From positions 372,001-436,000 of the forward strand of contig NZ_MQVV01000016.1 in assembly GCF_002954355.1 (NCBI RefSeq): a stretch of 64,000 nucleotides of DNA, written 5' to 3'. The position numbers and the translations under genes are program-made. Source of the DNA: Nonlabens tegetincola (lineage in GTDB: Bacteria; Bacteroidota; Bacteroidia; Flavobacteriales; Flavobacteriaceae). Below, one piece after another: positions 1 through 64,000 of the stretch (position 1 is its first letter; each line of letters starts with the position of its first letter). The notes under the pieces were generated by a model. It ran no database searches, had not been told where the DNA came from, and worked only from the letters and a program-made list of their open reading frames with translations.

Positions 1-282
1 GGCATCTGGAGCCCAAATCCTTAAAGAAATGGTATTATTAGCATCATCAGATAAATCAACATAAGTATCTAAATTAAGAGCTGCTCCATCAAAATCAACT
101 CCTGCACCTATCATTTCTAAAACGGTATTACTTGCATCCGTAGGATCTTGCAACACAGTAGCCACTGTTCCATTAAAAGCGCCCCAAGCATCATCTTCGG
201 CAACTTCAAAGTCTATAGGCATGGATTGGGAAAAACCAATAGTCCCTATAAAAACAAAAAGTAAAAAAGTAATTTTATTCAT
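1..282 (-). CDS. N-terminal part of a secreted protein (runs off the window)
   Basis: The reading frame opens with ATG at 282 and is open for 94 codons to base 1, so only the N terminus is present. The first 20 residues (MNKITFLLFVFIGTIGFSQS) are a typical signal peptide. The mature part starts MPIDFEVAEDDAWGAFNG and continues with acidic, Gly/Asp-rich sequence that looks like a beta-sandwich, similar in style to the carbohydrate-binding domains at the front of secreted Bacteroidetes polysaccharide-locus proteins. It lies downstream of, and on the same strand as, the laminarin-type gene cluster, 350 bases beyond its last gene, so it may belong to the same locus. That is inference; the family cannot be named from this fragment. 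Confidence 0.75.
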   Translation of the reverse strand, partial: MNKITFLLFVFIGTIGFSQSMPIDFEVAEDDAWGAFNGTVATVLQDPTDASNTVLEMIGAGVDFDGAALNLDTYVDLSDDANNTISLRIWAPDA

Positions 283-632
283 TTTTTTCGAGTTTAAGTT
301 ATTGTTTAAAGTTAATATGTTGATATTGTGTTACCTTATAAATCCACAATACATAAATTATACAGTTTAAAATTAACATTCTTGTTATTACAACAATTTT
401 CAATTATTTGATTTTCAAATCATTAACATAGACAAAATATTATAGTTCATCACTATTAGTTCCTGTTTGTTGAGGTTTTGTTGAGTTGAAAATTTCATTT
501 AAAAACACAACTATATCGTTTGAAATATTTTGTATTTAATTAAAAATGTCATTTCCAAAGGCCTAAAAATTTCAGTTTAATTATGACAACAACGGTTTCA
601 TTCAAATCCCAAAATCATTTTAAATTTTCGTA
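283..632. other. Gene-free AT-rich gap
   Basis: About 350 bases between the symporter-GH17 gene and the partial secreted-protein gene. It is very AT-rich, has stops in all frames and no copy of the chromosomal palindrome. I see no convincing terminator hairpin after the symporter gene and no exact TAnnTTTG promoter, although the partial gene probably has its own promoter here. Confidence 0.5.
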
Positions 633-2981
633 TTAATATTTTAATTTTTCATTTTCATCCCATAGTCCCCATCTTCCTCCTAATTCACCTTCAAATCGAA
701 CCTTCCATGATTCATCAAATGATGAAAAATGGAACACAGATACATCATTATCTGTAGCCCAGGTTTGTGTTTCAATAAAATATCTGATAGCATTAAAATG
801 AGATGGATGTGCGCGCTCAACCGACTGTCCTTGACTAGGCCAGCCCGTTTCGGCAATAACAACTTCTTTACCTTTAGAAACACTACTGGCAACACCATAC
901 ATAGTTCTTAAATAATCTAAAGATTCATCTATTGCGATTCCTTCCCAAAATGGATAACAATTGACTAATAAAATATCACAAGCCTCAACTAGTGAAGGTC
1001 TTTGATAATATTCAAAATAGGTATCAACATAGCCTATTAAAACGTCTTTATTACTTGTAGCTGCCTTAACACGGTTTATGTACTCGATAAGTTGTTCTTC
1101 AGAAATATCATTTCTCAAAAGAACTTCGTTACCTACAGCAGCAACCTGTACTTTATCGTTTTGAATCAATTTTATTAATGCCTCGATTTCTTGCTCATTG
1201 CGTTCTAGATCTTCACTGATCCATGCTCCTGCAAGAACTTTAGTACCATATTGCTGAGCGATATTGGGAATTAACTCATTTCCTTCCGTACATGAAAAAG
1301 ATCTTATCCACTCAGTATGAGGTTGGATAATTTTCATACGCCTCCTTATCTGATTTTCAGAAAGTAAATCTCCTATATTTTGTCCCTTAACATAGGGACT
1401 AAATGATAATCCCTTAACTCCTTTAGATAGAAGTTCTCTAAACATCAGTTTAATTTGTGGTAGCTCAACCCTATCAAAATTATAAGGACTAGTATAAGGT
1501 GGTAGTTGAATTTCTGAATTGACATCTAAAAAATTATTTGAACCATAAGTGTCCCTTGTATTTTCAATATCAGATTTTCTCTTATCTAATTCTTTCCTTA
1601 TTGCATTGGCACGATCTTCAGTAACGCTGTAGTCTTTCATTACATACATGGCAATAAGAGTACCTATTAATGGGAAAAAACAAAAGAATGCATGCAATCC
1701 ATCGACTGATGCTTGTTGTTCCACTGTAGGTATTTCGGCTTCAAATCCTACGATCCAAATAATTACACCACTTAATGCACCAGCTATAGCAAATCCTACT
1801 TTAACCATCCACCAATAGATAGCACCAAATATCCCTTCTCTACGTTTACCAGAATTTAATTCATCAATGTCTATTACATCGGCAGTCATAGACATCATAA
1901 TGGTAAATAAACTACCTATTCCAAAAGAGAAAAATGGTAAGGCAATGATATACATCCAAGGTTTACCAGGAATAAAAAGAAAGTACAACATCACATATCC
2001 TATAATGGAAATGAACTGACTAATCATAAAGGCCTTTTTCTTACCAAATTTCTTTGACATACGAGCAACTACGGGAATTACTAAAAAGGTGGTTCCTAGT
2101 GCTCCCAAACACCCAAACATGGAAACCCATATACCAGCATCACCTGCATTTCCATTAAAAAGTTTATAAACGATTACAAAAAAAGTAAGTGAGGCTACAG
2201 TATTGAATGCATTGAAAATAAAGAAGGTAGAAATACATAGCTTTTTAAATTCTTTTATTTTGAAAGCCTCTTTAAAACTCTCAATAATTTTCATAAAACT
2301 TCCACCTATGTTATTTAATGTAAGTGGCTCATAATCTTCATTCAAAGTAGATTTACTTTTGATAAAAAGAGCAGGCACAATGGCACAAACAGCACATGGA
2401 ATCGCTACCCAGATCGCTAATTCTCTTGCAGCAACGTCGGCAGATGGAAACCATGATTCATCATACATGATAATCCAAAATAATGGCGCAAATACCCATG
2501 CCCATTGACCTATCCATTGAGCAATCGCCATAATATTTGTGCGTTCATGAAAATCCTCGCTCATTTCATAGCCCATTGCCACATAAGGAACGCTAAATAA
2601 AGTAAGTCCCAGATAAAAAAGCGCAGACCAAGAAAAGAAGTACCAAAAATTATACTGAACAGAATTTTCTTTAAATAGTTGCCACATAAAAATGTACGCG
2701 ATACCCATCACAATTCCTCCTACTAGAACATACTGCCTTCTTCTACCCCATTTAGATTTGGTATTATCAGAGATGAATCCCATAATAGGATCTGTTATAG
2801 CATCAAATAATCTAGGGAACAAATAAATCATCGCCCATAACAAACCTGTGAACTTTAAATCTTCAACAAGTACTACCATAAAAATTCCCAAAATGGCAGG
2901 AAACATTTGATTGGCAAACATTCCAATACCAAATGCAATTTTTTGAGCCATAGGGACCTTTGTCGAAGTTGAATAAGCCAT
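633..2981 (-). CDS. GPH-family sugar symporter fused to a GH17 beta-1,3-glucanase domain
   Basis: One 782-residue frame carries two proteins. Residues 1 to about 450 are a 12-helix MFS transporter of the glycoside-pentoside-hexuronide:cation symporter family, with the signature FDAITDPIMGFISD followed by WGRRR near residues 59-82. After a charged linker (about 455-490) comes a glycoside hydrolase family 17 domain (about 505-782) with the acid/base Glu619 in AVGNEV and the nucleophile Glu711 in IAETGWPS. GPH proteins have both ends in the cytosol, so the hydrolase should face the cytoplasm and cut laminari-oligosaccharides as they enter; this is inference. The gene lies 3 bases after the GH30 gene in the same direction. 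The fusion is continuous with no internal stop or frameshift. Confidence 0.9.
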   Translation of the reverse strand: MAYSTSTKVPMAQKIAFGIGMFANQMFPAILGIFMVVLVEDLKFTGLLWAMIYLFPRLFDAITDPIMGFISDNTKSKWGRRRQYVLVGGIVMGIAYIFMWQLFKENSVQYNFWYFFSWSALFYLGLTLFSVPYVAMGYEMSEDFHERTNIMAIAQWIGQWAWVFAPLFWIIMYDESWFPSADVAARELAIWVAIPCAVCAIVPALFIKSKSTLNEDYEPLTLNNIGGSFMKIIESFKEAFKIKEFKKLCISTFFIFNAFNTVASLTFFVIVYKLFNGNAGDAGIWVSMFGCLGALGTTFLVIPVVARMSKKFGKKKAFMISQFISIIGYVMLYFLFIPGKPWMYIIALPFFSFGIGSLFTIMMSMTADVIDIDELNSGKRREGIFGAIYWWMVKVGFAIAGALSGVIIWIVGFEAEIPTVEQQASVDGLHAFFCFFPLIGTLIAMYVMKDYSVTEDRANAIRKELDKRKSDIENTRDTYGSNNFLDVNSEIQLPPYTSPYNFDRVELPQIKLMFRELLSKGVKGLSFSPYVKGQNIGDLLSENQIRRRMKIIQPHTEWIRSFSCTEGNELIPNIAQQYGTKVLAGAWISEDLERNEQEIEALIKLIQNDKVQVAAVGNEVLLRNDISEEQLIEYINRVKAATSNKDVLIGYVDTYFEYYQRPSLVEACDILLVNCYPFWEGIAIDESLDYLRTMYGVASSVSKGKEVVIAETGWPSQGQSVERAHPSHFNAIRYFIETQTWATDNDVSVFHFSSFDESWKVRFEGELGGRWGLWDENEKLKY

Positions 2982-2984
2982 GAG

Positions 2985-4487
2985 TTAATTTTTAGGTTTG
3001 ATTACAATCGTTTGAATTGCTTGAGCGTCTACAGTAATTTTAGTTTCGCTTTCGCGAAAGCGAACACCTTCAAAATTCAATTGAAAGTTTATTTTATTCT
3101 CTCCTTCATTAAAAACTACTACCACAATGGATCCATCTGGGTTTTGCGCTGCTGTAGCGATTAAATCTGTATCAGTCCACTTAATATCCAGCACCACTGC
3201 ATCTGGTCTTATGAACCTGCTGAAATGAGTCATTACGTAATAAAGCGGTGTGAAATACACCTCATCACTTTCTGTATCTACTAATACTGGGGCAGCGCAC
3301 CAATTTTTAAACCAGTTAGGACCACCTTGTTTATCTAGAACCATGTTCCAATCTACCCAACCGTCAACCCAATTGTTCAAACATCCAATAATGTCTCGAG
3401 CATAACGGTTTACTGGAGCGTATTTAGGATGCAAATGTTTTTGGTCCTCTGGTGCCCAATCCCAACCCCAATCGGTAGCTTCTTTTTTCCAGTACCAGGC
3501 ATCATTCTTCCATACTGGCACCTCGCTATCAATACATCCTTCTGTTTCGATCAGGTATTTAGTAGGCGCTTTTTCATGCGCATACTGTAATTCCTCTGGA
3601 AAGACTTCATAGGTACTTTCATACCAGTGAATAGCCGTACCATCATAGTATTTAGAACTTTCTTGCGAGGCGTACATTACATCTACCCATTCTCTAATTC
3701 CTGCACGATTTTGGTCATAACCTAGAATGATTTTATCGCCATATCCCTTTTCCTCTAGATGTGGACCTAAATGATGTTGAACAAACTGGGTCATTTCTTC
3801 GGGTGTGTAATGCATGCTTTCCCAATTATCACCATTACCGTGTGGTTCATTTTCTACTGTGAAACCCCAGATAGGAATTCCTTTTTTTTCATATTCTTCT
3901 ACGTACTTTGAAAAAAATAATGCCCACGTATCATAATATTCTGGCAGTAGCTTTCCTCCTACCCATTCCTTGTTATCCTTCATCCATGGCGGCGCTGTCC
4001 ATGGTGATGCAAACAATTTAAATCCATCGGGTGAGATTTTCATAGCCTCTTTAATCATGGGGATAATGTCGGCCTCATCCTCTTTAACAGTAAAATGCTG
4101 GAGTTCCAAATCGTCTTCTACGGGAGCATATGAATATTGGGATAAAGAGAAATCACAGCTATTCATGTGCGTTCTATTTAGGGAATAATTTGCACCATCT
4201 GCACTGAAATAGGCTTCTAATACCTCTCGCCGTTTTGATTTACTCAAATTGTTTAATAGATAAGCACTACTTTCAGTAAACGCACCTCCAAATCCAGTAA
4301 TCTTTTGATATGTTTTATCTGGATTAATGTTAATGGTAGAAACACTATCCAACTGTTCAAAAACTTGAACCTGAGAAAGACTGTTACCAGCCGCTGATGT
4401 TTCATACACCGTAATATCAAAGGGTGTTTGCTCTGTACAACTCAACAGGCTACCAATTGTAAGTAAGGAAAGTAAGCTCTTCTTCAT
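2985..4487 (-). CDS. GH30 glycoside hydrolase lipoprotein (laminarin branch-cleaving type)
   Basis: The 500-residue protein begins with a lipoprotein signal (MKKSLLSLLTIGSLLSC, lipid Cys17). The rest is a GH30 TIM barrel with a C-terminal beta domain. The acid/base is Glu214 in VENEPHG and the nucleophile is probably Glu316 in IETEGC, aligned with the EAC motif of glucosylceramidase-type GH30 enzymes. GH30 enzymes of marine flavobacterial laminarin loci remove beta-1,6-linked glucose branches, which fits the GH17 and GH16 neighbours. Its ATG overlaps the stop of the upstream GH17 gene by one base (TAATG), indicating translational coupling. A copy of the chromosomal palindrome lies in frame near the C terminus and encodes RFRES. 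Confidence 0.9.
   Translation of the reverse strand: MKKSLLSLLTIGSLLSCTEQTPFDITVYETSAAGNSLSQVQVFEQLDSVSTININPDKTYQKITGFGGAFTESSAYLLNNLSKSKRREVLEAYFSADGANYSLNRTHMNSCDFSLSQYSYAPVEDDLELQHFTVKEDEADIIPMIKEAMKISPDGFKLFASPWTAPPWMKDNKEWVGGKLLPEYYDTWALFFSKYVEEYEKKGIPIWGFTVENEPHGNGDNWESMHYTPEEMTQFVQHHLGPHLEEKGYGDKIILGYDQNRAGIREWVDVMYASQESSKYYDGTAIHWYESTYEVFPEELQYAHEKAPTKYLIETEGCIDSEVPVWKNDAWYWKKEATDWGWDWAPEDQKHLHPKYAPVNRYARDIIGCLNNWVDGWVDWNMVLDKQGGPNWFKNWCAAPVLVDTESDEVYFTPLYYVMTHFSRFIRPDAVVLDIKWTDTDLIATAAQNPDGSIVVVVFNEGENKINFQLNFEGVRFRESETKITVDAQAIQTIVIKPKN
3047..3062. repeat. Palindrome copy 1 (inside GH30 gene)
   Basis: Perfect 16-base palindrome CGCTTTCGCGAAAGCG inside the GH30 coding sequence. Read in frame it gives VRFRESE near the C terminus. 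The outer TTA/TAA flanks of the intergenic copies are absent. Confidence 0.95.
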
Positions 4488-5749
4488 TATTGTCCTCTTT
4501 TTATTGGTGGTGTACTCACTGATTTAAGCAGGGCAATCTCATCTCCGTTAAAGGTTTTATTGATTGGATTACCATCTCTAGAGAGATTTTTATATAGGTC
4601 TTGATCTACGAGGTCCCACAAAGCATATTTTGCCTGACCGTTTACAGAAAACAATCCGAAGTGATTTTCACTTCCTTGCGGATTTTCAGCGTCTTTCCAC
4701 TTCTCATCAAAAGCCTCAAAATAGAAACAAGTAACCTGATTCTTTATAGACCATTCTCTTATAAGCTTGTAATAAATACCTGCTTTGTATTCATCAACTG
4801 CTTTTGAACCTGTTTTTCCATATAACTCATTAGAGAAACTCGCCCAGCCCGTTTCACCTATATAGACAGGTTTATCTTCACCTATACTCTGTACATAATT
4901 AACCACGCTTTCATACTGATTAATAGCATACTGCAAGGATTGCTGCATAACTATTTCGATTTGCTTTTCTTTAGAAAGTCGCGCTTCATTTTCTTGGACA
5001 CCCCAAAAAACAGGGTTGTAATGCGTGTCATGCATAGGATAAGTATGGATGGAGATAAAATCAACCTCGCGTATCAATTCATTCAAAGCTGGTACATGAT
5101 ATTGTGTATCGCCGCCGCCCCAACTTGCAAAATTATCTGAACTTGTAATCCATAAATTGGTAGGTAGCTGTCCTTGTTTTTTAAGATCCTGGAGATGTTT
5201 TACCCATTTTAAGATAATGTCTGGCTGGACATAATAACTGGTCGCCCATTTAACCATTGCCTCGTTTCCTACTGCGATTATTTTAATAATGTCAGGATAT
5301 TCTTGAGCTAGGGCTACAGCTCTGCCTATCTCGTCTTCATTTTGTTCACTTTCAATATCGTGGTTCACGGGCTTTCCTGTCCACGCATTTTTACAATCGA
5401 TCCATGCTCCTAACATGACATACATTTCAAAATCAGGATTTTCAGCTTTTAGTTGTCTTATTGCCTTCAAAACGTTGGTGGCGTGCGGCAACTGTACATT
5501 ATAGGTGCGAATAAGTCTCACATCCATAGCATTTAAAATTCTTAAATCCTCTTTTATTTGATCGATCGTTGGTTGCTTATCACGAGTCATTTCCCTGTAT
5601 CCACCATAGCACATGGCTTGATAATTTGATTGGGACAACAACTCTTGAGCAGTCATATTCTTATAGGTTTTTAGAGATGGTTCCACGACTTCTTTTTTAC
5701 AACTATTTAATAGAAGTAATAGAAGAAATAATGTCAATGGAATTCTCAT
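4487..5749 (-). CDS. GH17 glucan endo-1,3-beta-glucosidase lipoprotein
   Basis: A 420-residue lipoprotein (signal MRIPLTLFLLLLLLNSC, lipid Cys17) consisting of a single GH17 TIM barrel. The catalytic acid/base is Glu163 in IAVGNEAM and the nucleophile Glu299 in YIGETGWAS. GH17 enzymes cleave internal beta-1,3-glucosidic bonds; as a lipoprotein this one acts in the periplasm or at the cell surface on laminarin pieces. It is coupled to the GH30 gene by a TAATG overlap. The 58-base gap upstream, toward the phosphorylase gene, is mostly occupied by a 24-base copy of the chromosomal palindrome. It is the second GH17 catalytic domain in the locus; the other is fused to the symporter. Confidence 0.92.
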   Translation of the reverse strand: MRIPLTLFLLLLLLNSCKKEVVEPSLKTYKNMTAQELLSQSNYQAMCYGGYREMTRDKQPTIDQIKEDLRILNAMDVRLIRTYNVQLPHATNVLKAIRQLKAENPDFEMYVMLGAWIDCKNAWTGKPVNHDIESEQNEDEIGRAVALAQEYPDIIKIIAVGNEAMVKWATSYYVQPDIILKWVKHLQDLKKQGQLPTNLWITSSDNFASWGGGDTQYHVPALNELIREVDFISIHTYPMHDTHYNPVFWGVQENEARLSKEKQIEIVMQQSLQYAINQYESVVNYVQSIGEDKPVYIGETGWASFSNELYGKTGSKAVDEYKAGIYYKLIREWSIKNQVTCFYFEAFDEKWKDAENPQGSENHFGLFSVNGQAKYALWDLVDQDLYKNLSRDGNPINKTFNGDEIALLKSVSTPPIKRGQ

Positions 5750-5776
5750 TTTTTATTTATCATTTTTAGGTTATTG

Positions 5777-5800
5777 TTTACGCTTTCGCGAAAGCGTAAA
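5777..5800. repeat. Palindrome copy 2 (intergenic, 24-base form)
   Basis: The core CGCTTTCGCGAAAGCG at 5781-5796 is flanked by TTTA and TAAA, giving a perfect 24-base palindrome in the gap between the phosphorylase and GH17 genes. On the transcribed minus strand no T-run follows it, so it does not look like an intrinsic terminator. Confidence 0.95.
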
Positions 5801-5807
5801 AACTATT

Positions 5808-8800
5808 CTATTTTAAATCTTCAAATACATGTACTTCTATCATCTTCACGAGCCCTGATCGTTTAAAAATCTCACGACTGTGCTGTGCCGTAAGTTGTCT
5901 TTCACCTTGCTCAATAACATTACCATCAGACAGGTGTAGACGAATGATATTTTCTTTACTCTTGTGGTAAATTACTGGTACTTGACAGTAGGTAAATGCG
6001 AGAGAATTTTTAGATATAGCTATAGATTGTGCCTCTTGATTTACATCTAAATATTTAAATTCTGTACTTGAGGTGAGAAATTCGGCAGCTCTTAACAATT
6101 TTGGTTCAAATTGAATTTTACCATCTGTCACGATGATACCTAACTCTCCTATTCTACAAAGTATATCTTCTTTTACTTGACCAGTCATCCCTGGTTGCTG
6201 AGCTCCTTTTGTTGCAGGTGTGTGAGAATACGGATCTGTAGGGAAAGCACCATATAATTGCGGTGTTTTATGAACTCCAATTCCTGCTTGAACTTCATAG
6301 TAATGATCTAGTAAAAAGCCTATAGTTTTAGGATCTATGTTTTCTTTTATGGCTGCTAAAACAGTTTCTTGAATAGCTAATAATAGCTTAGAAACCATAT
6401 GCCAATAAATCGATCCTAAACCTTCATAACCAAAGAAGGTTCCCGATCTACCAGTAAATTCTTTATGATTAAACACTTCTTCAAAAATTTCCTCTAGTAA
6501 AGAAGACTCTTGATGTATCAACGGTGCATAGCTTTCATCTAATTCTTTAATTGAATTTCGAAGGCTATCGACATTATTAAATTGACCGCTAAAGTGATAA
6601 TCTCCAATTACATCCTGAGTAATGATTTGCTTGTTATTATTTTCTACTAGTTTTTGAAGTAATTGAGAAGATTCAACTAGATGTTTTGGAATAATGTTCT
6701 TATCAGTAAAACCTTTAAGCTCTTTGTTGGGATATAGTATATAGCTGTATTGATCTACACGGAATAAAGAACTTTGTTTTAAGGCGTTTAGTACATCAAG
6801 TGACTTATGGGCATTCAAATATCCAGAGCTGAGCACTGCCACCTGACCTTCTAACATTTCTGATAAATAAGAAATTTCTATTTCATCACCCTTTATAGTC
6901 ATCAAGTTATAGGCGTGGTATAAATTATCCTTACGCTTATTTGCTACGATACTATGATCTAAATATTTGAGTGAGATTTGTACAAATCTCTTTACCGTAT
7001 CGGTTTTTACCTCAGTTTTATTACCTGAAAATCTTTGGTTATAAATTAAATGACGGTACTCACTTGCTGCGATACCTAATTCATCAAGTATTGATTTCCT
7101 TGTCTTATTATCAATAGCTCCGTTAAGAACTTTCTCATAATTGTTTAATGTGGTAAGCAGTGACTCGAAATAAACGACAAATTCTTGCGAAAAAGAATAT
7201 GTAGCTTCTTCTGATTGATCTAGTATTTTATGAGTGAAGTTCAAAAACCTACGCAAGTAATAGAGAGTTACCATGCTTACACCATTACCTACTAGAGCAT
7301 TATTTGCATCATTCCATTCTGGTCGTTGGGTATTTAACCATATTCCAGCTTCAGGAATGAAGTTTGACATTTTGGCCAGAACAGTTGCAAGTAATTTTTC
7401 TAAGAAATTAACCTTATAAATGGTTTCGTTTTGGCTTTTTAATAAAGCTCCATCTACTCCTATTTCTAATCTTTGATTCTCTATATACTCTTGTGCCTTA
7501 TGATCAAAATCAATCGTATCCTTAGGGTTATTACAAATGTCTTGATAAGGTTTGATAACATAAGGTACGTTGGCGTACACGAATAATTCCTGAGAGAAAT
7601 AACTGATTAATTCTCCTGGGTGATAATTTTCTTGAAACTCTAAAAATTTAAGTAAGTATATGATTTGATGATCGCCCCAATACCCTATGTAAGACCATGG
7701 ATCATCTTCTTCAATCGTTTCCCAATCAAATCCTCCTTTTGTTACTCGGTAAGGATTATAACCGTCAAACGTAGTGGCATTTAAAAATTTATGAATCATT
7801 CCTTCCATAAACTCAGGATAACTGTGTGCAAGCGCTTCCCAATTCTGGAAAATATCTCGCCAGTTACCTTGATAGTCAAGAATCTTTGACCCATCTACTT
7901 CATCACGAGTATTGATTGAAAATTTATTCCATGGACGACTAGGGTCTCCATGTCTTCTACTGAATTTTAAAGGTAAATATTCTAAACACAGTCGTTTTAA
8001 ATCTATATCGCTGGATACATCTACAAAGTGTTGTAAATCAAATAAGGTAAAAACACTAGGTAATTTCTCTATTTGCTCCTTTAGTGAAGCATAAACCTGT
8101 TTATTCGCTTCCTCCAGGTAACTTTTAAAATCAAGTTTTTCAATGTTATAACCTTCATCAAAGATTCCACCACGCATGATGTTAAACATGGTATTTGCAA
8201 AATGTCTATTATTGATTAATGGGTCCTCAGTTAACTGTATTCCGTCACTTGCGGCGGTTAAAGCTATAAGTTGTTCAGTTCCTTTTTCAATTGAGGCAAG
8301 AATGTTTTGATACAGGTTTTTATCAGATTCAATTTGTTGTGCAATTTCATGAACATCACCTATGGTTTTATCTACATCAGCAATAAACATCCATTCTTTG
8401 GATTCATTTGCTTCAAGATCAATGAAACTACCATTAAAATAGGCACCTTTTTCTGCCTTAATATCATACTCATTGAATAGACTTTTCCCTTTTCTAAAAT
8501 CGTTGACTTGTCTATTAGAAAGTAAATAAGTTGCATTATCCAGTCCTAGAGACCAACATATGTTTGCCATCAACGATTCACTAGGCTCCGCCTTATCTAC
8601 GATTACAGCACTAAGAGTAAGTAATCCTATACCTGAACCTGCATGTAGCTCAGACCTTTTGTATGCATCAACTAGATTGCTAGATGCTTTTTGTAAATCC
8701 TCTCCTACATTTGCTGGTAATAAATCCTGTAATCCATCAAGAATTTCACATTGTATTGCTGTTTCATTATGATTGAGTAGCTCTGATATTCTTACAAAAC

Positions 8801-9257
8801 CAAATTGATCTGATGAGTTCCAGCTATACTTAATGGTAAGCTTAAGATCATGATTAATTTCCTCAAACAGTACTTTATTACCGTATTTATTTTTATAAAG
8901 ATTTCTGGTAGTCTTGTATATACCTTCATACCTATCAGAAAATGGTTCCCACAGGTAGGTTTCATTCTCAATTGTGGCTTTTATGATCGTTTTACTGCCT
9001 GTAGAATCAGCATTTCTGGTTATTTTATCATCTGTATAGTATGGAAACAAGGCGTGATCGCTATTCTTACGACCAGCTGTTAAACCTCCATTACTAGATA
9101 TAAACATCCAGTGATTGTAAGCGCTCACAATACTCATAAAGAATGGACGCATCGCATCTACATTACTAATTTTGTAGTAACTCTCACCTTTTATATCAAC
9201 AAGACTTCCCTTAACTTCCTTTTCTTTAAAAGAAATATTTTGACTTCCTAACTTCAT
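5808..9257 (-). CDS. Large cytoplasmic beta-1,3-oligoglucan phosphorylase (GH149-like)
   Basis: The 1149-residue protein has no signal peptide (MKLGSQNISFKEK), so it should act in the cytosol. Length and overall character fit the GH149/GH161 phosphorylases related to GH94, which split beta-1,3-gluco-oligosaccharides with phosphate to give glucose 1-phosphate. Aromatic-rich blocks such as DPWSYIGYWGDHQIIYLLKF near residues 515-535 and PEWNDANNALVG near 645-655 look like the (alpha/alpha)6 catalytic core; the Asp of WNDANN, about residue 648, is my candidate general acid. Its position among GH16, GH17 and GH30 genes and a sugar symporter supports a role on imported laminari-oligosaccharides. 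GH161 is the main alternative; the exact family needs a profile search. Confidence 0.72.
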   Translation of the reverse strand: MKLGSQNISFKEKEVKGSLVDIKGESYYKISNVDAMRPFFMSIVSAYNHWMFISSNGGLTAGRKNSDHALFPYYTDDKITRNADSTGSKTIIKATIENETYLWEPFSDRYEGIYKTTRNLYKNKYGNKVLFEEINHDLKLTIKYSWNSSDQFGFVRISELLNHNETAIQCEILDGLQDLLPANVGEDLQKASSNLVDAYKRSELHAGSGIGLLTLSAVIVDKAEPSESLMANICWSLGLDNATYLLSNRQVNDFRKGKSLFNEYDIKAEKGAYFNGSFIDLEANESKEWMFIADVDKTIGDVHEIAQQIESDKNLYQNILASIEKGTEQLIALTAASDGIQLTEDPLINNRHFANTMFNIMRGGIFDEGYNIEKLDFKSYLEEANKQVYASLKEQIEKLPSVFTLFDLQHFVDVSSDIDLKRLCLEYLPLKFSRRHGDPSRPWNKFSINTRDEVDGSKILDYQGNWRDIFQNWEALAHSYPEFMEGMIHKFLNATTFDGYNPYRVTKGGFDWETIEEDDPWSYIGYWGDHQIIYLLKFLEFQENYHPGELISYFSQELFVYANVPYVIKPYQDICNNPKDTIDFDHKAQEYIENQRLEIGVDGALLKSQNETIYKVNFLEKLLATVLAKMSNFIPEAGIWLNTQRPEWNDANNALVGNGVSMVTLYYLRRFLNFTHKILDQSEEATYSFSQEFVVYFESLLTTLNNYEKVLNGAIDNKTRKSILDELGIAASEYRHLIYNQRFSGNKTEVKTDTVKRFVQISLKYLDHSIVANKRKDNLYHAYNLMTIKGDEIEISYLSEMLEGQVAVLSSGYLNAHKSLDVLNALKQSSLFRVDQYSYILYPNKELKGFTDKNIIPKHLVESSQLLQKLVENNNKQIITQDVIGDYHFSGQFNNVDSLRNSIKELDESYAPLIHQESSLLEEIFEEVFNHKEFTGRSGTFFGYEGLGSIYWHMVSKLLLAIQETVLAAIKENIDPKTIGFLLDHYYEVQAGIGVHKTPQLYGAFPTDPYSHTPATKGAQQPGMTGQVKEDILCRIGELGIIVTDGKIQFEPKLLRAAEFLTSSTEFKYLDVNQEAQSIAISKNSLAFTYCQVPVIYHKSKENIIRLHLSDGNVIEQGERQLTAQHSREIFKRSGLVKMIEVHVFEDLK

Positions 9258-9335
9258 TAACTAAATAATAATCAATATTTTACAAAAAACATTTTGGAAC
9301 AATCGGCATGTAATCGTCCTAGTAGCTTCATATTG

Positions 9336-9357
9336 TTACGCTTTCGCGAAAGCGTAA
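9336..9357. repeat. Palindrome copy 3 (intergenic, 22-base form)
   Basis: The core CGCTTTCGCGAAAGCG at 9339-9354 has TTA and TAA flanks, making a perfect 22-base palindrome. It sits in the 147-base gap between the GH16 gene and the phosphorylase gene, both on the minus strand. Confidence 0.95.
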
Positions 9358-9404
9358 AAACAAAAACTATCCTGCTTGAATTAAAAATTTATATTTCCTA
9401 CTTG

Positions 9405-10226
9405 CTATTCATAAACCCGTACATAATCGACTTCTAAAACCTGTGGAAAAACGGTACTAGAACTAGGCGATCCAACGAAAGATCCACCAACGGCCATATT
9501 TATAATGATATAAAATTCATTATCATTAAAAACCCACTCGCCAGGAACATCATCGGGAGTAATTTGATTATATAAAACATCATCTACATAATAATTGATG
9601 TAATCTGGACCCCATTCAATTCCAAAAACATGAAAATCTGTATCGAATCTTTCGGTTACTAAATCATATGATTTTGAAATCGAATTTGCGCCACTATAAC
9701 CAGGGCCATGTACAGTCCCTAAAACTATGGTAGGATCTTGACCTCGATACTCCATGATATCAATTTCACCTATTTGTGGCCAGACTTGAGTTCCATTATT
9801 ATCATCTCCTAATAACCAGAAAGCTGGCCAAATTCCTTGTCCCCATGGTAACTTCATACGAGCCTCAAATCTCCCAAAGGTTTTTTGAAACTTACCCTTT
9901 GTCAAAATACGTGCACTTGTATATCCAGAACCTTGAAAATTCTCTTGAAGCGCTGTTATTTTAAGAACACCGTCTTCAACAATGACATTTTCTGCTCGAT
10001 CTGTGTAATACTGTAATTCATTATTTCCCCATCCAGGAATGCCTTGCGCAGTTCCATCACCAATATTATAATCCCAAAGGTTAGAATCTGGTGCACCAGG
10101 ATTATCAAAATTATCCTCTAGCACTAATCTATTCATGGTAGTTACCTGCTGTTGATCATCCGATTCACAGGAATAAAAGGCTGCTACAAAAACAGCTGGT
10201 AATAAAATCTTCAAATATGTTTTCAT
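9405..10226 (-). CDS. GH16 laminarinase-type lipoprotein
   Basis: A 273-residue lipoprotein (signal MKTYLKILLPAVFVAAFYSC, lipid Cys20) that is almost entirely a GH16 beta-jelly-roll domain. The signature GEIDIMEYRG carries nucleophile Glu154, Asp156 and acid/base Glu159, with the extra Met of the laminarinase-type motif. Such enzymes cut internal beta-1,3 bonds of laminarin. The protein ends right after the jelly roll (LEVDYVRVYE) and has no C-terminal binding module, unlike many secreted GH16 enzymes. It lies 12 bases downstream of the glycan-binding lipoprotein gene and is probably co-transcribed with it. Confidence 0.93.
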   Translation of the reverse strand: MKTYLKILLPAVFVAAFYSCESDDQQQVTTMNRLVLEDNFDNPGAPDSNLWDYNIGDGTAQGIPGWGNNELQYYTDRAENVIVEDGVLKITALQENFQGSGYTSARILTKGKFQKTFGRFEARMKLPWGQGIWPAFWLLGDDNNGTQVWPQIGEIDIMEYRGQDPTIVLGTVHGPGYSGANSISKSYDLVTERFDTDFHVFGIEWGPDYINYYVDDVLYNQITPDDVPGEWVFNDNEFYIIINMAVGGSFVGSPSSSTVFPQVLEVDYVRVYE

Positions 10227-10238
10227 AATTTGATCTTC

Positions 10239-12167
10239 TTAATTTCTAAAATAAATATTGTCTACAAAAACATCAGTCCCTTCAAATGGCTGTGCCACAA
10301 TAATGTATTGAGCAATATTGTCCCTATTTACTAATCCAGTAAAATCTGATAACGGTATGTCATGACTTACCCATTGACCGGTCGCTGGACTGGTGATGCT
10401 AACCTCATGTTCTGTATCATCTCCACCTCCGAAAACTCCGTTAGCTCCAAAATCAACGAGTTTTATATTAAATTGAGTGTAACCTGCCGACCAAGTATCA
10501 ATTCTAAAATGTGTCATTCCAGTTGCATCAATGGTATTTGATGTAGTTTCAATTCCAGCAAAGCCTAGGGTAGCGTACTTTTTAACATCGTCGCCAGCTA
10601 TCACTTCATCAGTGAGCGTTGTTGCAGCAGAAGACCAAGGAGTTCTAAATGTGTCCACAGGTACATTAGTATAGGCATTACTATAAAGCGATATTACATT
10701 ACTACTAGGGTCTACTGGAGTAGGTGCAGCAACTACTGGTGATGTAGGTACCGTATAATAATAAATATTATCAACAAAAAGATTTGAAATTGTACTATCT
10801 GAAACGAAGAAAATTAAACCTAACTGATCTCTAGATGCTAGTCCCGTAAAATTTGCCAAAGGCACATCAAAACCTACCCATTGGTTTTCTTGTAATTGAT
10901 TACTACTTAATGTTACGCTTCCAGAACTTTCATTACCACCTACGTTATTAATTAATTGAAGTCTAATAAAATCTCCTGGATCAATAGTTTCTCGTACTTG
11001 TAAATCAACGTGTATATGAGTCATTGAAGAAGCGTTTACAGTAGGAACATTAAGAAAGGTTCCTATACCTACAAAGTTTAAATCTGTATACGTTATGACG
11101 TTATCACCACCAAAATTAGCTGGTGGAGCACCACCTTGAGTGGTCTGTCCATCTGGTGTAAAAAATCCATTATAGTAATCTACCGGAATATTGTTGTAAG
11201 CATCACTAAAAACTGATATTACATTACTAGGATCTCTTGTTGGGACAGGTGCACTAGTAAAATTTCCTAATGAATTGATCGTCAACGATCCTGCTGCATC
11301 AATTCCTGCAAGGCTTGCAGAAATAACAGTTGTTCCAGGTCCACTTACCATTGCAATTCCACTGGAATCAATTGTAGCAACACTGTTATCAGAAGATGAA
11401 AAATCAAAATACGCAGGTGCAGCTGTAACCGTGATGTCTCCATTTGCTGAATTTAAAGTTTGAGTAAGTCCTCCTATAGGTAAATCACTACCAGTAAAAG
11501 AAGATGTCACTTGATCTTGTCCTTCCAAAATACGAGGTCGTGGTTGCGCTATGGTTCCTAATTTTTCAAACTGTAACTCATCTACCCAAAAAGTGTAGGC
11601 ATTTCCTCCTGTATCTTGTGTACCTGCACTGAACCAGAACATACCTCTTTCTTGAGTAAGTTTTGACGCATCAGGAATAGGAATTATAATTTTTTGCCAG
11701 GCTGTGCTCAGGCTCACATTAGTTCTAGCTACTCTGAACCTATCACCTTCAAAATCAACACCAAATCCCATTTCACCTATTGTAACTCCTTGTGTTGCGC
11801 GAGCCCAAAATGTCAAAGCATCGTAATCACTTAAATCTCTAGGTCCGGCATCACTTCTAAATATAGCACCAGCAAAACTACCGTCTGGATCATTTGCATT
11901 AGGAACGTCTATTCTTATTGAAGAGTTACTTTCATATGCTACCTGATTATCGACTGAAAAAACATCTGGTTTTGCACCTTGAAATGGAAAGTAAAAATTG
12001 CTTCCCATTGCTACAAAATTATCAGTAAAAATCTCTCCTGTAGTTGGAAATCCAGCCTCAACAGCATCATCAGAAAGATCTCTTTCACAACTGATTAATA
12101 CCATTATTAAAGCTAAAAAACTACCGATCGCTTTTAATTTATATACTCTATTTTTCATCATTTGCAT
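10239..12167 (-). CDS. Surface glycan-binding lipoprotein with repeated beta-sandwich domains
   Basis: A 642-residue protein with a lipoprotein signal ending LIMVLISC (Cys27). No catalytic motif is visible. Domain 1 (about 45-203) is a beta-sandwich like a carbohydrate-binding module. A short Ig-like, Big-2-type domain follows (about 205-300, SSDNSVATIDSSGIAMVSG). Then two related domains of about 165 residues begin with PTRDPSNVISVFSDAYNNIP (about 308) and PVDPSSNVISLYSNAYTNVP (about 482); both end with a VDNIYY/VDNIYF strand, so they are an internal duplication. The position between the glycosidase-barrel gene and GH16 suits a surface glycan-binding protein of a polysaccharide locus, the SusE/F-like role. 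Substrate binding is inferred from the context. Confidence 0.75.
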   Translation of the reverse strand: MQMMKNRVYKLKAIGSFLALIMVLISCERDLSDDAVEAGFPTTGEIFTDNFVAMGSNFYFPFQGAKPDVFSVDNQVAYESNSSIRIDVPNANDPDGSFAGAIFRSDAGPRDLSDYDALTFWARATQGVTIGEMGFGVDFEGDRFRVARTNVSLSTAWQKIIIPIPDASKLTQERGMFWFSAGTQDTGGNAYTFWVDELQFEKLGTIAQPRPRILEGQDQVTSSFTGSDLPIGGLTQTLNSANGDITVTAAPAYFDFSSSDNSVATIDSSGIAMVSGPGTTVISASLAGIDAAGSLTINSLGNFTSAPVPTRDPSNVISVFSDAYNNIPVDYYNGFFTPDGQTTQGGAPPANFGGDNVITYTDLNFVGIGTFLNVPTVNASSMTHIHVDLQVRETIDPGDFIRLQLINNVGGNESSGSVTLSSNQLQENQWVGFDVPLANFTGLASRDQLGLIFFVSDSTISNLFVDNIYYYTVPTSPVVAAPTPVDPSSNVISLYSNAYTNVPVDTFRTPWSSAATTLTDEVIAGDDVKKYATLGFAGIETTSNTIDATGMTHFRIDTWSAGYTQFNIKLVDFGANGVFGGGDDTEHEVSITSPATGQWVSHDIPLSDFTGLVNRDNIAQYIIVAQPFEGTDVFVDNIYFRN

Positions 12168-12170
12168 TTT

Positions 12171-15100
12171 TTATTGACCTATGTTAATGTGAACGTACGT
12201 TCTGATTTCCCATTCTAAACCATCTGGAAAACCTACTGCGCTTATCGGATTAATTGGAGGGAAAGTATCTGCTGGAATAGCCGCTGGTGCATACCTTGGT
12301 GAGAATTCATTCAATGATCTCCAAGTTCCTCTTATACCTATACGAGTACTAGGTAATATAAACCAGTCTGGTTTACTAATACTAGTTGAAATATCCACCA
12401 TAAATTGATAAGGAAATGTCAGGTTAAAATCTCGATGGTAATCGTATGGACCCCAATCGTTAAATTTTGCGTGAGCTTGTAGCATAAAGTTTTTATATAT
12501 AGCTCGCAAATCACCACCATATCTTGTGATTAATCGGTCGCTATCACCATTTGCTTGACCATTACCATAATACCAGTTTGCGATCAAACCTAAATCAGGG
12601 CTCACCTTGGATACCATTCTAGAATGAATTTCCCATAAATCTTCAGCTGGTGCTGAATTAGGGAATATCAAGAAGGATCGATCTGCTTGAAATCCAATAT
12701 GAGCATCCATAGTAGTAGGTAAGTGACGGTAAACAAATCCTAAATTCATCGCAAACTTTGCATCTTCCGCTCTATCATTATCCCATTCATACATCCAAGT
12801 TCCTGGAGTTGGGTCATAAGTAAACAAAATTTCACCAGCGGTTGTTTCTCTATTACCATCTCTAACAACAAAAGGATCGTCTATCCAGTTACGTAATCTT
12901 CCAGGTCCATCTACATCATTAGGCATGGCATCAATTAGTGGTTTACGCCACATGAAATTAGGCGCTATTTGAAAGTTTCCAACATTGTAAGCAATACCTG
13001 ATAATACACTATTTTGATTCCCGCTACCGCTATCGATAAGTCTCCATCCTGTAAAAGTCTGAGTTTGATCAGATCCTGCATTGGCCACTAATCCCATTGT
13101 AGAGGCCATTCCGTACCATCTAAAATTGCCATTTTCATAAGTAAGCTTAAGTTTTCCACCCCAATTATCGGAAGATTGAATGCGGTCTTCAAAAACAGTA
13201 TAATTACCTGAAGTTCCTGTTACATCTTGATAGCTTATACCATTAAGAGGACTTCCACCCCAAATTCCTCCTACAGTAATTCCTAGTTTACCAACTTGTC
13301 TATTTACTGCAATCGTAGCACGCTCAGTAGGCCAAGGCGGTATAATACCACTACGAGCTTGCACAGGATCAATGACTCTTCTTCCAGTATTCGGATCAAT
13401 ATCAATATCACGTTCAAAATCACGTTGATAAACACCAGCTACATCCCATTTCCCTAATTGTCTCCTGTATTTGAACATCATAGTAGGATTTGCTGCCCAC
13501 CAAAGTTGCGGCCCAACAGCTGCTTTTAAACCTTCGAAAATTCCTTTCCCGTCTATTTCAGCTCCAAGGAATTCTCCTCCATAAATATCAAGATTAGGTC
13601 CGTAGTTTGCTTCTCTATATAAATTAAAGAAATCTCCTTCATAACCCCAATGATAATGACCTGTTCTATAGAAGCCCCTTAAATCAAAATCTTTGGCATT
13701 CCATTCAAATTCTGCTTGATAAATTTGGACTCTGTTTAAATCGTTTATATTGATTTCCTCATCATTAGTATCATCAACCACAACAGGTCTTACCCGGTTT
13801 TCGTAGAATATCTCGTTTATTGGATTTTGAGCAACATTACCTGTGATGTTTACATTAACTTCTGCTCTCATGTTGGCCGCTGGCTTTCCTTCAACTCCGA
13901 CAAAGTAGGACTGCATGTGATCAAAGCCTAGTTGATTAGGTAAAGCATTACTATCAGGATCTGGATTGTCTGGTGTAGTAATTAAATCACCACCAGTATT
14001 AAATGTAGTGAACCTAGCACTTAGGTTACTTATTCTCAAAAGCTGACCATCGCCTCCATTTCCGGCCGCAGCTTTATCGCCTCTAGCTTTCAATACATAT
14101 TCCATTAGATTTACTGACTTAAAATATTCAGATACAGTAATTAATGAAACACCTGGAGCATAAGGATTTAAATCATGTACATCTTTTAAAGCGTAGTAAG
14201 ATGCTCTAGGATATAGCGTGTATAAACCGCTCGCGTTAGGTCTACCTTTTGCACAAATCCCAAACCATTCTTCATTCATGTTTTTAGATCCATTTTTAGT
14301 ATCTAAGGTGTAACCACCAGCAGTCCAACTAGCTTCAGTGTTATGGATGTCTAAATCCTTAGTTTGTCCTCGTTTCCACCATCCATCACTGAACTGGAAT
14401 GTAAATCCACCTATTGAGTTTTGAGCCTTACCTAAACCAGCAGCATTTTCATAAATTTCTTTCCAATTATTAACCATGTAATAAGCCTGCATCTTTTGAT
14501 CTTCCTGCATTGCAATTGCATTAAAAGCATCTGATCCAAATTCTGAGAACATTAATGGTTTGCCAAGTTCATTCTTTACTCTTTCAAAAGCATCGGTAAA
14601 GGATACTCCACGATACATATTTGTTGCGTAAACATCTATATCTGGAGCATGTTCTGCCACTAATTCAAGGAATAACAAATCACCATTACAAATAGCGACA
14701 GGTTTGTTTGAGACTATTGATTTTATCTCGAGAACAGCCTCATTCATTAATGAATACATAGCCCTAGCTCTCTTTTTAATGGTTCCATCAGTTCCTATAG
14801 GAACATCTTCAGTTTCGGCACCACCCCATGACAAACCGTAATTATTTTCATTACCTAACATGAACATTAATAATCCTGGCGTATCCTTAAATTCATTAGC
14901 AAGCTTTTTTACTTCATTTAGTAAGAACCGCTTTGTTTTCGGATCGCTATATTCTGTGTTGGGCACCCAAACACCATCTATAGTTAAACCATACCTACCG
15001 AATGAATGATTTAGAAGGGTGTATATTCCATAATTCTCATATATATATGTTACCCATTTAGGTTGAATTCCACTATATACTCTTATGGTATTAACGTTCA

Positions 15101-15353
15101 TATTTTGCAGCAGGGACATCTCAGCATCAAGAGCTTCTTTAATAAAGTCATCCGGTTGTGACCAAAAATCATAAGAATAGTTTGCTCCAATCGGAACATA
15201 ATCCCAATTCATACCATTTATCATAAAGGGTTGACCATCTACGGTAAGAGTTTGACCACTAGCATTTGAAACTAATTCGACCTTTTGATTTTGACCGTGT
15301 AATTGAAAAACCACAGCAAGTAAAAGGAATGTTATTATGAAGTTCTTATTCAT
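12171..15353 (-). CDS. Clan-A-like glycosidase domain joined to a C-terminal outer-membrane barrel
   Basis: The 1060-residue protein has a signal peptide (MNKNFIITFLLLAVVFQLHG). Residues about 30-400 form a TIM barrel of glycosidase clan A type, with a probable acid/base Glu169 in MLGNENNYG and nucleophile Glu271 in LMFSEFGSD. Similar sequences are usually annotated as GH2-like or simply glycosidase; the exact family is unclear. From about residue 430 the sequence changes to alternating aromatic strands separated by Gly/Asn/Asp turns (for example WYGMASTMG, FRWYG) and ends in a strand (RTYVHINIGQ), as in an outer-membrane beta-barrel. It is the first gene of the glucan cluster, behind a probable operator, so it probably starts the operon. 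A surface-anchored glycosidase is the simplest reading. Confidence 0.68.
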   Translation of the reverse strand: MNKNFIITFLLLAVVFQLHGQNQKVELVSNASGQTLTVDGQPFMINGMNWDYVPIGANYSYDFWSQPDDFIKEALDAEMSLLQNMNVNTIRVYSGIQPKWVTYIYENYGIYTLLNHSFGRYGLTIDGVWVPNTEYSDPKTKRFLLNEVKKLANEFKDTPGLLMFMLGNENNYGLSWGGAETEDVPIGTDGTIKKRARAMYSLMNEAVLEIKSIVSNKPVAICNGDLLFLELVAEHAPDIDVYATNMYRGVSFTDAFERVKNELGKPLMFSEFGSDAFNAIAMQEDQKMQAYYMVNNWKEIYENAAGLGKAQNSIGGFTFQFSDGWWKRGQTKDLDIHNTEASWTAGGYTLDTKNGSKNMNEEWFGICAKGRPNASGLYTLYPRASYYALKDVHDLNPYAPGVSLITVSEYFKSVNLMEYVLKARGDKAAAGNGGDGQLLRISNLSARFTTFNTGGDLITTPDNPDPDSNALPNQLGFDHMQSYFVGVEGKPAANMRAEVNVNITGNVAQNPINEIFYENRVRPVVVDDTNDEEININDLNRVQIYQAEFEWNAKDFDLRGFYRTGHYHWGYEGDFFNLYREANYGPNLDIYGGEFLGAEIDGKGIFEGLKAAVGPQLWWAANPTMMFKYRRQLGKWDVAGVYQRDFERDIDIDPNTGRRVIDPVQARSGIIPPWPTERATIAVNRQVGKLGITVGGIWGGSPLNGISYQDVTGTSGNYTVFEDRIQSSDNWGGKLKLTYENGNFRWYGMASTMGLVANAGSDQTQTFTGWRLIDSGSGNQNSVLSGIAYNVGNFQIAPNFMWRKPLIDAMPNDVDGPGRLRNWIDDPFVVRDGNRETTAGEILFTYDPTPGTWMYEWDNDRAEDAKFAMNLGFVYRHLPTTMDAHIGFQADRSFLIFPNSAPAEDLWEIHSRMVSKVSPDLGLIANWYYGNGQANGDSDRLITRYGGDLRAIYKNFMLQAHAKFNDWGPYDYHRDFNLTFPYQFMVDISTSISKPDWFILPSTRIGIRGTWRSLNEFSPRYAPAAIPADTFPPINPISAVGFPDGLEWEIRTYVHINIGQ

Positions 15354-15388
15354 GTAAAATAATTTGGTTATGAATTGAAAACGATTTC

Positions 15389-15423
15389 GTAAACGCTGTC
15401 ATTAACAAACCGATAACGTTTAC
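15389..15423. promoter_or_regulatory. Spaced inverted repeat, probable operator of the glucan locus
   Basis: GTAAACGCTGTC at 15389-15400 and GATAACGTTTAC at 15412-15423 are inverted repeats with 10 of 12 positions matching, separated by 11 bases. The centre lies about 53 bases upstream of the first glucan-locus gene (start 15353), between it and the LuxR-type regulator gene. The symmetry and place suit a dimeric transcription factor; which protein binds is not shown. Confidence 0.55.
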
Positions 15424-15503
15424 ATCGATAAATGTAAAAGTTGTTTTAAAAAAACAAAAGAAAATCACCTTTACTAAAATGCAACAAACATGCAATTGAA
15501 GAG

Positions 15504-15525
15504 TTACGCTTTCGCGAAAGCGTAA
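15504..15525. repeat. Palindrome copy 4 (intergenic, 22-base form)
   Basis: Core CGCTTTCGCGAAAGCG at 15507-15522 with TTA/TAA flanks, between the regulator gene and the first glucan-locus gene. It lies about 80 bases upstream of the inverted-repeat operator candidate. Confidence 0.95.
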
Positions 15526-15641
15526 AAAATACTATCTGATTTATTTTCAAACATTTAAAATATCACAGGCTGATAAAATTTGTGTATTTATAGATTTCTG
15601 TATAGGTAATGTTGTATTAAAATTACAGCAGATAGTATAAT

Positions 15642-18410
15642 TTAAATATCAACAATATAACCTGACAAACTGATATCGCGGTCCAATCCCAACTTTTTAC
15701 GCAAACGATATCGTTTAATCTCAACACTACGAGGAGAAATATTGAGTAAAGGAGCAATCTCTTTAGAAGATAAATTCAACCTCAAATAGACACATAACCG
15801 TAGATCACCAGAGGTTAAATTAGGATGACGTTCTTTTATCTTTTTAAAGAAATCTTTATCAGCATTATTGAAGGCTTCCTCAAAGGTTATCCAATCTTGT
15901 TTACTGTTCAGGTTTTTATCTACCAGATTACGTAGTGATTTGGTTTCGGTTGCTTCAGGTAATTTAGACAACTGCGACTTAAGTTCATTAAGAGTTTCAT
16001 TCTTTTTAATCATTGCCATAGTTGCCACAGCCAATTCTTTATTACGTAGTTCAATGTCGCCTCTAAGTTTTGAATTACGTAACTCAACAATTCGTTTTTC
16101 ATTCTCAAGGTTTTTCAACTCGAGCTCTTGCTGTTGCTTTTGAAGGGCTGCATTCTTTTTTCGCTTAAAATACCAAATGTAAAATCCATTTAATAAGCCA
16201 ACTAATACGATGGTTAAGAGTACATAAATTACAATAGCAGTATTTGACAAATAACCTGGTCGTTGAATAGTAAAATTAAAAGACGCAGTATCCTCAAGGA
16301 CTGCTCCATTTATACGAGATTTAAGCTTAAAAGTATAATCTCCAAACGAAAGATTTTTAAGCTGTGTCGAGGCATTTGTTGACCAAGTAGACCATGATTC
16401 ATCTTGTAATTTATAACTATATTCTACTTGATCTAAAATATTAAACGTAGGCACCGTATATCTAATGGATATCGTTCCTATATTATTATTGAAATCAACT
16501 CCATCAATTAAAGATCGGTATTTTTCTGAATTGTTATCCCTAGTAACCACCGAAGTAATTACTGGTTTATAATATTCATCTGAAGAATTTTCTGTATTCA
16601 AACTTAAATAACCGAAGCTTGTTCCTAGCAGATAATCATCATTCCCAATATGATGAATATTTTCATATCCTATTTTTTCTCTTCTAAAATTATATTGAAA
16701 TGGAATTTCCTTTATAGAAAAGCTACCGTTTATATCCTCGGTATCTATTTGAAAAATATTATTTTGATTGAACATCCATAGCAATCCATTTTCTTCCACT
16801 AGCGATGCCGACGTGTAATTAACGTCTTCGACTATTTTACTGAGTTTAGCATTAGGCCTGAAATTAGAATCGGTTCGCTTTTTTACATGAACAGTTCCTC
16901 TTTTTGAGTATATAATATCTCCTTTGAAACTTATAATATCCGAACCAATTCCCTTTGGCAGGGTTTCAATTTTCTCAACTGATAATGCTGTGGTTAATGC
17001 GTCGTTTAAAGTTATCTTATAAACTCCTTTATATTCGTGATTAATAAAAACCGTATCGTCTGCATCAATTGCAATAGCTTTAGAACTGATCGAAAAGCCT
17101 TTAATTGGAGTTGACTCAAATCCAGACTCCTTACGTTCTAATAGATACAAACCTTTATAGCTACCAGATAAATACGTATTCTCCTTTATTTTTAAGGTCT
17201 TCCAAAAACCGGTTGAATTTGAAATTGGAGTTACTTTATCTTCTTCAACAACAAATAATCCAATATTATGATTACAGAATAATACACCATCAAGAAAGTC
17301 TAAACTCCAAACTTGCCCTTGTGTTCCTTGCACAAACTTGAAGTTATCATTCCCTTTTTTAATAAATAGACCTTGATTGGTACCTACGTATAAATTATCC
17401 TCTAATTTAAAAGCAGTATGAACCGTACCTAATACTCCTTTGTAATCGTTGAAAACAGAAACCCCTGAATTAGGTTGTATAGTACAAACGCCCTTGTCTA
17501 AACCTATCCATAGATGTTCTTTACTATCTTCAAATATGCTTAGACAGGTATTATTAAGCAAACCTAGTGCTTGATTTATTTGATAAAGTAATTCACCTTG
17601 CGGTGAAATAACCATCAATCCATTTGCTATAGTTCCCAAAGCTATACTACCATTTTTAAGAAGAATTGCATCATAAACAGCAAGTCCTTCATTTATAGCG
17701 ATCGAAGTCTTATTTGTTATTTGACCATCTTCTAATTGAAGTATTTCACCTTGTGAGGTAATCGCCAGTAGCGTATTGTTTTGTGTAAACAATTGAACAA
17801 AACCTATTGTACCTATGGCAGTAGAAGGATATTTAAGAACTGATGCTCCATTCTCCAGTTGATACAAACCCTTATTAAGGACTTGAAAATAGTAGTTGTT
17901 TCCTGTTTTAAAAAACTTATGAATCACTTCATCACTTACAATAGGTTTTATTCCACCAGTTTCAATATTGTAAACATAGATATGTGATAAAGATTGAAAA
18001 AGAATTTGATTACCTGCAGATTGAATGCTCCAGAACTCCTCGTCTTCTCCTAATTCAATATTGCTTTTCTTGACAATAGAAGTGTATTCTAGCAGGCCTT
18101 TGTTATTCCTGCTCCAATATCCAAAATCTCTATAACAACCTGTAAAGATGAGATCATCACGCACGTGAACAGACCTCATAATACTTTCATTAGGTGTTTT
18201 ATAAAGGTTCCAGTGTGAACCATTATATTCTAGTAACCCTTGATTGTTTGCGGTATAGATATAGCCTGACCTATCCTGGGTTATCATCCAATTTTGATTA
18301 CCTGCTTGATAAGTAACAGGATCAAAGTTTTGTATAGGTGGAAGTTCTTGAGCCCCTAAGAAGTGACTTATAATTAGAATAAATAGTAAATACCTCTGTA
18401 TAGTTTTCAA
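15642..18410 (-). CDS. Beta-propeller sensor with LuxR-type DNA-binding domain
   Basis: A 922-residue protein with a signal peptide (MKTIQRYLLFILIISHFLGA), a periplasmic part of about 700 residues made of repeated propeller-like segments (such as LWIGLDKGVCTI), and a Y_Y_Y-type Ig domain near 640-720 (YSYKLQDESWSTWS). One membrane helix at about 733-757 (VIYVLLTIVLVGLLNGFYIWY) is followed by a Lys/Glu-rich coiled coil (about 760-830). The C-terminal LuxR-type helix-turn-helix is near 855-915 (LSSKEIAPLLNISPRSVEIK). There is no histidine kinase or receiver domain, so it is a one-piece transmembrane regulator of a type common in Bacteroidetes. Its place directly upstream of the glucan genes suggests that it controls them in response to oligosaccharide. 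Confidence 0.88.
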   Translation of the reverse strand: MKTIQRYLLFILIISHFLGAQELPPIQNFDPVTYQAGNQNWMITQDRSGYIYTANNQGLLEYNGSHWNLYKTPNESIMRSVHVRDDLIFTGCYRDFGYWSRNNKGLLEYTSIVKKSNIELGEDEEFWSIQSAGNQILFQSLSHIYVYNIETGGIKPIVSDEVIHKFFKTGNNYYFQVLNKGLYQLENGASVLKYPSTAIGTIGFVQLFTQNNTLLAITSQGEILQLEDGQITNKTSIAINEGLAVYDAILLKNGSIALGTIANGLMVISPQGELLYQINQALGLLNNTCLSIFEDSKEHLWIGLDKGVCTIQPNSGVSVFNDYKGVLGTVHTAFKLEDNLYVGTNQGLFIKKGNDNFKFVQGTQGQVWSLDFLDGVLFCNHNIGLFVVEEDKVTPISNSTGFWKTLKIKENTYLSGSYKGLYLLERKESGFESTPIKGFSISSKAIAIDADDTVFINHEYKGVYKITLNDALTTALSVEKIETLPKGIGSDIISFKGDIIYSKRGTVHVKKRTDSNFRPNAKLSKIVEDVNYTSASLVEENGLLWMFNQNNIFQIDTEDINGSFSIKEIPFQYNFRREKIGYENIHHIGNDDYLLGTSFGYLSLNTENSSDEYYKPVITSVVTRDNNSEKYRSLIDGVDFNNNIGTISIRYTVPTFNILDQVEYSYKLQDESWSTWSTNASTQLKNLSFGDYTFKLKSRINGAVLEDTASFNFTIQRPGYLSNTAIVIYVLLTIVLVGLLNGFYIWYFKRKKNAALQKQQQELELKNLENEKRIVELRNSKLRGDIELRNKELAVATMAMIKKNETLNELKSQLSKLPEATETKSLRNLVDKNLNSKQDWITFEEAFNNADKDFFKKIKERHPNLTSGDLRLCVYLRLNLSSKEIAPLLNISPRSVEIKRYRLRKKLGLDRDISLSGYIVDI

Positions 18411-18427
18411 ATTTGGAGCACTTTACC

Positions 18428-18435
18428 CAAATGTA
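18428..18435 (-). promoter_or_regulatory. Probable -7 element of the regulator gene
   Basis: On the minus strand the sequence is TACATTTG, a full match to the Bacteroidetes -7 element TAnnTTTG, 18 bases upstream of the ATG at 18410. No well-spaced -33 TTG was seen. Confidence 0.5.
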
Positions 18436-18509
18436 ATTAAAAAAACTATACAATTTCTTCTCAGTAAGCTGTTGATGATAATCCTCGTGAGGAATCAACA
18501 TACAACATC

Positions 18510-19277
18510 TTATTTATTGAAACCTTGAAGTTTGATGGCAGTGAGAACTTTTTTAGTGTATAGCGGGAAGTCAGCATTTTGTATCCAACTGTAATATCCT
18601 GGTTCTTGATTAAGGACATCTACCACTTTTTTACCGCGGTGTTTACCAAAATTAAAGCACTCCTCACCTTCCTTATTGTATACTATCATTCCAGCAAAAT
18701 CGACAGATTTACGTTGGGTTGAAAATTCTGATAAATACTTAATATTATTTTCTAACTCAGGATATTTATCCAATTGACCTTTAAGCACTTCATAGGTGGC
18801 TATGGTATCAGCTTCTGCGCTGTGTGCATCAGTCAAATCTTTATTACAATAAAATTTATATGCTGCCACTAGGGTACGTTGTTCCATTTTATGAAATATG
18901 TTTTGGACGTCCACGGCATGTCTTTTTCCCATATCAAAATCTACGCCTGCACGCAGCATTTCCTCTGCCAGCAATGGTATGTCAAAACGATTACTGTTAT
19001 AACCAGCAAGATCACTGTCCTTAATGATATTGTTGATCTCGTGAGCTAGCTGCTCAAAGGTAGGTTCATCTTTTACCATATCGTCAGAAATACCATGAAC
19101 AGCAGTGGTAGCAGGTGGAATGGGTATAGTTGGATTTACTCTATATGTATAGGTCTTTTCCTCGCCATCAGGAAATATTTTATGTATGGATATCTCTACA
19201 ATTCTATCTTTAGAAATATTAACACCAGTAGTTTCAAGATCAAAAAAACAAATTGGCCTGTGCAGTTGTAATTGCAT
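18510..19277 (-). CDS. DnaQ-like 3'-5' exonuclease
   Basis: A 255-residue DEDDh exonuclease. The motifs are in order: FDLETTG (residues about 12-18), VHGISDDMV, GYNSNRFDIPLL near 95-106, and the HxxxxD motif in AHSAEADT near 152-159. After the catalytic domain there are about 65 more residues with a FNFGKHRGKKVVDV...PGYYSWIQ block, resembling the small C-terminal domain found in some exonuclease X-like proteins. It may be a repair or proofreading nuclease; the lack of polymerase-binding features and the extra domain argue against it being the replicative epsilon subunit. A copy of the chromosomal palindrome lies 39 bases upstream of its start. Confidence 0.88.
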   Translation of the reverse strand: MQLQLHRPICFFDLETTGVNISKDRIVEISIHKIFPDGEEKTYTYRVNPTIPIPPATTAVHGISDDMVKDEPTFEQLAHEINNIIKDSDLAGYNSNRFDIPLLAEEMLRAGVDFDMGKRHAVDVQNIFHKMEQRTLVAAYKFYCNKDLTDAHSAEADTIATYEVLKGQLDKYPELENNIKYLSEFSTQRKSVDFAGMIVYNKEGEECFNFGKHRGKKVVDVLNQEPGYYSWIQNADFPLYTKKVLTAIKLQGFNK

Positions 19278-19316
19278 ATAATTGTGATACGATTTTAAAA
19301 TGAGGTAGGTTATTTA

Positions 19317-19338
19317 TTACGCTTTCGCGAAAGCGTAA
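19317..19338. repeat. Palindrome copy 5 (intergenic, 22-base form)
   Basis: Core CGCTTTCGCGAAAGCG at 19320-19335 with TTA/TAA flanks. It lies in the gap between the divergent exonuclease gene (minus) and the small secreted-protein gene (plus). Confidence 0.95.
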
Positions 19339-19464
19339 CCATCAACTTTCAAGTAACTGGTAATTACACCATACCCTATTCCAATATGATTATTATTATT
19401 TTTACAAATATACCGGTTAACAATTTTTAGGCATGGTATATGCTTATTAAAAGTAAACAGATTC

Positions 19465-19851
19465 ATGAAAGCATTATTAACAATTCTTACTCTCTTTTTT
19501 TTAGGTTCTCAACAAAATCCTCATGAAGGAATACTAATCACAATTAAAAAGGACCGTCGCAGCATTACCTACGTCGCAGAAAATATTACCGATAAGGATT
19601 TAGATTTGTTCTTTATGGTTAAAAGTGAAGGTTTTAGGCGTAGTGCAGACCGACCAATAATTAAAACCATTCCTGCAAAAGATAAGGTAGATCTAATTCA
19701 ATTAATTCCTCTCAAAAATCGTAGAGACACCGTTCATAGTTATACCGCTATCGTTACAAAACCAGAAAATAATTTGAATATCACAAAAGGTGATAGTATT
19801 TCATTAAAGACCAATCGAGCTGCAGAAAAGGTGAAAAAGAAAACATTATAA
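19465..19851 (+). CDS. Small secreted protein of unknown function
   Basis: A 128-residue protein beginning with a short hydrophobic signal (MKALLTILTLFFLG). The mature part is mostly predicted beta strands (GILITIKKDRRSITYVAENI) with a basic tail (RAAEKVKKKTL). I recognise no family or motif. It points away from the exonuclease gene and its end overlaps the 3' end of the hemolysin III gene by 6 bases, a tail-to-tail arrangement. The alternating strand pattern may indicate a single beta-sandwich domain, but that is a guess. Confidence 0.7.
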   Translation: MKALLTILTLFFLGSQQNPHEGILITIKKDRRSITYVAENITDKDLDLFFMVKSEGFRRSADRPIIKTIPAKDKVDLIQLIPLKNRRDTVHSYTAIVTKPENNLNITKGDSISLKTNRAAEKVKKKTL

Positions 19852-20472
19852 GGTAAATACTAGTAAGTAGTGACTGAAGCTACCTGCCAAAACGAATAAA
19901 TGCCAAATTACATGGTTAAAATATAGTTTGTTCCAAGCGTAGAAAACTATTCCTACTGTAAAAAAGACTCCGCCAGCTATTAAATACGTAAGTTGATCCT
20001 CAGAAAACTCTCTAGTAACCGTGTCAATATCTAGGACGACTAACCATCCCATTACCAAGTAAAGTAAGCTGGAAAAGGCTTCAAATTTTCCTGTAAAAAA
20101 CAACTTCCATATGGTGCCGAACAAAGCGATAGACCAGACAGCAATAAGAATAGTAGGCCCATTGCTATCCCATAAAACCGATAGACAAATAGGCGTATAG
20201 GTTCCTGCTATGGACAAGTATATAGCAATATGATCAGCTTTACGCAATTTAAATTTCAGCTTACCAGGAATTACGTAATGATAGGCTGTGGATGCGGTGT
20301 ATAAGAAAACTTGTGATACAAAATAAATTACTGTTCCCAGTTTTAAATTGAAATAATCAGTTTGATAATCTGAAAAAAGATAATAGATAGAAAAGGCTAG
20401 GAATAAAAGAATTCCTATCCCATGCGTTGCGACATTCCAATTTTCCTCTTGGGCGGTTTGAGCTCTTCCCAC
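19846..20472 (-). CDS. Hemolysin III / PAQR-family membrane protein
   Basis: A 208-residue protein with seven predicted membrane helices. The N-terminal NVATHGIGILLF, the STAYHYV block near 70 and the C-terminal NHVIWHLFVLAGSFSHY carry the conserved His residues of the hemolysin III (YqfA/PAQR) family, which resemble a membrane metal-hydrolase site. The biological role of bacterial members is poorly known. The start is GTG at 20472, sharing one base with the TAG stop of the flavin oxidoreductase gene, so the two are translationally coupled. Confidence 0.88.
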   Translation of the reverse strand: MGRAQTAQEENWNVATHGIGILLFLAFSIYYLFSDYQTDYFNLKLGTVIYFVSQVFLYTASTAYHYVIPGKLKFKLRKADHIAIYLSIAGTYTPICLSVLWDSNGPTILIAVWSIALFGTIWKLFFTGKFEAFSSLLYLVMGWLVVLDIDTVTREFSEDQLTYLIAGGVFFTVGIVFYAWNKLYFNHVIWHLFVLAGSFSHYLLVFTL

Positions 20473-21422
20473 TAGAAATTGACTTTAGATAATTCTTGTT
20501 TTGCGGTATTGAACTCGTTTATCATATTTTCAACAACTTGTGCCGCTGGAATTATATCATCTATAAGTCCAGAAATTTGTCCGATTTCCAACTCACCTTC
20601 GTTCATATCTCCTTCAAACATTCCTTTTTTTGCCCTAGCTCTTCCTAATAATTGTTTAAGATCTTCAATACTTGGATTTGAAGTATATAACTCTTGAACA
20701 TCTTGCCAAAATTTATTTCTTAATAAACGTACTGGGGCAAGCTCTTTTAAGGTGAGATGAGTGGCTCCTTCACCAGCATCAACAACTGCTTGTTTAAAAG
20801 ACATATGGCTACTAGCTTCATGGGTGGCTACAAATCTACTTCCTACTTGTACACCATCGGCTCCTAAAGCCATAGCTGCAAGCATTCCTTGACCTGTGGC
20901 TATTCCACCTGCTGCCATAAGCGGGATATCAATTGCTTTGGCAACTTGTGGTATTAAAGTAAGCGTCGTACTTTCTTCTCTTCCATTATGTCCACCAGCT
21001 TCAAAACCTTCTGCAACTATAGCATCAACTCCAGCTTCCTGAGCTTTTAATGCGAATTTTACAGAGCTCACTACATGAACCACCTTTATACCAGCTTCCT
21101 TCAGAATAGGTGTATACGTTTTAGGATTTCCGGCGCTTGTAAAAACGATAGGCACTTTTTCTTCAATAATTATTTCGAGAATTTGATCCAAATCTGCATA
21201 CAATAGTGGAATATTAACTCCATAAGGTTTATGAGTACTATTTTTAGTTTTTTGAATGTGTTCCTTAAGTACATGAGGATACATGGATCCTGCACCTAGT
21301 AAACCTAATCCACCTGCATTACTTACAGCACTTACCAATTTGTGACCACTTGCCCATATCATTCCACCTTGAATAATGGGATATTTAATATTAAATAATT
21401 CAGTAATTCTCCTAGGATTCAT
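20472..21422 (-). CDS. Nitronate monooxygenase / YrpB-type FMN oxidoreductase
   Basis: A 316-residue TIM-barrel flavoprotein of the 2-nitropropane dioxygenase-like family. It has the N-terminal YPIIQGGMIWASGHKLVSAV, the EGFEAGGHNGRE loop near 137-148, and phosphate-binding GGIATGQGMLAAMALGADGVQVGSRF near 172-197. Members bind FMN and oxidise nitronates or act as enoyl reductases; the true substrate here cannot be told. It is the upstream partner of the hemolysin III gene, with a one-base overlap. Confidence 0.9.
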   Translation of the reverse strand: MNPRRITELFNIKYPIIQGGMIWASGHKLVSAVSNAGGLGLLGAGSMYPHVLKEHIQKTKNSTHKPYGVNIPLLYADLDQILEIIIEEKVPIVFTSAGNPKTYTPILKEAGIKVVHVVSSVKFALKAQEAGVDAIVAEGFEAGGHNGREESTTLTLIPQVAKAIDIPLMAAGGIATGQGMLAAMALGADGVQVGSRFVATHEASSHMSFKQAVVDAGEGATHLTLKELAPVRLLRNKFWQDVQELYTSNPSIEDLKQLLGRARAKKGMFEGDMNEGELEIGQISGLIDDIIPAAQVVENMINEFNTAKQELSKVNF

Positions 21423-21494
21423 TATTGAGTATTAGTTTTTGTAAAAATAAGAATTGAAGTCTTTAACAGGATTATAAACTATAATAAAACACAA

Positions 21495-21520
21495 AAGCCA
21501 GGTAATTTATAACCTGGCTT
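21495..21520 (-). terminator. Terminator after the cyclophilin-FKBP gene
   Basis: A perfect 9-bp stem, AAGCCAGGT (21495-21503) with ACCTGGCTT (21512-21520), and an 8-base loop. On the minus strand a T-rich tract follows. It lies just past the stop codon at 21546. Confidence 0.8.
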
Positions 21521-21545
21521 ATTTATAAAATCTGGAAGCTCTATT

Positions 21546-22478
21546 TTACTTTACGTCCATTAATTCAACGTCAAAAACAAGAACAGCATTTGGTGGGATT
21601 ACTCCACCAGCTCCTGAAGCTCCATATCCTAAGTGAGAAGGAATAACTAATCTTGCTTTGTCTCCTACTTTTAATAGAGAGATTCCTTCATCCCAACCTG
21701 GAATTACTTGTCCCATCCCTAATGGAAAATCAATAGGCTGATTACGACTGTATGAAGAATCAAATACCTTTCCATTTGCAAGCATTCCTTTGTAATGTAC
21801 ACTTACAGTTTTACCTTTTTCTGCTTGTTTGCCTTCTCCATGGTTGATTATTTGATAACGCAATCCGCTTTCAGTTTTATTAAATCCAGCTGCGATCTCT
21901 TCTAATTCTTGTTCTGCTTGTTTTTTGGCTTGCTCTTCTCTTGCTCGAGCTGCTCCTTCAAATTGTCTAAAAGATTCTACTGCGTTAAACGCTTCGGCAT
22001 TTTCACCTTGTCTTAAGATAGATACTTTTTTAATTTCATCTCCTTGTTCTATCGCATCAACTACATCTTGACCTTCCATCACCTTTCCAAATACAGTATG
22101 CTTGTCATCTAACCAAGCTGTTTCTACATGTGTAATGAAAAACTGAGAACCATTTGTTCCTGGACCAGCATTGGCCATACTAAGAATTCCAGGACCATCG
22201 TGACGTAATTCTGGATGGAACTCATCATCAAATTTATATCCTGGTCCACCAGCACCTGTTCCTTGTGGATCACCACCTTGAATCATAAAATCAGGAATTA
22301 CTCGATGAAATTTTAATCCATCGTAGTAAGGTGTTCCTTGAGGCTTTGCCTGGTTCTCTAAATTACCTTCGGCTAGTGCCACAAAGTTTCCTACAGTTCC
22401 AGGAGTTTTGTCATAATGTAATTGCACCAAAATTTCTCCTTTGGTAGTATTAAATTTTGCGTATAATCCTTCTTGCAT
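21546..22478 (-). CDS. Cyclophilin-FKBP fusion peptidyl-prolyl isomerase
   Basis: The 310-residue protein joins two prolyl isomerase families. Residues about 5-150 are a cyclophilin with [14 protein letters not shown], the [10 protein letters not shown] motif and [13 protein letters not shown] charged helical linker (about 165-195) follows, and residues about 200-310 are an FKBP domain with [16 protein letters not shown] and [15 protein letters not shown]. Dual-family immunophilins of this order are known from Flavobacterium. There is no signal peptide, so it should help proteins fold in the cytosol. It has its own -7 promoter element and terminator and so is probably a single-gene unit. Confidence 0.93.
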
Positions 22479-22497
22479 TTCTAAATTTTTATAGTTG

Positions 22498-22505
22498 CAA
22501 AGATA
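22498..22505 (-). promoter_or_regulatory. Probable -7 element of the cyclophilin-FKBP gene
   Basis: The minus strand reads TATCTTTG, a full match to TAnnTTTG, 20 bases upstream of the ATG at 22478. A -33 TTG at the usual distance was not found. Confidence 0.6.
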
Positions 22506-22599
22506 CGTTGTTCAATTAAGTATTTCTTTGAGATTTCTACTTTGGAAAGATGAGTAATATTAAGTATTTTACATACCAAACTTTTAAACCAACCAAATT

Positions 22600-23235
22600 A
22601 TGACAAGAGCAGAACAACTCGCCTTCTGTAATCAATGTGTAAATCGTAAAATGGATCTTGAAAAAGGTATGCTGTGTAGCTTTACTAATGAAAGGGCAAA
22701 TTTTGATCCAGTTTGCGAGAAATATGAAAAGGACCCGACCTACATAAATCGTACTACACCAGTAGAAGCTGGATTACAAATCACTTCACAACAATTCGAA
22801 AAACTAAAAACAGAACAAAATTTACCTCTTGGAATAACAGCTGCATTGATCACAGGAATAGTTGGTTCTATTTTATGGGCTCTAATCACAAATTCAACTG
22901 GTTACCAAATAGGTTACATGGCTGTGGCAATAGGGTTTGCAGTAGGGTTTGCTAACCGTGTTGCTGGAAAAGGCGTTGAACAATATTTTGGAATTATTGG
23001 AGCTTCAATTGCATTATTGAGCTGCGTCGTTGGAAATTTTCTCAGTATTATAGGAATGATAGCAGATAGTGAAGGATTAGGTTACATGGAAACATTAAAC
23101 CTATTTGACTGGTCATTATTTTTTCCAATAATGGCAGAAACCTTTAGTGTTATGGATATATTATTTTATGGCTTTGCGGCTTACGGAGGTTATAAATATT
23201 CTTTTAGGAATTTAGAACCAGAGGATTTAAAATAA
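22600..23235 (+). CDS. Membrane protein with N-terminal cysteine cluster
   Basis: A 211-residue protein. The first 45 residues are soluble and carry Cys10, Cys13, Cys27 and Cys39 (CNQCVNRKMDL...LCSF...VCEKY), a spacing suitable for a zinc ribbon. Four hydrophobic segments follow (about 78-97, 103-120, 129-153, 180-200), including GITAALITGIVGSILWALI. I recognise no named family beyond this layout. It points toward a shared bidirectional terminator with the next gene. Confidence 0.75.
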   Translation: MTRAEQLAFCNQCVNRKMDLEKGMLCSFTNERANFDPVCEKYEKDPTYINRTTPVEAGLQITSQQFEKLKTEQNLPLGITAALITGIVGSILWALITNSTGYQIGYMAVAIGFAVGFANRVAGKGVEQYFGIIGASIALLSCVVGNFLSIIGMIADSEGLGYMETLNLFDWSLFFPIMAETFSVMDILFYGFAAYGGYKYSFRNLEPEDLK

Positions 23236-23250
23236 TCTAGATTGAAAATA

Positions 23251-23277
23251 AAACAGCCGCTCGTTGAGCGGCTGTTT
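23251..23277. terminator. Bidirectional terminator between convergent genes
   Basis: A 12-bp perfect stem, AAACAGCCGCTC (23251-23262) with GAGCGGCTGTTT (23266-23277), and a 3-base loop. A T-rich tail exists on each strand. It separates the convergent genes ending at 23235 and 23282. Confidence 0.85.
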
Positions 23278-23281
23278 GTTA

Positions 23282-23827
23282 TTATTGAGACTTTCTTTCA
23301 AAGAAAACTCCATTATCGAATGCATCGTCATCATCTGGGAAGTGACCAAAATCTTGATTTGTACCGCTGTTTCTATATGGATTAACATATCCTCTAGCAG
23401 CAATTAACTTTCCACGACGGTTGTAGCGCACATCAAGTCCACCTACTCTACTTAACCAACCTCTTGTATAATCTACTCTTATGTTTCCTACTTTTCTTAC
23501 ACGTCCACGAGAATCATAGAAAATACGAGTATTTCCAATTTTAGTTACCTCACCGTATCGATTATATCTTATTAAGTTATTTCTTGTAGCGACTCTTCTT
23601 CCTCTTATTCTGCGATCGCTACTACGGATACCTGCGTCAAATGATAATCTACCTGTAGGAGATATTGCATAATCCACTCCTCGATGATTAAAAATAACTG
23701 CTTGTGAATTACGTATTCTATGGTTATGATTTTCAAAATCATGACTGTCACTCTTATTGATTTCAAAAGCTGAGGCATAGTTCAAAGACATTAAACCTAG
23801 TGCCATAAATAGTAATACTTTTTTCAT
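23282..23827 (-). CDS. Secreted arginine-rich repeat protein of unknown function
   Basis: A 181-residue protein with a signal peptide (MKKVLLFMALGLMSLNYASA). The centre (about 85-150) consists of imperfect units of roughly 15-17 residues, such as IRYNRYGEVTKIGNTR, IFYDSRGRVRKVGNIR and VRYNRRGKLIAARG. Each has a Tyr, a basic R-G/Y-G turn and an I/V-G-N strand, a pattern recalling YD-type beta repeats. The tail is acidic (FPDDDDAFDNGVFF). It is very basic in the repeats, so binding to an anionic surface or polymer is possible, but no function is known to me. Proteins of this look are common in Flavobacteriia. Confidence 0.8.
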   Translation of the reverse strand: MKKVLLFMALGLMSLNYASAFEINKSDSHDFENHNHRIRNSQAVIFNHRGVDYAISPTGRLSFDAGIRSSDRRIRGRRVATRNNLIRYNRYGEVTKIGNTRIFYDSRGRVRKVGNIRVDYTRGWLSRVGGLDVRYNRRGKLIAARGYVNPYRNSGTNQDFGHFPDDDDAFDNGVFFERKSQ

Positions 23828-23960
23828 GATTTTTATGTTTTAATGATGCCTACTCTATAATGATTTTCGGCTTCCTCTATTAATTGGATTTCAAAAGCCG
23901 TGCCAGTTAGGTTTTAACTATCCAAACGAAATTATAACGAACTGATTAATAGATAAATAA

Positions 23961-23992
23961 AAAAGCTTTAAACAGATTTGTTTAAAGCTTTT
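23961..23992 (-). terminator. Terminator after recQ
   Basis: A 14-bp stem, AAAAGCTTTAAACA (23961-23974) with its complement at 23979-23992, and a 4-base loop. A T-rich tract follows on the minus strand. It is placed just after the recQ stop at 24020. Confidence 0.8.
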
Positions 23993-24019
23993 ATACACAA
24001 TAATTTATGTTTTATAACC

Positions 24020-26212
24020 CTAATTGGCTACTTCACTTATAAATTTTAATCGATATAATCTCAATTCTTCCTCTTCATAGTCACCGTCAAATTCATCCAT
24101 AGCCACATCAATCTTATCACTTTCTGATTCTAGGAAATAATCGTGAAGTTCTTCTTGTTGATCTTCATCAAGCATTTCATCAATCCAATATTGAATATTT
24201 AATTTTGTACCACTATATACGATACTTTCAAGTTCACCTATAAGCTCATTCATCTCCATTCCCTTTGCACTAGCCATATCATCAAAGCTTAATTTACGGT
24301 CAATGCTAGTGATGAAGTAAAGTTTATTTCCAGATTTTGAACCTGTACTTTTAATTACAAGGTCATCTGGTCTTGTAATATCGTTATCTTCAACATATTT
24401 TGATATCAAATCAATAAAAGGCGTACCGTATTTACGAGCCTTACCTTCACCTACACCATGAATATTTGCGAGCTCTTCCAGAGAAACTGGATATTTTGTA
24501 GCCATGTCATCAATGGAAGGATCTTGAAAAACAACATACGGTGGTACGTTCTTTTGTGCCGCTACCTTTTTACGTAAATCTTTTAGAAATTTGACAAGTT
24601 GAGTATCAACAGCACCGCCTTTTCCAGATCCAATTACCTTATCATCACTTTCACTATAACTATGATCATCGGTCATCATAAAACTTGATCCAGAAAGTAA
24701 AAATTCTTTACCTTCTTTCTTCATTTTTAAGGTACCATAGGATTCAATATCCTTACGTATATATCCTGCAACCATTATTTGACGTACCAGCGCCATCCAG
24801 TAGTTTTTATCTTTATCCTTACCACTACCAAAAAAATCATGTTGATCCAATTTATGACTGCTTATCATGGCATTAGTTTTACCCTTGATAATATTGACTA
24901 TGTCTTTGGCCTTGTATCTTTCACCAGCATCAGAAATTACTTTGAGTAATTTTTTTACATCCTCAACGGCTTCTTTTTTAGGTTTAGGGTTTTTCATGTT
25001 ATCGTCCATGTCACCGCCTTCACCTGTTTGTGGATCAAACTGCTCTCCAAAATAATGAAGAATAAACTGTCTGCGGCTCATGCTAGTTTCTGCATAGCTT
25101 ACCATTTCTTGAAGTAATGCATGACCGATTTCTTGTTCAGCAATCGGTTTTCCCGACATGAATTTTTCTAACTTCTCAATATCTTTATAAGAGTAGTAGG
25201 CAAGGCAGTGTCCTTCACCACCATCTCTTCCTGCACGACCAGTTTCTTGATAGTAAGATTCTATACTCTTTGGTATATCGTGATGAATTACAAAACGTAC
25301 ATCAGGTTTATCGATTCCCATCCCAAATGCAATTGTCGCGACTACTACATCAACGTCTTCCATTAGGAACATGTCTTGGTGATTTGCTCTTGTTTTTGCG
25401 TCGAGCCCTGCATGATAAGGAACTGCTTTTATACCATTAACTTGCAGTACTTGGGCAAGCTCTTCCACTCTTTTACGGGATAAACAATAAACGATACCAG
25501 ACTTACCGTCATTTTGTTTAATAAATCTAGTAATATCTGCATCTACTTGAGCTGTTTTAGGACGTACTTCATAGAATAAGTTTGGTCTATTAAAACTTGC
25601 CTTAAAAGTGGTAGCATCTGTTATTTGGAGGTTTTTTAAAATATCCTCTTGCACCTTTGGAGTTGCTGTTGCCGTAAGACCAATAATTGGAATGTTAGCT
25701 CCTATTCTATCAATGATTTTACGCAGGTTGCGGTATTCAGGTCTAAAATCATGACCCCATTCACTTATACAGTGCGCTTCATCTACCGCAAGAAAAGATA
25801 TTTTTTGCTCCTTGAGAAATTCTACATATTCCTCTTTGGTCAGTGACTCTGGTGCTACATACAACAATTTACATTCACCACTAGTAATATCATTCATTAC
25901 ACGTTGAACATCTGTTTTTGATAGTGAACTATTGAGTACATGCGCTACTCCATCACTATCAGAAACTCCACGTATTGCATCAACCTGATTTTTCATTAAA
26001 GCTATCAAGGGTGATACCACGATTGCAGTACCATCTTGCATAAGTGCAGGTAACTGATAACATAATGATTTACCACCACCGGTAGGCATAATGACAAAGA
26101 CATCATTACCATTAAGTAGGGTCTTGATTACATCTTTTTGTAATCCACGGAATTTATCAAATCCAAAATATTTCTTGAGGCTTTCTTCTAGAGAGACTTG
26201 TGTTTCTGCCAT
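24020..26212 (-). CDS. recQ: ATP-dependent DNA helicase RecQ
   Basis: A 730-residue superfamily 2 helicase. It has Walker A in MPTGGGKSLCYQLP (about residues 41-54), the DEAH box in VDEAHCISEWGHDFRPEY, motif VI QETGRAGRDG, a winged-helix region, and an HRDC domain near 535-610. The region that normally binds zinc (about 370-400, YAETSMSRRQFILHYFGE) has none of the four usual cysteines, although the RR and YFGE landmarks remain. About 100 further residues follow the HRDC domain with an acidic end. It acts in repair and restart of damaged replication forks. It is transcribed divergently from kdsD. Confidence 0.95.
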   Translation of the reverse strand: MAETQVSLEESLKKYFGFDKFRGLQKDVIKTLLNGNDVFVIMPTGGGKSLCYQLPALMQDGTAIVVSPLIALMKNQVDAIRGVSDSDGVAHVLNSSLSKTDVQRVMNDITSGECKLLYVAPESLTKEEYVEFLKEQKISFLAVDEAHCISEWGHDFRPEYRNLRKIIDRIGANIPIIGLTATATPKVQEDILKNLQITDATTFKASFNRPNLFYEVRPKTAQVDADITRFIKQNDGKSGIVYCLSRKRVEELAQVLQVNGIKAVPYHAGLDAKTRANHQDMFLMEDVDVVVATIAFGMGIDKPDVRFVIHHDIPKSIESYYQETGRAGRDGGEGHCLAYYSYKDIEKLEKFMSGKPIAEQEIGHALLQEMVSYAETSMSRRQFILHYFGEQFDPQTGEGGDMDDNMKNPKPKKEAVEDVKKLLKVISDAGERYKAKDIVNIIKGKTNAMISSHKLDQHDFFGSGKDKDKNYWMALVRQIMVAGYIRKDIESYGTLKMKKEGKEFLLSGSSFMMTDDHSYSESDDKVIGSGKGGAVDTQLVKFLKDLRKKVAAQKNVPPYVVFQDPSIDDMATKYPVSLEELANIHGVGEGKARKYGTPFIDLISKYVEDNDITRPDDLVIKSTGSKSGNKLYFITSIDRKLSFDDMASAKGMEMNELIGELESIVYSGTKLNIQYWIDEMLDEDQQEELHDYFLESESDKIDVAMDEFDGDYEEEELRLYRLKFISEVAN

Positions 26213-26231
26213 CCGGCGCTTGTGTTTTTGT

Positions 26232-26239
26232 TATCTTTG
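26232..26239 (+). promoter_or_regulatory. Probable -7 element of kdsD
   Basis: TATCTTTG, an exact TAnnTTTG match, 58 bases upstream of the TTG start of kdsD in the gap divergent from recQ. The -33 region is not recognisable. Confidence 0.55.
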
Positions 26240-26297
26240 TAAGCTAAATTTACGACTAAATTAGAATATTTCAAATTACTATTAAATCTTATCACTC

Positions 26298-27263
26298 TTG
26301 GATTTAGAAAATAAAGCTCTTGAAGCTGCAAAAAGAACAGTAAGCATTGAGGCACAAGCTGTTAATAATTTAATAAATAGTATTGATTCCGCTTTCGCGA
26401 AAGCGGTATTATCCATACATAATTCAAACGGTAGGGTCATCATTACTGGAATAGGTAAAAGCGCTATAATCGCGCAAAAAATGGTAGCTACCATGAACAG
26501 TACTGGGACACCAGCTATTTTCATGCATGCCGCTGATGCTATACACGGTGACCTAGGAATTATACAGAAAAATGATGTTGTTGTGTGCCTATCAAAAAGT
26601 GGTAACACTCCAGAAATAAAAGTACTTGTTCCACTAATAAAGGATTTTGGCAACCTCTTGATAGCAATTACTAGTCATAAAGATTCCTTTTTAGGTAAGG
26701 AAGCAGACTTTATACTACATGCTCCTATTGAGGAAGAGGCTTGTCCCAACGGCCTTGCTCCTACTACCAGTACAACTGCTCAACTAGTTATAGGTGATGC
26801 TCTTGCGGTAAGTCTGCTAGAATTAAAAGGGTTTAGTGATAAGGATTTTGCAAAATATCATCCAGGTGGCGCTTTAGGTAAAAAACTTTATTTAAGGGTT
26901 GATGATCTTGTTTCTCAAAATAAAAAGCCAGAAGTATCTGCAACCACTAGTTTACGTGAAGTGATCATTAATATTTCAGAAAACATGCTAGGGATGACGG
27001 TTGTGACTAGTGAGTCCAAGGCTATAGGTGTTATTACTGATGGAGATTTAAGAAGAATGCTCACTAGTGGTCGTAATATAGACGATTTACAAGCTCACGA
27101 TATAATGAGCGATCACCCTAAAACTATCGATACAGATGCGATGGCAGTTGAGGCTCGAGAAACTATGGAGGAATACAACATTTCTCAACTAGTAGCTACC
27201 AATAACGGTGAGTACGCAGGTGTTGTTCATATTCATGATTTAATAAGAGAAGGTATCTTATAA
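26298..27263 (+). CDS. kdsD: D-arabinose-5-phosphate isomerase
   Basis: A 321-residue KpsF/GutQ-type protein: a SIS sugar-isomerase domain (about 35-170, with ITGIGKSAIIAQKM, STGTPAIFMHAADAIHGDLG and CLSKSGNTPE) followed by a pair of CBS domains (about 205-320). It converts ribulose 5-phosphate to arabinose 5-phosphate, the first step to KDO of lipopolysaccharide; kdsA lies 13.6 kb further on. The start must be TTG at 26298, because the stop at 26283 and the absence of ATG leave no better choice. A palindrome copy is in frame near residues 31-36 and encodes SAFAKA, in a helix where other family members align without a gap. tatC follows after one base. Confidence 0.93.
   Translation: MDLENKALEAAKRTVSIEAQAVNNLINSIDSAFAKAVLSIHNSNGRVIITGIGKSAIIAQKMVATMNSTGTPAIFMHAADAIHGDLGIIQKNDVVVCLSKSGNTPEIKVLVPLIKDFGNLLIAITSHKDSFLGKEADFILHAPIEEEACPNGLAPTTSTTAQLVIGDALAVSLLELKGFSDKDFAKYHPGGALGKKLYLRVDDLVSQNKKPEVSATTSLREVIINISENMLGMTVVTSESKAIGVITDGDLRRMLTSGRNIDDLQAHDIMSDHPKTIDTDAMAVEARETMEEYNISQLVATNNGEYAGVVHIHDLIREGIL
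26389..26406. repeat. Palindrome copy 6 (inside kdsD)
   Basis: A perfect 18-base palindrome: the 16-base core at 26390-26405 with C and G added. In frame it reads SAFAKAV; the base triplet after the core is GTA, not TAA. Confidence 0.95.
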
Positions 27264-27264
27264 C

Positions 27265-28086
27265 ATGGCTAGAAAAAAAGTAGACCCTAACAACATGTCA
27301 TTTCTTGATCACGTAGAGGAATTGCGATGGGCAATTATACGATCTATAGGTGGCGTGCTCTTAATGGCAATTGTTGCCTTCATTTTTAAAGATGTAGTAA
27401 TCGACGGTGTTCTTCTGGGACCTAGTAAAAATGATTTTATCAGTTACCAGAAATTTTGTGAGTTTGCTAAATGGCTAGGATTTGAAAGTGAATTTTGTGA
27501 TCCTAATTTAAATTTTGCTACTCAAACTAGAAAAATGCCTGATTTATTCAGTGCTCACATTTGGACTTCGATTACGGTAGGATTTATAACCGCTTTTCCA
27601 TGGATTTTATGGCAGTTTTGGAATTTTATCTCTCCAGGGCTTAAACCAAATGAACGTAAATATTCTAAAGGGTTTATCATCGCAAGCTCATTACTGTTCT
27701 TTACTGGTGCATTGTTCGGTTATTATTTGATCGCTCCGTTATCAGTGCATTTTCTAGCTACCTATGAATTATCAGAACTTATTAAGTTTGAACCTGATTT
27801 AAATAGTTATATAGGTTTAGTAAGAGCCTGTGTTCTTTCCTGCGGAATCATGTTTGAACTACCTATAATTGTGTACTTTTTAACCAAAGTAGGATTGTGT
27901 ACACCACAAGCTATGCGCAAATACCGCAAGTTTGCACTAGTAATTGTCCTAATCGTTGCTGCTGTGATAACACCACCTGATATTCAAAGTCAGATAATAG
28001 TTGCTATACCTGTGTTAATTTTATACGAGTTAAGTGTTTTCATATCTATGTTTGTACTTTATAGACAACGTAAAAAAGTAGCCTAA
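27265..28086 (+). CDS. tatC: Twin-arginine translocase subunit TatC
   Basis: A 273-residue protein with six membrane helices. It shows the TatC landmarks MSFLDHVEELRW near the N terminus (with the functionally important Glu), PWILWQFWNFISPGLKPNERKY near 110-132, and AAVITPPDIQSQ near 233-244. The first periplasmic loop is longer than in E. coli TatC, as is usual in Bacteroidetes. It forms the receptor for folded, RR-signal proteins. It starts one base after the kdsD stop, so both are probably one transcript. No tatA is in the window. Confidence 0.96.
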   Translation: MARKKVDPNNMSFLDHVEELRWAIIRSIGGVLLMAIVAFIFKDVVIDGVLLGPSKNDFISYQKFCEFAKWLGFESEFCDPNLNFATQTRKMPDLFSAHIWTSITVGFITAFPWILWQFWNFISPGLKPNERKYSKGFIIASSLLFFTGALFGYYLIAPLSVHFLATYELSELIKFEPDLNSYIGLVRACVLSCGIMFELPIIVYFLTKVGLCTPQAMRKYRKFALVIVLIVAAVITPPDIQSQIIVAIPVLILYELSVFISMFVLYRQRKKVA

Positions 28087-28102
28087 TAAGGCATTTAATT
28101 TT

Positions 28103-28450
28103 ATGAGTAATATTGTAGAAGAATTCAATAGTTATCGTGCCAAAATGAACGATGCTATTCTTGAAGATAACAATAAAGTTATCAAACGTATTTTTAATCT
28201 AGACACAAACGCTTTTACTGAAGGTGCTTTGGACAAGAAGACTAAAGAACTTTTAGGTCTAGTAGCAAGTACTGTTTTAAGATGTGACGACTGCGTGCGC
28301 TATCATTTACAAGCTAGTAAAGAAGCTGGTCTTAAAAAAGAAGAAGTTGTTGAGGCTTTGTCAATCGCAACCTTAGTAGGCGGTACCATAGTCATTCCAC
28401 ACTTAAGACGTGCCTATGAGTATTGGGATGCTCTAGAACAAGAAAACTAA
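28103..28450 (+). CDS. Carboxymuconolactone decarboxylase / AhpD-like protein
   Basis: A 115-residue all-alpha protein with the AhpD-like CxxC site in VLRCDDCVRYHLQAS (about residues 56-70) and the helix EVVEALSIATLVGG. The CxxC plus nearby His is the redox or decarboxylase centre of this family; the substrate is unknown. It is third in the kdsD-tatC run, 16 bases after tatC, and is followed by a terminator. Confidence 0.88.
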   Translation: MSNIVEEFNSYRAKMNDAILEDNNKVIKRIFNLDTNAFTEGALDKKTKELLGLVASTVLRCDDCVRYHLQASKEAGLKKEEVVEALSIATLVGGTIVIPHLRRAYEYWDALEQEN

Positions 28451-28471
28451 AAAACAATAACGTTTTTATTT

Positions 28472-28499
28472 AAAGGTCTGTGATGGTTCACAGGCCTTT
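28472..28499. terminator. Terminator between convergent genes
   Basis: A 12-bp stem with one G-T pair, AAAGGTCTGTGA (28472-28483) with TCACAGGCCTTT (28488-28499), followed by T's on the plus strand. It ends the kdsD-tatC operon and may serve the minus gene ending at 28505. Confidence 0.85.
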
Positions 28500-28504
28500 T
28501 TTTA

Positions 28505-29170
28505 TTAAGATTTAATGAGCCAATCTTCATTTTGAACTGTAGAAAACCCAACAATACCATAATCTATATCATACCATATTTTATTCACATTAATCGCAAT
28601 ATTGGTATGTGAATCAACATATTCTAATGTTGTACCTGAGTTGATTTCAACTACACGATAAAACGTTCTCTCACCAATGGTCATCACTTGTTCGGGTTGG
28701 TCAAAAAAACCATTAAGCACTACTCCATCAGTAAATTGCGTTGCATTATTATTATAGTAGCTGAATAGTAATTTCACATTAAAGTTGCCAAATCTTGAGA
28801 AATCTGCAACGTAAGCCAGAGTAGTTTCAAAACTAGTTCTAGGATCTTCTATCGTGAAATGAATGGTTGAATATTCTGTTTGATATCTAGGTATTGAATA
28901 CCAGCCAGTAGTTCCTCCTCGCTGACTAATTCCTTTATTTACTCTTTGCACACAAGCTTGTAGTTCTAATTCATCATCATTTACAAATGATATGCAATCA
29001 CCTACATCGTAAACATTTTTTACAATGAGGTCCTTTTGTTCTTCATCAAACTGGTACACTGGTCCATAAAGTCTAACATCTTTAATTTCACTTTCCTCTT
29101 CTATTTCTTCACAAGAAGCAGCAAGTATCATGGTAAAGCACAGCGACAATAGAAATTTGACGTAATTCAT
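28505..29170 (-). CDS. Lipoprotein of unknown function
   Basis: A 221-residue lipoprotein with signal ending CFTMILAASC (lipid Cys about 20) followed by an acidic stretch EEIEEESEIKD. The mature protein is predicted mostly beta. Two Cys residues (about 58 and 72) could form a disulfide. No family is recognised. It is transcribed toward the kdsD-tatC operon and has terminators on both sides, so it is probably a single-gene unit. Confidence 0.75.
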   Translation of the reverse strand: MNYVKFLLSLCFTMILAASCEEIEEESEIKDVRLYGPVYQFDEEQKDLIVKNVYDVGDCISFVNDDELELQACVQRVNKGISQRGGTTGWYSIPRYQTEYSTIHFTIEDPRTSFETTLAYVADFSRFGNFNVKLLFSYYNNNATQFTDGVVLNGFFDQPEQVMTIGERTFYRVVEINSGTTLEYVDSHTNIAINVNKIWYDIDYGIVGFSTVQNEDWLIKS

Positions 29171-29274
29171 AATAAATGATTTTCAACCAATTTAGTTGAA
29201 TTATAGACTTTTATATGATGTATTCTACAAATTGTTCGAAATCAAACTTGTAAAAATTACAAATGATCATAAAA

Positions 29275-29304
29275 AAAAGGTCTGTGATTGCTCACAGACC
29301 TTTT
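29275..29304 (-). terminator. Terminator after typA
   Basis: A perfect 13-bp stem, AAAAGGTCTGTGA (29275-29287) with TCACAGACCTTTT (29292-29304), then T's on the minus strand. The stem is nearly the same as that of the terminator 800 bases away at 28472. Confidence 0.85.
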
Positions 29305-29325
29305 GTAATTATTTAAACGAAGTTT

Positions 29326-31131
29326 TTAACCTAATTCTTTCGCTCTTCTTTTACGTTCATTCTCATCAAGGAAAATCTTACGTAGTCTAATGAAGTTAGG
29401 TGTTACCTCTACATACTCATCTTTTTGTATGTATTCCAGTGCTTCTTCTAAAGTGAATTTAATCGGCGGAGCGATTTTCACCTTATCATCCGCACCTGCA
29501 CTACGCACGTTAGATAATTTTTTAGTCTTTGTAAGGTTAACGACAAGATCATCTGCTCTTGAATTTTCACCTACCACTTGACCTGTATAAATCTCTTCAC
29601 CAGGCGCTATAAAAAACTTACCGCGATCTTGAAGTTTATCTAATGAATAAGGGATAGCTGTACCTTTTTCCATCGAGATTAATGATCCATTGATACGACC
29701 TGGAATTTCTCCTTTAAATGGTTCAAATGCTATAAAACGGTGATTCATAATCGCCTCACCAGCTGTCGCAGTAATTAACTGATTTCTTAATCCTATGATA
29801 CCTCTAGATGGAATTTTAAATTCAATAACCATACGATCACCTTTAGGAGTCATACTAGTCATTTCACCTTTTCTCATAGTAACCATTTCAACAGCTTTAC
29901 CACTTACGTTTTCTGGTAAGTCAATGGTAAGTTCTTCTACCGGTTCACATTTAACACCATCTATCTCTTTAATGATAACCTGTGGCTGCCCGATTTGTAG
30001 CTCATATCCTTCTCTTCTCATAGTCTCTATAAGAACCGACAAGTGTAACACACCACGACCAAAAACCATAAACTTATCAGCGCTATCTGTATCTTGCACT
30101 TGTAGAGCAAGATTCTTCTCAAGCTCCTTGGTTAAACGGTCTTTAATGTGCCTAGAAGTTACAAATTTTCCATCCTTACCAAAGAATGGTGAGTCGTTAA
30201 TAGTAAACAACATACTCATTGTAGGCTCATCAATCGCTATAGTTTCCATAGCTTCAGGGTTTTCATAATCGGCAATAGAATCTCCAATCTCAAAACCTTC
30301 TAAACCTACAACAGCACAAATATCTCCTGCTTGAACTTCGGCTACTTTGGCACGGCCCATTCCATCAAATACGTTAAGCTCCTTGATTTTAGACTTCATC
30401 TGGCTACCATCACGTTTACACAAGGTTACTTGCTGCCCTTCTTTAAGAGTACCTCTAGAAACTCTACCTATCGCAATACGACCTGTATAACTAGAGTAGT
30501 CTAATGAAGTAATAAGCATTTGAGTAGTACCTTCACTCACTTTAGGAGCAGGTATGTGCTCAATTACCATATCTAGTAACGGCTCGATAGAATCTGTTTG
30601 ATCTTGCCAATCGTCACTCATCCAATTATTTTTGGCACTACCGTATACCGTTGGGAAGTCCATTTGCCATTCTTCGGCACCTAATTCAAACATCAAGTCA
30701 AATACAGCCTCGTGAACTTCGTCTGGTGTACAGTTTTCTTTATCTACTTTGTTTACAACTACACATGGTTTAAGTCCCATGTCAATTGCTTTTTGAAGAA
30801 CAAAACGAGTTTGCGGCATTGGACCTTCAAAAGCGTCAACTAGTAACAAAACCCCATCGGCCATGTTAAGAACACGTTCTACCTCACCACCAAAATCGGC
30901 GTGACCAGGAGTATCGATAATATTAATTTTAGTTCCTTTATAGGTAACCGAAACGTTTTTTGCAAGAATGGTAATACCACGCTCACGTTCTAGGTCATTA
31001 TTATCTAAGATTAATTCTCCAGTAGATTCATTCTCACGAAAAATCTCACAATGGTGTAAAATCTTGTCTACCAGGGTAGTTTTACCGTGGTCAACGTGTG
31101 CGATAATCGCGATATTTCTGATGTCTTTCAT
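29326..31131 (-). CDS. typA: Ribosome-associated GTPase TypA/BipA
   Basis: A 601-residue translational GTPase. G1 AHVDHGKTT, switch region ERERGITI, G3 DTPGHADF and G4 NKVDKE are intact in residues about 10-140. They are followed by an EF-Tu-like domain 2 and the TypA-specific C-terminal domain ([21 protein letters not shown]). It binds the ribosome and helps in stress and cold adaptation and in ribosome assembly. Length and motif order match the family fully. It has its own terminator and a -7 promoter match. Confidence 0.97.
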
Positions 31132-31154
31132 TATAGTACCTTAATTTCAGGCTG

Positions 31155-31162
31155 CAAAAGTA
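31155..31162 (-). promoter_or_regulatory. Probable -7 element of typA
   Basis: The minus strand reads TACTTTTG, an exact TAnnTTTG match, 24 bases upstream of the typA ATG at 31131. Confidence 0.6.
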
Positions 31163-31217
31163 CTCTTATTTATTGGTTTTTAGGCTTTTTATTTTTATTG
31201 CAGTGTTAATTTGTACT

Positions 31218-31233
31218 CGCTTTCGCGAAAGCG
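31218..31233. repeat. Palindrome copy 7 (intergenic)
   Basis: Perfect 16-base core in the gap between typA and the rhodopsin gene. One flank keeps TAA; the other is ACT, so the longer palindrome is broken on one side. Confidence 0.95.
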
Positions 31234-31258
31234 TAATCCCAAAAACATCATCCACAAA

Positions 31259-31286
31259 AAAAGACCTGTGGCACAACAGGTCTTTT
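31259..31286 (-). terminator. Terminator after the proteorhodopsin gene
   Basis: An 11-bp stem, AAAAGACCTGT (31259-31269) with ACAGGTCTTTT (31276-31286), and a 6-base loop, with a T-run on the minus strand. It lies 31 bases past the stop at 31317. Confidence 0.85.
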
Positions 31287-31316
31287 AAAAGGGGAAAACG
31301 AAAGTAAATCTAGTGA

Positions 31317-32045
31317 CTAAGCATTTTTACTTTGAACTTGTACAGCTAGATTGTAGATAACTAACCCAAACCCAATTTTGTTAATAGCGTCACCTATGTT
31401 GTACACAACATCAAGGTCCAATCCTCCAAAAATCGATTCGTACCAACCTGGAGTTCCTGCCATATAACCTATCGGGTAAATGGCCCATCCCACTAGTACA
31501 AACCAGCATAAGGTTTTATGAGCGCTCAAAACGTAGCCACCTGCTTGTTGTGCGAGTTTTTTTGCCTCGCCAAACCAAATGATTGCAACAATCCAGAAGT
31601 AAGCTAATCCTGAAACTAATCCCCATAACCAGGCATTGTCCCTATCAACTGCTTCGCCAAAGTATCCTGTTACAAGCATTACAACTGAAAGTAAAATGAG
31701 TTTCCACATTAAAGATTTCTTTGCACCAGCGACCTTAAGAATTAAATAAAATTCAACACACATTAAAGGTACCGTAAGTACCCAATCCACATATCTAAAA
31801 AATACTGGTGACTCTGCAAAAGAAGACCAATAATCTCTCATATACCAATAGTGAACCGCAGCAATGAAAGTGATCAATCCTGAAACTAAAATAGAGACAC
31901 GCCATTTTCTATCAAAAGAATTCATGGAAAGAAAAAAGAAGGCGCTGGCAGCCATCATAGCCATACAGCCTACAAAAAACGAAAACCCTACATAATCATT
32001 GGGAGCGATTTTTGAAACTTCGGTAAGTAATAATAAAGTATTCAT
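31317..32045 (-). CDS. Proteorhodopsin, green-light proton pump type
   Basis: A 242-residue seven-helix microbial rhodopsin. Helix C reads FRYVDWVLTVPLMCVEFY: Asp87 (proton acceptor), Thr91 and Glu98 (proton donor) make the DTE set of proton-pumping proteorhodopsins. Met95 is at the colour-tuning position (105 in the reference protein) and indicates green absorption, usual in flavobacteria. Lys223 in NKIGFG binds retinal, and His65 matches the conserved His next to the acceptor. The N terminus is hydrophobic and may be processed. It is divergent from blh, whose product makes retinal, 82 bases away. Light can thus add to the proton gradient. Confidence 0.97.
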   Translation of the reverse strand: MNTLLLLTEVSKIAPNDYVGFSFFVGCMAMMAASAFFFLSMNSFDRKWRVSILVSGLITFIAAVHYWYMRDYWSSFAESPVFFRYVDWVLTVPLMCVEFYLILKVAGAKKSLMWKLILLSVVMLVTGYFGEAVDRDNAWLWGLVSGLAYFWIVAIIWFGEAKKLAQQAGGYVLSAHKTLCWFVLVGWAIYPIGYMAGTPGWYESIFGGLDLDVVYNIGDAINKIGFGLVIYNLAVQVQSKNA

Positions 32046-32127
32046 AATAAAATGTTTTTGTTGAACTAAAATTACAAAACTTTAAACATATTTGTTTAAC
32101 TTTATAATGTTAATTTTAAACAAAAAA
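32046..32127. promoter_or_regulatory. Divergent control region of proteorhodopsin and blh
   Basis: This short AT-rich gap must hold both promoters. For blh, CATATTTG at 32087-32094 matches seven of eight positions of TAnnTTTG, with a TTG 23 bases before it. For the rhodopsin, the minus strand has AAGTTTTG (seven of eight) near 32080. Neither match is perfect, so exact starts are uncertain. Confidence 0.4.
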
Positions 32128-33009
32128 ATGTCTTACCTAGGTTTATACCGTATCATTTTAATACTAAGTTTCCTTTGTTTATGGGTGTCAACGCGTATTT
32201 CGGAAGATTGGGAAAATGGATTAGGATTGGTATTAATTTTATCAATTGGAGTCATACATGGCGCTAATGATGTGCGAATTCACCTTAACAAAAGTGAACG
32301 TTCTACTAAAAGGATACTTTCATTCATATTGAAATATTTAGTTGTGGTGTTTCTAGGAACTGTAGGATTTTTTCTTTTACCACAAATTACCCTTGGACTT
32401 TTTATACTGGTAAGTGGATATCATTTTGGACAAGAACATTTTGAAAAATACCAATTACCTGCTTCCTGGAAAAACAATCTATTTGTAGCGGCTTATGGAT
32501 TATTAATCCTATTGATGCTATTCAAAATTAATTCCAGTCAAAGTCTAAATGTTATCAATGAAATAGTTTCCATGAATATAACTGAACAGCAACTGTACTA
32601 TGCCCTTCTTGCTACATGCGTTATCCTCGTTGCTACTGGAGCCTATCAACTACGAGGTCTTCCTTTAAAGACAATTGCTAAGGAATTATTATATCTCGCT
32701 GTCATCTTTATTATTTTTAATACAAGTAGTCTATTATGGGGATTTGCCATCTATTTTGTTTTATGGCACAGTATACCTTCTATGTACACTCAAATCACTT
32801 TTTTATATGGCGACTCAAATCGGTCACATGTTTGGAGTTATATTAAATACAGTTCACTGTATTGGATCGCTTCATTAATATTTTTAGGTGTTTTGTATTT
32901 TTTTCTTCAAGAAAGAACTCAATTCTTGCTGTCTATTATAGTTGCATTCTTAGGAGGAATAACATTTCCTCACGTATTCGTTATGGATAAAATGATCAAA
33001 AAAGCATAA
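32128..33009 (+). CDS. blh: Blh-type beta-carotene 15,15'-dioxygenase
   Basis: A roughly 293-residue membrane protein of the Brp/Blh family, which cleaves beta-carotene into two retinals. The iron-ligand histidines are visible in GVIHGANDVRI, GYHFGQEHF, VLWHSIPSM and TFPHVFVMDK. About eight hydrophobic helices are present. I place the start at ATG 32128 (MSYLGLYR); an in-frame ATG at 32107 is also possible, while a TTG at 32092 overlaps the promoter-like CATATTTG. It sits head-to-head with the rhodopsin gene and so completes a light-harvesting pair, provided beta-carotene is made elsewhere in the genome. Confidence 0.93.
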   Translation: MSYLGLYRIILILSFLCLWVSTRISEDWENGLGLVLILSIGVIHGANDVRIHLNKSERSTKRILSFILKYLVVVFLGTVGFFLLPQITLGLFILVSGYHFGQEHFEKYQLPASWKNNLFVAAYGLLILLMLFKINSSQSLNVINEIVSMNITEQQLYYALLATCVILVATGAYQLRGLPLKTIAKELLYLAVIFIIFNTSSLLWGFAIYFVLWHSIPSMYTQITFLYGDSNRSHVWSYIKYSSLYWIASLIFLGVLYFFLQERTQFLLSIIVAFLGGITFPHVFVMDKMIKKA

Positions 33010-33109
33010 AACCGATTCACGATTTAACGTTTAACACATTAAGAACGTTAAGTCTTTCTTAAAGCAAAGAGAAATCTAAATATAATTCGTCTAGCGGTAT
33101 TTAGATTGA

Positions 33110-33117
33110 TACTTTTG
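33110..33117 (+). promoter_or_regulatory. -7 element of the SlyD-like gene
   Basis: TACTTTTG, an exact TAnnTTTG match, 24 bases before the ATG at 33142. A TTCG at 33086-33089 is 20 bases upstream and may be a weak -33. This rules out an earlier start at 33106. Confidence 0.65.
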
Positions 33118-33141
33118 AAGCCTAATAACAAGACAATTACA

Positions 33142-33570
33142 ATGAGTCAAGTAAAAGAAAACGATACTGTACAAGTACATTACACAGGAAAATTAACCGA
33201 CGGACAAATATTTGATAGTAGCCTAGAGCGTGATCCTTTAGAGGTAACTTTAGGACAAGGTCAATTAATTCCTGGTTTTGAGCATGGTCTTATCGATATG
33301 AAGGTGAACGAGAAAAAAACTATTACGATAAACAAGGAAGATGCTTATGGTGAAATACACGATCAACTTTTCCAAAAAGTGGATAGAGCAAACTTACCTC
33401 AAGAAATTGAACCACAAGTAGGTATGGGATTAGTATCTCAAAATCCTGATGGTACTGAACGTCAACTACGTGTGAGTGAAGTGCATGATGATCACATTGT
33501 GGTAGATGCCAATCATCCACTAGCTGGTAAGGATTTGGTTTTTGACCTTGAACTAGTGGCAATTAAGTAA
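33142..33570 (+). CDS. SlyD-like FKBP peptidyl-prolyl isomerase
   Basis: About 142 residues: an FKBP domain with VHYTGKLTDGQIFDSS near the start and LIPGFEHGLIDMKVNEKKTI, interrupted by an insert-in-flap region (about 65-120, DQLFQKVDRANLPQ...GMGLVSQNPDGTERQLRVSEV) as in SlyD and FkpB. It lacks the His/Cys-rich metal-binding tail of E. coli SlyD. It would act as a folding helper in the cytosol. The start is ATG 33142, supported by the promoter directly upstream. Confidence 0.92.
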   Translation: MSQVKENDTVQVHYTGKLTDGQIFDSSLERDPLEVTLGQGQLIPGFEHGLIDMKVNEKKTITINKEDAYGEIHDQLFQKVDRANLPQEIEPQVGMGLVSQNPDGTERQLRVSEVHDDHIVVDANHPLAGKDLVFDLELVAIK

Positions 33571-33589
33571 ATTTTTTACAATCCTATAA

Positions 33590-33624
33590 AAACAGCCTTG
33601 TAACCTATTGGTACAAGGCTGTTT
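33590..33624 (+). terminator. Terminator after the SlyD-like gene
   Basis: A perfect 13-bp stem, AAACAGCCTTGTA (33590-33602) with TACAAGGCTGTTT (33612-33624), and a 9-base loop, followed by GCTTTTT. Confidence 0.85.
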
Positions 33625-33676
33625 GCTTTTTACGCAGGCAAGAAACATTTTCTTATGTTGAACCTAGCTAATTCAC

Positions 33677-33707
33677 TTGAAACACGTTACTAGAAATGTT
33701 ACCTTTG
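33677..33707 (+). promoter_or_regulatory. Promoter of ffh
   Basis: TTG at 33677-33679, a 20-base spacer and TACCTTTG at 33700-33707: a full Bacteroidetes-type promoter. The ffh ATG is at 33733. Confidence 0.75.
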
Positions 33708-33732
33708 CATTCCTTAAAAATGAGGTATACCT

Positions 33733-35061
33733 ATGTTTGATAATTTATCCGATAAGTTAGATAAAGCCATGCACGTCCTTAAAGGGCATGGTAGTATTAC
33801 TGAAGTTAACGTAGCTGACACGCTTAAAGAAATAAGACGTGCCCTAGTAGATGCCGATGTAAACTTTAAAATTGCCAAGGAGTTTACTAAAAAGGCTAAA
33901 GATAAAGCGATTGGACAAGGAGTTCTTACCTCATTAAAGCCTGGTCAATTACTTACAAAAATTGTACGAGATGAGCTAGCAGAATTAATGGGTGGTGAAG
34001 TAACCGGTGTTAATCTGTCGGGTAATCCATCTGTTATTTTAATGTCTGGTCTACAAGGTAGTGGTAAAACTACATTCTCTGGTAAACTGGCTAACTTCTT
34101 AAAAACAAAAAAAAGCAAAAAACCTTTATTAGTTGCCTGTGATATTTATAGACCTGCAGCTATTGACCAGTTACATGTAGTAGGTGAATCAATAGGTGTT
34201 GAGGTTTATTCTAATCGTGACGAAAAAGATCCAGTTAAGATTTCTCAAGCTGCAATAGCTCATGCAAAACAAAACGGCTTTAACGTTGTTATTATAGATA
34301 CCGCTGGTCGTCTAGCAGTAGATGAGCAAATGATGAATGAAATTGCTCAAGTACACGCTGCTGTTCAACCACAAGAGACTCTTTTTGTAGTAGACTCGAT
34401 GACAGGTCAGGATGCTGTGAATACAGCTAAAGCATTTAATGATCGTTTAAATTTTGATGGAGTTGTTCTTACTAAACTAGATGGTGATACTCGTGGTGGT
34501 GCTGCTTTGTCTATTAAATCAGTTGTTGACAAACCTATTAAATTCATAGGTACAGGTGAAAAAATGGAAGCCATTGATGTTTTCTATCCATCACGTATGG
34601 CAGATCGTATCCTAGGAATGGGAGACGTTGTTTCACTTGTAGAAAGAGCTCAAGAACAATTTGACGAGGAACAAGCTCGTAAACTGAATAAAAAGATTGC
34701 TAAAAATCAGTTCGGTTTTGATGACTTCCTAAGTCAGATCCAGCAGATCAAAAAAATGGGTAACATTAAAGATCTTATGGGAATGATACCTGGTGCTGGA
34801 AAAATGCTTAAAAATGTAGATATCGACGACGATGCTTTTAAAGGTATTGAAGCTATCATACATTCTATGACACCTGAAGAACGTACTAAACCACAAATTA
34901 TCAATGGTAGCCGTAAAAAACGTATTGCAAAAGGTAGTGGTAGTACGGTTAAAGATGTAAATCAACTGCTCAAACAATTTGACCAAATGAGCAAGATGAT
35001 GAAAATGATGCAAGGCGGTAAAGGAAAAGCAATGATGAATGCATTGGGTAAAATGAGATAA
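33733..35061 (+). CDS. ffh: Signal recognition particle protein Ffh
   Basis: A 442-residue SRP54 GTPase. The N domain (1-90, MFDNLSDKLDKAM) is followed by the G domain with GLQGSGKTTFSGKLA, DIYRPAAIDQL, DTAGRLAVDEQMM and LTKLDGDTRGGAAL. The Met-rich M domain (about 300-442) has KMGNIKDLMGMIPGAGKM and the SRP-RNA-binding GSRKKRIAKGSG. It carries nascent membrane proteins to FtsY. Motifs and length fit exactly. It has its own promoter. No SRP RNA gene was found nearby. Confidence 0.98.
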   Translation: MFDNLSDKLDKAMHVLKGHGSITEVNVADTLKEIRRALVDADVNFKIAKEFTKKAKDKAIGQGVLTSLKPGQLLTKIVRDELAELMGGEVTGVNLSGNPSVILMSGLQGSGKTTFSGKLANFLKTKKSKKPLLVACDIYRPAAIDQLHVVGESIGVEVYSNRDEKDPVKISQAAIAHAKQNGFNVVIIDTAGRLAVDEQMMNEIAQVHAAVQPQETLFVVDSMTGQDAVNTAKAFNDRLNFDGVVLTKLDGDTRGGAALSIKSVVDKPIKFIGTGEKMEAIDVFYPSRMADRILGMGDVVSLVERAQEQFDEEQARKLNKKIAKNQFGFDDFLSQIQQIKKMGNIKDLMGMIPGAGKMLKNVDIDDDAFKGIEAIIHSMTPEERTKPQIINGSRKKRIAKGSGSTVKDVNQLLKQFDQMSKMMKMMQGGKGKAMMNALGKMR

Positions 35062-35414
35062 AAATATCTCCTACCCTATTTTAAAAGAGCTTTTCGTCTT
35101 TATTGATCTACATAAATTGAATTCTCTCATATCGAGTGAACTTCGCTATTGCTACAGCTTTTAAAGTTATTGTAATACAATAATTGGTTTGGACTCCAGT
35201 TTTACCCGTGAATAACATAAAATCATGAGCATTAAGTTATTCTTACCTGCGGTTTGATTGGTAATTGATTTTATCATACGTATTAAAACAAATGATTTAT
35301 CACTCCGTCTTTAATAAAACGTTTTCGTTAACAACTAGTGAAAACCTATTACTTCAAAACTTTTAAAAATCAATCAAATTCTTCAATTTTACAGTCGATT
35401 AATTAAAAAGCATC
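35062..35414. other. Gene-free gap between ffh and folD
   Basis: A 353-base AT-rich stretch. There are no open frames of note, no tRNA-like cloverleaf and no SRP RNA core. A small AAAACGTTTT palindrome at 35316-35325 is the only symmetric element. No exact TAnnTTTG is seen before folD. Confidence 0.5.
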
Positions 35415-36302
35415 ATGATCCTACTAGACGGTAAAAAGACCAGTAATGATATCAAGAATGAAATCACAGCTGCAGTACAAGAAATGAAAGATAAAGGTGA
35501 AAAAGTACCTCATCTTGCAGCAATAATTGTAGGTAATGATGGCGCAAGTCTTACCTACGTAGGCAGTAAAGTAAGAGCGTGTGAGCGTGTAGGTTTCGAG
35601 AGCACGTTGATTAAAATGCCTAATACTACCAGTGAAACCGAATTGCTTAAAGAGATTAAAAAATTAAATCAAAATCCTGAAATTGATGGGTTCATTGTTC
35701 AGCTTCCTTTACCTAAACAAATTGACACCCAAAAAGTTCTAATGGCTGTAGATCCAGACAAAGATGTCGATGGATTTCATCCAACCAATTTTGGAAGAAT
35801 GGCACTAGATATGAGTACATTTATCCCTGCTACTCCTTTTGGTATTCTCGAATTATTAGAACGATACAACATTGAAACTAAAGGTAAACATACTGTAGTA
35901 ATAGGTCGATCGCATATTGTAGGTAGACCTATGAGCATTCTTATGGGAAGAAAAGGTTTCCCAGGAAACTCAACCGTAACACTTACTCACAGTCAAACTA
36001 AGAATATTACTCAAATTACTTCACAAGCTGATATTATCATTTCAGCGCTTGGAGTTCCCGGTTTTCTCAAAGCCGAAATGGTTAAAGATGATGCAGTAAT
36101 TATCGATGTGGGAATTACTCGTGTTCCTGATGAAAGTGCTGCAAAAGGTTATTACATCACTGGTGATGTTGATTTTGAGAATGTATCCAAAAAGGTAAGT
36201 GCAATAACACCTGTTCCAGGTGGTGTAGGTCCTATGACCATAGCAATGCTACTTAAAAATACGTTATTAGCTCGTGAACGTCATCGTGTAATGAGCAATT
36301 AA
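35415..36302 (+). CDS. folD: Methylenetetrahydrofolate dehydrogenase / cyclohydrolase FolD
   Basis: A 295-residue bifunctional folate enzyme interconverting methylene-, methenyl- and 10-formyl-tetrahydrofolate with NADP. The catalytic Tyr-Lys pair is in SLTYVGSKVRACERVGF near 48-64. DGFIVQLPLPKQ and PDKDVDGFHP follow, then the Rossmann part with VVIGRSHIVGRPMS and the C-terminal PVPGGVGPMTIAMLL. All landmarks are present and the length is typical. It stands alone between a long gap and a terminator. Confidence 0.97.
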   Translation: MILLDGKKTSNDIKNEITAAVQEMKDKGEKVPHLAAIIVGNDGASLTYVGSKVRACERVGFESTLIKMPNTTSETELLKEIKKLNQNPEIDGFIVQLPLPKQIDTQKVLMAVDPDKDVDGFHPTNFGRMALDMSTFIPATPFGILELLERYNIETKGKHTVVIGRSHIVGRPMSILMGRKGFPGNSTVTLTHSQTKNITQITSQADIIISALGVPGFLKAEMVKDDAVIIDVGITRVPDESAAKGYYITGDVDFENVSKKVSAITPVPGGVGPMTIAMLLKNTLLARERHRVMSN

Positions 36303-36308
36303 TCCTTA

Positions 36309-36335
36309 AAAACTGTCCGTTTATCGGGCAGTTTT
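36309..36335 (+). terminator. Terminator after folD
   Basis: An 11-bp stem with one G-T pair, AAAACTGTCCG (36309-36319) with CGGGCAGTTTT (36325-36335), and a T-run of eight. Confidence 0.9.
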
Positions 36336-36405
36336 TTTTGTAACTTACATTTGGATTGATCGGTAAATATTTTAGTAAACTTGTACCATAAATAATTTTG
36401 ATATC

Positions 36406-36963
36406 ATGAAAAAAGCTTTTGTAATCGCTCTAGTAGTCTTTGGTTCCGCTTTCGCGAAAGCGCAATCACCATCCTACCAAGCTCTCGTAATGGAATATTT
36501 TGAAGTAGGTGGAATTGATGAAGAATATAATCAAGCTTATGATATGATGCTCAATCAAATTAAGGATGCTTTTCAATCACAATCGGTTCCTGAAAGTTTC
36601 TGGAAAAAACATCAAAACAACAAGAAGGAAAGTGTAGCCCAATTTAAGGGAATACTAGCGGCAGAGTATCGTAGTATTATCACAGAAAAATATGACCTAG
36701 AGCAACTGATTAAATTTTATAAATCCGAAGCGGGAATTCAATTGCGTGAAAATCCAGCTGCCATGACTGAGGAACAAAAGGCAGCCTATGCCAAATATCT
36801 AGAAAGCAGTACTGCGCAAAAAATTAACGAGATACAAGGTGATCTATCGGCTGCAAAACAAAGGACAAGCATGTACTGGTCTAGAAATTTGTTTTGCAGT
36901 ATCATAAGTGAGTTAAAGGAACTGGGATATAACTCTGGAATGCCTACCGGGAATTGCAATTAA
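36406..36963 (+). CDS. Secreted DUF2059-like protein
   Basis: A 185-residue exported protein. The signal peptide is MKKAFVIALVVFGSAFAKAQ with the cleavage motif Ala17-Lys18-Ala19. The mature part is helical with YDLEQLIKFYKSEAGIQLRENPAAMTEEQ, the pattern of the DUF2059 family (growth until residues near the end form a helical bundle). Two Cys near the C terminus may pair. A copy of the chromosomal palindrome encodes the last part of the signal peptide, including the cleavage motif. The stop shares a base with the start of the next gene (TAATG), so the two are coupled. Confidence 0.85.
   Translation: MKKAFVIALVVFGSAFAKAQSPSYQALVMEYFEVGGIDEEYNQAYDMMLNQIKDAFQSQSVPESFWKKHQNNKKESVAQFKGILAAEYRSIITEKYDLEQLIKFYKSEAGIQLRENPAAMTEEQKAAYAKYLESSTAQKINEIQGDLSAAKQRTSMYWSRNLFCSIISELKELGYNSGMPTGNCN
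36447..36462. repeat. Palindrome copy 8 (inside a signal peptide)
   Basis: Perfect 16-base core in frame, reading SAFAKAQ. The codon after the core is CAA (Gln), one base from the TAA of intergenic copies. It supplies the A-K-A signal peptidase site of the DUF2059-like protein. Confidence 0.95.
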
Positions 36964-37457
36964 TGGACGATTATTTAAAAAAATTACCCCAACTTGCCTC
37001 TCAAAAAAAGACTGAAAACACTCAGTATTTTAAAAAATTACGCAAAAAAAAGCCCAAAAACCTAGATTATATAGTTCAAGAAACTCACGATGAGGTTTTT
37101 GAGGAAGTGGACTGCCTAACTTGTGCAAATTGTTGTAAAACAACTGGTCCTCTATTTACCGACAACGACATAGCGCGCATCGCTAAGCACTTTAGGATGA
37201 AGCCATCCGATTTTATTGATGATTACTTGCGTATAGACGAGGATAAAGACTATGTGCTTAAACAGGTGCCTTGCCATTTTCTAGGGGCAGATAATTATTG
37301 TTCTATTTATGAGGTAAGGCCCAAAGCTTGTAGAGAATATCCGCACACCGATAGGCGCAAAATTTATCAAATAGGAACTTTGACGGTAAAAAACACAGCC
37401 ATTTGTCCTGCAGCGTTTAAGGTGGTAGAGAAAATGAAGAGTAAACTGCCCTTATAA
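36963..37457 (+). CDS. YkgJ-type cysteine-cluster protein
   Basis: A 164-residue protein of the YkgJ/FliB-like family. The Cys set is CLTCANCCKTTGP (about 52-58), then CHFLGADNYCSIYEVRPKACREYP, and a last ICPAA. This is a metal-binding cluster, zinc or iron-sulfur, of unknown role. I chose ATG 36963, which overlaps the stop of the upstream gene as TAATG, rather than an upstream TTG at 36954. No partner gene tells its function. Confidence 0.85.
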   Translation: MDDYLKKLPQLASQKKTENTQYFKKLRKKKPKNLDYIVQETHDEVFEEVDCLTCANCCKTTGPLFTDNDIARIAKHFRMKPSDFIDDYLRIDEDKDYVLKQVPCHFLGADNYCSIYEVRPKACREYPHTDRRKIYQIGTLTVKNTAICPAAFKVVEKMKSKLPL

Positions 37458-37536
37458 TTTTAAAGTTTCCTTAATTCCATATCAAACAATCGTTAATCAC
37501 ACATCACATGTGAAACTACCTGTCTAATATTGCATT

Positions 37537-38013
37537 ATGAAGTGGACACTTTACTTATTCATTTTATTAGGATTACTCTCCTGCAAAGAGGATAAACCCA
37601 TAAGCACAACCCAAGTCATTCAAAGAGAAGGCTTTATTAATATCATCAATGAGCCTAGTGAAAAGATTCAGGTTATAAATTTTTGGGCAACCTGGTGCGC
37701 GCCTTGTGTAGAGGAGCTACCCTATTTTGAGAAAGTAAACACTAAATATGATGATGTAGATGTAGTTCTTATATCCTTAGACGATGTAGAAAAGGTAACT
37801 TCAACGGTAAATCCATTTCTTAAAGAAGAAGAAATTAAAAGTGCCGTTTACCTACTAGATGATCCCTATGCCGCAGAGTGGATACCCACGGTAGACGATC
37901 ATTGGGATGGTGCCATACCAGTAACCCTTATAAAAAAAGGAAAAGAAAAATATTTTATAAACAAAGCAGTGACCTACGACCAGTTGGAAGAAGCCATTGC
38001 ACAATTTAGATAG
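37537..38013 (+). CDS. TlpA-like thioredoxin-fold lipoprotein
   Basis: A 158-residue lipoprotein (signal MKWTLYLFILLGLLSC). The thioredoxin-like domain has INFWATWCAPCVEELPYF with the WCAPC redox site, and a cis-Pro region GAIPVTLI. It would act in the periplasm as a disulfide reductase, for example for cytochrome maturation or stress. The next gene, three bases on, is another thioredoxin-fold protein, so they form a pair. Confidence 0.9.
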   Translation: MKWTLYLFILLGLLSCKEDKPISTTQVIQREGFINIINEPSEKIQVINFWATWCAPCVEELPYFEKVNTKYDDVDVVLISLDDVEKVTSTVNPFLKEEEIKSAVYLLDDPYAAEWIPTVDDHWDGAIPVTLIKKGKEKYFINKAVTYDQLEEAIAQFR

Positions 38014-38016
38014 GTT

Positions 38017-38667
38017 ATGAAAATCGTGAAATTTTTAAGTTTAAGTGCAGTAATACTTGTGGCTGTTGTCATTACCAGTGGTGTAATAGACACCAAAGTA
38101 ATGGGATATGATGTTGCTGCCACTATACAAGAGTCTGGTTATAAAGTAGGTGATGTTGCTACAGATTTTTCTCTTAAAAATATCGATGGTAAAATGGTGT
38201 CCTTATCAGATTACAAACAGGCCAAAGGATTTATTGTAATTTTTACATGTAATCATTGTCCTTATAGTGTGGCTTATGAAGATAGAATTATCGCAATTGA
38301 TAAAAAGTATAAAGAATTAGGATATCCTGTAATTGCAATTAATCCTAACGATACCGAAACTTATCCTGCAGACAGTTATGAGAACATGATTGTAAGAGCT
38401 CGAGAAAAAGGTTTTACATTTCCTTATCTATTTGATGAAGGCCAAAAAATATATCCACAATATGGTGCCACAAAAACTCCGCATGTTTATTTGCTAAAAA
38501 AGGAAGGACCTAGAAATGTAGTTCGTTACATAGGAGCAATAGACGATAATCATAAGGATGCGAGTAAAGTTAAAAATCATTTTTTAGAAGATGCTTTGCA
38601 AGCGCTTTTAAACAACAAAAAAATAGAAAATACCTATACGAGAGCCATAGGTTGCAGTATTAAATAG
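38017..38667 (+). CDS. Peroxiredoxin-like AhpC/TSA-family protein
   Basis: A 216-residue protein with an N-terminal membrane anchor or signal (MKIVKFLSLSAVILVAVVIT) and a redoxin domain: VGDVATDFSLKNIDG, FTCNHCPYSVAYEDRI with a CxxC site, and ATKTPHVYLL. The CNHCP motif marks the subgroup often annotated thioredoxin family protein. Substrate and partner are unknown. It follows the TlpA-like gene by three bases. Confidence 0.88.
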   Translation: MKIVKFLSLSAVILVAVVITSGVIDTKVMGYDVAATIQESGYKVGDVATDFSLKNIDGKMVSLSDYKQAKGFIVIFTCNHCPYSVAYEDRIIAIDKKYKELGYPVIAINPNDTETYPADSYENMIVRAREKGFTFPYLFDEGQKIYPQYGATKTPHVYLLKKEGPRNVVRYIGAIDDNHKDASKVKNHFLEDALQALLNNKKIENTYTRAIGCSIK

Positions 38668-38729
38668 GTATATTGTTATAATCTATTGACTTGACCTAAT
38701 TCAAGGTACATATCCCTATCATAATTTCT

Positions 38730-38737
38730 TATTTTTG
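38730..38737 (+). promoter_or_regulatory. -7 element of the persulfide dioxygenase operon
   Basis: TATTTTTG, an exact TAnnTTTG match, 17 bases before the ATG at 38754. The -33 is not clear. Confidence 0.6.
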
Positions 38738-38753
38738 TCTTAAAATTAGAATT

Positions 38754-40166
38754 ATGATATTGGAACAATATTATACAAAATGCCTAGCTCAAGGAACTTA
38801 TTACATTTCCAGTAATGGCGAGGCTGCGGTAATAGATCCACTACGTGAGGTACAACCTTACATTGATAGAGCTGCTCAAGAAGGAGCTACCATTAAATAT
38901 ATATTTCTTACTCATTTTCATGCAGACTTTGTATCTGGTCATGTAGATCTAGCAGATAAAACTGGTGCCACGATTGTTATCGGTCCTAATGCCAGTACTA
39001 GTTACGCTTTCGCGAAAGCGGAACACCAACAAAGTTTTTCTATCGGTGACATTACACTTACCTTGTTACACACTCCTGGACACACCATGGAGTCCTCTTG
39101 TTATTTATTAAAAGATGAAACAGGTAAAGCAGAGGCAATATTTACAGGAGACACACTTTTTATAGGCGATGTAGGTCGTCCTGATCTTGCAGTGAAATCA
39201 GATCTAAGCACAGAAGATCTTGCTGGTCATTTATATGATAGTCTACGCAATCACATCATGCCCTTACCAGATGATATCATCATTTATCCTGCTCATGGTG
39301 CTGGTAGTGCTTGTGGTAAGAATATGAGTAAAGAAACTAGCGATACTTTAGGGAATCAAAAGAAAACTAATTATGCTCTTAATCCTGATTTAACTAAAGA
39401 GGATTTTATCAAAGAAGTAACTACAGGAATTGCTGCACCGCCTTCTTATTTCCCTAAAAACGTGTGGATGAACAAGGGTGTGAACAGCAGTATTGACGAG
39501 ATATTAAAAAGAGGAATTACACCTATTAATGCAAAATCTTTTAAAGCGCTCGCAGACGATGTAGAATATCTAGTACTTGATGTACGCAGTCCACAAGAAT
39601 TTACCAAAGAACACATACCTGGAAGTTGGTTCATAGGTCTAGATGGACAATTTGCCCCATGGGTAGGAGCTTTAATAGAAGATATTGATCAAAAAATTAT
39701 TCTAGTCGCACCTGAAGGTCGAGAAGAAGAAGCAGTGACTAGACTAGCGCGAGTAGGTTACGACAACTCTCAGGGCTATCTTAAAGGAGGAATTAGTAGT
39801 TGGAAAACTGCCGGATATTCTATTTCAAGCATTGAAGATATTACAGCTCAAGAATTTATCGATGGGCTAGAGTCTGGAATGATTGAACAACCACTAGATT
39901 GTCGTAAACCTGGTGAATATGAAAGCAGTCATGTCAATGGAGTACCTTTACATGCTCTGGATAACGTTCATTCCGAATTGAAACATTTGGATAATACTAA
40001 AGTGTATACAGTTCATTGCGCTGGTGGATATAGGTCAGTGATTTTTGCCAGTATTGCTCAATCACAAGGCTTTAAGTTTAAAAATGTATTAGGTGGTTAT
40101 GGAGCCATCAAAAAAACTGAATTAAAAAATCAAGAATTGGTCACTACTAGTTCTTGTAATATATAA
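38754..40166 (+). CDS. MBL-fold persulfide dioxygenase-like protein with two rhodanese domains
   Basis: A 470-residue protein. Residues about 1-240 form a metallo-beta-lactamase fold of the ETHE1 persulfide dioxygenase type, with THFHADFVSGH (His54, His56, Asp58) and HTPGHTMESSCY. Two rhodanese domains follow. The first (about 270-355, LVLDVRSPQEF) has no catalytic Cys in its loop (VAPEGREEE). The second (about 365-455) has an active-site Cys in VHCAGGYRS. It should oxidise glutathione- or thiol-persulfides to sulfite. It heads an operon with two more rhodanese genes. A palindrome copy lies in frame and reads YAFAKAE. Confidence 0.92.
   Translation: MILEQYYTKCLAQGTYYISSNGEAAVIDPLREVQPYIDRAAQEGATIKYIFLTHFHADFVSGHVDLADKTGATIVIGPNASTSYAFAKAEHQQSFSIGDITLTLLHTPGHTMESSCYLLKDETGKAEAIFTGDTLFIGDVGRPDLAVKSDLSTEDLAGHLYDSLRNHIMPLPDDIIIYPAHGAGSACGKNMSKETSDTLGNQKKTNYALNPDLTKEDFIKEVTTGIAAPPSYFPKNVWMNKGVNSSIDEILKRGITPINAKSFKALADDVEYLVLDVRSPQEFTKEHIPGSWFIGLDGQFAPWVGALIEDIDQKIILVAPEGREEEAVTRLARVGYDNSQGYLKGGISSWKTAGYSISSIEDITAQEFIDGLESGMIEQPLDCRKPGEYESSHVNGVPLHALDNVHSELKHLDNTKVYTVHCAGGYRSVIFASIAQSQGFKFKNVLGGYGAIKKTELKNQELVTTSSCNI
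39005..39020. repeat. Palindrome copy 9 (inside the persulfide dioxygenase gene)
   Basis: Perfect 16-base core reading YAFAKAE. The left flank keeps the full TTA; on the right TAA has become GAA by one base, which removes an in-frame stop. Confidence 0.95.
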
Positions 40167-40169
40167 ATT

Positions 40170-40487
40170 ATGAAAGATATTAATCAAGAGGAATGGAGAA
40201 AACTCATCGCTAACGATGAAAACGCTATCATTCTAGATGTTAGAACAAAAGAAGAAGTAACTGAAGAAGGAATTATTCCTGGTGCCCTGCACTATAACAT
40301 TTATGAACCAGAAACTTTCATGAATGCTGTAAACTGCATGGACGCTTCTAAAAACTACTATGTATATTGTCGTGCTGGTAGTCGTAGCGCTCAAGCTTGT
40401 CAAATTATGAATCAATTGGGACTACCAAACACCTATAATCTATTAGGTGGATTTATGGAGTGGGAAGGAGAAACAACGCACATTTAA
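40170..40487 (+). CDS. Single-domain rhodanese
   Basis: A 105-residue cytoplasmic sulfurtransferase-like domain with IILDVRTKEEV and the active-site loop YCRAGSRSAQ with Cys about 66. It would accept or move sulfane sulfur. It starts three bases after the persulfide dioxygenase gene and its stop overlaps the next start by one base (TAATG). Confidence 0.92.
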   Translation: MKDINQEEWRKLIANDENAIILDVRTKEEVTEEGIIPGALHYNIYEPETFMNAVNCMDASKNYYVYCRAGSRSAQACQIMNQLGLPNTYNLLGGFMEWEGETTHI

Positions 40488-40888
40488 TGAAAACTATATA
40501 TCGATTATTTTTTGTAATTCTATTTTCTATTTCCATAAGTTCTTGTTTTCAAGATAAACCAGGTACAATTATAAAAGTTTCACCCGAAGAGGCTGAATCC
40601 TTAATTGAAACTAACAAGGTAAAGCTTATTGACGTGCGTAAAGATCTTGATTTTAATAAAAAGCATCTTAAAGGCGCAGTTAATATGGAGATAGAAAATA
40701 CAGATCTCGAAAAGATTTTATCTTCACTAGATAAAGAGGAACCATTATTACTCTATTGTAATAAAGGTGGTCAAAGTGCTCGTTGCGCCAAAATTCTCGA
40801 GGAAAATGGATTTCTAAAAATTTACGACCTAACAGGAGGAATTCAACAATGGGAAAAAAGTGGTCGTAAAGTAATTGTACAGAATTAA
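40487..40888 (+). CDS. Rhodanese-domain lipoprotein
   Basis: A 133-residue lipoprotein (signal MKTIYRLFFVILFSISISSC) with one rhodanese domain: KLIDVRKDLDF and the active loop YCNKGGQSARC. Being exported, it can handle sulfur in the periplasm while the neighbouring rhodaneses act inside. Start ATG 40487 overlaps the previous stop as TAATG and gives a full signal peptide; a TTG-type start at 40460 would not. kdsA follows after four bases. Confidence 0.88.
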   Translation: MKTIYRLFFVILFSISISSCFQDKPGTIIKVSPEEAESLIETNKVKLIDVRKDLDFNKKHLKGAVNMEIENTDLEKILSSLDKEEPLLLYCNKGGQSARCAKILEENGFLKIYDLTGGIQQWEKSGRKVIVQN

Positions 40889-40892
40889 AATT

Positions 40893-41711
40893 ATGGATTT
40901 AAAACAAGTTCCAAAACTTAAGCATACCGATAGTAATAATTTCTTTTTACTTGCTGGCCCTTGTGCTATCGAAGGTGAAGAAATGGCTTTACGAATAGCT
41001 GAGAAAGTTGTGCGTATAACAGATGATTTAAAAATCCCTTACATATTCAAAGGAAGCTTTAAAAAAGCAAACCGCAGCAGAATTGACAGCTTCACTGGAA
41101 TAGGTGATGAAAAAGCTTTAAAAATTCTTGAAAAAGTCTCAAAAACATTTGATGTTCCTACGGTTACCGATATTCATGAAGTAAGTGATGCACAAAAAGC
41201 GGCTCAATATGTGGATGTTCTGCAAATACCTGCTTTTTTAGTTAGACAAACCGATCTAGTAGTTGCAGCTGCACAAACAGGTAAGGTAGTTAACCTTAAA
41301 AAGGGGCAATTCATGTCACCCGAAGCTATGCAACATGCAGTTCAAAAAGTAAAGGACTCTGGTAGCGATAAGGCTTGGATTACTGATCGCGGTACCATGT
41401 TTGGTTATCAGGATATGATCGTTGATTTTAGAGGAATTCCTACCATGAGACAATTTGCTCCTACAGTACTAGATGTGACGCATAGTTTACAACAACCTAA
41501 CCAATCTAGTGGAGTAACTGGTGGAAGACCAGATATGATTGAAACAATCGCTAGAGCAGGTGTCGTAAACCATGTAGATGGATTGTTTATAGAGACACAT
41601 TTTGACCCAGCAAACGCAAAAAGTGACGGCGCAAACATGCTCGACCTACAACATTTAGAAGGTTTACTGACAAGACTCGTAACTATCAGGAAAACAATTA
41701 GTTCGTTTTAA
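40893..41711 (+). CDS. kdsA: 3-deoxy-8-phosphooctulonate synthase KdsA
   Basis: A 272-residue TIM-barrel enzyme that condenses arabinose 5-phosphate with phosphoenolpyruvate to KDO 8-phosphate for lipopolysaccharide. Landmarks are LLAGPCAIEGEEMALRIAE, FKGSFKKANRSR, VTDIHEV, LQIPAFLVRQTDL, ERG-like ITDRGTMFGYQDMIVDFRG, and FIETHFDPANAKSDGANML. The start is ATG 40893. It lies four bases after the rhodanese gene and is thus in the sulfur operon, while its supply enzyme KdsD is encoded at 26298. Confidence 0.97.
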   Translation: MDLKQVPKLKHTDSNNFFLLAGPCAIEGEEMALRIAEKVVRITDDLKIPYIFKGSFKKANRSRIDSFTGIGDEKALKILEKVSKTFDVPTVTDIHEVSDAQKAAQYVDVLQIPAFLVRQTDLVVAAAQTGKVVNLKKGQFMSPEAMQHAVQKVKDSGSDKAWITDRGTMFGYQDMIVDFRGIPTMRQFAPTVLDVTHSLQQPNQSSGVTGGRPDMIETIARAGVVNHVDGLFIETHFDPANAKSDGANMLDLQHLEGLLTRLVTIRKTISSF

Positions 41712-41731
41712 CTATCGTTAACACAACGTTC

Positions 41732-41763
41732 AAAGTCAGGCTATCATTGGATCGCCTGACTTT
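41732..41763 (+). terminator. Terminator after kdsA
   Basis: A 10-bp stem, AAAGTCAGGC (41732-41741) with GCCTGACTTT (41754-41763), then a T-run. Confidence 0.88.
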
Positions 41764-41874
41764 TTTATTTCGATATATTCAAGTTATGTTTAAGAAATTG
41801 TAAAACAGTTTTTTATAACTGTAACAAAAAGGAACTTTGCATGTCTTTTAATAAGAACAACAAAATAAAATGCT

Positions 41875-42366
41875 ATGAAAAAGTTACTTTTTTTGTTTGT
41901 TATTCTGGTAGCCGGAATTGCAAACGCTCAAACCGTAAAAAACACAGATGATCTTAAACGTGTAAAAATTCACGCTGATGCTGAAGTAGAATTCGTAAAC
42001 TCTACATCGGATAAGGTTATGTTTAATCTCAATGAAGAAGATCTTAAAAACTTTACGATATCAAGTGAAAACAACAGTCTGATCGTTAGACAAAATGGCA
42101 CAAGCGCCAAACCTCTTAAAATTAGAATCTACACTAACTCTTTAAAAGCACTTTCTGTTAAAGGAAATACACAAGTTTCTTTCTCAAAATTTAATTACGA
42201 AAAGTCTTTAATGGTAGAGGCCTTAAACGGAGCTCAAGTAGATCTTAACAATTTTAAGATTGGTACTTTAAACATCATAAGATCAGGAGATAGTTCTGTT
42301 GCCGCTGAACAAGCAAAAACAACTAAGGAAACTGTAGATGGAGTTTTAATTGCTGCTATTGACTAA
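41875..42366 (+). CDS. Exported GIN-type adhesin-head-like protein (DUF2807-like)
   Basis: A 163-residue exported protein (signal MKKLLFLFVILVAGIANAQ). The mature part is a short run of beta strands such as KIRIYTNSLKALSVKGNTQV and LMVEALNGAQVDLNNFKIG, the pattern of the head GIN domain (DUF2807), which forms a beta-helix. The full family is often longer, so this is a short member. Its role is unknown. It has its own terminator. Confidence 0.78.
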   Translation: MKKLLFLFVILVAGIANAQTVKNTDDLKRVKIHADAEVEFVNSTSDKVMFNLNEEDLKNFTISSENNSLIVRQNGTSAKPLKIRIYTNSLKALSVKGNTQVSFSKFNYEKSLMVEALNGAQVDLNNFKIGTLNIIRSGDSSVAAEQAKTTKETVDGVLIAAID

Positions 42367-42388
42367 TAATTTATCACAAAAAAATAGT

Positions 42389-42415
42389 AAAGCGTCTCAT
42401 TTTTTGAGGCGCTTT
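42389..42415 (+). terminator. Terminator after the GIN-type gene
   Basis: A 10-bp stem with one G-T pair, AAAGCGTCTC (42389-42398) with GAGGCGCTTT (42406-42415), and a T-run. Confidence 0.88.
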
Positions 42416-42484
42416 TTTTATTTCTCTTTTAAATTGTTAAACTTTTGTTAGATATCTAAGTCTAAACTTAAAAGTTAGTTGAAA

Positions 42485-43669
42485 ATGGGAAAAAGTCATT
42501 TTATAGTTTCGATTTGTTTATTAGTCTTGAGTACCATCTTTATAGGTTGTCAAGAATCCAATGATGAAGTAATTTTAACTGAGCAAGAGATCCTTAATAA
42601 TCATTTTACAAACATCAGTTTATCTACAACACTACCCTATCAAAACACGCAAGTACCTAACTATATAAGATTCGTAAATACAGGAAATGATGTTGAAAAT
42701 GAAAAAGCGCAATTAGGTAGAGTTTTATTTTACGATAAAAACTTATCTATTGATAATTCTATTTCTTGTGCAAGTTGCCATATTCAGTCTCATGCTTTTG
42801 GCGATCTTAACATGGCAAGTATAGGTGTTAATGGAATTACTACAAGGCACAGTATGCGGCTAGTAAATGCCGGTTATAGACCAGGAACTTCTTATTTTTG
42901 GGATGAAAGAGCTAGTTCTCTAGAAGATCAAGTATTACAACCTATTCAAGATCATATAGAGATGGGTTTTAGCGGTTCCAATGACTCAAATACTTTGGAG
43001 TCTTTGGTTCAAAAACTACAATCCTTAGAGTATTATCCAGTACTCTTTAAACAAGTATACGGCAATGAACAAGTAACAACAGAAGGCATTCAAGAGTCTT
43101 TGGCTAATTTTGTTTTAAGCATTCAGTCTTTTGATTCAAAATTTGATGAAGGTCTTGTTCAAACTGGAAATATCAATACTCCATTTCCAAATTTTACCCC
43201 ATCTGAAAATCGTGGTAAAAGACTGTTTAATACGCCAGCTGTCAATGGTGGTGCAGGTTGTGTGAGTTGCCATGCAGGTCCTGAGTTTGCCATAAGAGAT
43301 GACATCCATAATAATGGTGTAATAGGAGTGCTTAACAATCCGAATTTAAATGATCATGATAATACTAGATCTCCTAGCCTACGTGATCTCACCGATCCTA
43401 TGGGAAATTTAAATGGTCCTTTAATGCACGACGCCTCTTTGTCAACGCTGTTAGAGATCGTCAACCATTACAATCAAATTGATATAGCAAACCAACAATT
43501 ATTAGACCCTTTATTGTTCTCTTCTGTAGGGCCAACTGGACCAGTTGGTCAAGATTTACAACTTACTGAAACACAAAAGGAAGATCTCATCAACTTTTTA
43601 AGAACCCTTTCAGGCAACTCAGTCTATACTGATGAAAAATGGAGTAATCCATTTATCCAACCTAATTAA
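42485..43669 (+). CDS. Di-haem cytochrome c peroxidase-like lipoprotein
   Basis: About 395 residues with a lipoprotein signal ending LSTIFIGC. Two haem c sites are visible: CASCH at 95-99 and CVSCH at 259-263, as in the CcpA/MauG family. Between them is the GITTRHSMRLVNAGY region and WDERASSLEDQV. Such proteins reduce hydrogen peroxide in the periplasm, or carry out other oxidations (MauG type). The start is ATG 42485. The 3' end overlaps that of the convergent GH25 gene by 8 bases. Confidence 0.93.
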   Translation: MGKSHFIVSICLLVLSTIFIGCQESNDEVILTEQEILNNHFTNISLSTTLPYQNTQVPNYIRFVNTGNDVENEKAQLGRVLFYDKNLSIDNSISCASCHIQSHAFGDLNMASIGVNGITTRHSMRLVNAGYRPGTSYFWDERASSLEDQVLQPIQDHIEMGFSGSNDSNTLESLVQKLQSLEYYPVLFKQVYGNEQVTTEGIQESLANFVLSIQSFDSKFDEGLVQTGNINTPFPNFTPSENRGKRLFNTPAVNGGAGCVSCHAGPEFAIRDDIHNNGVIGVLNNPNLNDHDNTRSPSLRDLTDPMGNLNGPLMHDASLSTLLEIVNHYNQIDIANQQLLDPLLFSSVGPTGPVGQDLQLTETQKEDLINFLRTLSGNSVYTDEKWSNPFIQPN

Positions 43670-44405
43670 TTAATAGTTTATTATATGTGTTCTCATCGTG
43701 GCGATAAACATTGCCATCAACAAGAGGCTTTATACCGGGAACAGCAAGCTTATCAGTAAACTGCCAAAAATCCCAATCACCTTCTGGTTGACCACTATAG
43801 CTATAATTGGCAATCCACAGCCTAGGATAATTTTTAAAATAATCATCGCTAGATAAATAATCCTTGTAATAACTAGCTCCTGTATAAAGAATAGGAGCTA
43901 CTCCATAATGTTTTTTAATAATAGAAATCCAATTTTTAAGTCCTTTTCTCAGGTTTTCTATTGATTGTATGCTAGAGACATCTTCAATATCAAGAACAGG
44001 TGGTAAATCACCTTTCTTTAAATCTACCGTTTTAATAAAATTTTTTGCTTGTTGAGTGCTGTTAACATTGGCCCAATAATAATGATAGGCACCACGATTT
44101 ATGTCTAAGACTTGTGATTCTTCCCAATTTCTTTTGAACCTTTTATCTTTTTCCACTCCTACAGTTGCCCTTATAAAAACAAATTGTAAGCTTCTTTCTG
44201 GATTAGGATAGGTCACCTTATCCCATTCAATTACTCCTTGATGATGTGATACATCGATTCCTTGAATACTATATTTTTCAATACGATTTTCAAAATGAAC
44301 GTTAGTTGGTTTAATTGATGAAAAATTGCTGTAATCCCGATAAAAATAAAATGCTACGACTAGAGAAATAACGGCGGTGATCAATAAAATTTTAGACCTC
44401 TTCAT
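43662..44405 (-). CDS. GH25 lysozyme-like protein, membrane-anchored
   Basis: A 247-residue protein with an N-terminal membrane segment (ILLITAVISLVVAFYFY). The GH25 barrel has IQGIDVSHHQG (catalytic Asp), FVFIRATVG, GAYHYYWAN, and LPPVLDIEDV with the catalytic Asp and Glu. It cuts peptidoglycan between N-acetylmuramic acid and N-acetylglucosamine. As a chromosomal, anchored enzyme not near phage genes, it is more likely for cell-wall turnover or attack on other cells than phage lysis. The 3' end overlaps the peroxidase gene. Confidence 0.92.
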   Translation of the reverse strand: MKRSKILLITAVISLVVAFYFYRDYSNFSSIKPTNVHFENRIEKYSIQGIDVSHHQGVIEWDKVTYPNPERSLQFVFIRATVGVEKDKRFKRNWEESQVLDINRGAYHYYWANVNSTQQAKNFIKTVDLKKGDLPPVLDIEDVSSIQSIENLRKGLKNWISIIKKHYGVAPILYTGASYYKDYLSSDDYFKNYPRLWIANYSYSGQPEGDWDFWQFTDKLAVPGIKPLVDGNVYRHDENTYNKLLIN

Positions 44406-44427
44406 GTATAACTGTCTATTTAATAAG

Positions 44428-44784
44428 TTATCTATTCAGTCTAAGATTTTGTAATTCTATCAAGGTTTCTAACAACACTTTATTGTCCATATCGTCTATA
44501 GAAAAATACCTCAACGACCTCATACGCTTACGCCCTTCACCAGCAACCAATTTATTGTGTTTATTGGATAATTCACTTCCATATGCGAGTCCTAGGTCCA
44601 CATATTTCCTTCTAAAATTTATATAACAAAACATGATATTTCCCTTTAGGTAATAAAAAGGTAAACTCCATTTATATTTTAGAACGGCATCTGGGAAATT
44701 TGAACTTATCAATACGTGTAAGTCCATCATAATATGATTGAAAGGTTCTGGAGCTTTGTAGATATAATCTTCTGCCGGATTCAT
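44428..44784 (-). CDS. DUF1801-like small protein
   Basis: A 118-residue cytosolic protein with YIYKAPEPFNHIMMDLHVLI, the KWSLPFYYLKGNIMFCYI strands and DLGLAYGSEL, the pattern of the DUF1801/YdhG-like fold. The function is unknown. It lies 22 bases upstream of the GH25 gene, likely co-transcribed. A 24-base copy of the palindrome is 19 bases upstream of the start. Confidence 0.82.
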   Translation of the reverse strand: MNPAEDYIYKAPEPFNHIMMDLHVLISSNFPDAVLKYKWSLPFYYLKGNIMFCYINFRRKYVDLGLAYGSELSNKHNKLVAGEGRKRMRSLRYFSIDDMDNKVLLETLIELQNLRLNR

Positions 44785-44802
44785 GTGGTTAATTTAGTGG
44801 TT

Positions 44803-44826
44803 ATTACGCTTTCGCGAAAGCGTAAT
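44803..44826. repeat. Palindrome copy 10 (intergenic, 24-base form)
   Basis: The core at 44807-44822 is flanked by ATTA and TAAT, making a perfect 24-base palindrome in the 75-base gap between two divergent genes. Confidence 0.95.
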
Positions 44827-44859
44827 TTCGTAAATTTAAGCTCTGACTAAAATAAAATT

Positions 44860-47800
44860 ATGAAAACTATTTTCTTCCTTTTCTTCCCTATTTTAATTTT
44901 TGCTCAAGGTAGTAGGTTGCTTAGACAGCCAACTATTCATGAAAATAAAGTTGCTTTTGTTTATGCTAACGACTTGTGGTTATCAAGTACCGATGGTAGT
45001 CAAGCTATTAGATTAACTTCACATGAAGGCTATGAAAGTGCTCCGCATTTTTCTCCAGATGGTAAACATATAGCATTCACGGGACAATATGACGGAAATA
45101 TAGATGTGTATGTGATTCCCACGAATGGAGGTTCACCTAAACGTTTAACCTACCATCCTGAAGGAGATTTTGTACAAGGCTGGACTCCTGATGGAGAGAT
45201 TATTTTTAGAAGTGGTAGATCAGGAACTCCTACTAGACTTAATAAGTTTTACACCATAGGAATCAATGATGCATTTCCAAAAGAAATGCCCTTAACACGA
45301 GCTAGTTACGGAGAAATCTCGCCTAATGGAAAGTATGTTGCTTATACTCCAATTACTAGCTGGGATCCAGAATGGCGCAACTATCGCGGTGGACAAGCCA
45401 TGCCCTTATGGATTGTTAACCTCTCAAATTTTGAATTACAAACAACGCCACAAAAAGATCAAGAAAGGCATTTGGATCCAGTATGGATAGATGATACCGT
45501 TTACTATCTTTCGGAACGGGATTACACTTCCAATATTTGGTCATTCAATATTCATACAAAAGAAGAAAAACAAATTACCTTTCATAAAAAATTTGATGTA
45601 AAAAGTCTTGATGCAGATAAGAATCAAATTATTTATGAACACGCTGGCTTTTTGAAACTTCTCAATCCTATAAATGGTGATACAAAACAAATTGTTATTA
45701 ACGTACAGGCCGATATCAATGATTACCGACCGCACTGGAGTGAGATAAAGGACAAAGATTTACAAAATGCTGATATTTCCTCTAATGGTAAACGGGTGTT
45801 GTTTGAACATAGAGGTGAGATTTTTACTGTCCCTAAAGAAAATGGCTCATGGAGAAATATTTCAAAAAATTCATCTTCTGCAGATAGGAATCCAATTTGG
45901 TCTCCAATAGGAGATAAAATAGCATATTTTAGCGATCGCACAGGTGAATACAAGCTGTACATTACTGATATTTTTGGAGAAGTAGAACAAGAGATTTCAA
46001 TCCCACAAAGCACTTTCTTTTTTAAGCCTGCTTGGTCTCCTGATGGTAAATACATCGCTTTTACAGATACTCACTACAATCTCTGGATAACTAATTTAGA
46101 AACCTCTAAAAGCTATATTGCAGATACTGATACCTATGCTCACCCCAACCGAACGATGAATCCTACCTGGTCACCCGATAGTAAATGGGTGGCTTACTCA
46201 AAACAACAGGAAAGTCATTTTAAATCTATTCAAGTACACAACATAGAAAATAAAAATACATTTCAAATAACCCATCCATTGGCTGATTGTATAAGTCCTG
46301 TATGGGATAAAAACGGTAAATACGTCTATACACTTGCAAGTACAGATTATGGACTTGAATCAGGTTGGTTAGACATGAGTAATTATGACCCAAAAACTTC
46401 ACGCAATCTTTATGCTGTTGTTTTAAATAAAACAGATAAAGCTCCTGTGACTATAAGTAGTGATGAAAGTATAGAGAAATCTGCTTCTCAAGAAAAAGAT
46501 AATGATTCCAATAATGCAAATGAAGCAAAGAATGTAGTCATAAATCAAAATGGAATATTTGAAAGAATGGTGAGTTTAAAATTACCAACAGAACAGTATG
46601 TTGAGATGTTTGCCGGACCTGAAAATGAGCTTTTTATTTTACGAAAAAGTGATCGTAAAGTAGGGAAAAATAAAGGTGAATTAATAAAATATAATATTCC
46701 TAAAGAGAAATTTGATCTGTTTATTGATGATGTTTCAAAAATTAAAACATCAATCCATGGTAATCAAATCTTACTCTATTCACAGAATACCTGGAAAAGC
46801 ACTTCAACAAATTCAAAGACTGTAAAGAATGATGATAAAATAAAAACGAATCTTAAAATGCTTGTAGAACCTCAAAAAGAGTTTCAACAAATATTTAAAG
46901 AAGGATGGAGATATATGAGGGATTTTCTTTATGTCGACAATATTCATGGAGCTCCATGGGATGAAATTTATGAGTGGTACTCACCATGGGTAAAACATGC
47001 CCAACATAGAACAGACTTGAACTATATCATTGATATAATAAGCGGTGAAGTAGCAATAGGTCACAGCTATGTTTCAGGCGGTGACCTGCCTGATGTTAAT
47101 CGAGTTCCTACAGGCCTTTTAGGTGCGGATATTACGTTGAAAAAAAATGGTTATCAAATTTCCAAAATTTATTCAACTGGAGCTTACAACCCAAATCTTG
47201 TTGCCCCTTTATCAATCCCAGGTTTAAATATTCAAGAAGGAGATTACATCATTGAGGTAAATGGTGTTAAAGTATCACCAGATTCTAACATTTATAAATT
47301 ATTTGAACAAACAGCTAACCGTGAAATACAAATTACAGTATCAAAGGAAGCAAGTGGTAAGACATCAAGAAAACTAATGATTAAACCTATTCAATCAGAA
47401 AGAGGATTACGTTCAGAAAATTGGATTGAAAACAATAGACGCAAAGTCGATGAAATGTCCAATGGTCAATTAGCTTACGTTTACGTGCCTAATACCTCAC
47501 AAGCTGGATTTGTATCCTTCAACAGATATTACTTCAGTCAACAAGATAAAAAAGGGGTCATTATTGATGAAAGAAATAATGGTGGTGGTAGCGCTGCAGA
47601 TTATATAATCGATATTTTGAAAAGAAAACCATTCGGTTTTTTTAATAGTAAAGCAGGAGATAGAAAACCTTGGACCACGCCTATGGCAGGAATTTTTGGA
47701 CCTAAAGTGATGATCATAAATGAAAGAGCTGGATCTGGAGGAGATTTACTACCATATATGTTTAAGAAAGCTCAGTTAGGTCCATTGGTAGGTACAAGGA

Positions 47801-48105
47801 CTTGGGGTGGACTAGTAGGTACATGGGACACTCCTAACTTTATAGATGGAGGAAGAATGGTTGCTCCAAGAGGTGGATTTTACGATTTGCAAGGGAATTG
47901 GGCTGTTGAAGGAGTAGGTGTATCGCCGGATATAGAAGTGATACAAGAACCTAAAGAAACTGTAAAAGGCAAAGATCCACAGTTGGAAAAGGCAGTAAAG
48001 GAAGCTTTAAAATTATTACCTAAAGAAGAATTTATATTCAAAAAAGATCCTGCCGATCCTGTGAGGTGGAAGAGGCCTGATGGTTATCAAAATGATCAAG
48101 ATTAA
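44860..48105 (+). CDS. Tricorn-like S41 protease, exported
   Basis: A 1081-residue exported protein (signal MKTIFFLFFPILIFAQG). Residues about 20-650 are two beta-propellers with repeated units such as SAPHFSPDGKHIAFTG and RNPIWSPIGDKIAYFSD. A helical core (about 670-730), a PDZ domain (about 775-850, SIPGLNIQEGDYIIEVNG) and an S41 serine protease domain follow, with the nucleophile Ser959 in NERAGSGGD. The order is that of the tricorn core protease, but exported. It likely degrades peptides in the periplasm. Gene length and domains are complete. Confidence 0.94.
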   Translation: MKTIFFLFFPILIFAQGSRLLRQPTIHENKVAFVYANDLWLSSTDGSQAIRLTSHEGYESAPHFSPDGKHIAFTGQYDGNIDVYVIPTNGGSPKRLTYHPEGDFVQGWTPDGEIIFRSGRSGTPTRLNKFYTIGINDAFPKEMPLTRASYGEISPNGKYVAYTPITSWDPEWRNYRGGQAMPLWIVNLSNFELQTTPQKDQERHLDPVWIDDTVYYLSERDYTSNIWSFNIHTKEEKQITFHKKFDVKSLDADKNQIIYEHAGFLKLLNPINGDTKQIVINVQADINDYRPHWSEIKDKDLQNADISSNGKRVLFEHRGEIFTVPKENGSWRNISKNSSSADRNPIWSPIGDKIAYFSDRTGEYKLYITDIFGEVEQEISIPQSTFFFKPAWSPDGKYIAFTDTHYNLWITNLETSKSYIADTDTYAHPNRTMNPTWSPDSKWVAYSKQQESHFKSIQVHNIENKNTFQITHPLADCISPVWDKNGKYVYTLASTDYGLESGWLDMSNYDPKTSRNLYAVVLNKTDKAPVTISSDESIEKSASQEKDNDSNNANEAKNVVINQNGIFERMVSLKLPTEQYVEMFAGPENELFILRKSDRKVGKNKGELIKYNIPKEKFDLFIDDVSKIKTSIHGNQILLYSQNTWKSTSTNSKTVKNDDKIKTNLKMLVEPQKEFQQIFKEGWRYMRDFLYVDNIHGAPWDEIYEWYSPWVKHAQHRTDLNYIIDIISGEVAIGHSYVSGGDLPDVNRVPTGLLGADITLKKNGYQISKIYSTGAYNPNLVAPLSIPGLNIQEGDYIIEVNGVKVSPDSNIYKLFEQTANREIQITVSKEASGKTSRKLMIKPIQSERGLRSENWIENNRRKVDEMSNGQLAYVYVPNTSQAGFVSFNRYYFSQQDKKGVIIDERNNGGGSAADYIIDILKRKPFGFFNSKAGDRKPWTTPMAGIFGPKVMIINERAGSGGDLLPYMFKKAQLGPLVGTRTWGGLVGTWDTPNFIDGGRMVAPRGGFYDLQGNWAVEGVGVSPDIEVIQEPKETVKGKDPQLEKAVKEALKLLPKEEFIFKKDPADPVRWKRPDGYQNDQD

Positions 48106-48120
48106 ATTAAATAATGTAAA

Positions 48121-48145
48121 AAAGTCCTGAAATAATTCAGGCTTT
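48121..48145 (+). terminator. Probable terminator after the tricorn-like gene
   Basis: A stem, AAAGTCCTGAA (48121-48131) with TTCAGGCTTT (48136-48145) and one bulged base, then a T-run. It follows the stop at 48105. Confidence 0.7.
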
Positions 48146-48158
48146 TTGATTCTAAAAC

Positions 48159-48189
48159 TTTGTAGAATTAAATAATTAGTTTTACTTTG
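48159..48189 (+). promoter_or_regulatory. Probable promoter of the membrane-protein operon
   Basis: TTTG at 48159-48162, a 19-base spacer, and TTACTTTG at 48182-48189 (seven of eight positions of TAnnTTTG). The ATG is at 48210. Confidence 0.6.
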
Positions 48190-48209
48190 TATTTCAAAGT
48201 TCTTTTAAA

Positions 48210-48848
48210 ATGACAAAAGAAAAGTATCTACAAGACATCGCCGAAATTAAAAACATCATGAATCGGTCCACACGATTCATATCGCTTTCAGGATTGAGCG
48301 GCATACTAGCAGGCTTTTATGCCATTATCGGTGGAATAATCGGTTTTTTTATTTTACAAAGAGCTCAAATCAATGGCTACACCGATTCATTCGACAGAAT
48401 GATATCCACACCTTTTAATCAAAATACGAGTGTTCAAATCATTCTTGTAGCAATCGTAGTACTTGTTCTTGCTGTAATAACTGCTTTTTTCCTAACTAAA
48501 GCAAAAGCTAAAAAGTATAACCAAAAAATATGGACGAAACAATCTATAAGATTGGTTCTTAATTTTTTAGCTCCATTAAGTATAGGTGGTTTGTTTACAT
48601 TAATCATGCTGTACTATGGATTTATAGGATTAGTTGCACCGTGCATGCTTATCTTTTATGGACTAGCCTGCATGAATGCATCTCATTTCACACTAGGGAC
48701 AGTTAAGTATTTAGGTCTTACTTGCGCTATTTTGGGTTTATTGAACTTAGTGTTCATTGGATATGGCCTCTATTTTTGGGTGGCTGGTTTTGGAATTTGC
48801 CATATCTTATATGGAAGTATTATGTATATTAAATACGACAAGCAATAA
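48210..48848 (+). CDS. Six-helix membrane protein of unknown function
   Basis: A 212-residue protein with a short helical N terminus (KYLQDIAEIKNIMNRSTRF) and about six membrane helices in three pairs. No named family is recognised. In many Flavobacteriia similar proteins come just before a small winged-helix regulator, as here (3-base gap). The regulator may govern the operon and respond through this protein, but that is inference. Confidence 0.8.
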   Translation: MTKEKYLQDIAEIKNIMNRSTRFISLSGLSGILAGFYAIIGGIIGFFILQRAQINGYTDSFDRMISTPFNQNTSVQIILVAIVVLVLAVITAFFLTKAKAKKYNQKIWTKQSIRLVLNFLAPLSIGGLFTLIMLYYGFIGLVAPCMLIFYGLACMNASHFTLGTVKYLGLTCAILGLLNLVFIGYGLYFWVAGFGICHILYGSIMYIKYDKQ

Positions 48849-48851
48849 CCA

Positions 48852-49145
48852 GTGAGTATCATTGACAAGTTAAATAAAGCATTTGATCATAGAATAAGAT
48901 TAGGAATCATGTCTATTCTAATAGTTAACGATGCTGCAGATTTTAAACAACTTAAAGAAGAGTTAGGAGTTACCGATGGTAATCTAGCTAGTCATACCAA
49001 AGCTTTAGAAAAAGAAAAATATATAAGAGTTGAGAAATCTTTTATAGGTAGAAAACCAAATACCAAATACATTATAACTCAGCACGGTAAAGAAGCCTTT
49101 ACCTCTCATATTAATGCGTTAGAAAAATTAATTAAAAATGGCTAA
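48852..49145 (+). CDS. Small winged-helix transcription regulator
   Basis: A 97-residue single-domain DNA-binding protein: RLGIMSILIVNDAADFKQLKEELGVTDGNLASHTKALEKEKYI is the helix-turn-helix and GRKPNTKYIITQHGKEAF the wing, as in ArsR/MarR-like winged helices (HTH_34 type). There is no sensor domain. The start is GTG at 48852, three bases after the previous stop, which fits the operon spacing. It probably represses its own operon. Confidence 0.88.
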   Translation: MSIIDKLNKAFDHRIRLGIMSILIVNDAADFKQLKEELGVTDGNLASHTKALEKEKYIRVEKSFIGRKPNTKYIITQHGKEAFTSHINALEKLIKNG

Positions 49146-49147
49146 TT

Positions 49148-49663
49148 ATGAATAAACTATTTTTTTTACCTATTTACTTTGAAATTCAAAGTACTTTAAA
49201 AACCATTAGAGAAGTCTTAATTTCGTCTCTATTTAGAATATCTAGTCAGATTTATATCGCGATTAAACCTGCATCACCGTGGGATATATCTGTAAAAGAA
49301 CTGCTGCAATATCATTATACCACACTGGGATTTCATTTGGGATGCTTTTTACTCAAACATGATTTTACACCACAGCCTAAATGTGAAGATCATGACATCT
49401 TCCATCTAATCACAGGATATGATATAGACACTTCTAATGAAATTGCGATGCAATTTTGGTTATTCGGTAACGGCAAGCGCAGTTACTACATACCTATTGC
49501 TTTATTAGCTGGTATTCTATTTTATCCAGACTCCTACTCCTTATTTAAGACTGCTTTGAAAAATGGTCGGGAATCATTGCCGGTTTATCACAAAAATTAT
49601 CGGGATCTATTACACATTCCGATTTCACAATTAAAACCAGTTAAAACAACTTATAAATTATAG
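49148..49663 (+). CDS. Coq4-like protein
   Basis: A 171-residue protein with few charged ends. Near residues 79-96 it has EDHDIFHLITGYDIDTSNE, which contains HDxxH followed by 11 residues and Glu, the metal-binding motif of Coq4 proteins. A second conserved-looking block is QFWLFGNGKRSYYIPIALL. Coq4 supports ubiquinone synthesis, but flavobacteria normally use menaquinone, so the substrate here is open. It starts two bases after the regulator gene and lies four bases before the DUF4173-like gene. Confidence 0.75.
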   Translation: MNKLFFLPIYFEIQSTLKTIREVLISSLFRISSQIYIAIKPASPWDISVKELLQYHYTTLGFHLGCFLLKHDFTPQPKCEDHDIFHLITGYDIDTSNEIAMQFWLFGNGKRSYYIPIALLAGILFYPDSYSLFKTALKNGRESLPVYHKNYRDLLHIPISQLKPVKTTYKL

Positions 49664-49667
49664 CATC

Positions 49668-51041
49668 ATGAAATCAATTTTATCAATATTAGGTGGTATC
49701 GTCTTCGCTTACCTATTTTATTCGCAAGGAATGGGATTAAATACTGTTTTTTACACCGTATTTATATTAATTATTCTGGTACTTCAACAAAAATTTGTTC
49801 TCCTTAAAAAACCTGTACTAGTTAGTGCTTGCTTGTGGCTAGGAACTGCCATAGCAGTTAGTTGGCACAGTAATAAACTTAATAATTTTATGTACTGCCT
49901 AATGGGTATACAAACCATAGGAGCTGTTGTTTATTACCAATCGAGTATTTACATCAAGTGGATAAATGGAATTTTCAATATACTATTCGGTTCATTACAT
50001 CGCTTTTTTGAAAAGCCACAAACAACTCAAATTAAGGAGAAATCTAGTACTAGCTTCCTACAATACTTAAAGTACTTTGGCATCCCAACTTTTCTCCTAA
50101 TAGTATTTCTCTTGCTGTATGCCAACTCAAATCCTGTCATGCAAAATATATTGGATAATATCGATTTTTCATTTCTCAATGGTTTATGGATTTTTACAGC
50201 ATTTTTAGGCTCTTTACTCACAGCGAACATTTCTATGGGTCAACCTGTTGAGGAGTTAGTCAAATTTGATGAGAATTCTAAAAATGAGCTGCTATTTCCT
50301 TCGCATTTAGACCTTTCATTATGCAAAGAGCAAAATAAAATAGGAACTTATTCCTTAATAGCGCTTAACGTTCTATTGATTTTCTTCTTAATTACAGAAT
50401 TTGTATTTATTACTCAAATAACTTATCAACCTGCTACATCCCTATCTAATGCTGTTCATCAAGGAGTCTATACCAGTATAGCTAGTATTATTTTGGCCCT
50501 AATAATCATCGTTTATTTTTTCAGGGGACAGCTTAATTTTTTCAAGAAAAATCAATCACTGCGCAAAATAGCTTATTCATGGTTAGTTTTAAATCTTATC
50601 CTAATCGGTAGCGTATGTATTAAAAATTATACCTACATAATTAATTTTGGACTCACTCCTAAAAGATTAGGAGTGATGATCTACTTATTCTTATGTGTTA
50701 TTGGGATAATTACAGTATACCTTAAAATCAAGCACAAACTTACCTTTACCTATTTACTGCGACGCAATTCCTATATCGCTACTCTACTCTTAGTAATGTA
50801 TAGTTGGGTAAATTGGGACGCAATAATGACTTCTTACAATATAAAAAACAATCATATTGATACTGAATTGTTCTATGAACTATATCCTGGAAACGCGCTT
50901 ATTCTTGAGGAAAATCCATCTATCAAAAAACAAATAATAAAGGAAGTGTATTCGCCTAAAATAAGTGAAAAATCAACTAAAAAAGACTGGCAAAGTAAAA
51001 CCTATCTGGACCTTCAATTAGAAAATCATGACACTTACTAA
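49668..51041 (+). CDS. DUF4153/DUF4173-type membrane protein
   Basis: A 457-residue protein with about 11 to 12 membrane helices. Features of the DUF4153/DUF4173 group are the long hydrophobic core and the LITEFVFITQITY and YSWVNWDAIMTSYNI blocks. The C terminus is soluble. No enzyme motif is seen. It is within an operon of regulator, Coq4-like and other membrane proteins. The next ATG overlaps its end by 14 bases. Confidence 0.75.
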   Translation: MKSILSILGGIVFAYLFYSQGMGLNTVFYTVFILIILVLQQKFVLLKKPVLVSACLWLGTAIAVSWHSNKLNNFMYCLMGIQTIGAVVYYQSSIYIKWINGIFNILFGSLHRFFEKPQTTQIKEKSSTSFLQYLKYFGIPTFLLIVFLLLYANSNPVMQNILDNIDFSFLNGLWIFTAFLGSLLTANISMGQPVEELVKFDENSKNELLFPSHLDLSLCKEQNKIGTYSLIALNVLLIFFLITEFVFITQITYQPATSLSNAVHQGVYTSIASIILALIIIVYFFRGQLNFFKKNQSLRKIAYSWLVLNLILIGSVCIKNYTYIINFGLTPKRLGVMIYLFLCVIGIITVYLKIKHKLTFTYLLRRNSYIATLLLVMYSWVNWDAIMTSYNIKNNHIDTELFYELYPGNALILEENPSIKKQIIKEVYSPKISEKSTKKDWQSKTYLDLQLENHDTY

Positions 51042-51336
51042 ACTAAAAACTGTTCCCAAATTATGGTTGGTGATTCGGGTAGGATGGTCTTGTCTTGTCT
51101 TGGGTACCATAATATTTCTTTGTGGATTGATGTTTCCGCATTATTACATCTATATTTTGGGATACTTGTACGTCATTTTTAGCGTAATTATTTCTTTGAT
51201 AGCATTACTCATTACTGTCATTACAATTATGATTAATAAAAGAAATTGTCAGTTAGGAATAATTGCTATCTATAGCCTATTAATTAACATACCTATCGCC
51301 TACTGGTATGCCCAAATTATCATCAGCTATGCATAA
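51028..51336 (+). CDS. Small three-helix membrane protein
   Basis: A 102-residue hydrophobic protein with three likely helices (about 13-33, 38-66, 74-95). No family is recognised. It overlaps the upstream gene by 14 bases and the downstream gene by 8, so it is translated as part of the operon. Confidence 0.72.
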   Translation: MTLTKLKTVPKLWLVIRVGWSCLVLGTIIFLCGLMFPHYYIYILGYLYVIFSVIISLIALLITVITIMINKRNCQLGIIAIYSLLINIPIAYWYAQIIISYA

Positions 51337-52093
51337 ATATTCTAGTAAATTAATTCTAGTTCTTAGTATTTTAAGTTTGTTTATGCTCATGGTTCGTATT
51401 AAGGTAACCACGAGTTTCTATGGTTTGTTTATGGTATGGAATTTATTTCTAGCCATTATTCCTTTACTTATCATAAGGATCACCACAACCTTTCAAAAAA
51501 GCACATTTATCCAAATGGTTTTTTGGTTACAGACCAATTCTATTTTTTATAGGATTAATGATGATAAATCACGCTTTCGCGAAAGCGAACTCTACTTTCC
51601 TACTCCAAAATCCTCAACGACTTCTACATATACTAAACGAGCTATTGTTGTAGGGTTTTTAATGGTATGGTTATTATTTCTACCCAATGCGCCTTATATG
51701 GTTACAGATATGATTCATATTTCTAACTCGCAGGATATGTGGTTACATTATGATATTGTGAATTATGGTTTGTTTGGATGGTGTGGTCTTGTCATATTTT
51801 GTAATGGATTGTTTGAGGTTAATGCATTGATTAAAAGAGAATGGGATTGCCATCCTTTACTATTTCCTGTAATCACTATCACTTTAATCGTACTTTGCTC
51901 GCTGGGTATTTATTTAGGTAGAGAATTAAGATTTAATAGTTGGGATTTACTTACTTCACCTTATGAATTATTCATCGACATTATCGATACTATAAGTTCG
52001 CTTACACATAACATAGCGTTGCTATCCCAATTGGTCGCCTATATGGTACTTCTTAGTATAAGTCTTATCATGTACAGTAACTATGCAAAATAA
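51329..52093 (+). CDS. DUF1361 membrane protein
   Basis: About 254 residues, with six or seven helices and the DUF1361 signature VWLLFLPNAPYMVTDMIH followed by HYDIVNYGLFGWCG. A soluble loop of about 45 residues (near 72-117) lies before this, and a palindrome copy lies inside it, reading SRFRESE. I chose ATG 51329 (MHKYSSKLIL), overlapping the previous gene by 8 bases; ATG 51308 is possible. Function unknown. The end overlaps the DUF2809 gene by 11 bases. Confidence 0.82.
   Translation: MHKYSSKLILVLSILSLFMLMVRIKVTTSFYGLFMVWNLFLAIIPLLIIRITTTFQKSTFIQMVFWLQTNSIFYRINDDKSRFRESELYFPTPKSSTTSTYTKRAIVVGFLMVWLLFLPNAPYMVTDMIHISNSQDMWLHYDIVNYGLFGWCGLVIFCNGLFEVNALIKREWDCHPLLFPVITITLIVLCSLGIYLGRELRFNSWDLLTSPYELFIDIIDTISSLTHNIALLSQLVAYMVLLSISLIMYSNYAK
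51572..51587. repeat. Palindrome copy 11 (inside the DUF1361 gene)
   Basis: Perfect 16-base core in frame, reading SRFRESEL in a predicted soluble loop between membrane helices. Confidence 0.95.
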
Positions 52094-52457
52094 AATTCAC
52101 ATTATTCTTGCTATTTGTTCATTTGCTATAATGGTAATCATTGAACGCTTTATAAATGATTCTTTTATTCGGCCGTATATGGGCGATGTTATTGTGGCTA
52201 TTTTTATTTATTGTTTGTTCAAAATTTTCTTTTCATGGTCTGCAAGATCGACAGCTATAATTAGTTTGACATTTTGTTACCTGGTAGAAATACTACAATA
52301 CATAAACATTATTTCTATTTTAAATTTAGAGAAGTATCACCTAGCTAGAATCATAATAGGCACTAGCTTTTCCTGGTATGATATTTTATGTTATACGACA
52401 GGAGTATTGATCATTGTAAGTATTGATTTAAGATATAGTGATAGTAAGCAGCCCTAA
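52083..52457 (+). CDS. DUF2809 membrane protein
   Basis: A 124-residue protein with four helices and the DUF2809 pattern ERFINDSFIRPYMGDVIVAIFIYCLFK, then WYDILCYTTGVL. The family often lies next to DUF1361 genes, as here. Function unknown. It is the last gene of the operon that begins at 48210. Confidence 0.82.
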   Translation: MQNKIHIILAICSFAIMVIIERFINDSFIRPYMGDVIVAIFIYCLFKIFFSWSARSTAIISLTFCYLVEILQYINIISILNLEKYHLARIIIGTSFSWYDILCYTTGVLIIVSIDLRYSDSKQP

Positions 52458-52580
52458 AAACTCCATGTATTATGACTATTTTTTAAAACAACCACTAAAT
52501 TCAAACAGCAAATGGTGGTTTTACGTATTATTTTATTTTACTACAGACGTCTTACTTTATTATTATCGCTAGATGAAACT

Positions 52581-52588
52581 TATCTTTG
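52581..52588 (+). promoter_or_regulatory. -7 element of the small membrane protein gene
   Basis: TATCTTTG, an exact TAnnTTTG match, 16 bases before the ATG at 52605; a TTTA at 52556-52559 is 21 bases upstream. An ATG at 52512 lies ahead of this promoter, so 52605 is the better start. Confidence 0.65.
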
Positions 52589-52604
52589 TACTTTAAATTT
52601 GATT

Positions 52605-52787
52605 ATGGCATTAAACAAAAACGGAGTATTAGGATGGGCTACTTTAATCATGATCATTATTGGATTAGGGCTCATCGCACTAGGAGCATTTAAGTACAGT
52701 GAGGTAGCTGGTTATGGATTTGCAGCAGTAGGAGTGGGATTTTTTGCTATTGCATGGGTTTTCAATGCTTTAAAAGGTCGCGTTTAA
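52605..52787 (+). CDS. Small two-helix membrane protein (CAL67264-type)
   Basis: A 60-residue protein starting MALNKNGVLGWATLIMII and ending FFAIAWVFNALKGRV, with two membrane helices. It closely resembles the CAL67264-type small membrane protein widely kept in Flavobacteriia. Function unknown. I use ATG 52605, supported by the -7 element directly upstream. The next gene begins one base after the stop. Confidence 0.82.
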   Translation: MALNKNGVLGWATLIMIIIGLGLIALGAFKYSEVAGYGFAAVGVGFFAIAWVFNALKGRV

Positions 52788-52788
52788 A

Positions 52789-53205
52789 TTGAAGCATCGT
52801 ATCGTATTTCAAGATCAAACTGCTAGAAAGTATGTCGCTTTCACCTCTATAGGAATAATTCTTATAGTTGCTGGTGTGCTTTTACTGTTCACAAGTTTAG
52901 AAGAATACGTAGCGTACTTGGGTATAGGAATAGGGATAGCCCTGTTTTTTTATATAAACATGAACTCTTTTCGCAGTACACATTTCATTTCATACAACCG
53001 AAAAGGAATAACTTTACAGTTACTAGGTAGAAAAACAAACGGTTTTAGCTTTAACCAGTTACAAAAAGTATCTCTTGAAGAAAAAGGGCTGCTTATAAAA
53101 TTAAAAGGTGGTGAGGTTATTACGCTTTCGCGAAAGCGATACCTAGAACAATCTCTACAACAATTATTTACAATTTTAAAGACAAAAACATCATCCCATG
53201 AGTGA
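52789..53205 (+). CDS. Membrane protein of unknown function
   Basis: A 138-residue protein with two membrane helices (about 17-34 and 41-57) followed by a soluble beta-rich C terminus (SYNRKGITLQLLGRKTNGF, LEEKGLLIKLKGGEVITLS), like a short PH-type domain. No family named. The start is TTG at 52789, one base after the upstream stop. The palindrome lies near the C terminus and reads ITLSRKRY. It overlaps ettA by 8 bases. Confidence 0.75.
   Translation: MKHRIVFQDQTARKYVAFTSIGIILIVAGVLLLFTSLEEYVAYLGIGIGIALFFYINMNSFRSTHFISYNRKGITLQLLGRKTNGFSFNQLQKVSLEEKGLLIKLKGGEVITLSRKRYLEQSLQQLFTILKTKTSSHE
53123..53138. repeat. Palindrome copy 12 (inside a membrane protein gene)
   Basis: Perfect 16-base core in frame, reading TLSRKR, the third possible frame. 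The left TTA flank is present, the right one is ATA. Confidence 0.95.
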
Positions 53206-54889
53206 CGATAAACAAGTAATTTTTTCCATGCAAGGTCTTTCTAAGACCTACAGAAGTACTGGTAAACAAGTACTAAAGAATATTCATTTAAGTTTTTTCT
53301 ACGGTGCCAAAATTGGTATCCTAGGTCTTAATGGTTCTGGTAAATCTACCTTACTTAAAATTATTGCAGGAGTTGAGCAAGATTACCAAGGTAATATTCA
53401 TTTTCTAGACGGTTACAACGTAGGGTATCTAGAACAAGAACCTCAACTAGACGATGATAAAACAGTTATGGACATTGTAAGAGAAGGAGCTGCAGAAACT
53501 GTTGCTGTTCTTGAGGAATACAATTCCATTAACGATCAATTTGGACTACCAGAAGTCTATGAAGACGCCGATAAAATGCAAAAATTAATGGATCGACAGG
53601 CTGTGCTTCAAGATAAAATAGATGCACTCAATGCATGGGATCTGGATACCAAACTAGAAATCGCAATGGATGCACTGCGCACGCCACCTGGTGACGCTCA
53701 AATTAAAAACCTGTCTGGTGGTGAACGTCGTCGTGTTGCATTATGTAGGTTGCTATTACAAGAGCCAGAAATTTTATTACTGGATGAGCCTACCAACCAC
53801 CTCGATGCAGAATCTGTTTTGTGGCTAGAACAACACCTAGCACAGTATAAAGGTACCGTTATAGCGGTAACTCACGATAGATATTTCCTTGATAACGTGG
53901 CTGGATGGATTCTTGAATTGGATCGTGGTGAAGGTATTCCTTGGAAAGGAAACTATTCTAGCTGGTTAGATCAAAAAAGTGAACGACTTGCCAAAGAAGA
54001 AAAGCAAGAGTCTAAGCGTCGTAAAACACTACAGCGAGAACTAGACTGGGTTCGTCAAGGTGCAAAAGGTAGACAAGCGAAACAAAAAGCGCGTTTAAAT
54101 AACTATGACAAATTGTTGAATGAAGATGTAAAACAAAAGGAAGAACGTCTTGAAATTTATATACCAAATGGACCACGTCTAGGAACTAATGTGATTGAAG
54201 CATCACACGTGAGCAAGGCCTTTGGAGATAAGTTATTATATGAAGACCTTAATTTTACTTTACCGCAAAACGGAATTGTGGGAATTATAGGACCAAATGG
54301 TGCTGGAAAAACCACCATTTTCAAAATGATAATGGGACAAGAACAACCTGATAGCGGTACATTTAATGTAGGAGATACGGTAAAACTTGCCTACGTAGAT
54401 CAAAGTCATAGCGATATAGACCCTGAAAAAAGTATTTGGGAAAACTTTGCCGATGGTCAAGACCAGATAATGATGGGTGGTCGTATGGTAAATTCTAGAG
54501 CTTATTTAAGTAGATTTAATTTCTCTGGATCAGAGCAGAATAAAAAAGTTTCAACGCTGTCTGGTGGTGAGCGCAACCGTTTACACCTAGCTATGACCCT
54601 AAAAGAAGAAGGTAACGTCCTTTTACTGGATGAGCCTACCAATGATCTAGATGTAAATACATTAAGAGCGCTTGAAGAAGGTCTTGAAAACTTTGCTGGT
54701 TGTGCCGTAATTATTTCTCACGATAGATGGTTCCTTGATCGTGTGTGTACACACATAATCGCATTTGAAGGAGACTCACAAGTTTACAGTTTTGAAGGTA
54801 GTTTTACCGAATATGAAGAAAACAAGAAAAAGCGTCTAGGTGATGTAACTCCTAAACGTATAAAGTATAAGAAGTTAACTAGAGATTAA
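53198..54889 (+). CDS. ettA: Energy-dependent translational throttle protein EttA
   Basis: A 563-residue ABC-F protein with two ATPase domains: Walker A GLNGSGKST and GPNGAGKTT, signatures LSGGERRRVALCRLLL and LSGGERNRLHLAMTL, and Walker B ILLLDEPTNHLD and VLLLDEPTNDLD. The EttA arm insert (about 95-140, NSINDQFGLPEVYEDADKM) is present, and a basic linker with RQGAKGRQAKQKARL connects the halves. It binds the ribosomal E site and gates elongation according to ATP/ADP. Length and layout match the family. Confidence 0.96.
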   Translation: MSDDKQVIFSMQGLSKTYRSTGKQVLKNIHLSFFYGAKIGILGLNGSGKSTLLKIIAGVEQDYQGNIHFLDGYNVGYLEQEPQLDDDKTVMDIVREGAAETVAVLEEYNSINDQFGLPEVYEDADKMQKLMDRQAVLQDKIDALNAWDLDTKLEIAMDALRTPPGDAQIKNLSGGERRRVALCRLLLQEPEILLLDEPTNHLDAESVLWLEQHLAQYKGTVIAVTHDRYFLDNVAGWILELDRGEGIPWKGNYSSWLDQKSERLAKEEKQESKRRKTLQRELDWVRQGAKGRQAKQKARLNNYDKLLNEDVKQKEERLEIYIPNGPRLGTNVIEASHVSKAFGDKLLYEDLNFTLPQNGIVGIIGPNGAGKTTIFKMIMGQEQPDSGTFNVGDTVKLAYVDQSHSDIDPEKSIWENFADGQDQIMMGGRMVNSRAYLSRFNFSGSEQNKKVSTLSGGERNRLHLAMTLKEEGNVLLLDEPTNDLDVNTLRALEEGLENFAGCAVIISHDRWFLDRVCTHIIAFEGDSQVYSFEGSFTEYEENKKKRLGDVTPKRIKYKKLTRD

Positions 54890-54910
54890 TTAGTAACTGA
54901 GTTCCATAAA

Positions 54911-54946
54911 AAAAATCCGTTTTGCACAGTCGCAAAACGGATTTTT
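54911..54946. terminator. Bidirectional terminator between ettA and DUF389 gene
   Basis: A perfect 15-bp stem: AAAAATCCGTTTTGC (54911-54925) with its complement at 54932-54946, and a 6-base loop. T-runs occur on each strand. Confidence 0.92.
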
Positions 54947-54980
54947 TATTTTATTAATATACTAATCTTCTTAAGTCATA

Positions 54981-56423
54981 TTACTGACTTAATGAATCCA
55001 TAGCTTGATATTTCACTTCATTTACCTGAACACGCTCACTCTTCAATCGATATTTTAACCAATTATAGATGTTCTCTTTGATTACTTTTTTATTCTCCTC
55101 ATCTAGCAGTGAATCTTTGAAAGAAATCGTAATCACCTCGGTACTGTCCATTTTTTTTGTTGCGTAATCTCTAGTATGATTCATAGCTAGTCCCATGCTA
55201 CCTATTTGAGGATATAAATACCCCAATTCATCTAGTAAGATATCTTTATCCTTAAATTTATTACTAACTAATCTCAATTGATTTTCAAGCGCCTCAATGC
55301 GAGAATCTTTATCTCGTATAAGTTTAAAATCTTCAATACGTTCCTCTTGAATTTTGGCAAGATCTTCATTCTGTGAATCTATGATTGTACGGCTACCTTG
55401 AACAAAGGTCACGGTACATTCTTCAAGATCCTCCATTTGGTAGAATTGATCTTCCCATTCTTTAATTTTCTCTTCTGGAACTTCTTTACCAACTACGCTC
55501 ATTATGAGCTCCTTCTTTTCCTCGTTCCAAATAGGTGTAAAAATAGATCCCTTGTAGTTTAGGGATTCTACAAATTCTAATCTGGCTTGTTTGTTAAGCT
55601 GGTCTTGATACAATTGATAAAAAAAGAAAACCGATGGTAACAGAACTATGATCCCAACTGCAGTAGCAATACGTGAAATACGCTTTCTTTTTGCTTGATT
55701 AGCATATTTAACCATTGGAAAATTAAGCAACTTACAGACTACAAATGTCGATAATGCTATAAAAACCGCATTGATAGAGAATAAATATATGGCGCCTCCA
55801 AAAATACTTATATCCCACATCGCAATTCCGTATCCTGCCGTACACAATGGTGGCATTAAGGCTGTGGCAATTGCAACACCTGCGATAGCATTTGACATAG
55901 TACCTTTTTTAGATTTTGCAACAATTAACGCCAGTCCACCAAATATGGCTATAAGCACATCTAGAAAAGTAGGGAATGTCCTATTCTTAAGTTCATCATT
56001 AAACTCAACAAAAGGCGAAATTTTAAAATAGATGGTTGCCGTAATAAGAGACAATCCCATCATTACCATGAGATTGATTAAGGAACGACGTAACATTTTT
56101 TCATCATTAATCGCTGTACCCAATCCCATTCCTACAATAGGTCCCATAAGTGGTGAGATTAACATGGCTCCAATAACAACTGCGGTAGACCCTACATTTA
56201 ATCCGATAGAAGCTACCATGATAGAGAAAATCAAAATCCATGCGTTGTGTCCTTGAAAGGAAATATCCTTGCGCACAGATTCAACTGTCTCACTACGATC
56301 ACTATCTTCTCGTATGTCTAGCAATTCATTTAAAAAAGCCTTTACATTATCCCAAATCCCAGAAATCTTTTGTTGATTTTCCTCGAGTTTGTCACTAGGT
56401 TGTGTTGGATTATTTTGCTCCAT
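54981..56423 (-). CDS. DUF389 membrane protein (TIGR00341-type)
   Basis: A 480-residue protein. The N-terminal half has about six helices with the DUF389 core GSTAVVIGAMLISPLMGPIVGMGLGTAIND and AIAGVAIATALMPPLCTAGYGIA. The second half is soluble and periplasmic or cytosolic, with a coiled coil near 365-405. Function is unknown. Its ATG shares one base with the manC stop (TAATG). Confidence 0.9.
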   Translation of the reverse strand: MEQNNPTQPSDKLEENQQKISGIWDNVKAFLNELLDIREDSDRSETVESVRKDISFQGHNAWILIFSIMVASIGLNVGSTAVVIGAMLISPLMGPIVGMGLGTAINDEKMLRRSLINLMVMMGLSLITATIYFKISPFVEFNDELKNRTFPTFLDVLIAIFGGLALIVAKSKKGTMSNAIAGVAIATALMPPLCTAGYGIAMWDISIFGGAIYLFSINAVFIALSTFVVCKLLNFPMVKYANQAKRKRISRIATAVGIIVLLPSVFFFYQLYQDQLNKQARLEFVESLNYKGSIFTPIWNEEKKELIMSVVGKEVPEEKIKEWEDQFYQMEDLEECTVTFVQGSRTIIDSQNEDLAKIQEERIEDFKLIRDKDSRIEALENQLRLVSNKFKDKDILLDELGYLYPQIGSMGLAMNHTRDYATKKMDSTEVITISFKDSLLDEENKKVIKENIYNWLKYRLKSERVQVNEVKYQAMDSLSQ

Positions 56424-57502
56424 TATCCTATTTCGTCTCCGTATTTATTAATTGCACTTTGGCGGATTTGTTTAATCTCCTGCTCAGCTGTTTTTGGTAT
56501 TATCATGAGTACATCATCCTCGTCAACAACTATATAGTTTTCCAGTCCTTGAATGATTACCTTTTTATTAGTATCAGTTTTTATGATGTTGTTACTTGAA
56601 TTTATAGCGGTTACACTAGAATTAACTATAGCATTATTGTCGCTGTTTTTCTCGAGTTTGTCATATAACGAACCCCATGTCCCTAAATCATTCCAACTGA
56701 AATGTGCAGGAATCACGTTTACGTGATTACTTTTCTCTAGTATCGCATAATCAACTGATATATTTTCAGCTTTTTGATAGTTTTCTTCTAACCATTCGTT
56801 TTCATGGGTTGTGTTGTAAACCTCATAACCGTTTTTAAATAATGTGGTTAATGCAGGTTGCGCTTTCGCGAAAGCGGAAACGACACCATCAACGTGCCAG
56901 ATAAAAATACCGGCATTCCATAAAAAAGTACCTTTTGCCAAAAATTCTTTAGCTGTTTCAAGATTAGGCTTTTCTCTAAACTGCTTTACCTTTTTTACTT
57001 GATTAGATGAAGGTTCAAATTCAATATAACCATAACCTGTATTAGGCGATGTAGGAGTGATTCCCAATGTCATTAGGTCATGATGATTTTGTGAGCAGTG
57101 ATCAAAAGCCGTTTCTAAATTCTCATTAAATAAATGTTCTTCTTCAATATAATGATCACTAGGAGCCACGATCATTGTAGCATCGGGATTCATTTTTTGA
57201 ATTTTGAGAGCTGCTAGTAAAATACATGGTGCAGTATTACGCATAGCAGGCTCTGCCACGATATGTGTATCCTGCATGAGCGGTAACTGTTTTTTAACCA
57301 ATTCTACATAGTCTGCATTGGTTAAAACTAAAATATTGTCTACAGGAATAGTAGTGCATAATCTATCATAAGTCATTTGTAACAAAGACTTACCAATTCC
57401 CAGCATGTCGTGGAATTGTTTAGGAAATTTTTGTTTGCTTACTGGCCAAAATCGGGATCCTACTCCACCGGCCATAATAACGGCGTACCTGTTCTTACTC
57501 AT
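56423..57502 (-). CDS. manC: Mannose-1-phosphate guanylyltransferase
   Basis: A 359-residue nucleotidyltransferase with MAGGVGSRFWPVSKQKFPKQF at the start (the activation loop), VAPSDHYI near 110, and the QFREKPN motif near 168. It makes GDP-mannose from GTP and mannose 1-phosphate for surface sugars. It is the short form, without the isomerase domain. It lies between a SprT-like gene (8-base overlap) and the DUF389 gene (1-base overlap). A palindrome copy reads SAFAKAQ near residues 209-215. Confidence 0.94.
   Translation of the reverse strand: MSKNRYAVIMAGGVGSRFWPVSKQKFPKQFHDMLGIGKSLLQMTYDRLCTTIPVDNILVLTNADYVELVKKQLPLMQDTHIVAEPAMRNTAPCILLAALKIQKMNPDATMIVAPSDHYIEEEHLFNENLETAFDHCSQNHHDLMTLGITPTSPNTGYGYIEFEPSSNQVKKVKQFREKPNLETAKEFLAKGTFLWNAGIFIWHVDGVVSAFAKAQPALTTLFKNGYEVYNTTHENEWLEENYQKAENISVDYAILEKSNHVNVIPAHFSWNDLGTWGSLYDKLEKNSDNNAIVNSSVTAINSSNNIIKTDTNKKVIIQGLENYIVVDEDDVLMIIPKTAEQEIKQIRQSAINKYGDEIG
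56861..56876. repeat. Palindrome copy 13 (inside manC)
   Basis: Perfect 16-base core in frame on the minus strand, reading SAFAKAQ. The codon after the core is CAA, as in copy 8. Confidence 0.95.
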
Positions 57503-58097
57503 TTGTCTTCATTAAGGTTACTTGAGCATTGGGTTGAAAAACATACATTTTACCTGAATCGAGCTCAAGACATTCATATCTTTTGCGCAGTCTTTTACCT
57601 AGCTGGTATAATTTGCCATTACTTGCAACAAACCTACTGCCATACGGTAATTCAAATATATAATTTTTATCGGTCTCGGGATCATAACGACGCAACGCAA
57701 TACTCATCAATGCATCTGTATCACTGCTAGCTCTGGGGTTTTTAAAATGCTTGACTACCACTGGTAAAAGATCACTTGGATAAATATCGGGCCTTAAAAA
57801 AGGTATCATCATTTTTTGAAATGTGTGCTTCCACTCTACTCCATGTGGTTGGATATTTCGTCCATATTTTTGAAAAGCAACTAGATGGGCTAGCTCGTGT
57901 ACAAGTGTTATTAAAAATCGATACTTATTTAAATTACTATTTATAGTGATATGATGCAATCCACTCGCATCACGACGATAATCTCCATGCCTAGTTTTTC
58001 TTTCATGAACAATTTTTAATTGAACCTTAAATTCCTTTAATAAGGCATGTATAGGTGCTACGGTTAATTTAGGTAAGTACTTTTCTAAAAGATCCAC
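57495..58097 (-). CDS. SprT-like zinc metalloprotease-family protein
   Basis: A 200-residue protein with the HExxH zinc site in LVHELAHLVAF (about residues 66-76) and a third ligand region HGVEWKHTF. The rest resembles SprT proteins, ending in a strand-rich part with YRLGKRLRKRYEC-like basic sequence but without a clear CxxC zinc ribbon. The role of bacterial SprT is not clear; the related eukaryotic protease clears DNA-protein crosslinks. It overlaps manC by 8 bases and likely heads that operon. Confidence 0.88.
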   Translation of the reverse strand: MDLLEKYLPKLTVAPIHALLKEFKVQLKIVHERKTRHGDYRRDASGLHHITINSNLNKYRFLITLVHELAHLVAFQKYGRNIQPHGVEWKHTFQKMMIPFLRPDIYPSDLLPVVVKHFKNPRASSDTDALMSIALRRYDPETDKNYIFELPYGSRFVASNGKLYQLGKRLRKRYECLELDSGKMYVFQPNAQVTLMKTNE

Positions 58098-58191
58098 TTC
58101 ATTTACTTTGAAACGTGAAGATAAAAAGACTTATTTTTTTAAATAACCTATTATATAAACATGTATTAACAATTATGTGAATAGTTGTGAT

Positions 58192-58199
58192 TATGTTTG
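58192..58199 (+). promoter_or_regulatory. -7 element of the LOG-family gene
   Basis: TATGTTTG, an exact TAnnTTTG match, 22 bases before the ATG at 58221. The -33 is not clear. Confidence 0.55.
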
Positions 58200-58220
58200 T
58201 TTTGTAATAAATAATAGAAC

Positions 58221-58910
58221 ATGCGCAGAGAAATAAATGAAAAAGGTTGGAATGATTTAAAAACAAATGATAGTTGGGCAACCTTTAAAATCTTATCTGA
58301 ATTTGTAATGGGTTATGAGCGTATGAGCCGTATAGGGCCATGTGTTTCTATTTTTGGAAGTGCTCGATTAAAACCTGATAATAAGTACTATAAACTAGCA
58401 ACTGAAATTGCACAACGTATCGTTGAAAATGGTTATGGTGTAATTACCGGTGGTGGTCCTGGAATAATGGAAGCAGGAAATAAAGGCGCTCATTTATCAG
58501 GAGGAACATCTGTTGGTCTTAATATCGACTTGCCGTTTGAACAACATGACAATCCTTATATCGATCATGATAAAAGCCTTGATTTTGATTACTTTTTTGC
58601 CCGTAAGGTAATGTTTGTCAAATATTCACAAGGTTTTGTGGTTATGCCAGGTGGATTTGGTACCCTTGATGAATTATTTGAAGCTATTACACTTATTCAA
58701 ACTCATAAGATTGCAAAATTCCCAATCATTTTAGTTGGTACCGAATTTTGGAGTGGATTATTGGATTGGGTAAAAGAAACTCTTGACAAGAAATTTCATA
58801 CGATTTCTCCAGAAGATTTGAATTTGATTCATTTAGTCGATACTAGTGAAGAAGCAGTGAGTATTATCAATGACTTCTACGCAAAATACAGCTTGAGTCC
58901 TAATTTCTAG
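58221..58910 (+). CDS. LOG-family (TIGR00730) phosphoribohydrolase-like protein
   Basis: A 229-residue Rossmann-fold protein with SIFGSARL, ITGGGPGIMEAGNKGA and the PGGFGTLDE motif that marks LOG proteins (cytokinin riboside 5'-monophosphate phosphoribohydrolase or nucleotide 5'-monophosphate nucleosidase). The bacterial substrate is probably a purine nucleotide. It stands alone with its own promoter and terminator and is divergent from the SprT-like gene. Confidence 0.94.
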   Translation: MRREINEKGWNDLKTNDSWATFKILSEFVMGYERMSRIGPCVSIFGSARLKPDNKYYKLATEIAQRIVENGYGVITGGGPGIMEAGNKGAHLSGGTSVGLNIDLPFEQHDNPYIDHDKSLDFDYFFARKVMFVKYSQGFVVMPGGFGTLDELFEAITLIQTHKIAKFPIILVGTEFWSGLLDWVKETLDKKFHTISPEDLNLIHLVDTSEEAVSIINDFYAKYSLSPNF

Positions 58911-58933
58911 TATCTTAGACTAAGCACTTTTGT

Positions 58934-58980
58934 AATCATCACAAAAATCAACTTAGAAATAGGTGATTTTTGTGATGATT
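58934..58980 (+). terminator. Terminator after the LOG-family gene
   Basis: A perfect 17-bp stem (58934-58950 with 58964-58980; arm starts AATCATCACAAAAATCA) and a 13-base loop, followed by TTTT. Confidence 0.88.
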
Positions 58981-58997
58981 TTTTAATATTTAAACAT

Positions 58998-59005
58998 CAT
59001 ATTTG
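58998..59005 (+). promoter_or_regulatory. Possible -7 element of the M1-like gene
   Basis: CATATTTG matches seven of eight positions of TAnnTTTG. It covers the first possible TTG start (59003) and thus favours the TTG at 59030 as the true start. Confidence 0.4.
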
Positions 59006-59029
59006 AAAGTAAACTCTAAAAAAGCACCT

Positions 59030-61876
59030 TTGAAAACAAGATTTCTTGTATTTCTCACTTTACTATTGTCCATTTATGGCTGGTCGCAGCATCAAACTAA
59101 CCTTGTGGTTAAGCTTGATGATGATGCTAGGGAATTGACCATTGAACAAGAAATAACTTTCGATAATACAAGTGATATCTCTTGGGATAAAGTGTATTTA
59201 TTAGATTGGGCTAATGCCTTCAGTAACTTACAGACTCCTTTAGCTATAAGACTAGCTGAGGATTTTAAAAATCGGTTTGAATTTTCATCTGATGAGGATA
59301 AAGGCTTTTCAGATATTTCTAGTCTAAATACTGAAAACTATTTTGTAAGCAGACCAAAATCTAATCCAGACGTTGTTATTTTAGAATTATTGGAGCCCAT
59401 CACACCACAAACTTCACGCAGTGTAAACATAACTTACAAGGTAAAAATTCCGCTTGATGATTTTACTGGCTATGGAAAGAGTAGCGATAACGAATATCTA
59501 CTCAAATATTGGTACCTGCATCCTGCGCCATTTGTAAATGGAGAATGGCAGTTTTATTCTCATAAAGATTTAAATGATTTTTATGGCGCACCTACCCAGA
59601 TGAGCATTTCAGTTCATGTTCCTTCTCGTCTCAAGGCTATATCTTCATTAAAAATGATTACCCAAGTTGAGCAGGAAAATCGTAACAGCTATCTATTTGA
59701 AGGTTTAACAAGCTCTAGTGCTAGGTTATACTTCCTAGAATCAACCGACGGTTTTAAACGTTATAGCACTAATCAAGTAGATTTAACCACTGATATTGAT
59801 GATGAAAGTGTTCCCACTGAAATGAAAGTGGTTTTTATAGATAGAATAGCTAGTTTTTTAAATGATCATGTAGGTAAATCTCCAAATAGGGAACTCTTCA
59901 TCTCAGATAAATTTTACAAAGAAAATCCTGTGTATGGCTTAAGCTCTTTACCTAGTTTTATTAACCCATTTCCAGCAGGTTTTACCTATGAAATAAAAAT
60001 GCTCAAAGCACTTACTCGTAAATGGGTAGAACAAGGAATAAGTACTCACAATAGAGATGAATACTGGTTAAAACAAGGTATAATAATCCATACCATAATG
60101 AAATACCAGGAACAATATTACCCAGATTTAAAAATTGGTGGTAAACTAAGTGATTTTTGGGGAATACGAGGATTCAATGTTTCACAACTAAGGTTTAATG
60201 ACAGGTATGCCTTTTTATACTTGAATACAAAAAGACTTAATCTAGATCAAGCACCCAATACTCCTGCTGATAGTTTATTGAAATACAATCAACAACTCGC
60301 CATTCCTTTTAAAGCTGCAATCGGACTAGCATATCTTGACGACTATCTAGGTAATAATGCCGTTGAAAATTCGATTAAAAAGCTCTATAGTCAATCACCG
60401 TCAAATTCACAAAATAGTCGGGATTTTCAAAAATATTTGAACGAACAAACAGATAAAGAAATTGATTGGTTTTTTAATTACTTTATAACTCGTCACGAAA
60501 GGCTAGATTGGAAAATAAGGAACATAGAGAAATACAAAGATTCAGTAATTGTAACGATTAAGAATAAGAGCGTTTATCCTATCCCTATTCCTATCTACGC
60601 ACTCAAAAATGATAGTATTGTTTATAAAGAATGGATTAATGGATTTATAGGTGATACTTCTATTACGCTTTCGCGAAAAGCGATACAAAACAAGAAATTA
60701 GGTGCCGCCAATAGAATTGTACTTAACTATGAGGAAATAATTCCTGAATTTAACCCAAGAGATAACTATAAAACTCTAAAACCATTTCCTGCATTTAATA
60801 GGCCCTTGGAATTTAGGCTATTCAAGGACATTGAAGACCCTGAAAAATCTCAAGTTTTCTTGATGCCAGATATTACATTTAATATATACGATGGATTGGC
60901 TATAGGTTCTAGATTTTACAATGGTAATTTACTGTCAAAACCTTTTAGATATAGCATTAAACCTGCCTACGGGACAAACTCAGGCAAATTAGTGGGATCG
61001 ATAGGATTAAGCTATGAGCATCCATTTCAAGATAGAAACAACAGCCTTTTTTCTATGAGATACGGACTAAGTGCCAATCAATTTTCTTATGCTCCAGATT
61101 TACTTTATAGACGAGGAAGCGCGTGGTTAAGTTTTAATTACAGACCTAAAGACTTGCGTAGTAATAAAAGACAAAGCCTTAATTTTAGAAACGTATTTGT
61201 TCAACGAGATCGCAATGATGAATCTCTTGAAGAAGATCCTGATTATAATGTTTTTGCATTGAGTTTCAATCAATCAGACCGTAACCTTAGAAGATCTTTT
61301 AGTTATAGTTTTGGCACCGAGATTAGTGAACGTTTTTCAAAAGCAAGTTTCAGATTAGACTGGCGCAGACTCTATAAGGATAATAGACAGCTCAATTTTA
61401 GAGTATTCATGGGAACTTTTCTATATAACGATACAAGATCCAATGATGATTTTTTCTCCTTTGCCCTAGATAGACCTACGGATTATCTTTTTGATTATAA
61501 CTATTATGGTAGATCTGAAGATGACGGTCTATTCTCGCAACAATTAATTCTTGCCGAAGGTGGATTCAAAGCTCAATTGGATCCAGCATTTGCAAACCAG
61601 TGGATTACCACCCTAAATTCATCGTACAGTATATGGAAATACATATTTGTTTATGGTGATGTAGGAGCTGTTAAAAACAAGGGTACAAGCGCAAGATTTG
61701 TATATGACACTGGGATTAGATTAAACCTATTGCAAGATTATTTTGAGTTGTATTTTCCTGTGTACAACAATAATGGATGGGAGATCGCGCAACCTAATTA
61801 TGATGAGAAAATAAGGTTCATAGTAACGCTAGATGTTAACACTTTTATAGGGCTATTTACTCGTAGGTGGTACTAA
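59030..61876 (+). CDS. Degenerate M1-peptidase-like protein with C-terminal outer-membrane barrel
   Basis: About 948 residues from TTG 59030 (MKTRFLVFLTLLLSIYGWSQ, a good signal peptide; TTG 59003 would add nine residues). Residues up to about 510 follow the M1 aminopeptidase layout, but the usual HExxH is replaced by LTRKWVEQG and the WLNEG-type Glu region reads WLKQGIIIHT, so it should not bind catalytic zinc. From about residue 590 the sequence becomes alternating barrel strands (FRYSIKPAYG, LSFNQSDRNLRRSFSYSFG) and ends FTRRWY, with an aromatic last residue as in outer-membrane barrels. A surface or periplasmic binding role is likely, not catalysis. An imperfect palindrome copy reads ITLSRKAI. 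Confidence 0.8.
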   Translation: MKTRFLVFLTLLLSIYGWSQHQTNLVVKLDDDARELTIEQEITFDNTSDISWDKVYLLDWANAFSNLQTPLAIRLAEDFKNRFEFSSDEDKGFSDISSLNTENYFVSRPKSNPDVVILELLEPITPQTSRSVNITYKVKIPLDDFTGYGKSSDNEYLLKYWYLHPAPFVNGEWQFYSHKDLNDFYGAPTQMSISVHVPSRLKAISSLKMITQVEQENRNSYLFEGLTSSSARLYFLESTDGFKRYSTNQVDLTTDIDDESVPTEMKVVFIDRIASFLNDHVGKSPNRELFISDKFYKENPVYGLSSLPSFINPFPAGFTYEIKMLKALTRKWVEQGISTHNRDEYWLKQGIIIHTIMKYQEQYYPDLKIGGKLSDFWGIRGFNVSQLRFNDRYAFLYLNTKRLNLDQAPNTPADSLLKYNQQLAIPFKAAIGLAYLDDYLGNNAVENSIKKLYSQSPSNSQNSRDFQKYLNEQTDKEIDWFFNYFITRHERLDWKIRNIEKYKDSVIVTIKNKSVYPIPIPIYALKNDSIVYKEWINGFIGDTSITLSRKAIQNKKLGAANRIVLNYEEIIPEFNPRDNYKTLKPFPAFNRPLEFRLFKDIEDPEKSQVFLMPDITFNIYDGLAIGSRFYNGNLLSKPFRYSIKPAYGTNSGKLVGSIGLSYEHPFQDRNNSLFSMRYGLSANQFSYAPDLLYRRGSAWLSFNYRPKDLRSNKRQSLNFRNVFVQRDRNDESLEEDPDYNVFALSFNQSDRNLRRSFSYSFGTEISERFSKASFRLDWRRLYKDNRQLNFRVFMGTFLYNDTRSNDDFFSFALDRPTDYLFDYNYYGRSEDDGLFSQQLILAEGGFKAQLDPAFANQWITTLNSSYSIWKYIFVYGDVGAVKNKGTSARFVYDTGIRLNLLQDYFELYFPVYNNNGWEIAQPNYDEKIRFIVTLDVNTFIGLFTRRWY
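60666..60682. repeat. Palindrome copy 14 (imperfect, inside the M1-like gene)
   Basis: The 16-base core with one extra A in the right arm (CGCTTTCGCGAAAAGCG). It keeps the left TTA flank and reads TLSRKA in frame. Confidence 0.85.
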
Positions 61877-61885
61877 TTTTACACT

Positions 61886-61917
61886 ATTGCAAACGGGCTT
61901 TAATCTCCGTATTTTTG
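61886..61917 (+). promoter_or_regulatory. Promoter of the 2-oxoacid dehydrogenase E1 gene
   Basis: TTG at 61887-61889, a 20-base spacer and TATTTTTG at 61910-61917: a complete Bacteroidetes promoter, with the ATG at 61935. Confidence 0.8.
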
Positions 61918-61934
61918 CAGTAATATAAAATTCT

Positions 61935-64000
61935 ATGCAAGCAACTGAAAACCCTACTGTTTCTCTAAAAAAAGAAGACTTTAAAAACGAAGTCCTTAAA
62001 GATTATAAAATTGCGGTAACTAGTCGCGAATGTAGTCTACTAGGTCGCCGCGAAGTACTTACAGGAAAAGCTAAATTTGGAATCTTCGGTGATGGAAAAG
62101 AGCTTCCTCAACTTGCTTGGGCTCGCGCTTTTGAAAATGGTGATTTTAGAAGCGGTTATTATCGAGATCAAACCTTCATGATGGCTATAGGTGAACTTAC
62201 TATCGAGCAGTTTTTTGCTGGACTGTATGCAAACACCGACATCAAAGAGGAACCAATGAGCGCAGGAAGACAAATGGGTGGTCACTTTGCGACACACAGT
62301 CTTGATGAGAAAGGAAATTGGAAAAGATTAATCGATCAAAAAAATAGTAGTAGCGATATTTCTCCTACTGCTGGACAAATGCCTAGATTATTAGGTCTTG
62401 CACAAGCTAGTAAAGTATATCGTCACAATGACCTTATTCCTGCAGATAATGGATTTTCAAATAAAGGTAATGAAGTTGCCTGGGGAACGATAGGTAATGC
62501 AAGTACAAGTGAAGGCCATTTTTGGGAAACCTTTAATGCAGCCGGAGTCCTGCAAGTACCTATGGTAATCAGCGTGTGGGATGACGATTATGGAATCTCG
62601 GTTCATGCACGTCATCAAACTACAAAAGAAAGTATAAGTAAGATTCAGGCAGGTTTTCAAAGAAATGAAGACGGCAAGGGTTATGAAATAATTGTAGTTA
62701 AAGGTTGGGATTATGTAGCTCTAGTTGAGGCTTATGAAAAAGCTAGTAAAATTGCTAGAGAAGAGCATGTACCGGTAATGATTCATGTGGATGAACTCAC
62801 ACAGCCACAAGGTCACAGTACTAGTGGCTCTCATGAGCGTTATAAGGATGAAGAAAGACTAGCTTGGGAAGCAGAATATGATTGTAACGCACAATTTAGA
62901 AAATGGCTGATTGAAAATGACTTTGCTACAGATGATGAGCTGTCGGCCTTAGAGAAAGACATTAAAAAAGAAGTACGTAACGGTAAAAAAGCAGCGTGGA
63001 CTGCATTCATCAATCCTATTCTTAAAGAAAGAGATGAAGCGGTACAACACCTAGAAAAAGTTGCGAACGTAAGTGATAATCAAGTTTTCATTCAACCTTT
63101 AATTTCTAAATTAAAAGAAACTAAAGAGCCTATTAGAAAAGAAGTTTTTGAAACTATAAAACAAACCTTACGATATACAATAGGAGAAAATCATGATGAA
63201 ATTGATCAACTTAAAGCATTTTTAAGTGATTATGAATCGACCATTCAACCTAAATACAGCGATTATCTTTTTAGTAAGTCTGATAAGGCTGTAGTCAACA
63301 TACAAGCTGTAGATCCAGTCTATAATGAGGACAGCAATGAGGTAGATGCTAGAGTTATCATGAGAGATAATTTTGACGCATTATTTGCTGCCCATCCAGA
63401 GGTTATGGTATTTGGTGAAGATGCTGGAGAAATAGGAGACGTTAATCAAGGTCTTGAAGGAATGCAAGAAAAATACGGTGAATTAAGAGTATCAGACACC
63501 GGAATTAGAGAAGCTACTATTTTAGGACAAGGAATCGGTCTAGCAATGCGAGGATTACGACCTATTGCCGAAATCCAATACCTAGATTATTTACTTTACT
63601 GCTTACAGATCATGAGTGATGATCTAGCTACTGTTCAATATAGAACTGCCGGTAAACAAAAAGCTCCAGTAATTATAAGAACTAGAGGTCATCGCCTAGA
63701 AGGAATTTGGCACAGTGGTTCACCAATGGGTGGAATCATTAATCTAGTAAGAGGTATTCATGTTCTAGTACCTAGAAACATGACCAAGGCAGCTGGTTTC
63801 TATAACACTCTTATGGCAAGCGATGAGCCTGCCCTTATCGTTGAATGTCTAAACGGATATCGTCTTAAAGAAAAATTACCTGTAAACTTAGGAGAGTTTA
63901 GAACTCCTGTAGGAGTTGTTGAAACCATAAAAACAGGTAGTGATATTACCGTTGTTTCTTATGGTTCAACCTTGCGTATTATTGAGGAAGCAGCTGTGGA
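61935..64000 (+). CDS. 2-oxoacid dehydrogenase E1, fused alpha and beta subunits (truncated by the window)
   Basis: The frame is open from ATG 61935 to the window end, 688 codons. The alpha part (about 1-440) has YRDQTFMMAIGE, GNASTSEGHFWETFNAAG and VWDDDYGISV, the thiamine-diphosphate site of branched-chain-type 2-oxoacid dehydrogenases. The beta part begins about 470 with DARVIMRDNFDALFAAHPEV and VFGEDAGEIGDVNQG, and has RTRGHRLEGIWHSGSPMG. It decarboxylates a 2-oxo acid such as 2-oxoisovalerate and passes the acyl group to E2. The alpha-beta fusion is common in flavobacteria. The C terminus lies outside the window. Confidence 0.94.
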   Translation, partial: MQATENPTVSLKKEDFKNEVLKDYKIAVTSRECSLLGRREVLTGKAKFGIFGDGKELPQLAWARAFENGDFRSGYYRDQTFMMAIGELTIEQFFAGLYANTDIKEEPMSAGRQMGGHFATHSLDEKGNWKRLIDQKNSSSDISPTAGQMPRLLGLAQASKVYRHNDLIPADNGFSNKGNEVAWGTIGNASTSEGHFWETFNAAGVLQVPMVISVWDDDYGISVHARHQTTKESISKIQAGFQRNEDGKGYEIIVVKGWDYVALVEAYEKASKIAREEHVPVMIHVDELTQPQGHSTSGSHERYKDEERLAWEAEYDCNAQFRKWLIENDFATDDELSALEKDIKKEVRNGKKAAWTAFINPILKERDEAVQHLEKVANVSDNQVFIQPLISKLKETKEPIRKEVFETIKQTLRYTIGENHDEIDQLKAFLSDYESTIQPKYSDYLFSKSDKAVVNIQAVDPVYNEDSNEVDARVIMRDNFDALFAAHPEVMVFGEDAGEIGDVNQGLEGMQEKYGELRVSDTGIREATILGQGIGLAMRGLRPIAEIQYLDYLLYCLQIMSDDLATVQYRTAGKQKAPVIIRTRGHRLEGIWHSGSPMGGIINLVRGIHVLVPRNMTKAAGFYNTLMASDEPALIVECLNGYRLKEKLPVNLGEFRTPVGVVETIKTGSDITVVSYGSTLRIIEEAAV

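Follow-up and report, generated by a model that had tools for sequence, protein, structure and literature searches.

The window, by which we mean the whole 64-kb stretch of DNA analysed here, lies on contig 16 of the 3,028,293-bp genome of Nonlabens tegetincola, and gene maps throughout this study are mechanical open reading frames (ORFs). Positions 633-18410 carry probable beta-glucan utilisation genes, with matches to a GPH-type sugar symporter, an endo-1,6-beta-glucanase-like protein, a GH149 1,3-beta-glucan phosphorylase and a beta-glucanase-like protein, of which GH149 alone exceeded the curated cut-off. A bacteriorhodopsin-like gene (PF01036) at 31317-32045 adjoins typA, with one palindrome between the two. 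The palindrome is the 16-mer CGCTTTCGCGAAAGCG, and the first-pass annotation had reported 13 perfect copies of it in the window together with one copy containing an inserted base. All 13 were found where they had been placed (Table 1), and the fourteenth, at 60666, reads CGCTTTCGCGAAAAGCG, with one A extra. Elsewhere in the window there was no match with up to three mismatches beyond these copies. We write the 16-bp palindromic core as (C)GCTTTCGCGAAAGC(G); variation of the core is found mostly at the outermost base and then, less so, at the third T.

Table 1. Copies of the palindromic core in the window and one example of the whole element
Feature	Position	Strand	Context
Exact core	3047..3062	.	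Inside ORF, frame RFRES
Exact core	5781..5796	.	Intergenic
Exact core	9339..9354	.	Intergenic
Exact core	15507..15522	.	Intergenic
Exact core	19320..19335	.	Intergenic, divergent ORFs; exact at aligned place in G010 and G242
Exact core	26390..26405	.	Near start of SIS/CBS-domain ORF
Exact core	31218..31233	.	Intergenic, upstream of typA/bipA gene
Exact core	36447..36462	.	AFAKA frame; signal-peptide-like stretch (by eye)
Exact core	39005..39020	.	Metallo-beta-lactamase/rhodanese gene; exact in 6 other Nonlabens sequences
Exact core	44807..44822	.	Intergenic, divergent ORFs
Exact core	51572..51587	.	Inside ORF, frame RFRES
Exact core	53123..53138	.	Inside ORF, frame LSRKR
Exact core	56861..56876	.	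Inside nucleotidyltransferase gene, AFAKA frame
Variant core, one A inserted	60666..60682	.	Inside ORF 59003-61876
Whole element, example	44777..44852	.	Core 44807-44822 plus 30 bases per side

Chance occurrence was rejected, as had been anticipated: 100 dinucleotide shuffles of the window yielded 0.03 matches on average and at most one, and the whole genome contains 464 exact copies (600 with up to one mismatch) against 0 for a reversed control. The motif is thus far above background genome-wide and is not confined to the 64 kb. Six of the 13 exact copies in the window lie between ORFs and seven inside, with the status of the 26390 copy turning on the choice of start codon, since it is near the start of its ORF. 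The excess of intergenic copies claimed for the window was also seen on a larger scale: in four Nonlabens genomes (G000, which is the genome of the window, G397, G394 and G242), 66 of 192 exact copies were intergenic, compared with 12% of the DNA outside ORFs. The remaining 126 copies are read as AFAKA (79), RFRES (32) or LSRKR (15). Among the AFAKA copies, 22 of 79 fall within the first 100 nt of the ORF, many of these in stretches that resemble, by eye, the end of a signal peptide. A general terminator function was rejected on the basis of the 126 copies within ORFs and of the orientation of the genes around the 66 intergenic sites (39 co-directional, 16 divergent and 11 convergent). We also looked for a comparable iterated palindrome in 76 named loci (3-22 kb), the 20 stretches from other genomes described below and 30 typA loci (∼4.8 kb, two from the genus), using a cut of three palindromic 10-, 12- or 14-mers, which has little power in short loci; only the present motif appeared.

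The element occurs once per 4-5 kb around the chromosome. Over ∼460 kb of contig 10 of its own genome, exact copies had a mean gap of 5.6 kb and a CV of 0.51, compared with 0.98 for random positions; the smallest gap was 1,835 bp and none of 20,000 simulations was as even. When copies with up to two mismatches were counted over 400 kb of this genome, the mean gap between the 91 sites was 4,389 bp and the CV 0.45, with only three gaps below 1.5 kb versus 25.8 expected, none above 10 kb and again none of 20,000 simulations as even. The CV was 0.41 in G394 (19 sites), 0.38 in G242 (18 sites) and 0.50 in G190 (16 sites, one gap of 288 bp), the last being one of two motif-rich genomes outside the genus. 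By CV, exact copies alone were no more evenly placed than random positions in C1 of the other such genome, G206 (0.97), or among those listed in the first 450 kb of G397 (0.89). Spacing in G206 became even once variants were counted (CV 0.59 and 0.57 for 67 and 68 sites), and in the listed part of G397 only short gaps were depleted (three below 1.5 kb versus 20.0).

The density of exact copies in 20 samples of 20 kb along G397 was 2, 1, 0, 4, 3, 5, 4, 7, 4, 4, 6, 4, 6, 5, 5, 5, 5, 5, 5 and 4, without a clear trend; the first three samples are low, yet listed copies are dense over most of that part. In G190, where copies with up to two mismatches were counted, each 20 kb had 1-6, likewise without a clear trend. 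No large-scale polarity was obvious in this coarse sampling of G397 and G190, in which the position of the origin was not located. One G397 sample (L144, G397:C4:300001-320000) contains a Wadjet system, with JetD and partner domains, and has no exact copy; two copies with two mismatches lie outside the Wadjet genes. Of all gaps that separate listed exact copies in the first 450 kb of G397, the longest (297970-332468) is the one that holds this system.

The palindrome is flanked on both sides by arms of ∼20-30 bases in which, reading outward, G is scarce and A and C are abundant. In 406 arms from five Nonlabens genomes, G made up 1-11% at positions +3 to +17, compared with a background of ∼17-20%, and C made up 19-39%, with the composition back to background near +35; this bias was established on pooled sites and not on the single copy 44777..44852. 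It is present in intergenic (132) as well as genic (252) arms of four genomes. The same bias was found in 270 arms of G206, while 180 arms of G190 showed it weakly (G 0.17 versus 0.24). On the strand that enters the core in the 5′ to 3′ direction, from either side, TGT, GTG, TTG, GGG, GTT, GGT and TGG are enriched 1.8- to 2.4-fold. Within a site, neither arm is an inverted repeat of the other, and paired arms show no correlation in their G counts (0.03). Complementarity between arms gave z values of 1.7 at +1-3, 0.0 at +4-10, 0.7 at +11-20 and -1.2 at +21-30, and at intergenic sites only +1-3 was elevated (z 2.5). An extended hairpin or cruciform was rejected since the arms are not complementary beyond composition. 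With 0, 1 and 2 mismatches in the core, the G fraction of the arms was 0.067, 0.096 and 0.122 in Nonlabens (193, 45 and 15 sites) and 0.065, 0.077 and 0.115 in G206; in G190 it did not change steadily (0.161, 0.192 and 0.176). The weaker arms of imperfect cores in Nonlabens and G206 suggest that core and arms function as a single unit.

The element is strongly conserved within Nonlabens. With motif copies masked before alignment, the exact site was kept in 62 of 68 comparisons below 85% DNA identity, with one near site and five without a site, and in 16 of 16 at or above 85%; these are counts of species pairs and not of independent events, so that one old site is counted several times. In unmasked alignments, ordinary 16-mers were identical in only 843 of 43,127 windows below 85% identity (1.95%). 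Where the site was absent, the aligned span was still 16 bases (five of five comparisons, four distinct sites), so that sites are gained or lost by substitution. In the metallo-beta-lactamase gene, the exact 16-mer encodes AFAKA in the window and in all four named Nonlabens loci that were fetched; 76 of 76 other Bacteroidota loci have other peptides at this place (EAHIA, DAHIA and similar), and none has a gap there. Sites thus arise and vanish in place by point substitution, even where this alters a protein, and not by insertion. Turnover is seen between typA and the next shared site, where G394 and G242 each have a site that the other lacks, 1.4-1.7 kb apart. In the same region, ∼8 kb found only in G242 bears its own one-mismatch copy.

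The four named loci nearest to one protein of the window are all Nonlabens (76-79% identity), and on this basis the genus was taken as Nonlabens. Each of the 23 genomes examined in it has 362-897 copies when one mismatch is allowed. Across the family, at least one exact copy was present in 48 of 397 sampled genomes: four of the genus, including that of the window, have 448-579, G206 has 630, G190 has 153 and the 42 others have 1-13. The 12-mer core CTTTCGCGAAAG occurs 580-685 times in the genus, 917 times in G206, 445 times in G190 and at most 21 times in every other sampled genome of the family. Among 296 sampled genomes of the order, none except that of N. tegetincola had more than two exact copies. 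In one open-access collection searched for TTTCGCGAAA, no flavobacterial paper was found, as judged by titles. To examine copies outside the genus, 20 stretches from 16 other genomes were inspected, chosen mostly for clustered copies. Sixteen of these stretches (L162-L177, Flavobacteriaceae) have long blocks of similar DNA in common, reaching 99.9% identity across 14-20 kb in different genera. Among their scanned proteins are CusA/CzcA efflux proteins, ATPases for copper and for zinc/cadmium, and an efflux adaptor; they probably represent a horizontally shared metal-resistance region. Their palindromes are also flanked by arms. The 12-mer core was absent from the Nonlabens phages P12024S and P12024L (70.7 kb; 35.7 and 35.0 kb). 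In IMG/VR the 16-mer was found in 41 stretches of 30 contigs, of which some have a high GC content and are probably not related; the pooled viral copies have weak arms. Among 20 proteins scanned from three contigs, one contig has an integrase and another has head, tail-sheath and baseplate genes. Three phage-like contigs (L202, L219 and L187) have several palindromes each.

The restriction of the element to two lineages was examined with TypA. In a tree of 34 rows, Nonlabens and the pair G206 and G190 are separated among motif-less genera, so that two changes are needed, and one change sufficed in 0% of 200 bootstrap trees; this claim is drawn from a single protein, and the 28 motif-less rows are genomes with the TypA nearest that of the window. 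A single gain followed by repeated loss is a possible account of the same distribution. We also compared individual sites between the lineages, allowing up to two mismatches and searching within 12 bases, which left few rows (6, 5 and 2). Six Nonlabens sites could be aligned in G206 or G190, of which three have a site there and three do not, and the exact position is common in only two of the six comparisons. In the reverse direction three of five were shared, partly the same pairs, and between G206 and G190 one of two. One shared site is in pta, encoding phosphate acetyltransferase (L147 5700-7799 in G397, with counterparts L295 and L296). The G397 protein is 84% identical to that of G206 and 80% to that of G190, with the exact site in all three, and 64-66% identical to those of five matching motif-less relatives, all without the site; at E 1e-100 the gene found no match in three other Nonlabens. 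The shared site here looks to have come by gene transfer. The shared copy in sucA is displaced by 9 bases, and the third, in a short glyoxalase-like gene whose history is uncertain, sits exactly in place. Since sharing of a site in a vertically inherited gene is not demonstrated by these small numbers, the comparison leans toward separate build-up of the element in the two lineages. Recent gene exchange, pta apart, was not evident, because the best identity among 113 protein pairs was 88% (without a motif-less control). The first-pass annotation had noted neither the regular spacing and the G-poor arms nor the confinement to two lineages and the strength of conservation.

Candidate partner proteins were sought by protein family. 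Exactly one PF02195 match, a ParB-domain protein, was found in each of six motif-bearing genomes, and therefore these genomes contain no Noc-like paralog; a second ParB or Noc as partner was rejected. All 17 genomes tested, including 11 that lack the motif, had PF12705 matches, which were assigned to the AddB and AddA types by size. The pair in the N. tegetincola genome (G000:C10:164170 and 521166) is ∼357 kb apart; in G206, G190 and others the distance is ∼5 kb. No match to PF00145 was found in G242 and G190, and none to PF01555 in G000, G394, G242 and G206. G242 thus has 685 copies of the core yet neither of these two large methylase families, and a shared methylase of PF00145 or PF01555 was rejected.

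We think that the element is the recognition site of a putative sequence-specific DNA-binding factor; a protein-binding site had been proposed in the first-pass annotation and is plausible. Even spacing, the lack of orientation and the missing long gaps suggest selection for coverage, that is, for a site on any several-kb stretch, and the putative factor would have the task of locating one or more sites on every DNA a few kb in length. Coverage functions of this kind would include DNA uptake, the control of resection, chromosome architecture and methyl-directed repair. Two further proposals of the first-pass annotation did not hold up well. A spreading microelement, inserted like a REP or MITE, would account for the high number of near-identical copies and, as in REP/BIME and MITE repeats, for their intergenic enrichment, but is extremely improbable given that 126 of 192 copies lie inside ORFs and that empty sites keep their 16-base span with gapless orthologues outside Nonlabens; an insertion element was rejected since empty sites are not shorter in aligned relatives. 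A methylase target would have to be longer than type II methylase sites, which fall short of the 14-16-bp core. Elhai's model, under which a HIP-like element would be the by-product of a cognate methyltransferase working with methyl-directed mismatch repair, is in our view very unlikely to apply. The abundance is indeed HIP-like and the sequence different, as had been remarked, and this now applies genome-wide: like HIP1 and the alternate HIPs of cyanobacteria, the element is a GC-rich, taxon-limited palindrome that occurs in and between genes, and its outermost base varies most, as described for HIP1 (PMC4390886). Elhai's model, as presented there, predicts saturation of density, but it does not predict G-poor arms. 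HIP1 is 8 bp long and occurs about once per kb in the same account (PMC4390886), whereas the present element has a longer core every 4-5 kb, arms, even spacing and no shared methylase of the two families. The perfect palindrome and the evenness argue for an intracellular dimer. As a chromosome-architecture site, it would be bound by a dimeric nucleoid protein that contacts the arms and sets even loops or anchors the chromosome. Short and long gaps are both missing in the N. tegetincola genome, no large-scale polarity is obvious, and in one example a site is absent while another is present 1.4-1.7 kb away. Noc-binding sites, parS, matS and SlmA sites are likewise palindromic or dyad protein sites scattered over the chromosome, but the known sets number tens, compared with 450-900 copies here without visible polarity and with no second ParB-domain protein. 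The distribution in two lineages would be hard to explain if many sites were needed before any benefit, and a compact dimer would leave ∼20 positions of strand-asymmetric composition unexplained; we regard this reading as rather doubtful. That the strands leading into the core are rich in G and T speaks for a machine that reads a strand, such as a resecting nuclease-helicase, which would stop, or meet a protein block, at the palindrome from either side. Known Chi sites, although they too are a genome-wide signal every few kb with an adjacent G/T-rich strand, are short, non-palindromic and oriented. Orientation-free sites every few kb would cap the length of resection, AddB/AddA-type proteins are present (PF12705 proteins occur in motif-less genomes too), and the enriched G/T strand entering the core would favour a stable RecA filament. 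TGG repeats form the most stable RecA filaments in the account of PMC3763553, which at the same time gives no enhanced RecA nucleation on TG-rich DNA, and titles cited there ascribe the GT islands around E. coli Chi to codon usage; against the latter objection, the arms here also occur intergenically. Such a bidirectional Chi-like signal, including this role of the arms, seems unlikely to us.

The reading that we tentatively place ahead of the architecture and Chi-like readings is a DNA-uptake or self-recognition signal, read by a putative competence factor. A surface or periplasmic factor of this kind would bind the core, and the arms would help it to bend or open the DNA. Site-bearing DNA would be preferentially taken up and recombined, and this bias would both accumulate sites and maintain them. 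A second site on the same fragment would bring no gain, and sites would therefore become spaced out. Uptake or another drive-like process would best explain a core with biased flanks established in two lineages: drive requires no earlier sites, which fits the small share of exact positions in common. Consistent with uptake are the hundreds of copies per genome, confined within the sample to two lineages, the turnover of sites through substitutions that alter proteins, the lack of copies in the two Nonlabens phages and the exact site shared by the nearest pta genes of G397, G206 and G190. The DUS of Neisseriaceae and the USS of Pasteurellaceae are also present in hundreds of copies, over-represented, lineage-limited, genic as well as intergenic and built of a core with biased flanks, AT tracts in the case of the Haemophilus USS as described in PMC7811141. 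Some evenness has been reported for them, and Karlin et al., as told in PMC1939737, found significant even spacing of Haemophilus uptake sites. Within the same family, Riemerella columbina favours its own DNA in transformation according to PMC7965970. However, uptake sequences in the account of PMC1939737 are not palindromes and are less even than compaction sites should be, and they are often close together; 23% of H. influenzae USS10 are within 100 bp of another in PMC7811141, whereas here gaps below 1.5 kb are rare. Some phage-like contigs bear sites, the Wadjet stretch of G397 lacks exact copies but has two with two mismatches, which gives no clear depletion in acquired DNA, and exchange between the lineages is apparent at pta only. 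The C/G asymmetry of the arms also has no ready explanation under uptake, the role of which in Nonlabens is putative. A small part of the weight goes to explanations other than those named here.

Among the papers considered for known relatives of the element was PMC7371117. The element would act like a genome-wide recognition sequence, but we assigned it to none of the classes HIP1, DUS, Chi and Noc site, since no class had all of its defining features established here. It could possibly, though we would not expect it, belong to a class of chromosome-wide rulers that would be new, in which a palindrome serves as a stop or loading point between two strand-asymmetric loading strips. A putative DNA machine that translocates or forms filaments would read it, and each of the two flavobacterial lineages would have established it on its own. 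To our knowledge, few systems set hundreds of near-identical sites at regular distances on a bacterial chromosome, and we know of none that joins a long perfect palindrome with strand-asymmetric arms. In the marine bacterium Nonlabens, the element looks like the address label of a putative DNA-handling protein. The close placement of motif-rich and motif-less genera offers a natural comparison for a search for that partner protein. Whichever of the three leading readings holds, whether DNA uptake, global architecture built on specific sites or Chi-like signalling in both directions, it would be a first for Bacteroidota as far as we know, judging by searches of one open-access collection.
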